A stretch of 64,000 nucleotides of DNA from Membranipora membranacea (lineage: Eukaryota > Bryozoa > Gymnolaemata > Cheilostomatida > Membraniporidae), in contig OU612065.1 of assembly GCA_914767715.1 (NCBI GenBank), positions 27,902,001-27,966,000 of the forward strand, given 5' to 3'. The translations under genes were made by a program, and so were the position numbers. Positions 1 through 64,000 of the stretch are shown here, piece after piece. The notes below the pieces were generated by a model, which saw only the letters and a list, made by a program, of their open reading frames with translations, was not told the origin of the DNA and ran no database searches. The stretch's first letter is position 1; each line of letters opens with the position of its first letter.

Positions 1-270
1 AGCCAAAGGGGCAGTCAAAAACTGCCAGTGTCCCAGGTGTTAGCGTAGGCCTGTGACCATTCCTCACTCAGTAGCAGCCTGTAGTGTAGTACTAGTACTA
101 GGTACCCTGTGAGTGTCAGTAGCCACTCTTGCTTGATACATATTTATATTTCATCAACATCATTATCAACTATCTAAACATTGGGCAGTTTCATTGCTTT
201 GTTTGTGCGCCCACAAAACAAAGCCCAAACCAACCAAAGTAAGGAAATGCAGTGATGTGAGTGGTAGAAG

Positions 271-302
271 CAAGGAGTAACAGGGGAAGCTGTGACTCCT
301 TG
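271..302. mobile_element. Micro-palindrome insertion (CAAGGAGT type)
   Basis: A 32-bp near-perfect hairpin beginning CAAGGAGTAACAG and ending CTGTGACTCCTTG, with one arm mismatch and a short loop. It is flanked by GTAGAAG (264-270) and ATAGAAG (303-309), a 7-bp duplication with one mismatch. It belongs to a family seen at several places in this window. It sits just upstream of the minisatellite. Confidence 0.6.
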
Positions 303-325
303 ATAGAAGAAAAAATTGATTTCGG

Positions 326-949
326 GTCAAAAGGCCACTGCCAAAAAGCCACTGGCCACAAAGCCACTGGCCAAAAGGCCATTGGTCATAAGGTCACTGG
401 ACAAAACGCCACTGGTCATAAGGCCACTGGTCATAAGGCCACTGGTCTAAAGGCCACCGGTCTAAAGGCCACCGGTCTAAAGGCCACCGGTCTAAAGGCC
501 ACCGGTCTAAAGGCCACCGGTCTAAAGGCCACCGGTCTAAAGGCCACCGGTCTAAAGGCCACCGGTCATAAGGCCACCGGTCATAAGGCCACCGGTCTAA
601 AGGCCACCGGTCTAAAGGCCACCGGTCTAAAGGCCACCGGTCTAAAGGCCACCGGTCTAAAGGCCACCGGTCTAAAGGCCACCGGTCTAAAGGCCACCGG
701 TCTAAAGGCCACCGGTCTAAAGGCCACCGGTCTAAAGGCCACCGGTCTAAAGGCCACCGGTCTAAAGGCCACCGGTCTAAAGGCCACCGGTCTAAAGGCC
801 ACCGGTCTAAAGGCCACCGGTCTAAAGGCCACCGGTCTAAAGGCCACCGGTCTAAAGGCCACCGGTCTAAAGGCCACCGGTCTAAAGGCCACCGGTCTAA
901 AGGCCACCGGTCTAAAGGCCACCGGTCTAAAGGCCACCGGTCATAAGGC
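326..949. repeat. 15-bp minisatellite array
   Basis: About 41 tandem copies of a 15-bp unit (core GGTCTAAAGGCCACC). The first units are diverged (CACTGGCCAAAAGGC, CACTGGTCATAAGGC), the middle is almost perfectly homogeneous, and CATAAGGC variants recur at two internal units and at the end. Because 15 is a multiple of three and the unit lacks stops in several frames, long spurious reading frames arise on both strands: KATGL repeats on +, RWPLD and FRPVA repeats on -. The + frame has no ATG near its start. I see no splice sites or conserved protein, so I treat it as non-coding satellite. Confidence 0.95.
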
Positions 950-2770
950 ATCATTCCTTCATGATGATGATGATACTTAATCCCTACCTTTATAATATAA
1001 CTGTCATCTTATTGTGGAGAATACTACTTGATTACAGAATGTCTATACTATACTTACAGCCATATCATAGGTAGGGAAAGTCAAGCAACTTCTCAAACAC
1101 TGTGACTCCCACTCCTAGTTCAACATATGTAAAATAGTCCTATTGCTTTTTCAGCTAGATCTTGAACAATGAACCTGTGATAAATTCCCACTCATTTATC
1201 TATTCCAACAGATGAGCAAGTATGTACAAGTCTATTAATATCGAAACTAGCCGAGCTGCGCCACATGTAAATTGCCTCTTGCCGAGCTGCGCCATCACAA
1301 ATTATTCCCCCCTGGCGCAGCTTGTCTGCCGCACTTGTGGCTTAAGAAAATTACATGCTTCTGACTCCTGTGAGTGAAAAACTCCTTGGAAACTCAAGCA
1401 ACCAGTCATCGATTTTTGGTGCGCTGAAATACTTTACTGTGGGGAAGGATTAAATTAAGATGTTAGTTAGAAGTTAGTAACTGCCTGCATTATAATGTTT
1501 ATCTACCATGGCTATATAGCCGCCGTTGAGCAATGATAAAGCATGTCAACCAATCAATGCTGTTCACAGTACTAACTAACAAACAACCTTGCTTACCACA
1601 TTACACATTTCAAATTACATTACAAAAATAACCCAGTTCTGAAAGTTACCAACATTAGTGTGATACGATGCAATTAGCAAAGTGGTTCAACTTGGCACAA
1701 TGCTAAGGTTTAAATCAGTATGAAGTAAGGCTGTGATGTAAATAACATTTACCAGAGAGATAGATGCCGAGGTTGTCAGTCAGTAGGCCTATGTCCAGGC
1801 AGGGAGAATTCTCTCTGGTCCACTAGGTGAGAGAATGATTGGAATTGATACCAAATGTGTATGATTAGTATATGATCTGTGTGAGCTCTGTCTGAGTCAA
1901 TATTGGTACCTTGAGTGGCAAGTAAGTAACCTTGTTAAGGTCAGTTAAGTGAGCAAGTTAGTAGTAATGGCTTGTAAACCATCTGTATGTGTCATTATAT
2001 TCACAGCATTAGTTGGATAAGACAATATAGTATTATGGTAACCAACTTGAGTTGCGGGTCCCTTCATATTCTTTTGTTATGTTACTTTGAATAGAGTATG
2101 CACTTTCATTCAGCCAACCGATTGTTTACACTTAATTATAATTGCATTGTGTTAACCCGTTTGCGTCCATTCCCTTTTCAGTAAGCCAATTCAGCAGTCC
2201 CAAATTGAAAATTGTCATAATCCAACTGGGTGAAATTTATGTAATGGTGCTCGATATAAGTAGTGGACAACCACCAGTCATGGGTTTTCCGGCATCCCAG
2301 AATGCCAGTCAGGGTTTTCCGACTATGTGTTAGTGACAGCCCAGAACGCGCCAGTTCCCAGAGCTTTACCAATGTTTGCAAGCCGCCTTTTCCAAATTTT
2401 AACTTAAATAGTGTGTGATATTGTACTGGCTGGAGGAGATAATGACTGGAATAAATACAGATGAGAATACTAGTAACATTCAGTAATTATGATGATGACA
2501 AAGTAATCATCAATGCAGAAAGCCTTGGTTGGGTGTAATGACATTTTAAGTACTACAGGTGGTGTGTAAAAGTATCTCAATTAGTTCCAAAAACAAACAA
2601 GGGAGGTTTAGGTGCTTTGATCTCAACTCGAGTCTTTTGTTTCCTAAGGTGTGATTTCATTACACAAAAAGTCCAGTTCTGTATGGGTAATAGCCAGTTT
2701 TATGATATAATCATATTAGAGGATTTGTTGGCGCAGCCCATGTTGAGGTACTTAGTCTGATCCAACACAG
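950..2770. other. Non-genic stretch, no gene recognised
   Basis: AT-rich DNA with no convincing exon. It contains a short GCGC-rich patch at about 1253-1335 where GAGCTGCGCCA is repeated directly and then inverted (TGGCGCAGCTT), suggesting a small degenerate repeat. Confidence 0.5.
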
Positions 2771-2931
2771 GAGTGTTGTAAGACATGTTGTACAACTTGC
2801 CTTACAGCACTCAAGAACAATAGATGTTTAACGATATAGGCTGTATAACAATGCTGTATTGTATCTAAGAACAATGCTGTAGAGGCCGTGAGAGCTGTAA
2901 GACCTGTCCTACAACATGTCTCACAACACCC
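2771..2931. repeat. Inverted repeat about 37 bp, foldback or MITE-like
   Basis: The left arm at 2771-2807 (GAGTGTTGTAAGACATGTTG...) is an imperfect reverse complement of the right arm at 2895-2931 (...CAACATGTCTCACAACACCC), with about 87 bp between. No clear target duplication was identified. The size and structure fit a small non-autonomous element. Confidence 0.55.
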
Positions 2932-3800
2932 GTTTTAGTGCCCATTCAGAGCTGCATAAATTTTCGTAATGTTGGTTTGAGTTGACGCACAATTAGGCCT
3001 CAAGACTCCAGATGCCTATGCTTATGAGCCTTCATTCACCATCGCTAGCTGGTCCGATCAGTCCTAGAATTGGCAGTTTTGTGACTCGACAGCTGACTCG
3101 GCTATCATCCAACGGTTGGTAGCAAGTCAGCCCTGTTCATCCACGGTGTACGGCGCACCGACAGCAAAACCAGCACAACTGGATTGTTCCAGAATCTCTT
3201 GCTTCAACCCCTTCACAAAGACGCAATGACAGAGGTATCGAAATATTCAGTCAATACCATCACTCCAGCAAAGGTGTCATCAACAACTACATCCAAACAG
3301 CTAGCAAGAAGACTTGCGGAGCAGTATTTCATACATATGTCAAATACCCTGGAACTGGACTGGAATGCCCTACTTGCTGGAACCCACCTATTGCCCCCCC
3401 CCCCCCCTGTGTGTATAGCCATCAAAAGCTGTTGCCAAATTGTTGCTGACCGAAAATGTTAAACGGTATAAAATAGGGATACTAGAAAACCAGTTTCTAA
3501 AGTCACAACAGATGCTGGTGCTGGAAACTGGAGTCATCAAGGTACGAGTTATGGTACAAATGTGCTTTTAGAACGGATAAACAAATTGTAAAGATGTAGG
3601 TCAACTATGATCCAGTCACTACTATTACCATAGATAGTAGTAATAAATATATAATATGATTATAAGGAAGGAAGACTACAGCTGCAGTACACCACAGATG
3701 GAAAAGCCACTGTACTCACTTGCACTGTGAATGTATACATGCTATAACAACTGAACGGTACACAAGTCTTGAGACGTTGTTTTGCTAGAATTATTCTAAA

Positions 3801-4341
3801 CTTAAAGACTTTGTTTGAGGCTGCTCTTTTGTATCACATCTTATTCTCCATATTTTATTCTATCATGTGAGCGATTTTCAGCTTTAGAATCCAAATATTG
3901 AGGAAGTTATGGCCTCTCAAACTTCCAGGGTGATTGCCTTCAATCGGCATTGGGAATAAGCGGATGTTTCCCCTGTGGTATGTCACAACCATAGACATGT
4001 GACATAGACATTATGAGTTATTAGTTAATACACTAATAATCACATAATAATTGATGATCAAAATTCAGACCTGGGTGGGAATCGAACCCGGGTCCCCATA
4101 CCTATAGGCAACGACGCTACCATCACGCCACTTGGACCAACTAGGTTAGCTGAGTGTGACGTACCCAAGGGATTGCCGGCTGATTTTTACTGCCGATAAA
4201 TTGCCGTCACCTTGGAAGTTTGAGAGGCCATAACTTCCTCAATATTTGGATTCTAAAGCTGAAAATCGCTCACATGATAGAATAAAATATGGAGAATAAG
4301 ATGTGATACAAAAGAGCAGCCTAAAACAAAGTCTTTAACTC
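3801..4341. mobile_element. Foldback element with about 138-bp inverted arms enclosing a tRNA-like sequence
   Basis: Bases 3801-3938 and 4204-4341 are near-identical in opposite orientation; both arms contain the words for TCATGTGAGCGATTTTCAGC and its complement. The 265-bp centre contains a minus-strand tRNA-like segment (4072-4145). No coding frame is present. Either a TIR element captured a SINE head or a SINE inserted between two arms; the sequence does not decide between these. Confidence 0.75.
4072..4145 (-). repeat. tRNA-derived SINE head (degenerate tRNA-like)
   Basis: Read on the minus strand it contains a box A-like stretch (GTGGCGTGATGGTAGCG) and a good box B (GGGTTCGATTCCC) at tRNA-like spacing. 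The acceptor and T stems do not pair properly, so it is unlikely to be a working tRNA gene. It lies inside the foldback element. Confidence 0.5.
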
Positions 4342-4914
4342 AACAAAATTTCCTTCGCAACCATACACCTGACAGTATTTACAGGGCTCGATATCACTGC
4401 CAGCAATGCTACTGAAATGGTTACAGCCGGAGTTGTTGTCAGTCATACTTACCATTAATTTTCTTTGAGAAGTGGTTCATCAGCATAGTCTGTCATAATT
4501 ACAGGTGTATTACCTGTGGTTACTATCGAAGCCAACCAACAAATGACCTGGATTCGATTTGTAAACAAGTGCTGCGAGTGTGAGTGAAGCTCATGAGTTC
4601 AGTAAAGTAATCAACAAAATAGTATGTAAACAATCATTTAGGGCTCCTTGGGTTTGCAAGCCCCGATTGGGCCTTTTCTATAGTACTGTTTATGGTATCC
4701 AAAATCAACCAGTCAAAACCTAGGACTTGGGATCCCATACCCCTAGAGTAGGTAATCTACACAACTAGGGCTGCAAAATCAGGATCAGAAAACAAACCAT
4801 TTCTAACATTATACATATTTTTTACCCAGGAGTGCTTAGAATTGCTTGATTGTAAAAATATTGCCTAACTTCGGCAGAACAAGCTGCATGACTATGTTCT
4901 GCTTTGGTCCTTTG

Positions 4915-4979
4915 CTAGTCTCTAAGGTCATTGTGCCTCATGGCCTCCAACTAACAACTGCAGCAGCAGCAATTCAGGT
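4915..4979 (+). CDS. Possible upstream TANGO6 exon
   Basis: There is an acceptor-like TTTGCTAG before 4915 and a donor CAG|GTAGTC after 4979. The frame reads VSKVIVPHGLQLTTAAAAIQ without stops. Its outgoing phase (0) does not match the next candidate exon at 5178 (incoming phase 2), so an intervening exon would be missing or this call is wrong. Confidence 0.25.
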
Positions 4980-5177
4980 AGTCACATTCACCTTTCTGTC
5001 AGTATGATTGTAGAACCAGTATCTCCTCATACCAGATAGAAACAGACTCTCGCAGCTCCTACGAGATTGGTGTTTGAGTGATTACAGCTGATCCATTTCT
5101 TGCCTTTGCAACCCTTATGTATGTATGCCACTCCGAAATCTTTCCACACATTGAATCACAATTTTCTTCTACTTAAG

Positions 5178-8100
5178 GTTGACGATTAGCTTAAAACTTA
5201 CGATGGGAAATCATTGTGATATTCAGGAGATGTTTGACTTTCTGAGCCAGATGATTGAATTCAACAAGAATGGTAGGCTAAGTGTCAACTCCTCTACGCT
5301 TTACTAAATTTGCTGAATAAAACCATGTTTATAATCTGCTGAGTAGCCATTTATAGTCATAGCCCATGGCCCAAAGGTGGCTTCTTGACATGTGGCCCGC
5401 TTGTGGTTTTCTGATTGCCTTGTTCTATTTGATGTGATATAATATTACCTGTATTATGATTTCACAGACTCCCCGTTGTGCTTGTTATTTGTATCGCATT
5501 ACCGGGGGATTGTGACATCAAAATGCAGAGAACGGTAGTTACCTTCCATTATGGGAGGCACTTTTTCCACATCAATAATACATGCCAAGTAGAGCATTGG
5601 ATTTTTTCACCGTGTCAAGCTGACAAAACTTTATCAAAAGTAACTGCCTGACTATAACATGCATTGGTACTTGGGTGGCCTTTAAGAATTTGTTATTTGT
5701 CAGCAAAAAAATTTGATTTTGTTGGATCTCTGTATAAGATTCACTGTAAAAAAAATAGATTCTCTAACTCAGCTGACAAATTTTAAGTATTATTGTGAAA
5801 CCCCATATACAAATTACTTTTCAATATTGGTATTTGAAAATGTTATCAAGAGAAAGTCAAAGCTGAAAGTGGTGGCCATAGACTTAATAGTATATTAAGT
5901 CTATGGTGGTGGTTAAGTGCAGCTATAAAGAAAAGAAAGTTTTCTATGTCAGCTTTTTATCGCAGTTAAATTCTTCGCAGCATATCACTTTAATGTTCAT
6001 TTCAGGAATAAAAAACATACATGCTTACATGCCAAAATATGTCTCAATACTTCAGTGATCTGAATATATTGTATGTCCAGTCTAATTATTCAATCGGACA
6101 ATTCAAATTAACCTCTATAATGATGCCCTTGGCCTGTCGCCTATTCTTATAGAGAATGGCAGCGCTGGAGATTTTGGAAATCTGGAAGAAATGACTAATA
6201 GAAGGCTGTCTGATCATTCACTCAAGTTTTACCAGAGGTTTCCAGACTTAGGTAAATTATCACCTCAATCTATCAAATCATTGCTGATATGGTTATGATA
6301 TGGGATCGGACACATCAGTTACCATATTATTGTCAGGAAGACCTGGAGCTGACCTTATAATCTCAACTGAATGACACAACGCAACTCAGTATCAATTGTT
6401 ATCGGTCTCAATTTTTCTTGTGCCCAGTGACCAAAGTTACAAGTTATCATCTATATTTTACATTACCATGCTAACCGGACCAGAATGTTCTGAGTAGTTC
6501 TCTTACTATAATTATAGCAGTATAGCAGCAGAATGTTCAAGAACATCGATCTAACTGCTCATCTAGCTGTAAAGCTTCTTCAATAATATAGATATATATT
6601 TGTGTAGCTTATTTCAAGGTTCAAATGAAAGATACGAAGTGTATGTCAGGCGGCGAGGCGGAAAAATTCCTTCAAATTCTACTATACCTGCTAACTCAGC
6701 TAAATCAAACAATAGAAAGCCAGATGGAAGAGTACAGACTCAACAAACCAAACAAGTCAATCCACTTACAGTGTTTTGTCTATGGTGATAACTGTGCCCC
6801 TCCACCTCTCAGCCCTGACGTGCTCAGTATTGGTAAGTTATCAGACTCTGCCCCTGCACCTCTCAGCCCTGACATGCTCAGTATTTGTAAGTTATCAGAC
6901 TCTGCCCCTGCACCACTCAGCCCTGACGTGCTCAGTAATGGTAAGTTATCAGTTGCATAGCAAACCAGATGTGAGTACGAGAAGATCACTAAATTCCAGT
7001 TTTGTTTAACGTCCTGTCACAAAATTTGTTATATGGTTATGACATTTTATACTTGCAAGTGTACATTATAAAGGCACTGACTCAAATTGTAATAAGAACA
7101 AATTCATCGCCTTGATGAGTGAGAGTGCTTCTCAAGGCCAAACTGTTGAAGTTGATCTGAATTTTTGACTAACAGAAGAGGTTAAATATCATTTTTATAA
7201 CCGGTGGATGGTTGCTACTTTTTGTCTCTCCAGGACAGAATGACATACTGAGTAAAGTGTTACAGTTCATTGTTACACTTGGTATTCTACCACATCTGCC
7301 TGTCGACGTAGGCCTTAGTATCAACTCTAGAAGCCAATTTGCAGATTTGATCAGCTCACTTGTTCACTCAAATACTGAAAGCCTGTGTCACAATGTTTTG
7401 ACCATACTGAATACTGTCAAAGCCGCACATATACAAAAGTAGACTGTTTCTCCTCCAATGATAATCATATTTTCTCTTGACAGCTGTGTATGGTAGACCT
7501 CTTATTTCCTTTAGAGTAACTTTGAATTCTTTGAATGAATTGGAACTCTAATTTCTGGGTTGAAAACATGCAGTGGTAGATGATCTAAAAAATACACACA
7601 CGTCTCGTACAACAAAAACCCAATGCATAGCTTTCATTTTAGGATCGTTATTCCTGGATAAACATGTCAGTGATCTGTTAGCTGGTCTGATGGTTGTCTG
7701 TCACTACCAGCAGCAGTCACAGAGCAGAGCATTAGAGTACATCAATACAGTCTCTGAGTCACGCATAAACCCAACAAGCATGTGAATAAAGCTTCACCCG
7801 GTCACAAGGTAATGGCAAATGAATTAATACAGGCTGAGATGGATCATTTAACCATGAAGAGTTATCCTCCCCTCATAGTGAGCGAGATTCTCATGTTACA
7901 GGGTGGTGGTAGAGCAAAGGTCAGCCTCAAAACATTCTGTTAATTTGTCAAATAATCCGGGTTGTGATATTATTGGTAATGGAGTGATAAAGCTGGCAAG
8001 CCCATATCACTTGCTGTAAAATTTAAATCGATCTTGTGATTGAGCAATGAAAACATGAATGTTACATGTAAAACCACAAATACTGTTATTTGCAGACTCC

Positions 8101-10596
8101 TGCTTATGTTAGAGCAATGTGCGGGAGGTATCTTATTAGATTACTACTCTCTAAGGGCGGTTTTAAGGCAATAGTTGGGGGCATGATCACCAGCGAAACT
8201 AATGACTGGAAAAAATTTGAAATGGTTGGGGGAGTTATTGCCATTCCCCCAAAAGGCTGGACTGCTGAAAAATACTACAAACTCATCTCCCCGCAGGTAA
8301 ACCTAACATCACTCCATCTATTTATATTATCTGTTGTGTTATCCCTATGCCCTTCACTTCGGTAACACAGAAACTAAATGAAAGCGAAGACAAAAATACA
8401 TACTATTTAAAAACAACATCGGACCGAGTGACATTATTGGTTTTGTCTTGCTTTTTGTTGATATGAATGTGCGACTTTTCTGTGTATTAGGTGTTATCAC
8501 TGCTGAGGGATAATGATGACGGTAGTGAAGAAGTTAACCGACAGTATTATAGAGTATGTGCAGCGATACTGTGTAGCGTACAATCTAAACATGCACAGCT
8601 CATGTATGATCACTTCTGGTCTCAGCTTATTGGTGACGTTTCTACTGAGATGTCAGCTCTCACCATCAAATATCTCTGCAAAGTAAGTAGCGATATGTCA
8701 TGGAATGCCCAGACAAGCTCGCTAGTATGGCACGCAGTTTGGATGCAAGGGCGTATTGGCATTTATGGCTGACTTACTCACTTAGAAATGCTGGTTCTAA
8801 AAACGAGTTTTATGGTGCAGAGCCATCACTCCCTCTAACACTAATTCAGTCATGAACAGGCAATAAATTGCTGGGTTAGGGATTCTAAAATAAACTATCG
8901 GAGAAACTTCAAATGTAAAAATCTTGCAACATAAATTCTTACCCAAATCAGTTTCAGATTTGAAACTTAAAATTCGAATCACAGCTTTGCATTTGATTTC
9001 AGTGCCCTCCTATCAGTTGTAACTAGCATCGCCAACACCTACACAAACTCTAGCCAGCCATTAACATAGGCTGTCCTCGATATGGTCAATCATAGTGATT
9101 CACCTCTTAACCTCATGCTAATATTACAAACAAACAATGCGGCAAACCTTTGGTCAAACTGTCATAAAGAGGGCAGCCGAACCAGCGTGCATCAGCCTTT
9201 ACTACTTGCTCTGATTCTTTTGTATTCCAGGTGGTTTTATGGAAGGCTTGAGTTTCGTTAGCCAGAAAAGCTGAACCTGGTATGGTTTAGTTAACCTTCA
9301 CACTCACACAATCTAGCACAATCTCACACAATCCCATACATTCTGTACTTGCTGCTGATTGTGGTTTGGGTCATCAAAGACTGAAGATGAAGGCCTGACT
9401 AACCTATATCGAGTAGAAGACCACACTAGATCCGAATATCTGCTGATGCAAAATTTAAGCGCTGAAGCTAGGACAAAAAAAGGTCGATTAAATGTTGATA
9501 AAAATCATATGTCTTGTCACTAGCCACATCCCAAAGCAGGGGCGGCGAAATTCTAGTGCCTTAGTGGCGAGGCCGCAATATCTGTGCCAAGTTGCTCTCT
9601 GTTTGCCGGCAGGTGGGAGCTCACCTTGCGGCCAACCGATCCCCATTAGAAGATGGACTGCAGTGGTATTCGAACCCAAAACCTTCAACACATCCTCTTG
9701 CTTTCATCGGTGCTCAGTTTGAGTCGGTAGTTGTAAGTCTCTCATATAGGCTTATCTGGTTATGTGCAGTTGTTAGCTGATGTTGCAGTGCATGACTGAG
9801 ATATAACAACACATAAGGATTGTGAGTATGTAGAATTTGTCTCATTTTTTAGCTGATATGCTGCGGCGTCGAACCACAGTCCAATTTTATAACATACTGT
9901 ACAGAAGTGATGATCCCAATATTTACTGTTCTATATGAGGAATATACACACTGTCATTGTCACAGATACCAGGTAACTAAATAGTTATAATAAACACAAA
10001 CATACAATTCAAGATTTCCGACTGTACCATTCAAGGTGATCTATGTCATCCAATGCTTGGTGCCTGAATAATGTGAACTGTCAATTGTAGTTTTTTAAAT
10101 AAATGGTTTCAATTTTTTTACAGCTCTCTTCTTTTTCTGTTCCCAAAGACCAATAATGCTAATTTTTAAATACTTTCTTTAAAATACCCTGGTCGAAATA
10201 TAGCTACAAACATACAGGGTAACACACTCGATAACTTGAAGAACCCTATTTCAGTTAGCTTGCTATGAGTTACCCCATTAATAGGTTTCTCATATGTGGA
10301 AAGGATCACTGTACGCTGTGATTGTTATTACTTGGTTGACTTTGTGTTGTAGGCTATGCTGTGAGGAGCTGCATACATCCTGCTTACAATTGAGTGATGA
10401 TCAGTTACTCAACTCGTTCCTCCATCACATTACATTCAGTAATAAGCAGATCCGTATCCAAGGTGACAAAGTAGCAAGTATCCAATCAGCTGATGATCTG
10501 AGTACAGAGCAGTTAAGAACTTCAGCTATACTGTTCTGCCTCTCCAAAGTGACCAGTCGGAAGCGAATACAAGAATATTTCATGAAACTCTTACAG
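5178..10596 (+). CDS. TANGO6: TANGO6-like (Transport and Golgi organization 6) gene, partial and disrupted
   Basis: Candidate exons: 5178-5272, 6153-6251, 6632-6832, 7234-7438, 7574-7919, 8096-8296, 8491-8682, 10353-10596. Family assignment rests on the 8096-8296 exon, which runs TPAYVRAMCGRYLIRLLLSK, then NDWKKFEMV, then AEKYYKLISPQ and matches the TANGO6/RTP1 C-terminal HEAT-like region as I remember it, and on the adjoining EILMLQGG segment. TANGO6 is a large HEAT-repeat protein implicated in secretory traffic and Golgi organisation. Phases agree for 5178-7234 and for 8096-8491. Two problems remain: exon 7234-7438 has no good donor in frame, and exon 7574-7919 changes frame by one base near 7760-7785. 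The N-terminal exons and the stop are not identified, and the 10353 exon is assigned mainly by position. It is either a decaying copy or carries local sequence errors. Confidence 0.65.
5876..5905. mobile_element. Micro-palindrome insertion (CCATAGAC type)
   Basis: A 30-bp hairpin that starts CCATAGACTTAATA and ends TATTAAGTCTATG. It is flanked by exact 7-bp duplications GTGGTGG at 5869-5875 and 5906-5912. The left end has one extra C relative to the symmetric palindrome, as in the copies at 50033 and 16993. Confidence 0.75.
6803..6957 (+). repeat. Three tandem 54-bp copies of an exon end plus splice donor
   Basis: The end of the TANGO6-like exon and its donor are repeated three times with an exact 54-bp spacing. 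GT donors fall at 6833, 6887 and 6941, each followed by AAGTT. The unit is 18 codons and stays open, so use of donor 2 or 3 would insert 18 or 36 residues in frame and keep phase 1 into the next exon at 7234. The middle donor context is TTTGTAAGTT, the outer two are TTG or ATG followed by GTAAGTT. Confidence 0.85.
8683..10352. other. Intron or intergenic stretch with SINE-like sequence
   Basis: No convincing exon. At about 9540-9720 there is a minus-strand box B-like GGTTCGAATACC and a G/C-rich segment unlike its surroundings, suggesting a SINE-like insertion. The rest shows nothing I recognise. Confidence 0.35.
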
Positions 10597-10854
10597 GTGA
10601 GAGAGAGAAAGAGTAACTGGTGTCCTCAGATAACACTTATGAATCAACCTGTTACTTCTTACTTATTATCTAACTATTCTCTAACTATTCTCTAATTCTG
10701 ACAGTAAGAGGTAGGTAGGTAGGAGTAAGGAGTAGTCTCCCTCTGTTAGAAGGCCGCTCGCTCCGTAACATAGCAATCAGGTGTCACAATCCCTTAGTTC
10801 AAATATCATTGCACACCACACCACTGAATGTGGCAAATTTACCAGCAGTAACAC

Positions 10855-12170
10855 CTTAAAAAGCCCCTAAAATTGGCTGTTTTTGGCATTCTGTGGGGCG
10901 CAATTCGGAAAAAATTGAAACACAGTGCCATATTCTGTTGAAATTTCCTGTTTTTATTATGAAAAAAAATTCTCTGGCCTCAATAATGGTCCTTTTGACA
11001 GCATGTTTTGCGTTATGGAAAAACAACTCCAAATGTAGCTACCTTTGATGGTCTGTGCTGATCTTGATAAGTTAGTTATACTGCTGAAAATTGGGATGTG
11101 TGTCATTTAAACAGCCATCTAGTGGAAAATAGCAAAAGATTTGGCTCTCACATATTCAATCTATCTCAAATCGTTGCTTAAAAATTCACGTATATATCGG
11201 CAAATTTAAAAAATCACACACATTATGACGTGACGTAAAAAGCCTTTATGGGCCAACCAAAAATAATTTTCAACCAAAAATTAGGATGAACTATAATATA
11301 TCTAAGAATAATTATAACCTGTTATGAAATTTCTAGCAATCAAAGTAGCTCAGCCATCCACTTTGCTAAAAACAGCCTTTTTGGCCTCATTTCTTCGATA
11401 AAATGACGCAGCGTCATCCAATCACAATTTTGGTGAGCTGTTAGCGATTAGTAGCTCGACAGCTTTCCAACGATGTATAGAAAGTTCATATATGCTGACC
11501 CCGTGTCTCTACCTTAAGGGATCTCATTAGCATCAGGAAGATACAGGACAATAAAACATACAGGTCTTCTTGGGGATTCTTGACGTTGTGTCATTTTAGG
11601 GAGGAAATGAGGCAAAAACCGCTGTTTTTGTCAATGCAGATGGAGGAGTCAAATTAATTGCAAAAAATTTCAAAACATGTGGAATGTATACTAGATTGCA
11701 TTCATCATAAAATTTGATTTTCTCTGATATATGACTAGTCTAAATTGACTCTTTACCTCACGCCATACAACGCTTTTTTTTTGTGAAGCCGTGAAAATAT
11801 GTGAAATTTCAATCATAAATTCACAACAGATCATAGGCTCGAATCAAAATTAATTATGATTTTCTCTTAGAGTACTCTTCAAATGTCATACACATTGACT
11901 TTCAAAAAATTAGCTTGCATATTGCAGTGACAGTAGACTCTCGAATGCGGCTAATATTTTCGCCACCTCTGCATAACGCCAAACATGCTGTCCAAATAAC
12001 CATTATTGTGGCCAAACAAAGTTTTTTTGAAAGTTCTCACATACAAAGCACACAAGAAATGCCAACATGATTTTTCATTGCATCTTCATTTTTCTTGAAT
12101 TTAACGCAAAAGAATGCCAAAAATCACCTCAAAAGTCCTTGAAAAGACCTCAAAAGTCCCTAAAAATAGC
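10855..12170. mobile_element. TIR element of about 1.3 kb, non-autonomous
   Basis: The left end (around 10862-10910, with CTGTTTTTGGCATTCTGTGG) is an imperfect reverse complement of the right end (around 12100-12165, with AAGAATGCCAAAAATCACC). No transposase frame is visible between them. A shorter relative of the left part lies at 13848-14400 in the same orientation. Confidence 0.55.
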
Positions 12171-12402
12171 TAATAAACCAATCAATCAATCAAACAACGC
12201 TGGCTTATAAAACAGACCTGCCATTGAAAGCGATCAAGCATATCAAACTGATTCAGTCTAGGATAATGAAGATAATAATATTTATGTTGAGTCATATTAA
12301 CATTATGACCTGTCTGGGTTTACGCTGCGCCATTAACCAAGCACCATGTATATGTCATCATATGTCTCTTTGTAGTGCCCCTTGCAAATAAACTTTAGTA
12401 GT

Positions 12403-12423
12403 CGTAGACTTGATAAGTCTATG
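12403..12423. repeat. Degenerate micro-palindrome (CATAGACTT type)
   Basis: A 21-bp imperfect hairpin made of CGTAGACTT, a 3-base loop and AAGTCTATG, related to the copies at 5876 and 50033. The target duplication is not clear, so this may be an old or partial copy. Confidence 0.4.
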
Positions 12424-12652
12424 GTAGAAGAACATGTAGTGATTTTGCTAAAGCTGATACTGCCTAGTGGTATTGGAATGTGTGGGAGCCCAATATTATG
12501 ATGTCTGGAGTTGTTATCTGCAAGCAGCCTATTGTCACAAATTCAACAAAACACAAGACATGCATGCATATCAGTAGAGTATACTGAAGCTCAATGAGAC
12601 AGAGAGCCTTGTCTGTTCAGTCCTGACCTTCAAGGCAGTAAATAGATATCAG

Positions 12653-12776
12653 GATGGATACAAATTGAAGATTTGCTCGATGAGATGATGCAACGGCTAT
12701 TTAATAATCAACGACTTGCTGAGATTGAGAATGTTACCATTGTAGAGCAACTATTCTTCCGTTGGATATGCCAGTA
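12653..12776 (+). CDS. Orphan exon-like frame, unidentified
   Basis: After a TATCAG acceptor the frame reads WIQIEDLLDEMMQRLFNNQR and continues to VEQLFFRWICQ. It is then closed by a TAA just before a GTAAGT donor. A shorter, degenerate copy of its 3' half plus donor lies at about 13645-13725. It could be a C-terminal exon of the TANGO6-like gene or of an upstream WDPCP segment; I cannot tell which. Confidence 0.3.
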
Positions 12777-13847
12777 AAGTAAGTACCGTTACAATGTAGA
12801 ATGTTGACCATAGTTAGTAAGCTGATTAACCAAAGCACCAACCTGTCTTAATGACAGTTGTAGTGCCTCCTGCAATCATTCAGGTGTGTTCGAATTACAA
12901 ATAGATGGCCAAAAATGCTTCCTGAGTGAAATATAGGTGAGCTCCTGTTCACAAACCACTCACTCCTAAATAGATATCGCTGTATATTATCCTGAGTGAA
13001 TAAAACCTATTGAATAACGACGTCGACTGGGTCCTTTGTTGGTATTAAACTTAAAATTTGCACACGTCAGTGAATGGTATCATCCATATGTTGACATCGG
13101 GCATTTCGATTTCAATTTTTCAAGACTTAGAGTAGGTTCTCACAAAATCTCTGCTAATAATAACATCACAGGCAAACCACAAAAAGTACAATCCGAAGGT
13201 GTCTCGTGTTCTATTGGAAATATGTGTACGATAAGCTTCTTACCCTAGAGGGTTTGCCATTTCGAGCAATGTACTCACTAAATTCTCTTTATATAGGCGC
13301 CCACCACAGCTAGGCGGAGTATCACGCCAGCGAACATTGAGTCATGTTAAAACTAGTGAGACTGAACAATACAGAAGCCTGCTGTGGAAGTTTTGTGGTT
13401 TTTTTTCTAATTACCTTGACAATTTCTTGTAACTTGTAACCAGTTCAATGCTGGAGGATATTAGATGGGGGGGGGGGGAGGAATTATGCATGAGCACCGA
13501 TCCCACCTTCCACTCACATACTGCAAACAGCATAACATCGGATATTCAGCAAAATTCAAGGCTTATATGTCAGTATACTACTGCCCTCTTCAAAGGCAAC
13601 AAACAGACTCCAGAATAGTATTTGACCCCTGAATAATGTTCTGGAACATAAGATGGCGAAGGCTGCGATTGAGAAAGTAACCACAGTTGAGCAATCATGC
13701 TCTCCATGCCTGTTAAGTAAGTATCACACCAATCCAAGGCTGTAGGCTACCTAAACCTAACTCAGGACACTTTTAATAAAGCATAGGCCTATTAGAAACA
13801 GTAAATGACAACAGAATATGGCATAACGTATCAGTTTTTTCCCAAAT

Positions 13848-14400
13848 TTCGCACCACAGAATGCCGAAAAACACCTTTAAAAGGTCCCTAAATTGGCTGT
13901 TTTTGGCATTCTGTGGTGCGCAATTCGAGGAAGACTAATTCCTACTAAATGTATCTACCTTTGATGGTCTATGCCGATATTGATACATTTGATATACTGC
14001 TGAAATTTGTGGTGTGTGTCATATAAACAGCAATATAGTGGAAAAAAGCAAAAAATTTGGCCCTTTTTTATTCAAACTGTCTCAAATCGTTTGTTAATAT
14101 TTCGCATTATATCATCAAAGTTAAAAATCCACACGCATTATGACGTGACGTAAAAAGCCACTTTGGGCTCATCAAATATTATTTTCAACCTAAAATTAGG
14201 ATGAACTGTCTCTTATGAATGAATGTAACCTGTTTTGAACTTTCTAGCAATCAATGTAGCGCAGCCATCCACTTTGCTAAAAACAGCCTTCTCGGCCTCA
14301 TTTCTCCGATAAAATGACGCAACGTCATCCAATCACGTTTTTAATGAGCTATTAGCGATCAGTAGCTCAGCAGCTTTCCAATGGTATATAAAATGTCCAA
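13848..14400. repeat. Second, truncated copy of the 10.9-kb repeat
   Basis: Shares a long diverged match with 10860-11480, including CTACCTTTGATGGTCT, ATGACGTGACGTAAAAAGCC and CAGCCATCCACTTTGCTAAA. Its left edge is a small inverted repeat (GCACCACAGAATGCC and GGCATTCTGTGGTGC), so it probably has its own element end there. Confidence 0.7.
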
Positions 14401-15589
14401 ATTGGTCAACGCTGGTATCATAACCTTAATCAGGGTTTTTGTATTGAACTATTATTTTGTTGTGGATAATGAGATTATTGCAGAGATTTTCTGGCCACTA
14501 GGCTGGTTGGTGTTGGCCATGATAGATGGTCGCTCTGCACATTATGTGTCATATTGGACTTTTTCATAATTTCTATCTCTCAAATAAAAAAGATTACAGA
14601 GCAAAGAGCATCTAGTCAAAGATTTACTTTGTGCAAGCTTTCGATCCCTGTATTTCTGTGAATGCAGTTCCTGGTTCTTCAGAAGCAGTGATTTAACTTG
14701 TTATTGTTAAATTGTTATACATATAAATAGAGTAGTAAGGGTTGCAACTAAGGAGTGTAACGTGTTCACAGTAGTTTTCTTGGTATTACACGACTGGTAG
14801 ATGGATGGTAGGTTGCACTAGATAATGTTCCTGGCTTGCTGTCTGGTATCTGACTTTTGCATAATTGGAACATTGATTGCTTCAGTCGCACATTGTGGTC
14901 TTGCCCTAAATCGGTGTTTGACATGACATCCGATTACCATAATAGGAGGGTAGCTATATATTAAGGGCCAACAGGTAATATGTTGAATCATTATAGTCAC
15001 TAAATCATTTTGCTAAAATTAATGTATTTGTGGTTACACAACAGTAGGAAAAAGCTTGAAGTCACCTATTCTATCAAATCTTAGCAAAACACAGACAAAA
15101 AAAGAGAACAAAGAAAAATGAAGTCCGAGAAATTCTGTTCAGCTGTTCCATTCCTTTCAGTCTGTTCAGAAATATACAGTTACGGTTTTCTTCTCACTGG
15201 TACATGTTAGCCTGTTAACCGTTAGGCTGTCACACAACAGTAAGTAAAAACAGTGTAGTAAACATCCCATAGGATAGTGTACTCATCAATTTGTGATCCC
15301 ACCTCCTCAACATCCCATTCTCAGATATGTGTATGCAGGTAGATAGCATAAAACATGGGAAATCAGCTGCAAAGTCCTGCAGCAAAATGGACAAATTTGA
15401 TGCTTTCATTTCGAGTCATGTCAAATGTTGTGTTCGGCGAAATCAACATAATGAAGGGCATGGGGTTTGCCTGTGATAAGTCAAAAGAACTTACCGCCCT
15501 TCGGACCAATATAACCATGGTACATGGTAATGTTGGTCTCAAGAGTGTCAAGTTCTTTGGACATAGGAAAAATAATTGCATCAATATTT

Positions 15590-15780
15590 TATACCCTGTT
15601 ACTATCATTATAAGTCTAGAGTTATGCCCCCTGTAATTCCACCTCGCTCACAGAGAGGCGCTCATCTACGACATCATCACTACATAAGACACCCCCTCTA
15701 CCTCCCAGATGTTTGCAGCTGTACTAACTTACCTGATGGTTTAGATATGATGATGACGACAATGTGTGAAAATCCTACCT
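15590..15780 (+). pseudogene. Decayed copy of WDPCP exon 27535-27727
   Basis: The segment GAGTTATGCCCCCTGTA...CCACCTCGCTCACAGAGAG recurs here with its upstream intron edge. It lacks about 18 bases of the exon middle and has single-base losses that break the frame. It is a duplicated fragment of the WDPCP locus about 12 kb upstream of the better copy. Confidence 0.7.
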
Positions 15781-16439
15781 GATCACACCCATCTTACAAA
15801 AAAAATTTATGGCCCGCGTGTTCAAGAATATGTGTTCCCCTATTTTATGTCCATAAGTAATTCCATAAGTAATTAATTATTGAAAGGTTCGGTCACTTCA
15901 GTAGGAACATCTGATAAATAAAGAAATTTGTTCGTGGAGAACCTTGGCAAGCTATATAACACAATTTTTCTATTGTATACCAGTAATCCTATAATCCCAG
16001 TAGCAGCCAGCGAAGGACCCGATCAGGCGGCCCAGCTGAGGTTCTTGAACTTAACCACTTGTAAGAAGGAGGCATCAAGCGTTTGATGAGCAGGCAGCAA
16101 TGCGGGCTGGGAGAAAGATGCGGGCTCCTACAGTGACAGCATAGCCAGCAGCTGCAGTAAAACAGGTAATACCCATCCACCTAATCAGCTATCGGTAAAC
16201 AATGTACCAGAGTCAGTGGTGTCCCAGATTAACAGAGGAAAGCTAGTTGACCTCAGAAAATTTGTTGAGAAATGATGCCCCTGTATTATGAATCGTAATT
16301 TAGTTATGGCACTTGCTCTAAGAGGGCATGCAAGTTCAGTCATGCCTGTAGTAAATGTGAAGACAAGAACCATGGAGTTGAGATAATGACAATTTTGTCC
16401 AAAAATAAAAGCAAAATCAATACATTTGCAGACATACAT

Positions 16440-16980
16440 TACTTGAGTCACAAAGCACTGATTTACAATATCCTTTTTAGCAATGGTTATGATATATGGT
16501 AGAAATTACCATCTCAGATAGCTCTGTTAGGAAAGATCCTAAATGGGAAAGAGGCGTGGTCTTACACTGATAGTTATAAATTATCCAGCTTTTGTGTATG
16601 GGTGGTCTAAAGGGAGTTGACCATCTTCCTAATATTGACAGTTGTGTTGTTTGTTGCAAAGCCTTCATGTGTGGTCCAACCTTGACAGTCATAATGTATG
16701 AAGCTATCACAGAGTAAGGATATATCCTTACTCTGTGAAGCTATTCTGCTCCTGTCGACTGGCATTTGTAATTAGATTATACTAGGATACTTGTGAGTAT
16801 CCCACAATGCACCTTTTTGGAATTCCCAGTAAGATCAAGTGAATAACAATAATTTATGATCAGCTTGATCCTCTGTGGAATCTCAATTTCAGGTTGCGTT
16901 GCTGGACTGTCAATAAATTCCCCATTCCGATTGAGATGTGTTGTTTAATTAGTTTTGTTTGTTTTCCACAGATATAAAGA
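16440..16980 (+). repeat. Copy A of a WDPCP intron-3' segment
   Basis: Parallels 21960-22618, the intron before the first recognised WDPCP exon. The shared order is the ACATACATTACT region, GTGGTCT stretches, a CCCACAATGCAC block and the terminal GTTTTCCACAG acceptor followed by ATA. The exon that should follow is missing: a poly(TA) tract and the 3-kb foldback element lie there instead. The micro-palindrome at 16708 is inserted in it. Confidence 0.7.
16708..16737. mobile_element. Micro-palindrome insertion (CACAGAGT type) with an empty-site copy nearby
   Basis: A perfect 30-bp palindrome (arm CACAGAGTAAGGATA) flanked by exact AAGCTAT duplications at 16701-16707 and 16738-16744. The homologous site near 22384-22400 reads through ...GAAGCTTTTCTGCCC without the insert, so gain of the palindrome with a 7-bp target duplication is directly visible. 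Confidence 0.85.
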
Positions 16981-16992
16981 TATATATATATA

Positions 16993-19977
16993 CCATAGAG
17001 TTATTATATGCTCTAGAGCAGGCAATGCAGGTGCTAAAAACGTCCTACTCAATTACTGCGAAATCCATGACACAAAGCAATCTGGTTGTGCATGGCTAGT
17101 GACTGTATCATAAAACTTATCATTGAGAATACACATAATGGGCATGGGAATTTAGATTTTTAGAGCGCTTATAGCCATATTTTTGGAAAGATTTTCATGT
17201 GACACCATGTGGATCACTTGCAGGTATCTTCACTTTCAATTCCATGGCGCAACGAAATCTGGTTGTGCGTGGATAGTGCATGAATCATTGACTTTATCAT
17301 TGAAAATATTAGAATTGTACATACAAATTTAGTTTATGGAGCATTTGTAGCCATTTTTTCAGAGAATTTCACATGTAACACCGTTAACATCCCCTAGGGT
17401 TTCTTCTCAACCAGTCGGTATAAAAACTTTTTCCTATGCTCCCATTAAAATAAGCCAAATATCAACCGCAAACCCGTGAGCTTAAATCCCAATGACAGGG
17501 CTAGCTGGTTCCTGCCACTTGCCAAGCATTTAACTGTGTCCTGTCTCTCAAACTTATATGTTGCACACTCAGTCGGTTTACTTTATCTGTTCAATTCCAG
17601 CTATTTGTGATAACATGGAGTACAAGTAGCCTATGGAAAAGTATTGAAGGTGAAAAGGTTTGCTGCTTTTTCGTTTTTAGAGAACTTTTAGCAATATTTT
17701 TGTAAAACCTTTCATGTCACACTATAAGATGACTTGCAAGTGATTTCCTTAGCAGTCAGGGGACAAAAAGATTTGTGTTATCCCCATTAAACACCAAAAT
17801 CTCAACCGCATACACATCATCGCGATAAAATCACAATTACCTGGCTAGCCGGATTTTGCCACTGCCACTTGCCTGCCAGTTTAACTGTGTCCTGTCTCTC
17901 TAACTAAAATGTTACACACTCACTGAGTTCATTTTATCTGTCCAGTATTATGACTTCCAATTATACAACGCGTACAAAATTTTCAGGTTTTGGTTTGGCT
18001 ATATCATTTAAAGCTCTTAATTACCTCTCCGGGTGGCCACTCGTTTTTGGATTTTCCGAAACTATTCAAGCCAACACAGCTGGTTAAATAAATCAATGCA
18101 TAAACCTCTCTGCTGAGTCGCTGAATATCAAGAAACATCGAATGGTCAACTCAAGAATCATACTTGTCCAGCTTGACTCTAGATTTTCTTAAATTCCCTC
18201 ACTCAGTCTTTAAAATTGTATGAAAATGGCAGTCAGTAATCAGTTGCAACACATTATGGATAACACCATAATATTTCGTCTTTGCAACTTCAATCTCCAG
18301 TTGAGAAAAATACGGAGGGCGTAATTATAGACTTTATTAATATTTCATCTTTAGGTACTTATAATAGTATACAATGTGAATTAAAATCTTTTAACCAATG
18401 TTATATATATCATCGGTCCAAATATTTCTATTTGCACTCACCTTTGCATTCTACCAACTTCCAGAAAATTCTACCCACAAGACTGATATTAAAGGGCAAC
18501 CAAGGTTTCGCAGCAATGCATTGGTGGGTAGGAAATAATGTGCTAGGCAGCATCAGCTTTGTGCATGATGCGGTGCAAAACACAAAGTAGTTGCTGACTC
18601 TAAGCTGGGTGACACTTCAGTTTAGGGGAGGTTCCAAGACATTGCTGTAATAATGATAGAGCACAGACTAAAAAATAACAGGAACAGGAAACTGCTCTGT
18701 GGTATTCCATTTTAGCAGAGTTTGAGTGCCTGATGGATGAATTGTTTCACAAGAATTCTGGCTGAATAATCATCTAAATTAGACTTTTTTCTGTTTCCCT
18801 ATGCAGAAGGTACGATCTGCTATCAATTGATGAGAACCTGTTTGAAACTTTGGTTGCCCATAAACATGACTATATTAGTACTGAGAAAGCCAATATAATT
18901 TCATTCTCTCACCGTGATATTTCTGATTTCTCACCATACTCAAAATAAGAGATCATTTGGTACAGGGGGGGGGGGGGGGTGTGATGCAATTTTCTCTGAT
19001 GGTTGTTTATTTGTAAATGAAAACATCAGCATCATATACAATAATTTTTTTTACACTTTATGATAGTTCAGTAATGTTTGAAATATTTTAAGTTGAAGTA
19101 GAGAGGTGTGTTTGCATAGCGGATGATACACGTTTTATATAAGCTTTTGAGCAACAGTGAAGTAGAAACAACCTTGTTAATTGGTAACTCCTTTGAAACG
19201 ACCGGAATTAGAATTTCTAAGACCTTTGAGTCTCCATCAGAAATGGATTGATGCTATGAAAATAAAAGTCTTGCAGTCAGAAAGTGAGCTGATGAGCACT
19301 GGGGGCTTGTAGCATCATCACATTTAATTTGCAGTGATTTTAGCACCAATCTACTTTGACATACCAAGCAAAAAACTTAATATAATACACCAAATAAAGC
19401 AATGATATCTGAAGAGCAAATCTGAATCTCGAAATTATGTACACTGTGAGTGTGACTGCAAATGAGGCAAGTGGCAAACTTTTACACCTCCGATCACTTT
19501 TACACAGTCTGCTTGTACTTCATTTAATCAAAAATAGAATAAGCCCCTTGAGTGTGTAACATATAATATAAGTAAGAGAGACAGGACACAGCTAATATGG
19601 ATGGCTAGTGGCGGTGAAAAAAATCGAGCTAGCCATTCAGTTTCTATTTCATCACAATGATGTGTTTGCGGTTGAGATTTTGGCTTATTTTAATTGGAAA
19701 ACATAGAAAAATTTCCACTGGCTGCGAGTGAAAATACCTGCAAGTGATCCACATAGTGTCGCATGAAAATTTTTATCAAAAAATGGCCATAAGCACTCTC
19801 AAAATCTAAATTTCCATGCCCGATACCTATATTCTCAATGATAAGTTATATGACACAGGCACTAGCCATGCACAAACCTGATCGCTTCGGTCATGGATTT
19901 CGCAATAATTAAGTAGGACAAAAACTGATGCTATTTTTGTACATATTGTCCACTCTAATGTATATAATAGCTCTATG
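16993..19977. mobile_element. Foldback/TIR element of about 3 kb with 7-bp target duplication
   Basis: The left terminus CCATAGAGTTATTATATGC is complementary to the right terminus, which ends ATATAATAGCTCTATG. ATATATA flanks both sides (16986-16992, 19978-19984), although it lies in a TA-rich tract. Inverted similarity extends over several hundred bases (about 17040-17400 against 19680-19920). The left arm is itself two to three diverged tandem units down to about 17940. Internal open stretches at 18282-18590 and 18808-18948 are not recognised as transposase. It appears non-autonomous and sits exactly where a WDPCP exon should follow copy A. Confidence 0.75.
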
Positions 19978-20751
19978 ATATATACACACATTTGTGCAAT
20001 AAAGTGTCATATATTATTATATTTCCCACTATTGTACCCATAAAAACCCTGGACAATGAATCCATATATAGTGGCTATCAGTGTGTAGGGCATATCTCTG
20101 CGTTGGAGTTGTCCGACCATGTCAGGCTATTTTATCTACCATAAATTACTATTGGGTTAAGGATGCCCAACATGATTATTTAAGAGGATTTAAGACATGA
20201 TTTTTTTGTGGGTCACATAAAATGACTCCTTATCTTTGAGTGACACTTAGTTGGGGCCAAATACACACAGATGACACTTAAAAGTACAGATTTGAATCTA
20301 TATTTATATAGATACATAAATATTGAATGTATTACATGTATATGATAAAGCTTGGACATACAAGTGACCATAATATGATAATTAATAAAATTTATTAATA
20401 GCATTCGATTAGCATGCTAGCTATTCACTGCAAGGTGTCTAGTACTGCAGGAGTGGTTGGTACAATTATATTACTATTATAATGATTAGAATTGGACCAG
20501 AATAGTTGGCATGGCCAAAGGAAATATGGATGCTGGACTGGAACAATCTATGATTCCCAGTATGAGTTGTACCCACCACTCCTGCAGTACCAGACACCTT
20601 GCAGTGAATAGCTAGCATGCTAACCGATTGCTCGCCGTCTAACCATCCCCCCGTATAAAATGCCCTTTTAGATCATGGATATGGTAAGCTCTGCTGCCTT
20701 ATCTTACAGATACAGATTGTGTGTAGAGGGTATGATTAAAATATCAAACTG

Positions 20752-20824
20752 TGATGATGTTAATAATGATGTTAATAATGATGTTAATAATGAATGTTAA
20801 TAATGATGTTAATAATGATGTTAA
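20752..20824. repeat. Short tandem repeat (GATGTTAATAAT)n
   Basis: Five to six copies of a 12-bp unit GATGTTAATAAT, one with an extra base. The other copy of this segment (near 30820) has only a single unit, so the array expanded after duplication. Confidence 0.85.
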
Positions 20825-22067
20825 CATGTCCGGCTTGATTACGTATTTGGTACGGTATATTTTTGAGGAAAGAGGAACATTTTATCGTTTTGCAAACTGA
20901 ATATTTACTTCAATCTTTATAGCATAAGCTCAGGAAATTCACAAAAGCAAAATGTCTGATATTTAATTCTGTGAAATTGACAATCCTCAACTTTCCTAAT
21001 TAAATTAAGAAGTCTTGAATTTAGCAATACTGAATTACCAATTGCTTTAATATTAGCGAAGGCACAATGAGAGATTGTATGAAACAGTACCTAACAGTTT
21101 GGTTTGTGCTCAGTATTCATACTGCAGTTTTTGTTGTTTTTTTTACCAATCACCAAGCATTTAGTCTCCAACCATACCCATTTTTGGAAAGAGAATGACT
21201 CTCAAAGTGTGACATGACCAAATTGACTTACAGTTAGGATCTGGTTGCTTGGCTTGGTACTCCCTTAATTTCATTAGTTCAAAGCGAGGTTGTTCAAAGT
21301 TATAATGTTGTATATATATCATTAGATATGTATATTGGTACTGGGTAATTTTCATTCCTCTATCAAACCAAGATCCGATAACATTGAAATGTCGTGCTCA
21401 TTTCTACTCAATATAATTGCTGCCATTGTTGAAAAATTTCATGTAAAACTGAAATATTATTATTATTTAAGTATTTATTTATATACATATCTGATAACCT
21501 CAATAATTGTCACACTTGCTCAAAAGACTGAAATCTGTATAATTGTAGCTGTGATTGAAAACTCCTTCATAGCACTCTGCTCATCAGATAAATCTAAACT
21601 AGAAGTACGGTAGTCTTCTTTATTAAACTTTCTCTGAAGGAAAACCCTCAGAAAAAACTCTCACTACTTGATCCAAGGTTAGATTGTCTGCGTAGCTGCG
21701 TGCATCTCATTATGGTAGCTTGCTCCACTGATAGACATTCATAATTCTGAATTCTGGATTCATATCAATGGCTGTGGTATTATATAGAAATGAGAATAGT
21801 GGATAGATCGAGATGTGGGGCATTTTGAAGATCTTTGTCATCAATTGTTAGATTTTGTTTGTATATATTTTGGTCACCTGAATACATTTGTGTCGAGTTT
21901 ATCCCAATTTTGTCCACAAATTAAAGCAATGGATTTAGTAGCCCTGCTACTTGATCGATACATTGGCACACATACATTACTAGAGTCGCCATACACTGAT
22001 TTATAATTTATAATCATATTAATGGTCATATATGGTAAAAATTACCTACTCAGACAGATATATATAG

Positions 22068-22100
22068 CATTAGCAAGGAGTTAAAGTCTTTAACTCCTTG
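22068..22100. mobile_element. Micro-palindrome insertion (CAAGGAGT type)
   Basis: A 27-bp hairpin (CAAGGAGTTAAAG, one-base loop, CTTTAACTCCTTG) preceded by CATTAG and bounded by exact TATATAG repeats at 22061-22067 and 22101-22107. Related copies A (16.5 kb) and C (32.5 kb) lack it. Confidence 0.75.
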
Positions 22101-22618
22101 TATATAGTAAGATCCTAAATGGGAAGGAGGTGTGGTCTAACGCTGACCGCTATAACTTATGCTGCCACCCTGCATGTGTAGTCTTACTCTTAGTAGTTGA
22201 CAATCCTCCTAATGTTGACAGTTGTTTTGTTTGTTGAAAAGTCTTCATGTGTGGTCCAACATTGACAGTCATAATGTATGCAGCTATTTTGCATGGGTGG
22301 TCTAACTGTATATGACTGCATTTGCTAATGTTGACAGTTATAATGTTTCTAGAAAAATCTCCATGTGTTGACACTCATAATATATGAAGCTTTTCTGCCC
22401 TTGTTGACTGGCATTTGTAGTTGGACATAGTAGGATACTTATGAGCATCCCACAATGCACCCTTTTGGAATTCCCAGTGAGATCAAGTCAATAATAACAT
22501 TGTGATCGACCTGATCCTCTTAGGAATCTCTGTTCAGTTTGAGATTGTGTATTGTCAATTAATGCCTCATTCTGTCTGAGATGTTTTTTTTTAAATTTTT
22601 TTAATTCGTTTTCCACAG

Positions 22619-25600
22619 ATACACCTGCTGGATTTACCCGGCAGACCTGGCCGTAATCGACAGATACAGGTATATCCCACTGCTGATGCTTTACCGAAAG
22701 CGAAAGCCGATAGCATCAGAGGAGGCGTGGCCATGGGCTCCAATGACCAATCAGGAAGAGTGAGCTAATCAGTGTATTGTAACACAAAGTGGAGGAAAAC
22801 CTCATATACTGGCATGTACTAAAACAGAGTGTGAACCTGTCGATGTTTTGGTAGCTGATTTTTAAGGGAAGTGATCCTGCCCACCGTGGATACATGTCAG
22901 TTTATACAGTAACTTAACATGGTTTTATAAGAATAGTACTGAATTTGACCATCAGTTTCCCAAGCCAGATCAGGTTTAATGTATTGATACATGTTTAGGG
23001 TTTTTGGTCTTCAATGTTTAGCTGCACCCCGGATCCTATACTTACAGTCCCTACAGACGGTCTCACTCACTATAACCTGATTGGACACTGAGATATACCT
23101 GTTTGCCAGTCTGACCAGTATTGCTGCAGAACCTCATAGTATTTTATTTATTATAGCGGAGAGATGGTAGTAAGTTGGTTAGTGTAGAGAGATCTGTAAA
23201 CGCAAAGAGCTGTAGAGCTGATATGTGTACTTATGAGCTCACAAAATCCTGTATACACGTGTACCGCTCACCAGCAATCTCGTCAGGCTCAAATGGGATA
23301 ATACACTACAGAATTTTATCGCCTCGTGCGAGGACAACTATCTGCCACTCTACAGGTGTGTAAGGGCAGAGAGGGTGGGATATACCCCTCCTACCCTCCC
23401 TGGTTAGGACAACTCAGTCCTACTATTAACTGTAGGTAAAACCATATAATAGCTCTCAGGTGGTGTGACTGCGGGTCAGTGCGGGGATTTATTGGCGCCC
23501 CAATCCTGGATCTGGTCTGGGGGCTAGCTAGTAATTGCTATTTGTGACGCGAACCATTGTCTTGTTGTGATAGCTGAGTGTAGTGCGGGGGCCCAGCGTT
23601 GTTAATTATAATTGCCTTTCAGTGCGGGGTTTGCTGACAGATGAGTGAACATCTTTGTCATTATATTATTATCAGCAATAGAGTAAATGAAGGATATAAT
23701 ATCCATAAGGAGCACTGAGGTAGGTATAAAGTCTTTTTGATTTGTATGTTTTGATGTAATTTGCCTTATGTTTTTGATGCAATTTGCATTTACATTTCAT
23801 GTTTATTTTTCTTCCAATTGATGACACCGATTGTCTCTAAGACCAAAACTTTATAAGCACAATCTTTATTACAGTTTTACGATGCCAATACACCAATAAA
23901 GAGCTAAACGTTCATCCGTCATTCTCCACTCCGTATAACTTCAAAACCCGCACTCATCCCATACTGCAGTTGCAACTGCAGTAACAGGTGGAATATGGTA
24001 ACCGAATTAGGTATCGGAATAACCTGAACTGAATTCCGCAAAGCATACTGATTTTATGACTTACTGTACATGAATTAAATATCTTGCTGACCAAATTAGA
24101 AGTGCAAAATTATTGATCAAGTATTGAGTGATCCTTGCCCTGTGATTAGGATCTACCTGTGTGTTGTTTTTTGCCTCTGTCTACCCCTGCATGCCTCAAT
24201 ATGACTGATTATATTACAGTGAGAACTTAAAGAACACCCTGATAGTGCGTACTGAATATCAGGCTGACTTTATAGAGTGGCATCCATCTGGTGCTTTACT
24301 TGTTGTGCTCAATAATAAGGGTGAACTACAGGTAAATATTCTGCAGCTCGATATCAATAATATTTAAGAAGATAATACGAGTTTGACACTTGGTTTCATC
24401 AATCGGGTTAAATATATAACAGCAAATATGTGGCGATAGTGTGATGTAGGATTTTGATGTGAACTATATCCTAAGTCTAAAATTCCTTGGAGTGGAGTTC
24501 GGATTACTTGGACTGCTACTTTTTTTCTAGTTCTTGTTGACAAATTTTATGTTTTTGTCAAAAACTTGCAAGCAATTAAATATTGAAGCTATTACAGGTA
24601 TATGATAAAGCTTTGACATCCTTGAGTCTTACTCTAGAAGAAGTGGAATTTGTGCCTCATATTTAGCTCTCCAATTTCTTCAGGTGAGTGCTGCATTTTC
24701 AAAACCTGTTATTTAGATAATTTGGTTAAAGGTACAGTGTTTTTTTACATCGAAAAAAACTCATTTATTCTAAAGCAATGTGAATGTGCAATGCTCAGTG
24801 GTGTAATATGCAGCACTGTGTGCTACTTTGTAATTTTACTTACTTTTAACCTGGCATTTGAGCGTCATATTTTGTGGTTATCTCATGTGTTATCCAGTTC
24901 CACCCCAAACATTTATAGCGAGTTTTGCTAATTTAATTATCTCGCCTGTTAGCGAGAAAGTCTTGGTTCCTATTATCAAATTAATACTCAATTTTATCAA
25001 AAACATATTTTAAATGGTCCAAAAATCACTACTGTCTTACATTTGATGTATTGTCAGTTTATCATGCTCTATTTAGTAGATTATCTCCACATGTGAGGAG
25101 GATATCATGGTGTAATCACAGTACACAGCATACATACAGTGTCCCATCTACTAGAAATACACTACTAATAACATTTGGCAGGTAAATACACTACACATAA
25201 CATTCGATAGGTAAATACACTACTCATAATAACCCAATACTGTCATGATCTCTATTGGCTCATCTCCCTGTCAAAATATTCATACCCTTATGAAGCCCAC
25301 TAGATTGTTATTTATAAACATACATACCCTGATTATCATCACTAACATTGAGTCATGTATGTACAATATATCAGTGTATTAGTGGATGGGCCTGTAGTTC
25401 TATTTTCTGCTCTAATTGTAGAGGACCTGTTGGTATAATGAAGTGAACTGGTGAGAATCTGTGTAACTCAGATCTATCGTGTCCTCTAATCATCACAGAG
25501 TATCTCAAATCTAACTCCTTTACTCAGGTAAGGCAAGGTTACACAGGTAAGGTTAGCTTACTCAGGAATGGTTAGGCTTCAGGTAAATCCATAGAACCAA

Positions 25601-28600
25601 CTATAACACCTGTGAATAAATAAGTTGTTACTCAAAAGCCATTTCTGTCACCAATTTTAATCTAGTCAATAACAGTGAATATTGGTAAGCCTATATATTC
25701 AGTTATTGTTTTAACTTGTTTCGGTTTCGCCAGATTGTGTCCATTGACAGTCTATATTCTGTTTCAGGCTACCAAATTATTAACAGCTATGAGCTGGAAC
25801 ACAAGAAGTCATGATTGTTTCAATGCTTGGTGAGCATCATGAACATCCTGCTCAGACAACCTCTGAGTAAGGCTAACGAAGGAACGGTCAGTCGGTCATG
25901 TGTGACTTACACTAACATTGTCTCTTGTCATCAGTATTTGACTCATGGAGACCATATTCTTTGTATAAGTCAAAGTAAATACACCACACACCTTCCTCAA
26001 TTACTATGTATTGGGCTTCTTTCATACATAGATTTTTGAGGTTTGGTCAAAAGTTGTGCATCAACTAAACTGTAAAGCAATCTTGTTGTAAGTACTTTCC
26101 GCTTAAGAGAATGTGATAAGACATCCAAAGCATCCCTTTATTCATATGTGTATAATATGATCAAAAACAATTAGATACCCGTCTCTGTGGAACCTAGGAC
26201 AATAGTATGACTCACTAGCTTAGTTGGTTTTAGTAATCGATTCACCGACTCCCGTGTCATTTACTGCCTCCAATAATATAATTGACTTTACCTTACAGAT
26301 TTACTGGAGGCCACCCTAGGATGTTTTTACGCCCCACAGATAGCATTAGCTGAGGTTAGAATACTGGAGTGTAGAGTACATATAGATAACCTAGCACAAC
26401 GATCCTTCCATCATTTAGTCAGGTAATACTCACTTTTAGTTCCTTTTTTAACTAACACACTTGCAATGGTTTATTGTTCTGACACACTAACACTTGTTAT
26501 GATACACAAGCTTGGAGTTTCAGTTTCAGTATCATGAACTCAAGCCGACACAGAGGGTTATGAGGTTATATCTCACTGCTGCAGCTTACTGTTAGATTAT
26601 TACACACATGATATGATGCGTTGAGATAGCTGAGTAGAATTCAGTCTAGCTGTGTAGTAATGGTCTGCTTTGGGTTGTATTACCTGCTTGTATAAGTCAT
26701 CAAATGATGTACTTGCTGTTTTTACTAACAAGGTTTTATGTTATGTGTAGATTTATTTTTATCGAATGTTTCGATTTGATAAGGCGGTCCTTCTAGCGGT
26801 AGATATAAACGCTCGTGACCTATTTATGGATATTTACTACGCTGCAATAGATTCAGGACAGGCACGTCTATCTGCTGCAGCCCGACATAAAGCTAAACTA
26901 TGTGACAAAGATCTGGCGTTCCCAGGTTCGTATCTCACCAACTACAAACCACAGCCAGTCCTTGATTTTCAGGAAGATCATCGCGGCTGTGGGTGGTTGT
27001 TTAGGGGAAGGGGGGGGCTTCCTGAATACCATTGAGGGCTGGCTGTGCTCCATACAAGTAGACAGTCTCACCAATACAAACTCCACCTCTGTGTTGTTCA
27101 GTTGTTAACCTATCTACCTAATTGTGCTGATGTATGGATGACACTATCGTCCTATTGGGTCTAATACAGCGTGTTTGTTACAAACCTCTCAAGAGTTGTC
27201 AGATCCCTGAAACTACCGCTAGGCGTATTTACTCATGTTTTTCAAATCAATTCATTTAGCACAGACAATTTGTAGTTGTCCACTCTCTGAACATAAGGTT
27301 CAATAAGGGGACAACTACTAACTTAACCAGTAAACAGCTGTCTGTATATAACACCTGATAACACTTGACCTTCTGTATTGTTATTGTTATGGCTGGACGT
27401 TCGCTGTGGTGAACTGTTATTGTGTCTAGGTCTTTAATTGATATTTTTCTCAGCTCAATATAGACAAATGTTCTGCTCATGTGAAATGCTCCATAATCTG
27501 ACAGCTGTATGTTACTGTTACCACCGTTATACAGCCTGGAGTTATGCCCCCTGTAGTACCACCTCGCTCACAGAGAGGGCGCTCATCTATGACATCATCA
27601 CTGCATAAGACTCCATCTAGTGTTGATTCTACTCCCCCCTCTACCTCCCAGATCTCGGTCTGCAGCTGTACTAACATCATCAGGCAGTAGAGTATCATCT
27701 CATCATACACCACACAGTAATCTACAGGTTAGTCTGCGTTCTGTGATATATACCTCACAGCCCCCCCCCCCCCCCCCCAAATGATAAGGGTTAAAACTTT
27801 TTTGTCTCGCCATTCATTGCCCTCACAATTGATCAAAATAACTCATTGTTGATACTTAAGATCAACTCAACTTAAGCTTACCTGTCAGTTTTGATATAAT
27901 GATCATGACAATGATGTTTATAGGTTCCAACATATGATGAGACGAATAATAAGACTATGGGTAACTCGACTCCTCAGTATCATCATATGACTGGGTATGT
28001 TATATTTGAGAACACTTTTTTTTTATAGGGCATGTTACCAAATTATGATATTACTAGTTCCATTTCATTTGTGACTGAGATGTTTGATGCATGTCAATGC
28101 TAGGTTAGGGGCAGAGATAAGAGGTTTTCAGAGCCTTATCATTCAGCACAACAGTCCAGGATAAAATTAATATATCTAGGTGATGGCATAAAATGTCCAT
28201 AATCCGATGTTAGTGAGAAATCTTTTCAAATGACCCGATCTTTCTAAGAATCACAGTTAAATCTGCATTGTTTGTATGTCGTTATCTAATGGAAAAGTTG
28301 TCTGCGCAGCATTTCTTTCGCCCACAATAGAATATCGGAATACTGATAATAAATAATGTATAAACTTGTGACATCTTGACAACTTGCAAAACTGAACTGC
28401 GATACTATATATGATTTTTTTGCGTTGAACGTCATTCAATCTCCGGTAGCTGTCTCATTATTGTATGTTTTCTTTCGTAGTAGATGTTTCAAATGATAAT
28501 TGGATAGATTAATGCTTAAAATTTCTGATCCATTTTTGATCAGAATACAAAGTTTAGCTTCTGCTGACGAAAGCGCTGCCGCTTAAAATGGTAATCTGTC

Positions 28601-29450
28601 ATCAAACTTTATTAGAATATAACATAACTATTAAGATCATCTCCCCCGTTTATCTTCCTGTATTGTGTGTGTTCAATTGTCCCTACACCGTCTCTCTGTC
28701 TTCTCTTCCATATTATTCACATCACTTCTTCAAACCAAAAAAATTACTCAACAGGGCATTTTCGTTATATTATCACTATAGATGTAGCTGTGGTCTCAAT
28801 CGTCTGTATTATACCAGTTTGTCCAAGCAAGGAGTAACAGGGTTACTCCTTGGTCCCAGCTAATGTTGAATCTTTTTTGTGATATGAATTTTGCAGGCAG
28901 ATCATATTATCAGGTGCGGTATGTTCTGTTCTTGTTGTGGTATTTCTCCATTATGTTGATATGACTGTAGGTGTACATTACCTAGTGGTTATATATACGA
29001 CCTTGACCCTGGGGTATCACAGAGAATTATAGATGATTTTAACTCTATGATGGTGGATGAAGCCTTAGATTATAATCAGTTACCAGATCTCAGACCCAGT
29101 AATCAGGTAAGTTACCATCTTATCGCTCACTTTACAGGAATTGGCAAAGAATTGAGTAATTTGATATGTTCTATTGGTCAACCCACTCTCAGGAGTCCTA
29201 GTTTGAGTTGCATCAGGGGATACTCAATCGAGACATATCAGATCAAATTTCATCGAAAATGTTACAGTTCGCATCATTGGAAGAATGTTATTCCTCTGAA
29301 TGTATCAATGTACTCAGTCAGTTCAATCACTGCCCTCAAATCTGTAAGTAAATCACACATTTGTTGGTTGAAAATTAATCATTGTGATTATTCATTTTTC
29401 AGGAGATGGAGAGAAAACCTATTAAGGTGATACATTTTGGACTCGTATAG
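22619..29450 (+). pseudogene. WDPCP: WDPCP (fritz homologue), probable pseudogene
   Basis: WDPCP/fritz is the planar-polarity and ciliogenesis effector that works with the CPLANE complex at the base of cilia. Recognised exons: 22619-22850, 23157-23355, 24220-24331, 24598-24683, 25768-25866, 26299-26422, 26751-26925, 27535-27727, 27924-27994, 28971-29106, 29403-29450. Diagnostic stretches are EEAWPWAPM, EWHPSGALLVV followed by NNKGELQ, LEATLGCFYAP, FRFDKAVLLAVDINARDLFM, and the C-terminal KVIHFGLV then TAG, all matching the family as I recall it. Damage: a frame change near 22690-22710, in-frame TGA at 22761, in-frame TAG at 24664, frame changes near 25813, 26755 and 27650, plus missing exons between 23.4-24.2 and 24.7-25.7 kb and no in-place N-terminus. 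The nearby TMC gene is flawless, so I favour real decay, with local assembly error as the alternative. Confidence 0.85.
28828..28852. mobile_element. Micro-palindrome insertion (CAAGGAGT type)
   Basis: A 25-bp hairpin with CAAGGAGTAAC and GTTACTCCTTG arms and a 3-base loop. Flanks are GTCCAAG (28821-28827) and GTCCCAG (28853-28859), six of seven identical. It lies inside a WDPCP intron. Confidence 0.7.
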
Positions 29451-30179
29451 TGACATGGATTATCTAGTGTTACATTCTACATCATGAGGAGTATCTCTGT
29501 GTGTAACTAAGGGTCTCACGTCCGATCATCAAATGGATATAGACTATGGTAACACTTGCCTATCATAACTAAGTTTTTTTGCTCATGTCGCCATAATGCT
29601 CTCGTATTTACCGTCCAAAACCACATATCTACATGCAAAGACAATCACAATTCACAAGACAGCCTTTTGTGTTGCCTCTCATGTTAAGGGCAATTTCTGT
29701 ACAGTTCATATAAAAAGGCATCTTTCATTTACTAATGTACATTTTGATTGTATATATAAACCAGCAGATCACATTTTACCGTTTAAACACTGGTTGTGAT
29801 AAACTACATACTAGCATACTATTTTCTCGTATATCAGGTATTTTTAATACATAATCCTCCCTATATAATGTGCTGTTATAATGTAACAAATTTACTGCAG
29901 AATTACAGATTTTTTGCTTCCATGTTTGCAAAAATTCCTTCCACAACGCCTAACTGTTCCCAAGAATTATTTGTTTGCTGAAAAAAATTGACAGTTTTGG
30001 CGTAGGCCTATAATAACTATGAATGCTTTCAGATATTATTTCACCAACTTAATCAAAAACTCTATATAATGTTATCAACTCAGTTAAATGTCCTGCACTT
30101 ACATCACCGAGTCATTGTATGTCTCTGTTTGCTGGGGAAAGATTAACTAGAAAGTCATCTCAATGATCAACACCCACAG
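29451..30179. other. WDPCP 3' flank, no gene recognised
   Basis: AT-rich sequence after the WDPCP stop codon. No exon with conserved content was seen. It ends at the acceptor CACCCACAG of the next exon-like frame. Confidence 0.4.
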
Positions 30180-30356
30180 ATACATACGGGTTGTGCCAGT
30201 TTAACAATTCTGGTACCTGAGTGTTTCATGAATGCCAGAAGGGAACTCCCTGTATCTGAACACACTATACTTTGGAGTTATCTGCTCAATCAACTCCTTT
30301 GTTTGAGTAATGCTGTTAATGTGTTCACAAGCTGGAGAATTGAGGACCTAGGACTA
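30180..30356 (+). CDS. Unidentified exon, 59 codons
   Basis: A clean exon model with acceptor CACCCACAG, a 177-nt open frame in phase 0, and donor CTA|GTGAGT. It reads RRELPVSEHTILWSYLL then CLSNAVNVFTSWRIEDLGL. I do not recognise the family. A diverged copy of its middle (around the words for CACTTTGGAGTTGTCTGCTC) occurs at 32705-32790. It may be a first part of the same transcript as the exon at 30967. Confidence 0.45.
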
Positions 30357-30539
30357 GTGAGTCATTACATTATCTATGTCTGTGCTCTAATGTACATTAT
30401 CTATGTCTTTGCCGAGTAATTTCATCATCTATCTCTGGGCTCTACTATCAGCAATTCAGAATATAATTAATCAAAACTATCTAGTCATTGCATTGGTGAT
30501 CTGCTTCTTATATTGAAACATTTAAGTGACCATATATTA

Positions 30540-32700
30540 TGATATAATAAATAGTGATTAGAATTATACCAGAATAGTTACCATGGTCAATGGAGACAAG
30601 GGTGCTGGGAACTGGAATAATCCACCATGAAAATTCCTCAGCAGGCTCGAATCCGCGACTCCGGTGGCACTAAACACCTGGTAGTGAATAACAGGCACGC
30701 CAACCGATAGCTTGAGGTCTCATCATCCCCCATATAATACGACCTTCTACATCATATGCTAAGCTCTACTGCCATATCATACAGATTTTGTGTAGCTGGT
30801 CTAAAAAGGGAGCAAAACTATGATGTTAGTAATGAGTTACTACGACCTCTACACCCTATTTTTATTACTTGACAGTTTGTTATACATGATGATGATTTGT
30901 TGGTTTTTTTTTTCATCTCATGTAAATATTTGACGCTTGTTGTAGATATATTTTCTAATGGTACAGTATATTGGATATAAGTATAGATCAGTTACATGGA
31001 GATATATCTATGATTACTGAAGATACAAGTCTAGTGGGTAAAATCAGCCTCAACACCATAACTGATGGTTTAGTTATGTTATATTATCCTTGCATGTTAC
31101 CCTACAGGTAGGATATTTTAATGTTTATAAACTAAAAATCCACTACAATCCAATCAGCGTAAACATAGGAAGGCCAGGAAAGCTAAATGCCCTGATATTT
31201 AAATCTGTGAGATCAACAAACCTCGGTCAAATCATTGAATTAACAGACTGATTCTTGAATTTAGCAATACTGAAGTACCAGTTCGTGGATATTGACCAAT
31301 GCACAACGAGAGATGATATGATATGAAACAGCAACTAACAGCCTGTTTTGTGCTCAGTATTCACGCAGTAGTTGTTAAAATAACAACTGACAAATATCCT
31401 AGCATATAGTCTTCAACTTTGAAGTTGCTTGCTCATTTCTTTTTCAAAGAGAACGACTCTCAAAATGTCACATGACCTTAATTATATCAACGATTATATT
31501 GAGTTAGAAGGTGGTTGCTTGACTTTATTCTCCCGTAATACCATCAGTTCAAGGCTACGGTTATCCAAAGTTGCTATCTAATGTTATATATGATATAAGA
31601 TACATATAACATCAATAATGTACTCCTATTCAAGAGAATTATTGAAAGAATCTGTTTAATTTTATAGATGTGGTTGAGAACTCCTTCACTTCATAGCGCT
31701 CTGCTCATCAGATAAATCTTAATAAGAAGTTGTCTTCATTACTAAATTTCTCTGAAGGAGAACGCTCACAAAAAAACTCTCACTAAAGGTAGATGGTTTG
31801 CGTGGCTGTGTGAATATAAGTATGGTATCTTGATCTATATTTTACACATGGTATGGTATTCTAACATATAGGAATGAGAATAATGAGTAGAATGAGAGAA
31901 AACATATTTTTGAAGATCTTTTACACCAATTGCATTGAGGAAAGTTGTTAGATATTGTCTTTCTGATAATTTTGGTCATAAATGCAATGTTAATTGCATG
32001 CTATAATAATATTTTCTCACATTAGCATGGTGGCAGATGATAATTAAACTTCTCACAACACTGCATAAAGCTGGATGTTCTCAGTAATAAGTTTGAATCT
32101 TATGACGCATGATCATTATTGATATCACATGCCCCCAAGATATGGCTGCCATAAACAGTAATCGGCTTTCAGTTAGCAGTTCTCATCATGTAATGACACA
32201 GGCAACAGGGATTACAAGGGTAAGGTGCATATTATTCACTAGTTATTTGACCTTATATTTTTAAACACTAATAATCATAATTCTAGTGTGACCGCTTCTA
32301 GTTGGATTTGGTATTGAATAAGATCTCCATCTGGTTTGGTGCTGTGATTTTGCAGTCATGACTGGACCTGAGAATGACGCTTTGCTTGAGGCTGTTCTAA
32401 CACTGACAATTACGATTTACATACTTGAGTTGCCAAACTCTGATTTATACATATAAGTATGAATGATTATGATACATGTATATGGTAGAAATCACCTACA
32501 CAGACAGCTCTATCCAGTAATGGGAAGGAGGCGTGGTCTAACAATGACAGTTATAAGCTATGCAGCTATTCTGCGTGTGTGGTCTAAAAGTAGTTGACCA
32601 TCCTCCTACAGTTGACAGCTGTGTTGTTTGTTGTTAAGTCTTCATGTGTGGTCCAACATTGACAGTCATGATGTATGCAGCAATTCTGCATGGGTGTCAG
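30540..32700 (+). repeat. Duplicated segment, copy C
   Basis: Colinear, diverged partner of 20440-22330. Unlike copy B it retains an exon (30967-31107). It stops within the GTGGTC region before the intron end, so the exon that follows in copy B (IHLLDLPG...) is absent. After 32700 the sequence resembles 30230-30290, suggesting the start of another duplication unit. A tRNA-like minus-strand patch lies at about 30640-30720. Confidence 0.75.
30967..31107 (+). pseudogene. WDPCP: Displaced WDPCP N-terminal-region exon
   Basis: Acceptor GTACAG, donor CTACAG|GTAGGA. The frame reads LDISIDQLHGDISM, then LVGKISLNTITDGLVMLYY. The pattern LVGK(I/L)xxxTIxDxL matches the segment that lies just before the DIPG/LDLPG exon in WDPCP as I remember it. 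It lies 1.5 kb downstream of the WDPCP stop instead of upstream of 22619. Outgoing phase is 2. It is either the start of a second partial WDPCP copy or an exon moved by the segmental duplication. Confidence 0.5.
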
Positions 32701-33162
32701 TTTATCCACGCCAGATATGATTATAATAAGGGAGTTTGTATCTGTGCGCACTACACTTTGGAGTTGTCTGCTCCTTTCTGTACTCCCTGGTAATTAGAAT
32801 GTAGTTTTATTGATGACTCCTAGATAATATGAACCCATATCCATCAGTCTCTGGTTTTATTGTGTGAGTGACAAGTAACTCGTGATCCACTTGGATCGTA
32901 CTGCCAAGATAAACTTGATACAGGCATTGTCTTACAGTTTGGTTTATTGTACCAAGTATAATTGTATCATGATTGAGCAAAGAGGTTGGCAAGTGCGGAG
33001 GAAGTAAGAATGAAACAGAACAGAATTAAACATATAAATATGAAGGTAAATCACTCAATGATGCCTAAAAGACTGCTAAAATCGCTGAAGACCTTTCTTA
33101 TTGAGACAAAAAAATAAATAATATAGGTATTCATACAGATGTCATGCCCATTGACTTACCAT

Positions 33163-33446
33163 AAAAAAACACCTTTGCCAGAAATTGAATTGAAATAGTT
33201 TGGGTACAGAGGCTTGGCAATGTATGCTTAAGCTGTTGTCTGATGATGTTTGGACTGGGATTGGAGAAAGCTAACATATTCTTGAAGACAGATATTGACG
33301 TTTTTCTCGTCGACTCTTGATGCTTGCACAAATTAGGGCTTTGCATTGTGTGTTTCTTGTTGAATCGTTCAGGTGTGTTTACTAGAGCCATTCTCCTTTT
33401 CAGCACATTTAATCTTGTCTGCGGTGTGTTCAACACACTCTGTCTA
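33163..33446 (-). CDS. Unidentified minus-strand exon, basic protein
   Basis: On the minus strand, acceptor TGTACAG is followed by about 94 open codons and a consensus donor TATG|GTAAGT at its 3' end. The product is basic and Ser/Thr/Asn-rich, reading NTPQTRLNVLKRRMALVNTP then ERFNKKHTMQSPNL. No family recognised. Adjacent exons are not located with confidence; an open stretch at 32807-32992 on the same strand is a weak candidate. Confidence 0.45.
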
Positions 33447-34340
33447 CCTGTACATCAGATATTACAGTACAAAAAAAAACATGTATGTGTGTCGATAGAA
33501 CAGGAGTGACTAAATATTACCAATAAATCGTAATATCGTAACCGGTAACTGTAAATTGCTGAACAGGCTGAACGGACTGTACAGCTGAACAGAAATTCTC
33601 AGACTAAAATGATTATTTGTAGTCATTTCTCTGGGTGACTATCATTTCTCAAACATATTCCTCTTAACCAAATGATTTGATGAGTCACTAAGTTCCTGTT
33701 GGCACCTAATATAACCAATTTAGGACAAGCAAATGTAGCAATCAATGTGCCATTTCTGACAAAATCGGATGGTGTTCTGGAAATTGGACACCAGAAACAT
33801 TATCCAGCTCAACCTTCCATCTAGCCAGTCTTAACAAGCTTTGTTTATAGGGGGAGGCGGGCTACTTTCCATCCATTCACTAGTAGTGTAACGACGAAAA
33901 AATTACTGTGATTAAAATTGAAAGAAACCAAGTTGAATGCAAACTTAAAATAAATAATTTAATGAGAAGAATATAAAGAATTGTCCATGCTTATGCAAAA
34001 TTAGCCAATCATGTAAAGAATCAAACAAATAGTAGTCTGAGAAATTCTGTTCAGCTGTTCAGTCTGTTCAGTCTGTTAAGCAATTTACAGTTACCCTATC
34101 GTAACTCATACAAAACGACGTTTCGAGAGATTGTCACCTGGCCGGTTCTTAATATAATTCCATCCACAGCTAAATTCAATGGTTCGGAGTTTTGTATGTA
34201 ACTATGGGATAGGATATATAAAAGCTCACCAGGTAGAACGACAATCTTAGCTGGGCCACCATCTGGTGATAACGGGGCAGATGTTTATGAGCGCTTACTC
34301 AAAATAACCAGCTTTATCGTACGACCATTGGATGACTCAC

Positions 34341-34754
34341 ATTCTGCGTATTAAACTGTTTGTGTGACTCGTTGGCTTTCTGTTTAGCCTCCTCTTTAGC
34401 CAGCCTAAGCTGATGTAACTCATTCCTCACTAACAAACCATCAGGCTCCTTAGTACCTGGAGGGAACTGCCATCTACAAAATGTATATCAATTAAATATC
34501 GCACACGTGTGAGGGTTGATCAAAAGACTTTATCAAAGTACAAAAACAGTATCATACAGAATGGCGAATTATTCTCTAATCATAGAGTTATCCTATCTAG
34601 GCTTACTTAGCGGGAATGACTGCCATTGTTCCATCTCCAGGTCTCCTCCATGGTCCATCTATACTAGTCTTAGTCATGTTTATACCTCTTAACTGTGGCT
34701 TAAACTCATCCAGAGTCACACAGTAGTCTGTTTCATATACTTTCAAGCCAACCT
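34341..34754 (-). CDS. Unidentified minus-strand gene, two linked exons
   Basis: Exons (minus) 34607-34754 and 34341-34473 join in phase: GCTAA|GTAAGC to TTTGTAG|ATGGCAG gives ...VIPAK WQFPPGTKEPDG. Reading continues from YETDYCVTLDEFKPQLRG through SIDGPWRRPGDGTMAV to a charged segment LHQLRLAKEEAKQKANESHK likely to be helical, ending at donor AAT|GTGAGT. I do not recognise the family. A further short exon may follow at about 34225-34290, but there the plus strand is equally open. The rest of the gene is not found. Confidence 0.6.
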
Positions 34755-34869
34755 CTATAAATAAGTAAATAAATATATTGTGTTTGCTGCCCGCGGCCTG
34801 AAACCATTATAATATCGAAAGAGTAGTACAAGACACAAATCGAGCTTACTGCTTCTCATTTCATCATCT

Positions 34870-35775
34870 ACAGAAAAAATCTATTTTTTAAACTGGCCTT
34901 AAAAAAACCAAGGGTCTCCCCTTTGTTAATTATTTGAACTTTAAAGTCGCTCTCAGTTCTGTTCTATTTATCGTAGCCTACGTTATAGAGTAGGTTAAGA
35001 GGAAATCTATTTTCTAAACTGGCCGTAAAAAGTAACCAAGGGTCCGCCCTTTGTCACTTTTTTTAATTTTAAAGTCGCTCTAAATTCTGTTCTATTTATC
35101 GTAGGATCTTGATATTCAGGAATTTGAATGAGGCTAATGAGGCCATCAACTGGTCAGAGTTTGAAAGAACTCCGATGGCTATTTCACTTTTTGACCCTGC
35201 CGTTTGGCATGTATTTTTATGACAAAAGTGGCCCTTGTTAAAAACGTTGCTGAGGCCAAACTAAGAGGAGCAGTGCCAAACAGGTTTTAAATTCAAAGTC
35301 AGCATGAAATTGCCTACGTTATAGAGTAGGTTAGGAGGAAATATATTTTTTTAAACTGGCCGTAAAAGAAAACCAAGGGTCCCTCCTCTGTTACTTTTTT
35401 GAGTTTTAAAGTCGCTATTATTCCTGTTCTATTAAACCTAGGCTTTTGATATTCGGGGATTTGTATGAGGCCAATGAGGCTATTAACTCGTCAGAGTTTG
35501 AAAGAACTCCAATGGCTATTTCATTTTATGACCGTGGCGTTTGGCATGTTTTTTATGACAAAAGTGGCCCCGGTTAAAAACGTTGCTGACGCCAAACTAA
35601 GAGGAGCAGTCCCGAATGGGTTCCAGTTTCAAAGTCAACATGAAATCGCCTACGTTATATAGTAGGTTAAGAGGAAATCTATTTTTCAACCTGGCCGTAA
35701 AAAAAACCAAGGGTCCCCCCCTGTGTTACTTTTTTTAACTTTAAAGTCGCTCTAATTCCTGTTTGCCTACGTTTA
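34870..35775. repeat. 336-bp tandem repeat, two full and two partial units
   Basis: The landmark CCTACGTTATAGAGTAGG begins at 34977, 35313 and (one change) 35649, giving an exact 336-bp period. A partial unit precedes it and a truncated 117-bp unit follows. Each full unit contains a frame such as EANEAINSSEFERTPMAISF then DRGVWHVFYDKSGP, interrupted by stops. The period is 112 codons, but the frame is not kept through the array. Confidence 0.9.
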
Positions 35776-36124
35776 ATAAACTATCATCAACATAATTTTC
35801 TAGCCAGGATATCAAAGCTCTACTACTCTAATGTATGCATGTTAAATTTTCCAGGATCAAACTGTATAAAAACCTTTATCTTTTCATTTGTGATAGTTAT
35901 TTTATCTAGATACAAAGCAAATACAATCCATTTAAACCTGTAAATTAAAGGCCTCAAGCTTTGCAAAGCACCCAAACAAAGTAAACTTTACACAAAGATA
36001 CATTATAGGCATTACCAAAACCAATACTCAAATATACGTAAGGCAAAACCTCAAATATAGTGCTTTTGAACCACACAACATTCTTTTGGAGCTTGCTGGA
36101 TATTTAATACCATTGTTAACAGAT

Positions 36125-39100
36125 ATGTCGGACCACTCCACAGGTAAGTTCAAGATGTTCTTTTAAAAAAAGTTAATGTACTTGACCTTAGTGAATTGTC
36201 ATAAGCTGAAAATTCTAGCTAGTGTTACCTTTTGATAGATTGGGTGAGATTACTGAGAATGACCACACTGCTGGCAATATGGATCAAACTTGCTGTATGA
36301 CAAGGCTAGCTATGCTCCACATGCATAGATTAGCATGATTTGATAAAGATGTTGTTGAAAGATTTGGAAGGACGGAGGTTGTTACGCTGCCCCTCCCGCA
36401 CCCTACCCAGCGCGCCCTACCCGGCGCAGCTCTAGAGGCCACTGTTGATCCCGAGAGTAGAGTACCAACAAAGAAAAATGTCCACTGAGACCGCTGGAAT
36501 TTAATAACAGCTCTTAACCTGTAACATCACAGCATCAAAAAACTGTAGTATCCTAGAGGTTGAGGTAGAGGGCATGCAATTCATAATGCTAGCAAACTTG
36601 ATCTAACGATATAAGTCATTAGTTGAACACAGCACAACAAAAGCTACTGTTGGTTTTTCACAACATCACAAAAGGTATAGGACTACTTCCTTATGATTAG
36701 CCCATTTATAGAGCATAATACATGCACTAGCTAAAATCAATATATACCCTCGCATGTTGTTAATAAGCAGAAAGGACTGAGCTAATACATTTGCCTTTGA
36801 ATGACTGTCATGGTTAGATCACTCAGTACTGTCTTTTGGACGTAATCTGGTGCAGAATTTCATTATGAGCAGGATTTCATAATTCATCGCACAGTTTAGT
36901 GATTGAAATTTATTTGGTAAGTTTTGCTCTTGGTCATTCCATATACCAAAAATATTGTCCAACAATATCACAAGGTTATGGTGCTGGTAACGTAATGGTC
37001 ATCATTATAACCATAGGACTGCCGCAGTTACTGATTTTGGCCAAAAATCAGGAACTGCGGCAGTCCTATAACATCTCAATATGCTGTCTCAAAGCAGCTG
37101 ATCGCATGAGCTAGCTTGACGTTGGCCAGGTGTTATTCCCATGTGCTACAGCGACTCATTTATCTATGTTGCACATGCACACAGTCACAATTAAAGTAGG
37201 TTTGATAGGCATATCCATATATATATATGTACATATAAGCCTACCGCTTGATCGCATGATCGCATGATATGTGAAATGTTATTTTATGATGCATTTTTAT
37301 CTAATGAAATTCCACTCAGGTGCATCGCCTCATTGCCGATTAAGTTGGAAAATATTAAGTCATACATACATACATACAAAGTAACAAAATACACCATATT
37401 TTTCGTGATCAGAAATATTGCAGGAAATTTATGAGTTGGTGAATCAGGTAGGCCTGTCAGGAATGAGAACCAACCAAGGAGGTAAGTTTGTGTAGGGATA
37501 CTATCACAACATTACCTGATTTATGGCATTTTGTTCAACCTTCAGGCAAAGTGCTGGACGAGTTGCCTTCATATGTTGCTCTGAAGTCCGTACAGGGGCC
37601 TAATCAGGCACGAGAAGACATCAGGCAGCAAGTTCACAGGCAAAGACGCGGTGCCATGGCTAGTATTAAGTCCAAATTCTCCTACAACAAAGTGTCGCCA
37701 GAGGGCCAGTCAATGCGGGTGAGTGTTGCAGCTAGATGTTTTAGTTGGTCCATGTTTGCAGAAGACCAGCTGATATGTTGTATACCCACTTCAATGTAAA
37801 CAAGGCTGTAAATGAGCTACCATTTCATCGCTGTACTAGGCAGCAGACTTTCAATATAATGGTAGACTGAAAATCTTCAACCTGTTGTCGTAATGTACTG
37901 GTACTGTTAAATTCACTACTTGTTAGTCATCTGGTACATAAGGCCAGCATCGAATGCACAAATCATGCATGACAAGAAGTGATGGAAAAGATACATATAG
38001 ATATGTAAACCACTTTCATTATTTCGCCTTATTTTGTTTTACCAATATAATGTAGATCACCATAATTTCCGCTTTCATATACTTTCATATTGGTTTCATC
38101 TTTTCCTTCCAGTCAAAAATGTATCAGGCCTGTCGAAAAGTTCAGCACATGCTGCCGGTACGGTCATTTGTTTTGTCGGAGCTTTGCTTCATTCCCTGCT
38201 GACTGCTGACTAACAATACACGAATTACCTTGTTTTGCTGTGATTCACCTTTTTTTTATGTTGTTTTGTTTGTTCCCCTTTCTCTTTATATTCATTCTAA
38301 CCATGCACTTAGGAATATGAGGTTCATAGGAAACCCTCCACTAAACATCGCAGGAGGATGAGCTCAATGACAACTGATGAAGCTTTAATGGTAATTTGTA
38401 TGTCCAACATTTAATACCTTTTCACAGAATGGATGCATCACTAGATTGTTTTCATTATGTTTATTCTTGATGTATAACCTGACCTCATTTTGTATATTTT
38501 CTCATGGCTGAAACCCTTGCTCATGAGTCATTAAATATCAGTGTACATATTTAGACATTACAATCTCCTACGTTTCAGTGCTCACTGCTCAGTGGCTCTG
38601 ATCCTACTCCCTCAGTGACCAGTGTATACTCGACCTGGGCTTCTCCTTGCTGCGCTCAGTTGGGCCTGCCTGTTAAAAATGCATGACCTTTTATTGATAG
38701 TGTACATGTATTATGCTTAGTATCAAGATTTCTTTTGCTATGATCATAACCTAACAGCTTTCTCAAATCTGGTAATGTAATCTTTGTATCTGCATAATAT
38801 CTGCGATAGCCACTAACATACTGCTTCAAAACGCAAAGAAAAATCTATCTGTGTCTACTTGCTGCAGTTTTGTTTCTCCTTTGTCTGTATCCTACCTGCT
38901 TCAATTAGTTTAAGTTGCGGCCTCATGTCAACTCTTTGTTGTACTATATAGATGATGTCACTGCGGAATGCCGGTAATCAGCAGAATGAGATCAACCTGT
39001 CAGATTTGGGATTTGAGGTCTGTGATACTGAAGAGGAACAGCTTCAGCAGTTGAAGAGACTGAGAGACATGCCTTGTCCTATTGCTGTCAAACGCATGTT

Positions 39101-42100
39101 AAGGTTAGGCCAGGGGAAACATTCAATGCAGAGCCTGAAATATTCAAGTAAACACTCGTGTTGTGAGAAGTTAAACTGAGTGAGTCTAGGTTTCAGTCAC
39201 TGAATTAGATTCTTCTCTTAGAATGGAAATAGTATCATAGCGTTATACGGTTAGGACACTTAACACAGGGACCCATCTGACTGTTATCTGATTGGCTGTC
39301 CCTAGTAGCATGAATAATAAGCCTGAGAAATTGTCTTGTTTACAAAATTGCAAACAGTAATTATAGCCGATACAGTGTCAATGATTAGGGCATTTCTAGA
39401 TTGCTACTAGGGACTGGCTATTTTTGCAAGCCCTTTGTTTTGCAAAAGAAAGCTAATGATGCTATTCCAGATATGGATTTCAATGGTTTCAGTGTTAAAT
39501 ACTTGCAATAAGAATTCGGTATCATAATCTTGGCCCTTTTTATTTTCAGCAGTGACTTATAGAGTTCAATGTATACCATAGCTAGCGTAAGCACGGCATA
39601 GAGACATAGTCATTATGTAGGCCCAAGAATTTGAATAGAGTTGAAATTTACATATTCAATAAGTCTATATGTATACTTTGGTCTGCTTTATTTTTCTTTG
39701 TTTTGGTTACCATTCACAGTAATCAATGCCTCATACAATCAATATCCTACTTCTATCAACTGCTGTATAAATAATGATATTAAATAGCTCACTATTGTTT
39801 GAGAGAAATTAATGAAAAGCAAATCAGTGATGTGACATCTTAAATAACTCCAAGAATTCTCAAGCTGACCAAACAGTCAGATTTTCACTTGAAAACTGAA
39901 TTATTCATAATCTGTAAATCAAATTCATGTAGCTTAAATCTTCTTAATCCTTATTTAACCCCCCCCCCCCCCACGAATTTTCATACCTTGGCTGGTCCTA
40001 GAAAACTGCATCTGTACCCATGGGCTGAGATTGAGCTGAAACCTCAAAAACATCTTTCGGGAAATGAACCCGGTTCTCTTGATCTGCAGCCTTAGATGCT
40101 AACCGAGTATGCTCGTTGCTCGCCGTACTTCAAGCTATTTGAGCTCAGTGGGTAATGGGTATATGGAGGCATTACCATGGTTGGACAGCTCCCAAATCCG
40201 CTCATCTTGACCCGATGGAAACACAGTGATAGTCAGTATGAAGAAAGGAAGAACTGGGTTAATGTAAAGCCATCTCATAAAGGGCAAATAAAGCGGGCTC
40301 GCTATGTCTGAACAGTATCGCTTACGTCCTGCCCCCCCCCCCCCCCCGCGCAAGTACACACAGTAGGTGGATCAGATTAGAAGAGGATTTTAGATAAGTT
40401 TGTAATATTTCATCATTCTGTCTATCAGCCTATGGGTTCACTAATGGTATTATCAATTTCCTCACCAAAAACTTGCCACTAGCGCTATTTTCCTGCTTTG
40501 TTTCAGAAAAGAGTACTCTAGGTAAGGGAGAGGATGCATTGCTGAACAAGGGTTTTAGATTTTCCCCTCGCGTCTAGTTTACCAATGGTGATTTGCTTTT
40601 CAAGCCACCGCTTTTATCAACAAAATAATTCTGCATGCATTCGATAGTGAATGAGTAGTGCCCAATGATGGCTGCAGCTGTATTCTGTAAATCATCTTGG
40701 ATTTGATAAGATACTCTAGCTGTATAAAATGATACTCCGCAATCAGCGGCAGCTTTGTAAATTATGTTATCACTCGACCATGATTGACTAGTTTTGCTCA
40801 TGGACTACAAACAAATTTCAAGGTAGTGTTATGATTTCATTATCCTGTGGAAGATATTACGGTCATACCCCGTTTAATTGGGCAGAGCAGCCTGTTTCCA
40901 GATCAGGTGGAATTTTGTTTCCTCAATATCCCTGTCCTTGCAACTCAAAACATTTTGCTAGAGCTAATATCGAGCTAAAGTAGCTCCAGCATTCAATTGC
41001 TAATACAGTGATGATAGTTATAGTGATCTTGTTAGGATGTTGACAATGTCACTCAAGGTAAAACATAATAGACAGTTTTCTGAGCTCTGATTAAGGCCTT
41101 AATTCGGAGTTGTCCTCTCTCCAGTTTGGTACTTTTAACCCACGCCGCATAGGAAAAACGTGCTGAAAAGAGGGTTATCTTGAAAACCACTTATAATAGG
41201 ATAAAAATTATTTTTGATTCAGAATCTGCAACATTGAAAACTCATATGGACTTAGTTTGGGAAATAATTTTAGTAATTGGATAGTCAATTATAGCATTTT
41301 CTGCCTGTTTTGCGGACAATTTGGCAGAAATTTTCATGAGTTTCGTCACTAAAATTAAGATTTATCAACATTTAAGCCTCCAATGATTTGGAAACCATGT
41401 CTTAGAGGGTTTTCAATGGTGCAGACTCTGAATCAAAAATCATTTTTATCCTATCATAAGCGGTTTTCAAGATAACCCTCTTTCAGCAGGTTTTTCCTAT
41501 GCGGTGTGGGTTAAAAGTACCAAACTGGAGAGAGGACAACTCCCAATCGAGGCATAAATAAGAGCTCAGAAAACTGTCTATATAAGGCTCAAAGCACATA
41601 TTTTTTTTGCAGAACAAGGCTCATGAGCCAAGAAGTCAAGATGATGAGTGGATTCAAGGGATGGAAGGCTCGACAAAAAATGGTAAAGTAATGTAATTTA
41701 CGATGCTATGTATTTATTATTTACGCTCCTCTGATATCATATGTCCCAACTACCTAAACAAGAGTTCCGAGGCGGAACTTTTCTGAATTCCAAACCTTTG
41801 AGCCACATCTAGGTGCAAGCAAAGCCCATTTGTGTAACCAATGATTTTCATAATCAAGGATTTTCTTGTTCTCAATGCTAAATAACGCCAAACAAAAATA
41901 ATCTGTGGAGTACTGCTTAAATGTTTCATGGCTTTTCTTCACACTTATCAGCTTCTGAATGAATCTGGTCTATTTGAGATTTTTCAAATTTTGTTTGCAA
42001 GATAGTACCCAGGCAGCATGCTCTTTTTAATATTCTGATATGATAGTTACACCTCAATTTTACCAGACTAGACATTCACTATGTTTCCATATGTTGACAT

Positions 42101-45100
42101 GATGTCGGTTTTAGGCCCAATCGATACATGGGATTAGCATTTAGGTTAACTTGCGAACGCATATGTACTCATTTCTTCATCCGAAGGCAGATATCGTTTT
42201 CATTCGCAACAAATGTTTAAGCAGCGTAGATGAATGGGTAGCTTGCATGGAACAATAGAGCTCGGAGACAATAGAGCTTCTATTGAAACAACAAAACAAC
42301 AGAGCTCTGCCTTAGTAGAGCTCTTTTCATGTTTTTTCATCATGGAAATCGCTAGCATTCATCATTCGACATGGTAGTGGTCCACCCATTCGAAGCATGG
42401 AACCAGAGTGATATGCCAAATAAAGCACCTGAGAGCCATTTATTTTTGTTGAGCAGCAGCATTTATTTCATACATAATTTGGTTTGATACGTCTGATATG
42501 TTATTGTTCAGACCAGGTCAAAGCTTTATCATAATCCCGATACTACAGAAAGGTGGTCAACTTTTATTAAAATTTAGGTATTGTTGCTCAATGCCCGGTA
42601 ATGAGAAAGCTGATGGGTATGAGTTAGATCCAATTTGCCTGCATTTCGATTTTCAAGGCCCTCTATTCCGAGGGTGTGCTATCGGTGACTTAAGGGGGAC
42701 TAACTCTGCATTCAGGCAAGCTGATCAGGCTATATCTAGGATCAGGGTTGCCAACACCACGATTTTAGTCATGGAACACAATTTTAGGTAGCCAACAGAC
42801 TTTTACTCAGACTTTTGGGTGAACACATTCCACGACTTTAGCAATAAATGTGAGTTATCTCCTCCTTTTTTGCCTTGCACTAAGATTTTTGTTTGGGAAT
42901 TCCCTACAGCAGGGGCTTACAGCAGGGGCTCTGCTTACAGTGAGGCCTAGTTCTACGAATTGTAAACAAACATCTGAGGCTGTGAAATATGATACACGCC
43001 TAACTTATTTAGTATCTAAGACTATCTATGATGACCTTTGAAGTTATTGTGTGCAAGCGGCTAACTATTCAGCAATGCCCTAACCATTCAGCAATGCCGC
43101 CTTATTATATTTGCTCGATTCAAAACGGTATGTGGTTTCGAATCAAAACATGTCTATCGGTTCATGCGGATGTTGACTTAAAGGCTATTCCCATATATCG
43201 ATCAGGCTTAAAACTGGTGTCAAATCGATATATGGAAACATGGTGATTGTCCACTTCGAACACTCATAGCCATAATAGAATCACGAACATAGACTATGCT
43301 CACCTGGCCAACTGGCACTACTTGGTTCTCTTCTCTACATCACTGATATTACATTCTTTTTCTCAAGCTGGCATAAAGTTCTAAATTGTTTTGGCGAGTA
43401 CTTGTTTTGTTACATTTTTAATTTGTTACCAAACTTGTTTTCAGGAGAGAAAGCGGTGTGCTCTAGCCTTTAAAAACTTCTCATACAAGATTGAGCTATG
43501 GCAAGGGAGCTTCAAAGAGATCGAAGGTAAGATGTCCATTTAAAGTGGCACCTTGTAGCTAGATTCTGACACCAGTCAATCGTCTCATGGTCACCTCAGA
43601 TTGCTCTTTTTGCTGAATACATTGTTCATCAATTTTATTATGATCGGATATAATAAGAAAATGTAATAACCTAAAGATATACCCAAACATATATGTCAAC
43701 GGTATCGATCATTCATTTACTCATGTTTTGTAGGCCATTTTGGTACTGGAGTACTGTCATATTTTGTCTTCTTGAAGTGGTTGTTTCAGCTGAACTGCGC
43801 TATATTTTGTCTGGTGTTTCTGTTCATTGTTGTACCACAGCTTGCTATGAGCGCGGGATCCAGCTCTACCTATACAGAACCCTGCTTGAGCTGTAAGTAC
43901 TCTTACAACAGAACAGTGCACAGCATAGACTATGGTGCACAGTATGGATTGAGGGTTAGATTGATGATTGGTTGGCTGGATTGACACAAGGATGGATGGA
44001 TTATATTATTTGTCCTGAGTAGATTTTAACTGTAATATAGGTCTTGAGCAAACTGTTCCGTAAAAAGCTACTTTAGAATGCTGAAAAAAATCCCATAATG
44101 CATCGAGGTTTACCTGAGCATCGGCAAACTCGGGTGGTCAATTTGGAGGTAGTTTATAATTTAGGTATCAATGGTTAAATCCCACAGCCTAATCTTACTA
44201 CTGTCTGCCAAATATAAAGCCATGATAATATTAATAATATCAAGAGGTCTTAGATGACTGTTCTACCCAACTCCCTTGTATGCACCTCCTTGATGCAATA
44301 AACTACACGTATATAGGCTAGTTGTGGACTGTGTAAAGAGCTTTGATAGCGCATTTGATTGTAGTATTACTATCAAGCGAGAAGTCCTGAGTTTGATGCC
44401 TGCTCTCAACTCGTGGGATTTTTCCTGGCTTCTTACTACCCAAGAAAAACCACAACATTCCGAACAACATCCACCAATCGAAAATACCCAATAACATGTG
44501 TCTCAAACTCATTACCCACATTACCTCAACAATACAGACAGCACTTCAGTGTGGATTATTCTCCAGAATTTCGCAGGTCTGTCCAGTGATCAAATCCACC
44601 TCCTGTAAACTCCCGAATCTCCTGAAAACTTCCAGGGACTCTGAAACACCTTCAGCCCAATTACTTGTAGAGAGATTATTATGCACCGCCATAGTAATAA
44701 CGCTGAATGCTAGATTCTTGGATGATCATTATATAAATAAATAGAAAACAAATTTTCATTTGCTCTTGAAATTCAAGTTAGGTTTTTCTTGGATGGCTTA
44801 TATTTTGGCCTGATACTAGGATACCTGGGTAACCATTCAATTATAATCAAATATTGCTTGAGAAATGCAGTTTTAGACGATCTTTGAAGGTAATTGATAA
44901 AAAATTCCGCTTGAGGGTGCCCTCCATTAACACTCTCCTTCCTAGGAAAAGAATCTCCGGATATATCTAACAACTTGCCAAGCATGAAGGGTTCTATCAT
45001 TATATATCAAAAAGATTGTCTCGCGCTTTTGTCCTCTAGAGGGTATGTACTATGTACTGAGCTCTGCATACTTTTCTGCATACTTTTCTGCGTGCTGTGT

Positions 45101-48100
45101 TACACAGCATACAGCACAACTCATTACACAATGTACAGTACAACTTACTGCACAAAGAGCGGCTCAATGTACTGCAACAGGTATAGCATAACATGCCTAA
45201 CCCTTAGGAGTTAGAAATACGATCGTTTGATTAGACTTCAGCTTTTAGTTTTTTCTTAGGGTGGTCATGCTGCTTTATAAGCTAGTGATACATATGACTT
45301 CTGATTTTGAACAGAGATGTTAACTGCAGAAACTTTAGCAATCCAAAAAACAATGTGTTTTTTCTCACCTATTGACCATGTTTATTGTTGTAGCGAATTC
45401 ATCGATATACCAGAATCTTGAATATTATGGAGATATTGTGCCAAACTGTTCTGATATGTACCAAGATTTCATCAATACAACATCTGGTACAGTCAATGGC
45501 ACTTATGATGTCGTAAGCTACATTGCTGACTTCTTCCAAGGAACTGTAAGTGCATTTCCGATCTTACTATTAAGATTGACTTGACAGACATTTATCCTAG
45601 CTATCATTGGCACTCTGAAGCAAAAGAATTTATGAAAGCTGAACAAAATTATGATTCTTCCACCAACAGGTCGAAATATAATAATGGAAACGAGATTGCA
45701 TCTTCAGTCGTGACATTGTGATTTGTATGGCGTGACGTAGACAAAGTTAGATTTGCATAATCTAGGTGTTGAGATCTTTCCAATGATATTTTAAAAAAAT
45801 TAATATGCTGATGCCTGTTACTATACTATAAATATAGATAGAATAGAAATGAATTATCATTATGGTGCTGATAATTAAGACTCGGGTCACCTTCATATAT
45901 AAGATATTCATGTGGGCATTAAATGGTGATATGGTAACAATGATACCCGTTATCCATGCACCGTGGATAATTTGAAATACAAATATATTTTTACTGCATA
46001 ATCCTAAAAGATATACAATTTGTGATTTCGATCATTTATCTGACTTTTGCATGATTTGATAAATTTATTAATATAATGGTTCTAGCATCTCATTCTTGAT
46101 ATTTCTTTATCTAGGGCTTTATGGAGAACACAGTGTTGTTTTATGGCTACTATTCAAGCACTGACCTGAATGTGAATCTAGGAGTTATCTCGACGTACAA
46201 TCTACCGCTCGCTTATATCGTTGTCACAGCCATCTACCTTCTTATCAGTCTTATCATGATGGTTAGACAGTGAGTAATCACTTTTACAAGAATCAAACCA
46301 TAGGAGCTGATAACTATATCAGTTAAGTCAGATTTTAGCTTGTTCAAATCACTACAGTTTATCGATTTGACAGTAAAAGGGTGTCTTAGTGCAGAATTGT
46401 GAATAGACTTGTTATGAATCATATGGGCATGGCTGTCTTCCCCTATTAAAGATTAGAGGGTATCCTAACCTCTCAATAACTGCATATCGGGTTGGCAATC
46501 TGAGCAAATGCTGACGCTGATCTATTCTGAAGTCAAATATGACTTGTTTTACAATTTCAGATCTGCACAAGGATTCAAAGAGTCCATAATATCAGGAGAG
46601 GATAAATACTACCAGTACTGTAACAAAGCATTCGGTACCTGGGATTACGCTCTGAGCGATGGCAAGAATGTCACCCTAAAAAAGAAGAGCATTTTGAAGG
46701 AAATTATTGTAAGCTGATGATATTTTACTTGTATTGGTGTTTTATTATTATTCCCTTTCTTACTCACAATCAGATATAAGCACAGTTTGGTTATAACGCA
46801 TATTAGGGCGTGCTCTCATGTTACTCGTAAGTCTCTAGTGAAGGACAGTCCCAGACAACTATAAGTATAGTATAGTATTGTTATTATAAGGAATAAAGTA
46901 TCACAGGTGAGTGACAGGTGCCCCTCAACTCAATGCCTTGCTCCGTAAAAGAAATCATTTATATAATATAAATTCATTTTCACTTATGACAGCATGACTT
47001 GCATGAACAGAAGGACACAGAGAGACGACAACTGAGGACAACAAAACAATGGTGTGGATTGTGGACGCTGAGAGTCATCATCAACCTTTTTGTACTAGGA
47101 GCACTTGGTGGATCAGGCTTTCTTATCTACTATGTCACCTCCATAACATCTCAGGTGAGTCTTATCAAGTACAGGATGTCATATTTCTGTATAGGGATTT
47201 TTCTCGTTTTACTATCGTACCGTCACTAGTTTACTTACTTACTTAGTTCTTTCTTCTCAATTTATCCTCATCACCCAAACTAACGGGCGGGCGGGCATAA
47301 ATAATGTATTAGGTTAGGAGTTAAGTGGTTTGTGTCGCTAGCGTGCCATTGACGTTCGGAGTCATTCCAGATTGTAGATTCCGTAAAGTAAAGATATACA
47401 AGCAAATAGTCAGGGACCATGTAGTTGATTGTCACGGGTCAGCAATCATACTGGAATTGGGGCTACTCTACTGGAATAATATGTATTCGGTTATTTTTCT
47501 TATATCTGCTTGAATTTCTAATCAGATAATGATATTAGAATTCTAGGCCCTACACCCTGATGGTCATGGCAGTACATAGAACATGATTTCTTCTTAAATT
47601 TCATAAAGGTCAATTGAACTTGAGCTATACATTATTTAAATTGTCAAACAAATAGACAAAACACACAATATGGTCAAATCAAGCTTTCTGCAGGACGCTG
47701 GAACATTAACGATAATCAGAGTCGTTTGCACTGGTATGAAAAATACAATAACTTCTATGCTTCTTGGTTTGATCTAACACATCTGATAAAGTATGGGTAC
47801 CCATGGTTCAGTGGTTCAGACACATCGTATTGTTATATACTGTCATGGTCATAACGCAATGACATAGTAAGTTGCTAAAATATGATTCAACATCAACAGG
47901 GAAATTGTTCGGTTAAAAAAGGCCTTTTTGAACATATTTAATATGATGAAAAATTCAATAACTCTTTATACATAAGGATAAGGAAAACGAGCATTCTCAA
48001 TGCCGTGTGAAATTTGGGGGGGGGGGGGGGAGAATCAGTATATCAGTAAAAATTGACTTATGGCCCTTTCTTGGAGTGCCCTGCCCATTGATCGAGAGGT

Positions 48101-51100
48101 TTCAGTGCCAACCATTAATTCTGTAATGCATATTATTCCATTGTTTTCAGACCATCAATACCAATGAAGAATATCAAACCTGGCATGTAGCATTACAGCT
48201 CCTCATCGAGTTTTCACCATCTCTAAGTATAACATTCCTCAATATCCTAGTTCCGATGGCGTTTGAGAAGGTAGTTAGGGGGGAAGACTACACGCCCGGA
48301 GTGGAAATCCAGCTCACACTCATCAGGTTGGTTAACAGCATGAGTCCAGATAATGGCCATATGAAAATATCCATGATATGATAGTTTGTTTACAAAACAT
48401 GTCTAGAAAGGGAAAACACTTCAACATCACAGTCATTCACACTCATGGAAAATGTTTGTTTTAACTATCCCTTCGCTCTTATTTTAGGACCGTGTTTCTG
48501 CGACTCGCTTCTCTTGGGATTCTGTTCTTCACTCTGTACTCTGAGATAAATTGCTCTAGTAAAGATGAGTGTAATGTGGGCATTGTCGATATTTGTTTGC
48601 CCCTTCGCTGCTGGGAGACCGGTATCGGTCAGCAACTATATAAACTTGTCATTATGGATTTCCTGGTCAATCTAGGCATCACAATATTCGTTGAATTTCC
48701 CCGAAAGTGAGTGAAAATTTGAATTTGTGACTCAAATCAACATGTATGTGAAACTAACAGTGGTGAATTAATCCATGGGACTCTTATGGCTCTCATGGCA
48801 TTCTTATTTTAATAATCACAGCACAGAAGAAGTACAATGGATTGAGGGCCCTCCCTTTCACTACCATATTTGACGCATTATTGTCAAAAGGACTTCTAAA
48901 TTTGCTGTCATAATTGAATAATCATCCTTTCCATTTTCAGAATCATTGTTAGCAAATGCGACTGCAAGCTTTCGAAGATTATAGGATATCAGCAGTTTGT
49001 GATTCCTAAGAATGTCCTCAACTTGGTATATTCTCAAACTCTGTGCTGGTAAGAAAAAGTAGTTTGCCCTTTTAATGTAATCAGGTGACCTGTTAATATC
49101 CCCTTAGTTTTTACACGCGCCCCCAAATATGCTATCTGGTCTCAGATGACATTGCCAAATCAGGCTATGGATGAACCTTTTGGATGACCATGTTTGAGTT
49201 GAGAAGGATCTCAGCATACTCCATTGTCAATTTTCTTTTTCAGTTTTATTTAGGCTAAGCTTTAGCACTTCAGCAGTTGGAGCACTTAGACTTATTATAT
49301 ATGTATCCATGATATGTTTTGCTGCCGCTGTATCAGTGTACTGCAGATATGTTGTAATGGTATAATAAGACACCTCAATTGTCCATTGATGTCAGTGACA
49401 GCTTTAGCCGTTAGATCCAAGAATTGAACTGTTATTTTAGTTTTGCCACAGTATATTTAGAATAAGCACAAACTGTTTCATTTAGTTAGTTGCAGATACC
49501 TCTACTTTCCAACTTTGCGCCAAGTACTAGTCCATTGAGGGCTTCTAATCTAACTCATTCTTTGTTATGCTTCATGTACATGTTTTTGGTATATTAGGTT
49601 GGGAGCATTCTTCAGTCCACTCATTCCTGCCATCTGTGTTGCTAAACTCTTCATATTTTTCTATACAAAGAAGGTGAGCTATATTATGTTATATATATAT
49701 ATATCTACACTAATCTGTATGTGGAGATAATTAGTACCTGTATATTTGTTAGAATTGTCTTGATTGTTTTGCTAATATGTGGTCAAGTTTGAATGACCGT
49801 GTTTGGGATATGAATTATCTCAGCATATTCCCTCATCAATGTTTTTTCCAACCATGTTTACTAGGTTTTGCTGACGCTGTTACAGTGTAATGATGCTATA
49901 TTGTAACGATATAGTAAGACAACTCTCTTGTTCATGTTAATGGTGTTAGTGACAGCAGGAAATGTCCCAAACCCCCTGGTGATAGCCTTAGCCATTAGAA
50001 AAAGAGATTTTAAACAGGCATTTAAGGCTTGCCCATAGACTTAATAATTATTATTAAGTCTATGGGTTTGCAGCAGTATATTCAGAATAAACAAAATCTG
50101 TTGCTTTTACTTTTTTGCAGATATCTCTACTTTCGAACTTTGTGCCAAATACTCGTCCGTTTAGGGCTTCTAAGTCTAACTCATTCTTTGTGATGGTTTT
50201 GCTGTTATCATATGTTCTATGCTGCCTTGTCATCGTCTACGTGATAGCTATGTGAGTAACTGCTGCTGTAAAGTATCCTCTCTTTATACTTTAACTTCAA
50301 ACAAAGAATAAGAAATCGTTATTGTGTATGCTAGCCTCTATTAGTGTCTTTTCAGGGAGCAAGGCACTCGTTTCAACTTAAACCATAAGCTGTTTTATTT
50401 TATGTTATTCAGCGCAACACCATCTAGAGGCTGTGGACCATTCAGACCGTATAAAGTAATGTATGAATCTATATTGGCTACTATTTGCGAATGGCCCACA
50501 CAGTTTCAGCAGTTCCTAACATATACCACCTCGTTCGCTTCCAGCATCCTCATAGTTATTGCTCTCAGGTTGGTTGGATTTATATAATCCCATCATTGTA
50601 TGTGGGTAACATGTTTATGTATTACTTTCCTTTCTCTTGGCATCTTGCATTTTTTGTGCGAAAACTCTGCAGCGAAGTCTTTGAAACATTTTTGTTCACA
50701 TGTTAGAATGAGTTTTTGCATTGCAAGGCAAATACCCATTGACAAATTGGCCAATAATGAATCTTCTAATTATAATCTTCGTATTTTTTTATAAATTTAG
50801 ATTATCTATGACCACTAAAAATTTCAATTGAAGCAGTGACATGTGGAACAGTTCAATTTCATGCAATAGCAAGCAGTATAGAAATTAGCATTGGGAATTT
50901 ACAGGCATTCAATGTCATTAAATCAAATCCTAATACCGATAAATCTCTGGGTGTACATTACACATTTGTCATGCATGCCCCGTAGCTGTATTCGCCAACT
51001 ATCAAACCAAACAACCAGCTAGGCTTATGAGAATATCAGCGTCCAACCATGATACTGACTCCCTCCCCCCCCCCCCCCACCTTCGATGTTGAGTTCGCTG

Positions 51101-53887
51101 GCTGAGGTCAATATATAGTGAATGATAGATTTTTTCAGTATGGCAATAAAAGGTTCTACATCGGTATTGTTTGCAGTTTGACAATTTACTATCAGAATAT
51201 TGTTGTACAAGGACAGAAAGTTCGCGTAAAGTTGCTAAAAGATCAACTGCTAATGGTAAGTCAATTTTCCTCTGAATCTACCAAGAGAAGATTTGACAAT
51301 TAAGTTATTTGGAGTTACCTTTCCAGTGGAGCGAGCATATGCCTGGGTAAATTAGCTGACAGATAGAGACGGATTAACACAACATCTGGAATACAAAAAG
51401 CTGTCATCGCTTTTAGGTTGTCCGAGGCTAACCAAGAGTTGTAATCAAAGTTTCCACAACCAACAAGTTTAAATATCTGCTCAAAAAATTATTATTAGCT
51501 AGAAAATGATGATCTCGTTAGACTGCTTTCATCTTCTTGATTATCTCACTTGTGTCAATTATAGGAAGGAAAAGACAAACAGTTCTTATTAGCTAAGCTG
51601 AACGATGTTCAGGGTGGCAATAAAAAGTCTACGGACGACAAGCAGAGACAATCTCAAAAACAGATCACAGGTGGTGATGGGAGAAACCATAGCAAAGTCT
51701 CTACTAAAGATGTGAGTAAAAAGTTGCTCACTTGTTTGTGCTCAGTTTTGGTCAAGGAATGTATCAGGTACTATATTATGGTCATGAGAGAGTTTCAGGA
51801 CGTCTCATGACCAAAATATGGCTGTACTTGTCGATTTCTGAACATGATTGCAAGGCGCGCGTTACAGTTTCTTGCACCGTGCCCATTACGCTGCCATTTT
51901 GACCAATAGATAATCTGTTATTATATATTGTTTGTTCACATGCCTTTCCCTTACTTGTCTCCAGATCCATACAGGTAAGTTTTAGTGATACTTGGCTACT
52001 AGTGTCTCCTAATCTAGAGCACTGCTGTTACCATATTTCAAATAGAATTATTCCCTTGACATTGTGTGCTGTAATCTAAGCACCCGATTAAGGTAGCCGG
52101 GTCACAGGATCTAGAAATATAACATTGATAAATCAGTAATAATTCCTAAATCTTGATATTATGGTTACGCTTTTCTGGCATTACAACTCTCTGATTTGAA
52201 CTGTGGGTAGAAAACAAGACTGTTTCATGTTTTGTCTTACACAGATGTAGTATTGGACATCTTTTGAAATATTCAAAGCTAACATATTGATGGATGCTGG
52301 TGTGCAGTTTCAGTGTTAACACTCGTTATGAACTGCTTGATATAATTATTTTAAGACCATCAGTAAAGATTTGACTTTGACCAATATCACAAGTTAGCCA
52401 CAATTTTGGTTATTAATTCAGTTCATTTGGTGAGTAATTTCTTTTGTCAATAAAGGAAGAGGAGGAGGAGGTTAGTATTTTACGTTATAATGCACTACAC
52501 AGGGGTTGACACTCAAACTCTGATTCTCTGATATTAGCTGAAATAATTTTTTTTTCGCTAGAATTATATTTCCTTTGTGGCGCTGCTTCCCCAATCGCTA
52601 CCTGAGTAGTTAGTAATGATCATGAGAACTTATCGTCAAATACCCTACTTGTCTACCAGGTGCTCAGAAACCCAGCTTATTAGGAAATACAAATTTCATT
52701 GATCCATATGAGCCATCAAACCAATAATTACTGTCACAACAGCACTAATAGAAGTTGTGTACCTTCATTTGTTGTGAATTTATAATTTTCATATTTAAGT
52801 CTTTTTTCTTTTGTACTCGCACTTGTGTCTGAATGTCGGGATAAATGCTACAGCTTGGTTATACCCATGCTAAGGAAGTTTTACTGAAATGGTATGGTGA
52901 TTGGTGAAATAGTCTTGTCAATGTTAGATTAGATAGATAGATGATATTAACTTTATTCATCACCAATCAATGCAACGAGGGCAAATGCGACCGTGTGCAA
53001 AAAAAAGATATCAAAATCTATATGTAAAACTATATGTAAAACTATATGTAAAGATATGTAAAACTATAATACATAGACCAATCAAATTTGGATGGCATTT
53101 TCATGTCATTTGGTAGTTGGCATGCTTCAATTTCAGTATGGTACCTCCGTCCTTGTTCTGGAAATCTTCTGAAAATTGTCAACACAGAGTAAGGATATGT
53201 ATCCTGACTCTGTGAAGTCATGTTCACTATGGTTCCGTGCTTCGACGCCAACTGTGACTATGACGCGGGTAAGCCTGCGTGTAAATCCTGCCTGCGACAG
53301 AACTTTTTGAAGTTTCATCGTCATTGAAATTGGAAGCAACCATTCGAATCGGAAGCGGACAACTCATTCGATACCCTCCATTCGAAGTAGGGACCCTCCC
53401 TGTTTGAAGATAAGATTGGATAATCTAGATTTGCTAGTAGCATAAAAAATGAAGCAAAACTACTTGGCTGGAAAGTTTAATGATCGAATACTTGCGGAAT
53501 TAAAACTGTTACTTATACCTGGTCGTTCTGCTTTTGGCACTAACAAAATTACGTCTACTCCTCTTAAAACAGTCGTTTAAAACATGGTCTGAATCCTGAT
53601 CAAAATTCTTCCCTGTTGTTGAAATTAGAAGCATGGATCCATAGTGTTGGTTAACGTTTAAAGTCTTCTATCATTCAGAATTTTGCTCTTTGTCTTAGCA
53701 TTGAATTTGCCTATTATTACTTTTCAAACCACTTTGAATTTTATCAAATAGCCATCCCCCCCCCCCCCCCGACACATATATCACCTAATTGTCAATTTGT
53801 ACTATTGTACTATGATCTTTACAGGTGTGGTTTGAAGAGAATGGAAGAGGATCTAATCCACCAGGTTACGTTGGGGCTCATATGTGA
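36125..53887 (+). CDS. Transmembrane channel-like (TMC) protein, complete 23-exon gene
   Basis: TMC proteins are multipass, TMEM16-related ion-channel or mechanotransduction membrane proteins. Exons: 36125-36143, 37461-37481, 37546-37718, 38113-38157, 38313-38390, 38952-39103, 41613-41682, 43445-43526, 43734-43892, 45394-45545, 46115-46269, 46561-46708, 46993-47154, 48151-48326, 48488-48706, 48941-49048, 49598-49673, 50121-50251, 50413-50568, 51177-51255, 51565-51711, 52456-52470, 53825-53887. They sum to 2586 nt (861 residues) with every intron phase matching. Family marks are KEIEGHFGTGVLSYF (about residue 214), FGTWDYAL, the TMC signature CWETGIGQQLYKL (about 572), and RPFRASKSNSFF (about 677). 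An extracellular-type loop has N-glycosylation sites (NTT, NGT). The N-terminus is basic and cytosolic, and the C-terminus is charged, with a 15-bp EEEEE microexon (least certain) and a final GRGSNPPGYVGAHM. First-exon choice and microexon are inference. The subfamily is not assigned. Confidence 0.9.
37013..37066. mobile_element. Longer micro-palindrome insertion, 54 bp
   Basis: A hairpin with arms ATAGGACTGCCGCAGTT and its complement and a centre TTTTGGCCAAAAA, with few mismatches. Flanks are TATAACC (37006-37012) and TATAACA (37067-37073), six of seven identical. The arm sequence differs from the other families. It lies in the second part of the long first TMC intron. Confidence 0.6.
40010..40130 (-). 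repeat. tRNA-like SINE fragment
   Basis: The minus strand shows a box B-like GAACCGGGTTCATTTCCC and an upstream box A-like segment (TACTCGGTTAGCATCTAAGG). Similar 'CTAACCGA...GCTCG' words occur in the tRNA-like patches at about 20600 and 30700, so one SINE family is plausible. It lies in a TMC intron. Confidence 0.4.
41068..41581. mobile_element. MITE with about 185-bp terminal inverted repeats
   Basis: Left arm 41068-41255 and right arm 41395-41581 are inverted copies. Ends are ATAGACAGTTTTCTGAGCTC and its complement. Internal shared words include CCAAACTGGAGAGAGGACAA and ATAACCCTCTTT. No coding frame. Target duplication is not clear (TA-rich flanks). It lies just before TMC exon 41613. Confidence 0.85.
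44317..44405 (+). repeat. tRNA-derived SINE head
   Basis: On the plus strand, TTTGATAGCGCATTTGATTG resembles box A context and GAGTTTGATGCCTGC resembles box B, at tRNA-like spacing. It does not fold into a good tRNA. It is intronic in the TMC gene. Confidence 0.35.
49496..49575 (+). pseudogene. Dead duplicate of TMC exon 50121-50251
   Basis: After a good TTGCAG acceptor the sequence matches the 5' half of the live exon (LLSNF.P.T.P.RAS) but has lost one base (TCTAATCTAAC against TCTAAGTCTAAC) and ends before the hydrophobic part. Inclusion would break the frame. The live exon sits 625 bases downstream. Confidence 0.8.
50033..50064. mobile_element. Micro-palindrome insertion (CCATAGAC type) inside duplicated intron
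   Basis: A 32-bp hairpin starting CCATAGACTTAATAA and ending TTATTAAGTCTATG, flanked by GGCTTGC (50026-50032) and GGTTTGC (50065-50071). The sister intron copy at about 49440 has no insert at this position, so it was gained after the local duplication. Confidence 0.8.
53183..53214. repeat. Micro-palindrome (CACAGAGT type)
   Basis: A 32-bp imperfect hairpin (CACAGAGTAAGGATA and complementary ATCCTGACTCTGTG) almost identical to the insertion at 16708. The target duplication is not clear here. It lies in the last TMC intron. Confidence 0.6.
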
Positions 53888-56001
53888 AAAATTAACTCCC
53901 TCTCCTTCGTGGTCTGGAGATGCTATAAATTACAATAAAATACTGCAAGCTTACGACATTCAGTTACGTTCTTGCCTCGGATTCCTGCCCATCAATTGTT
54001 CTATTTGTGCTACTTGCTACTGAAGCTCTTACTCTGAGAGGACTTTCATGTGATATGGTGGCATAGTATCATTACTTAATTCCTTCATTATGGAATAACA
54101 TAACCCAACAAGATATGCCATCATCATATCATCGCTGTAGTAGTGTGGTATAATCTGCTCAATTATTCATGTCATATATATTTTTCTAGTGTGAATGATT
54201 TTACGAAGGTTTTTGTGTGCCACTCCATTGTTGAATGTGAACATATTGACAATCATAGTGCGATTGTGACCACACAAAATCCAAAATGAAACCAACTTCA
54301 ATGACTTTAAACAAGTAATTTTTTCTGGTTCAAATCATGGTATTTTGCCCAATATTTTCATCATTTATATTGTTATATGTATAACAAGGCTAAAGTTTAC
54401 GGCTACTATTGACTTCCTTGTTATGTTTATGTGCAGCGGAAGTTTTTTTTATTTGTTTAACCCATAGACCCGTTATGGCTCTCCCATCCCGTAAATCCGT
54501 CCTGTGAGCACCTGTGTTGTTTTCTCTTATACCAGTAACATAAACCAAGGAGTTAGAGACAACTCTAACTCTTTGCATAAACGCATATGTGTTATACATA
54601 ATGATCTAATGATAATATCTGTCCAAAATGAACCTGACAATAACAGCATCATACCAAGGTTAACGGTATAACCCTTTTTTTTATCTTATAAAAGAACTTT
54701 GTGCATCAGTGAAACTGTGTGAAACAAATATTTTCTATTTACCCTTTGATCTAATAGTTGACTGAACAAAGTCTGAGGGCTTACCCGTCACCAGTTTCAT
54801 AAAACTATCTTTTGAGGTTTTTATGTGTTAGCCCTATGAGATATTATGATTTTGAAATAAACCCTGTTGTATGTAAAAAATGAGGATGTAATTAACATAA
54901 CCGTAATCAAGGAAAGGTAAAAACTATGATCGCACTCTGATATCAGTGACTGAAGCGATGGTAAATAAGTCAATGGCTGATGCAACTTATTTGAACAAAA
55001 AATTTCTCCCAACCATTGCAAGCAGGGCCATGTAATCAATTATCATGTAAACGGACTGCCAGGGGGAGGGGCGCACCATGATGTAAAGGTGTTTATATAC
55101 AATGTAAATCTTTATTTCTTGTTCTTGGATCACCGAATCAAAGAAATAAAACATCAATATATAACAGATTTTACTTCCGAAACGGGCTGGAAAGAACAAA
55201 CAAAACACGCAATACTTGCTGTTTTGTGTATACACATACCTACATGACAAGTTGGCAAGGGTCCATATCTGGTAGTGTGTCGCCCACCAATTGTGGGGAA
55301 AAGTTTGAAATTTAGGCAATTGGTTATAATCGGTTAAATACCAGACCTCATCAAACAAATAACTATAATTTCTTGTTTTAATTAGGCAACCTGGTACAGT
55401 AAATACAAGAAAAACATTGGACTAAGCTCCTAGGTGCAAAAATGGGATGGGTGTAGGGTCATCTGGTATCATATAGTCTGAGCCCCCAAGACTTTTGCCC
55501 CTCGCCCGACGGCCCCCTGGCGAGGGAATCGTAGGTACCGTATCAAATCGTAGGGTAACTAGCTCAAATATCTGGTGTTACCCTAGGGAATAGGGGTACT
55601 TGTCAAAATATGGTGTAATGTATGGTTGAACCAGTCATTGATATCATATTACATCAATAATAAGTACCTTGCTCTTTCATTTTGCATAATAAAGGATTGT
55701 CTTCCCAGAAAATAACTACACAAGGTTTGTGCGCATGACTATAGAACATGTTCAATATCAGCTGATGATAATTCAACCAATCAGATTCAAGTATAGTAAT
55801 CTTCTGAGCTGAAGCAAAACCACTTCAATAAAAGCATTATTTACAGAGCGCTACATGCACGTTGTGAGCGTTCTTCCTTCATCACTACCCATTCAGTTCT
55901 TGCTAAGGCTGTAGCTTGGTAGACTCGATACTTGCTAAATTGACAATCGCGCCATCATCTGATTACTACACTGGTGCAGCAGATTGAGTCGACCGTAGAG
56001 G
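53888..56001. other. TMC 3' region and MSMO1 upstream region
   Basis: AT-rich DNA after the TMC stop, with no convincing exon on either strand. It contains the micro-palindrome at 54546-54575. Bases immediately before 56002 should hold the MSMO1 5' UTR and promoter, but I see no clear TATA or initiator. Confidence 0.5.
54546..54575. mobile_element. Micro-palindrome insertion (CAAGGAGT type)
   Basis: A 30-bp hairpin (CAAGGAGTTAGAG, 4-base loop, CTCTAACTCTTTG, one mismatch) flanked by exact CATAAAC at 54539-54545 and 54576-54582. Confidence 0.8.
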
Positions 56002-59000
56002 ATGGAGGGAAACTACAGCACCCCGACTGAATTGCTGACTGAGAGCTTGAACAAGGCATTCCTTTATGTCCCTGAAAACCCGCTGGCAGTATATGTTGAA
56101 CAGGGATGGAGACATATGACGGATAACTACACGAAATTCCAAATTGCAACTCTGGGGTCACTTATTGCTCATGAGGTGCGTTTCTTAATTAATTTATCTC
56201 TCTGCACTACTACTATCTTTGATTTATTTTACAAGTTGCCAAAAAGTTCATTGCATTATCATATATTATATGCTGTTTGCTGAATAGTAGCGGTGACTCA
56301 GTCCAGTGCATAGCCTGCATAATGCGATATAAGTTAGCATTCTACTTCTATTACATCTACCATTATGGCATGTTATGTACAATACGGTTAACTTGATTTG
56401 ACAACTGAAGCTGCTCCATGATTAACCGTAGATTTTATAATCTGTTTTAGTTCGCCTACTTTGGAATATGCTTGCCAGCTTTTCTCTTCCAATTTAGCTC
56501 ATTCTTCCAAAGATTCAAGATACAGCAGGTATGAACCTAAGAACTATGCACAAAAATTACTATTCTATTACTATATTACTATTCTTACTATTACTATTAA
56601 AACTTCGGCCTGATGCCAATGTATATCTTGATTCAATGGAGCCAATGGATTTGGTGTGTCATTCTGATAATAAAGATTATTGGGGGAAGTAATAAATGTG
56701 CCATCTACGAATATATAATGTGATTTGATACAAGAATCCAAGATTCTAGATTTTTAATTTGTGGAGCTTAAGATGTAACCTACGTGACATTATTTGTTCA
56801 TCAATTTGATTTCTCTTGTCACTCGGTGTGGCTTTAATGTTTTTCCCCTTTTTTATAAGGACAAGGAAGAAACGGCGCAGCTCCAGTGGAAGTGTTTCAA
56901 ACTGATCTTATTCAATCACTTTTTCATTCAGGTAAGCACAAGCGCACTGCACAATCTAGCCTATTTGCTTGTTGATATAATAGTTGTGAAGTTCTAATTA
57001 TGTAATACTTTAGTAACAGTATATAGCGCATGTGAGGTAATCATCACAATCTGGACCCCAACAAAATTCCATATCGTTGGTTTATCAAGCACTTGCATTG
57101 ACATTTCATAATAGCAATCTGGTCCTCTTAAATTTACTAGTATATGTTTATTTTATTTTATTTATTTTAACTGTTACCAACATTTTAGGGCCCACTTATA
57201 TTTGGAGTGTATGCTTTCACTGAAATGTTTGGTATAACTCACGATTGGGATTCTATGCCAAGATGGTATGTACAATGTGTATGCTTGCCCGATTTGCGCT
57301 CTGAACATCCCTTCCCCACTTGGGGCTCATAATGATTGGCTATCCAATTTAATTGATTCTTTAGGCACCTCTTATATTTGGAGCATATGCGTTTACAGAG
57401 ATGTTTGGTATTCCTCATGATTGGGACTCTTTTCCACGGTGGTGAGTTGTCAGATCAAAAATCTCCTCAAGCTGGATGGCATTTCATGAATGCTATGAAG
57501 TCATTTCTTAAATAGGCCTTTGTATAAAGATATATATGAGTTTACCTTGCATATACTTGCAAAAAAAAATCCAATAGCATAAGTGAACTCCCTGTGGTGT
57601 TACTACTGTTGCTTGATCAGGGGTTGTATCGTCCACAAAAATGTTTATTCATAATCTTTCAAACATTCTTGTAATGTCTTGTAGGGGATAAATACCTAGA
57701 GACCTTATAGGTGTTTATTTGTCTTGTGAATGTGATATACGGCCATACATGAATTTTATTGCCACATTTTTTTACACACATGTTAGTCTGAGAGTAGGTA
57801 ATAATTACCATTATGCTGATAGAGAATAAGTTGCGGATCACCTCAGCCATACTAGCTCTAGCAATGAACAAGAGATAAACTTGACTGTTGCCTACAGGCA
57901 GAGCTATCTCACAGTGTAACCTGTCACCTCAGATAATGCTCTTGTCAGCGATTAGGCTATCTGTATATGTATACTCATATGTATATAAATGTAGGCTATA
58001 ATATAGGCTATAATATGTGCTATAATATAGGCCTAAGTGAACTGCAATGATATCTGATCTTTTACGAAAAATAATTGCTTCTTTTTCTTCGTTTGTAACG
58101 CATAAAGGAATTACTCGATCTACATCAGGGAGAAATCTTCCTGATCACATTATGGGAGTTGGGGGTTTATCTCTACATGCCTATCTTGCACTATTGCCTC
58201 AAATCCAGAAACCTGAATACTGAGATTGCTGATTTCTTGATGATTATTTTTTTACAGGTATGATCTCATAGCTCGATCTCTTGTTTGCTTAGTGATAGAA
58301 GACACATGGCATTATTTCCTACATAGGGCACTTCACGATAAAAGGATCTACAAACACATTCATAAAATTCATCACCACTTTTCGGTAAATAAACTTGCTT
58401 TAACTATTGGCTTAATCACAAGTGACTGCATCCATTTACCAACCAACTCTCGGCTGCATAGCATAATAAGTACACTATGTATGAAATGAAGTCTGGAGAA
58501 CTTGATGATGATATAAGGTGTAGGCCAAGCCAATCCTAGAACCCTTCCTTCATTATAAAATTGCCCTGCATTTTTGCAAGTAAATATATTGTGTCAGCGA
58601 CGATATCTCCATCTGGATCACCATAGAACTGATATCTGATAACCTTATCTATATGTTCATGAATAGCTAAACATTTGAGCACGAAATGAAGACCATAAAT
58701 TACCGTTTCTAATTTTTCATATTAATCTATTTCTAGTCGCCGTTTGGAATGACCGCTGAATATGCCCATCCTGCAGAGACTATGAGTGAGTTAACCAATG
58801 ATACATTCTTATTATAGTTTTATTCAAACTGAAGCGAAAGAAATGGTTTTCCATGCCATGTTAACACGGCCACCAAAAGGATCAAACTAACTACCCCCAC
58901 CAACCAACAAAGCGTGTCCAGCAGTCTAGCAGATTGCTAAATACAAACTACAATCTAATCCATTGAGGACTTTTTTACTAAGGTAGATTCCAACTGAGCC

Positions 59001-59710
59001 CACTCGTTTAATGCAAGAGATTGTGTTTACTATAAATCATCCTAATGTATCTTATTTTTAGTACTGGGCGCAGGCTTCTTTATTGGAGTTATGGTCACAT
59101 GCAATCACATAGTTTTACTGTGGGTGTGGATGGTTGCTAGATTACTGGAGACTATCGAAGTTCACAGCGGTTATGATTTTCCATACATCAACCCATATTA
59201 TCTCATTCCAGGCTATGCTGGTGCGTACTAATATTCATTCAATCCTTCTGGTAATATTTGGATTTGTTTGAACAGCCTGCAAACCAGCATTTCCATTCGA
59301 GCCATCCTGGGCTTCCGGTCCGTCATGAATCCTACAATCCTGACCAAATTAATACCTACACTTATTGTTCAAGGATTTTTCCTCAAAATTAATTTAATGT
59401 TCTAACACCAGTCGATCTGTGCTTAAAATTAACTGAGCTGATTGGGATGCCTATCAATGTAGACTTGGATGCACAGAGGTATAGTTTAGAAATCCTAAAT
59501 ATCAGCAGATGAATGCCCCATGTTGATGCAATTTGAATTGTTTAAGGTGCGAAATTCCATGACTTTCATCATAAGAACTTCAACGGCAATTATGCTTCCT
59601 CCTTCATTTGGTGGGATTGGATATTTGGCACAGACAGACAATGGAAGGAGTACTATAATAAGACTGGAGGAATAGCTCGTCCTGCTTTAGAGTCCAAAAA
59701 GAAACATTAA
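56002..59710 (+). CDS. MSMO1: Methylsterol monooxygenase 1 (sterol C4-methyl oxidase)
   Basis: A membrane-bound di-iron oxidase of the fatty acid hydroxylase family. It oxidises the C4 methyl groups of 4,4-dimethylsterols in the endoplasmic reticulum during sterol synthesis. Exons: 56002-56175, 56451-56528, 56860-56931, one of 57189-57265 or 57365-57441, 58258-58384, 58737-58785, 59062-59220, 59547-59710. Either version gives 900 nt, 299 residues, close to the usual 290-300. The start ATG opens a family-like N-terminus ([29 protein letters not shown]). All three histidine boxes are present: HRALH (156-160), HKIHH (169-173), HDFHH (250-254), with [12 protein letters not shown] and [12 protein letters not shown]. 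The C-terminus ends in basic residues (KKKH). An AATAAA lies about 10 bases after the stop. No defect was seen. Retention implies a host that makes sterols. Confidence 0.95.
57189..57265 (+). CDS. MSMO1: MSMO1 alternative exon 4a
   Basis: 77 nt, acceptor TTTTAG, donor GATG|GTATGT. Encodes [20 protein letters not shown] then DSMPR and a split Trp. Incoming phase 0 and outgoing phase 2, the same as exon 4b. It is the more human-like of the two at MPRW; 4b is closer at IPHDW. Confidence 0.9.
57365..57441 (+). CDS. MSMO1: MSMO1 alternative exon 4b
   Basis: 77 nt, acceptor TTTAG, donor GGTG|GTGAGT, 99 bases after exon 4a. Encodes [20 protein letters not shown] then DSFPR and a split Trp. It differs from 4a at 17 of 77 bases but at only 4 residues, and nine other changed codons are silent. 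Since 77 is not a multiple of three, splicing both exons together would shift the frame, so they should be mutually exclusive. Confidence 0.9.
57442..58257. other. MSMO1 intron after exon 4b
   Basis: Non-coding. Contains a (GGCTATAATATA)-like short repeat at about 57993-58030. Nothing else recognised. Confidence 0.5.
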
Positions 59711-61151
59711 ATGAAATTAAATAAATAGTAGTTAAAACTGAACAAATGACTTTTAACGTCGCTGATACTTTCAGTATCAGTCGAACATGTGTCCCTAAAA
59801 GTGATATTGCAAAAAAAATGATTGAATTAAGAAATAGGTTTGAAACTTTTTTGCATCTATGATACGTTGTTTGTTACATTTGCTATTACTGGTACAATAC
59901 AAGTTCCGCAACATAAGATTATTGTTGTTTACATGTTGTTTCTTTTATTCATATAAGGCATCAGAATCAGTATTTTACCATTAGACAGTTTTACCAGACT
60001 GATTCACAGTCACCAAGTGGTATCAGCCTAAGTCTGTAAATGACATATTGATCAGCTCTTCACTGTTATAAGTTTACTCAGCATGGCTGGCATTATCACT
60101 GATCAATACTGACTAGCTGTGTTATCACATTTCACATTATAATAGCAAGGACCTTGGCATCTCTTTCAAATAGCATTAAGTGACATTTCTCTGTCACTGT
60201 TGTATGGTAAATTCTGGTTTAAGTATAAAGTTGCATTATATTTTCTAGAATGAAGTTTTTGATGCTATCTTTGCAATACAGTTGCACATCTCGGTCCTAC
60301 CCAGACTGTCTTTCAATCAACCTTGTATGTATTATAGCCAAAAGATTATTTATTTTTTTAGTAAAAAGTAAAAATAATACAATAAAGAAGATCAATTTAT
60401 GGAAACATGGGTACACAAATGTTGAATATCTGGCTTATACATGGACATTGTTACATACACATTATGAGATTGTGAGAAAGGTGATAGAGAACTGTTATTA
60501 TGCGCTATATTCAGCAAAATATATAATATCATGTATATAGTGTCTTGAGCATATTGGACCCATCAATTGTTAAACATCTGGCGAACAGTAAAACTCCATA
60601 ACCCCAAAAAAGCTAGTAGCTAGATTTGAGTTGTAAAAACCAGGATTCTGGAGTTAGTCCAGAAGCCAACAACATCTAAGATTCAGTTGAATAATTTCTC
60701 TTTGGATGTATAATTTGATTGTGAAGGGCACATAAGTAGGCCTAGGAGTGTTCAAAAACACAAAATTTACACCTTTCAATGGACCCGATAGGGAGCTGGG
60801 GCCGCTTTTAGAGGGCCCAATATTTGACATTAGAAAACTGTCATATGCAATGGGAAAACCGAGGGATTCTATGGGAAAACCCCTACTATTGTAATAGAAA
60901 ACCCAGGTCACATGGTATTGTTTACATAACAATGTATTAGTAAACAGTGTAAGCTGTGTGCTGCACTGGTATTGTACTGACGGAGTAACCCTGTTACTCC
61001 TTGCTCCTACCACCAGAAACGTTGTAGCCTACTACAATAGTAGAGTGTGCAAGGCTTTGGTAAGTGGTTGAAGACATAAGTATCAAAATCTAGCAGCACA
61101 AAATACTTGGTCATAGAAATGATATAGTCTGTCAACATATATGTGTGGAAT
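59711..61151. other. Intergenic region after MSMO1
   Basis: AT-rich with no conserved frame. A decayed CAAGGAGT-type hairpin in minus orientation lies at 60982-61003 (GGAGTAAC and GTTACTCCTTG arms), without a clear target duplication. Confidence 0.5.
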
Positions 61152-62773
61152 ATGGATGCTTTTGGTAACAGAGAACAGACTCACCGAGCAGTCCTTACTA
61201 GATCTCAGATGAGGAAAATTAATGATGATGAAAGCCAGGTAAGTTCTCATGAAACAAACCGAGGAATTCAATGTTTGCCTACTTAAACTGGTTATCTGAA
61301 GGAAATACATATTCATCAATCCTTGTTAAATCTAGGTTTGGACTGATTTGATAACGAAAGAAGTCCTCTCGTCTTTTCCATGTGTGCTGTGCGCATTTTG
61401 TTTCTACATCTAACATAGTAGGGAAAGTACTTGTCTGATCAATATCTGTGACCCGCCAGCCAGAATATCATTTGAAGCGAGGTGAAAGAATGTCTCATTT
61501 CCATTTTTCAAGTTAATGCTTTAACTGGTAATAAGCATGTTCGCTGTGCTATTGGATACTTGTTGTTGGTTATTGGATATTTTCTGTAGGCCCCTGCTAC
61601 AAAGAACACATGGGCTGCATCTGGTATCGCTGACAATGGTGTTGTAGTGCCTCAGATTGGATTGATTCGTGAGAATAAAAGGAAAGGTGGCTGCGGGTTA
61701 TGACGGCTCGATCCGAGTCAGCTTGCAAAGGCAGAAATTGATAATGGAGGTGAGGCTGAAAATAGAGAATTTCTTATTGATTTCAAAACAATATGTTGAG
61801 TTAAGTTTTGCATTGTATATGTTAGAAGCACACACTGCACAACACCATCATTTCTGTCTCAAATCTCAAAACAGCGGCATATCCTAACGCTGCAAACGTC
61901 AATTGTGTTGCAGGTAAACTGAGGGCTGCAGGCTGCGGGCGACGCTAAAGAAGATCACGATTACCCAGACTCAACGGCTATGCCTCAGACTGTGCGAGAG
62001 AAGCACACTACCATAAACATTGCATCAAAAATTATTCCAGGAAAACTTATGAAAAGGTCACAACGTGGGTTAAGTTCTTATTTGTGTTGAAAATTGTATT
62101 GGGTGGATTTTTTTTATGTCTAACCATAGTTCAAAACCCTGAAAACTCTAGGGAGTAAAATATTTGCAGGAGGAAATGCTCACAATTTCACACACGCCTT
62201 AAACAGGTGATATTCAACCCTCACTTTATTTAGACTCTCACCTCTGCTTGCAAAAATTTAGTGCTAGCTAACATTAAGTCACCCATAAACTGGCTAAACT
62301 AAGCTAAACATTACTCCTCCAGGGTAACCACAAGTTTTTTTATGTATTGTAATGTCTTATTCAGCATCTTTTTATTATCTTAAGTAGAGTCTGTGTGTAA
62401 ATTTGTGGTACGGTGATGGCATAGGTCTAAGCAGTTGACACCCTTTACAATAAGACCATAACCACTTCATTCCCCCCCCCCCCCCCGCTTTTATATATCT
62501 ACTTACAGATTTGTTAAGCAAGCTTTTAACTTAGCTGCTAGATTTGATGTGAGATAGAATCATTTTTTGTTCGAAGATTGTACCTCCTGCTGTTGTGTTG
62601 GGATCCAGTTAGGTGATTATATTTTTCCTCTGATTAATCTAAAGTTTTATCGTTCATTCAGTGATGCGGCAAAGGACGAAAAACCACACAAAAAGGCTTA
62701 CAATAACTATTCAGATCTAAGATCATTGATCATAGTCAAGAAGCACCAACTTTTTTACAAGATGACCAAGTAA
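61152..62773 (+). CDS. Small unidentified gene, 146-residue basic protein
   Basis: Exons 61152-61238, 61590-61686, 61924-62068 and 62662-62773 sum to 441 nt, and all phases match from ATG to TAA. The protein begins MDAFGNREQTHRAVLTRSQM, continues TWAASGIADNGVVVPQIGL and KHTTINIASKIIPGKLMKRS, and ends LFYKMTK. It has no signal peptide or membrane segment and is rich in Lys/Arg. I do not recognise the family. The acceptor at 61924 is not the strongest nearby, and the last exon could instead splice on from a GTAAAA at 62770, so the 3' end is less certain. Confidence 0.5.
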
Positions 62774-62929
62774 AAAAATACTCTGCATGTATTTGTGTCA
62801 ATGCAAGTTTTCACATGTATTTTGTGTAGAGATTATTCATGTCCTTTTTTTGCTTGCCCACAGTTTGACGCAGGTACCATCACATTTAGGTATGTGTTTT
62901 AATGATGTTATATTTAATTTAAACAGGTT

Positions 62930-63320
62930 TGCTCAAATATTCTACCATCCAATTAGTCAATGAAGAGAATTTGTACCTTCGATAATCTTGAAGTATATAT
63001 TGAATACTGGTTTTCACAAGCACGTATTATAGAAATACTAGCTTATCTTGCTTTCCTTCTTGTTTACACAGGTCATATTATTGTTGTATGTTTTAATGTT
63101 ATACATGTTTATACATAAATCTCATCTCCCAACTAGTCAATGAAGGGGATTTCTACCTTGGTAAAGAATTTATTATATGAATACAGGTTTTCAGTGCATT
63201 CGATATGCCCATTATTTCGTCTTTCTTCACATTGACACAGGTCACATTGCGAATATATCTTATTTTTTCCTTGTCTGTACATGAATGGCATTTCTAAATT
63301 GGTCAATAAAGAGGATTTCC
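62930..63320. repeat. Diverged tandem repeat, period about 165-180 bp
   Basis: Three degenerate units share (C/T)TAGTCAATGAAG(A/G)GGATTT at about 62956, 63135 and 63298, and an (ACA)CAGGTCA(C/T)ATT word at 63069 and 63238. No coding role seen. Confidence 0.7.
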
Positions 63321-63388
63321 TTGTGCCTCAATAGATAATACACGCACACCAGAATGCTCATAAAGAAAAACGAAATTTCGCAATTTTT

Positions 63389-63751
63389 TTGTCTTTTTTT
63401 GCCTCTGTTGAAAAAATGTGTTCTCTGAGAGTTGTAAATTTTACATATTTAGATTCGCAGCGAAATTCCGGTCTAGTATCACTTGATTCTATGTACATCC
63501 CAAGAGAAATTATTGAACGCAATTTTTTGATCACTTATTGGCAAGTAGCTTCTGGACTAAGTTACAGATTACCATTAAACTTGGGACTAACGCATTTTCA
63601 TTTCCTAAATTTTACAGCTTATTTTCCACTGAACACCTCTGATGATTCCGACCTCAATTTAATGTACTATTATACTAATTTCACTAACGGTTTTGGTCAA
63701 ATATGTTCAACACATCACATGGATAAAATCTTTAAACAGCCATGTTCATGA
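63389..63751 (+). other. Open frame of 120 codons antisense to the TYMS 3' end
   Basis: An uninterrupted ATG-less-context frame in AT-rich DNA. The product reads plausibly (REIIERNFLITYWQVASGL) but matches no family I know. Its last 20 bases overlap the thymidylate synthase stop region on the other strand. It is most likely chance openness or a transposon remnant within the TYMS 3' UTR. Confidence 0.2.
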
Positions 63752-63940
63752 CAATCCTAGGATGTGGCTTGTAGCCCACAAGCTCGAAATCCTCATATTC
63801 AAACTCATTGATGTCTCTGATCTCAGGACGTTTGATGACAAGTTTAGGGAAATCTCTAGGCTCCCGCCTCAGCTGTTCCTTGAGAGGCTCAATGTGATCC
63901 AGATAGACATGCGCATCTCCAAGTGTGTGTATAAACTCTC
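63732..63940 (-). CDS. TYMS: Thymidylate synthase, last exon
   Basis: On the minus strand, acceptor TAGCCAG is followed by a split Gly, then [20 protein letters not shown], then [21 protein letters not shown] and the C-terminal MNMAV with TAA. This is the typical end of TYMS, which converts dUMP to dTMP using methylene-tetrahydrofolate. The DAHxY motif carries a His/Tyr pair known to contact dUMP, and the C-terminal AV closes over the active site. The exon encodes 68 residues plus the split codon. The rest of the gene lies beyond the right edge. It is convergent with the small gene at 61-62.8 kb. Confidence 0.95.
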
Positions 63941-64000
63941 CTGGCTAGTAAATACATCAATAACACTATATTAAGCACGCTTGATCATTTACTTGCTCAA

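Follow-up and report, generated by a model that had tools for sequence, protein, structure and literature searches.

Short palindromes in the window

What are the short palindromes, many of them flanked by short direct repeats, that lie scattered through this part of the Membranipora membranacea genome? The window, by which we mean the whole stretch of 64,000 nucleotides that was analyzed, corresponds to C1:27902001-27966000 of a 339,339,785-base assembly in 18 contigs, and the exons of TANGO6 and Fritz/WDPCP recognized in it with Pfam identify it as animal nuclear DNA. A preliminary description took the palindromes for a class of very short, related, insertion-derived elements with target duplications. 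The relatedness, the origin by insertion and the duplications were borne out by the evidence presented here; the very short elements were not, as full-size P-type elements share the ends of the palindromes (types A2 and B). Judged by sequence comparison, the micro-palindromes are very probably excision footprints of P-superfamily (P/THAP9-type) DNA transposons, and the word scar is used below in this sense (Table 1).

Re-reading of the window confirmed hairpins at the positions previously named, with adjacent 7-bp repeats at 16708 and 54546 (7/7) and at 271 and 28828 (6/7). Such repeats were not recovered at 5876 and 50033, where the hairpin proper is CATAG...CTATG, flanked by a repeat of 8 bp, or at 22068, where the proposed TATATAG repeat lies 6 bp off the hairpin and the adjacent 7-mers match at 3/7 positions by eye. 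The palindrome at 37013, earlier considered a probable member, has unrelated arms, and its exact 6-bp TATAAC repeat fits only with the borders shifted by 1 and 3 bases. Clear flanking repeats were absent, as already described, at 12403 and 53183 and likewise at the decayed hairpin at 60982. In place of the single duplication length of 7 bp that had been proposed, 7 bp applies to the B and C types and 8 bp to A.

A scan of the window for palindromes of 22-60 bp with flanking 7-mers matching at 6-7/7 positions returned six, two of them with exact repeats. Thirty dinucleotide shuffles of the window together gave nine (mean 0.3), including two exact (mean 0.07), and a single shuffle alone contributed four palindromes and both exact cases. 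Two of the six palindromes in the window (20300 and 37027) are non-members. By itself the shuffle test is not decisive, and it is the common arms and the genome counts that decide. A chance origin of the palindromes was ruled out by the genome-wide controls with reversed patterns more than by the window shuffles. A paired-end scan of the window with CAHRGASTHA (≤1 mismatch; flanking 7-mers at 6/7, or at 5/7 with arms at 11/13) found nine pairs, namely six micro-palindromes, one element of 2,984 bp whose ends are of the same kind, and two chance-like pairs.

Table 1. Putative excision scars and related features of the window, with coordinates counted from its first base
Feature	Palindrome or element	Span listed	Strand	Flanks and remarks
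C2-type scar	271-302	264..309	.	GTAGAAG/ATAGAAG, 6/7
A1-type scar	5877-5905	5869..5913	.	13+17 nt, 1-nt overlap; 8-bp flanks GTGGTGGC/GTGGTGGT, 7/8
Decayed A-type scar		12403..12423	.	clear duplication absent
B-type scar, most frequent 30-bp form		16701..16744	.	exact 7-bp duplication AAGCTAT
Foldback-like element of 2,984 bp, unexcised	16994-19977	16986..19985	.	ends CATAGAGTTATTATATG / CATAGAGCTATTATATA; nested inverted repeats
C1-type scar, 27 bp		22074..22100	.	adjacent duplication absent
C2-type scar	28828-28852	28821..28859	.	GTCCAAG/GTCCCAG, 6/7
Palindrome of 57 bp, non-member		37013..37069	.	arms unrelated; from the earlier list
A2-type scar	50034-50064	50026..50072	.	15+17 nt of A2 TIR; 8-bp flanks GGCTTGCC/GGTTTGCA, 6/8
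B-type scar, one arm base mutated		53183..53214	.	clear duplication absent
C1-like scar	54546-54575	54539..54582	.	exact 7-bp duplication CATAAAC
Decayed C2-type scar, opposite orientation		60979..61003	.	duplication absent

Other repeats were also observed in the window. Positions 345-950 hold a tandem array of ~15-bp units (GGCCACCGGTCTAAA) in which several frames are open. At 3788-4352, an inverted repeat pair of 174 nt (89% complementary) encloses a stretch with a B-box-like motif that appears tRNA-like by eye; this may be a SINE lying within a foldback element. Nested inverted repeats at 41068-41581 (101 nt at 92% and 92 nt at 86%) probably represent a foldback or MITE-like element.

Arm families and target duplications across the genome

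Palindromes with perfect arms and ≤30 bp between them were counted in the whole 339-Mb genome for three arm types. The A arm CCATAGACTTAAT gave 158 palindromes, the B arm CACAGAGTAAGGAT 612 and the C1 arm CAAGGAGTTAAAG 121, each against 0 for a control with the reversed pattern. The resulting 891 loci are a lower bound that excludes decayed copies, other arms (C2, the CATAGAGTTAT type and D) and A copies lacking the outer C or G, and there are probably many more scars beyond them. In a survey of 264 kb (the window and 200 kb around A loci), the C2 and CAATGAACT (D) types were also found with 7-bp repeats. A length of 27 bp was counted by hand in 29 of the 50 C1 places among the matches listed. 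Viral contigs gave 0 matches to the A palindrome and a raw count of 35 single matches to CAAGGAGTAACAGGG.

For A, the first 20 of the 50 loci listed were fetched. When the hairpin is taken as CATAG...CTATG, the flanks matched at 8/8 positions in 10 and at 7/8 in eight, and a clear repeat was absent from two, the tandem double scar L064 and L079. In L064, positions 4980-5040 hold a tandem pair of A1 scars without an outer duplication, and the first scar of the pair is shortened. The A pattern demanded an outer C and G, so that the G-N6-C form of the duplication was partly imposed; its 8-bp length was not, because the matching left G and right C fall outside the pattern. Independently of the pattern, G-N6-C flanks were seen at four of five elements of a 4.0-kb type that were found via their transposase and read at the left flank, while the duplications TAGCCAAC of an A2 element, ATATATAC of the 2,984-bp window element and AGTGAGGC of the scar at L105 have the final C and lack the initial G.

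For family B, 20 of 50 listed copies were fetched, comprising 15 of the first 16 and five picked for unusual centres. Exact 7-bp duplications flank 15 of these 20, one has 6/7, one an exact 8-bp repeat and three neither; a disappearance of the repeats in copies from elsewhere in the genome, named beforehand as grounds for refutation, was thus not observed. The B target repeats are AT-rich and often read ATAnnAT.

An empty site was available for comparison at L105. There, the order AGTGAGGC, CATAGAGTTATCACTCTATG, AGTGAGGC (an 8-bp duplication around the scar) interrupts a P element in its left part, and the same site is continuous, without the insertion, in L101, L102, L103 and L059. The arms of this scar resemble the ends of the 2,984-bp window element.

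Full-size elements that share the arms

Profile searches detected 78 matches to Tnp_P_element (PF12017) and 134 to TNP-like_RNaseH_N (PF21787) in the genome, and 0 to either in 14 control genomes. The preliminary description had proposed to look for full-length elements sharing the ends and a transposase, and both were found, for the A-type and for B.

A 4,042-bp P element at C2:7591912-7595953 has 31-bp ends CATAGACTTACTAATAATAAATCTAGACAGG / CATAGACCTACTAATAATAAACCTAGACAGG, the duplication GCTCAAAC and frames with THAP, Tnp_P_element and TNP-like_RNaseH_N domains. A near-identical left end occurs in four of the five sister copies fetched and not in the fifth. The A-type parents combine the features expected of the P superfamily, a P-type transposase between TIRs (in the 4,042-bp element), TIRs of ~31 bp starting with CA and target duplications of 7-8 bp. 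Three matches were obtained for protein relatives of the A-type transposase. A related A2 element of ~1.74 kb, beginning at 2530 in L067, has ends CATAGACTTAATAATAAACCTAGACAGG and the duplication TAGCCAAC; it carries the exact A2 arm sequence, and both of its ends read CATAGACTTAATAATAAACCTAGACAGGACACTGTA, with the right tip one base short. This element gave 0 blastn matches to the fetched transposase loci and may be non-autonomous.

The element of 2,984 bp in the window is flanked on both sides by an exact 8-bp repeat, ATATATAC, evidence that its AT-repeat context weakens, and five ORFs inside it gave no Pfam match above a cut-off. At L059, positions 120-136 hold an end like that of this element (2 mismatches in 17), ~30 bp outside a 4.0-kb P element. 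L063 contains, at 9821-9943, an element of 107 bp with ends CATAGGCAYAAGGAGTT and an exact 8-bp duplication GTATCGAG, possibly a P-type MITE.

The 14-mer CACAGAGTAAGGAT of family B is found at 1,723 + 1,682 places genome-wide (7 and 0 for the control), and four unpaired pairs among the places listed lie 526-703 bp apart. Two such elements of ~700 bp, the MITE-like copies of B, were read at their ends, which are identical over the 40 and 35 nt covered; the elements are bordered by the exact 7-bp duplications ACAGTAT and ATAATAT. A longer B end, with ≤3 mismatches, occurs 484 + 452 times (control 0), and among the 100 occurrences listed, none of which has a mismatch, 20 pairs are spaced at 678-705 bp and a single pair at 5,915 bp. 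This last pair (C3:29036945-29042859) brackets matches to Tnp_P_element (28.2 bits, cut-off 23) and TNP-like_RNaseH_N (125.3 bits) together with an open frame of 317 aa, which by coordinates places a P-type transposase between B TIRs in one interval among the 100 ends listed. At ≤3 mismatches there are at most 452 two-ended B copies against 612 perfect B scars, a comparison in which more diverged B copies stay uncounted and the repeat counts are lower bounds.

An 8-bp and a 7-bp family thus both belong to the P superfamily, B by coordinates and domains. The anatomy of the scars suggests the same parentage for A1, C1, C2 and D.

Anatomy of the scars

P transposase leaves 17-nt 3' tails (PMC7776569, PMC2895639), and the excision junctions of Drosophila P{wa} described in the second of these reports combine an 8-bp repeat, 17-nt tails, microhomology and templated inserts (PMC2895639). 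The scars very probably arose in a corresponding manner. An element would insert with a duplication of 7 bp in the B and C types and of 8 bp in A; the transposase would later cut one strand at the element tip and the opposite strand 17 nt into each TIR, and each side of the gap would keep a 17-nt single-stranded TIR tail. Identical tails could pair only where they are self-complementary over a few bases, as at TATA in subfamily B2, and end joining would proceed by annealing, by blunt joining or with filler copied from the tails. The expected product is a pair of target repeats that enclose ≤17 nt followed by ≤17 nt in inverted orientation. The insertion step is shown by the duplications and the empty site, and the tail limit by the comparison of B scars with B parents. 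By analogy with Drosophila, the 17-nt cut would also apply in Membranipora membranacea, with a repair enzyme of the polymerase theta type and with events timed to the germline.

With a centre of ≤30 bp allowed, no B scar among the 50 listed continues into either of the B TIRs read beyond nt 17. The most frequent B scar measures 30 bp (24/50 listed, hand recount), which fits 17+17 nt minus an annealed self-complementary TATA, a reading noted from this commonest scar before intact B ends were read. The first intact ends read carried another tail, CACAGAGTAAGGATAAG (GGATAAG), that does not match the TATA expectation, and a further B end shows CACAGAGTAAGGATATA followed by CAG, as the TATA-annealing reading required. 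If most B parents belong to the GGATAAG subfamily, the 30-bp form would instead be a 15+15 joint. Pure-TA B scars of 28, 32 and 34 bp (5, 8 and 1 of the 50 listed) fit other registers of TATA annealing.

In family A, the most frequent A1 scar has 34 bp (8/50 listed) and would correspond to 17+17, or could be 19+19 with CTAG annealed. Compared with the full TIR (10 of 12 rechecked), A2 junctions kept 12-17 nt, except for single sides of 18, 18, 19 and 28 nt, of which the 18-, 18- and 19-nt sides possibly result from chance extension. These lengths are bounded from below by the search patterns (12 and 14 nt), and the classing of A junctions used a 17-nt reference, so that longer retention is invisible there. 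The palindrome with 28 nt of one TIR (G000:C2:24052246-24052301) resembles an internal deletion more than a simple 17-nt scar. Of the 21 A fillers of ≥4 nt, the one from this palindrome was excluded and the other 20 were compared with the tails; their longest matches sum to 116, as against a mean of 89.7 and a maximum of 107 in single-letter shuffles, none of 2000 of which reached as high.

Alternative explanations

The palindromes could be elements in their own right, micro-MITEs of 24-54 bp that move themselves with a P-type transposase acting in trans, and the single 30-bp form common to 24 of the 50 B copies listed, in varied flanks and often with exact duplications, agrees with such mobility. 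However, the other centres vary like repair joints, the fillers resemble tails and full-size parents with the same ends were found. Beyond the TIR tips the copies contain just a short centre that varies, with no common internal sequence of the kind that defines a MITE. The Drosophila P element has binding sites for its transposase internal to the TIRs (PMC7776569); nothing internal is left here. Altogether, these points make self-moving micro-MITEs quite improbable. Local hairpin events, in which replication slippage or snap-back repair would copy one arm without any transposon, agree with the observation that the two arms within a copy often resemble each other more closely than arms from other copies. 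Yet the same arms recur at hundreds of loci with 7- or 8-bp direct repeats, the empty-site comparison shows an insertion, and intact parents with duplications exist for the A-type and for B, which leaves this explanation scarcely credible.

The palindromes might instead be footprints of a different superfamily, for example hAT. The ends of hAT elements often have CA at positions 1-2 and G at position 5, and CATAG, CACAG and CAAGG fit this pattern. By the same end pattern, hAT-like elements are present in the fetched loci; presumably of this kind are short elements at L055 901-1327 and L066 2319-2676, with 8-bp duplications and CAGNGG-type ends. But hAT excision alters the flanks and is not known to leave ≤17 nt of each TIR, and here P-transposase domains lie between the matching ends, so that a hAT origin appears highly improbable. 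Excision of P-superfamily elements is thus the reading that we carry forward.

Significance and comparison with known systems

Read as P-element scars, the palindromes would make the 17-nt stagger, known from Drosophila biochemistry, legible in genomic sequence for 7-bp and 8-bp families alike, and hundreds of apparently independent joints formed from identical ends would allow natural end joining to be compared between genomes. They would also record past activity of transposon families, and they advise caution in annotation, where a very short palindrome between target repeats may turn out to be a scar and not an element. With at least 891 scars, a 17-nt stagger common to the 7- and 8-bp P lineages and B scars outnumbering two-ended, near-intact parents, the genome would offer a natural archive of double-strand-break repair from which the spectrum of microhomologies and fillers is measurable without experiment. 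We regard this as reasonably likely, and as slightly less so given that the joint predicted for the commonest scar differs between the two B subfamilies. Searches of titles and abstract beginnings in the open-access literature listed no catalogue of P excision scars on a genome-wide scale, and one may nevertheless exist.

Several known P-superfamily systems share parts of the pattern. Galileo has long inverted repeats and duplications of 7 and sometimes 8 bp, a likeness that extends to family B and to the shape of the element at 16994-19977 with its nested inverted repeats. It differs in being a Drosophila family with the target consensus GTANTAC, whereas the B targets here are AT-rich and ATAnnAT-like, and the portions of the two reports available mention no scar class (PMC2775673, PMC4168063). 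The P elements and P-MITEs of Anopheles resemble the present elements in their TIRs of 27-31 bp, 8-bp duplications and many non-autonomous relatives, but the P-MITEs measure at least 205 bp, going by their names (PMC1562414), and the present palindromes have nothing internal. Zebrafish Pdre2/THAP9 is another case of the P superfamily outside flies, with a CA-starting TIR and an 8-bp duplication; its TIR is 13 bp long, the deletions produced when zfTHAP9 excised it in S2 cells were larger, and accumulated genomic scars go unmentioned in the accessible text (PMC10983969).

The closest likeness is to the footprints of the Drosophila P element, which likewise consist of a direct repeat, 17-nt tails starting with CA, microhomology or blunt joints and templated inserts (PMC2895639). 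Those footprints are laboratory events, whereas here there are hundreds of genomic loci, several arm types and duplications of both 7 and 8 bp. The kind of scar is therefore already known from Drosophila experiments, and what is new is its abundance, the common pattern of the 7-bp and 8-bp families and the fossil archive of repair that they provide.
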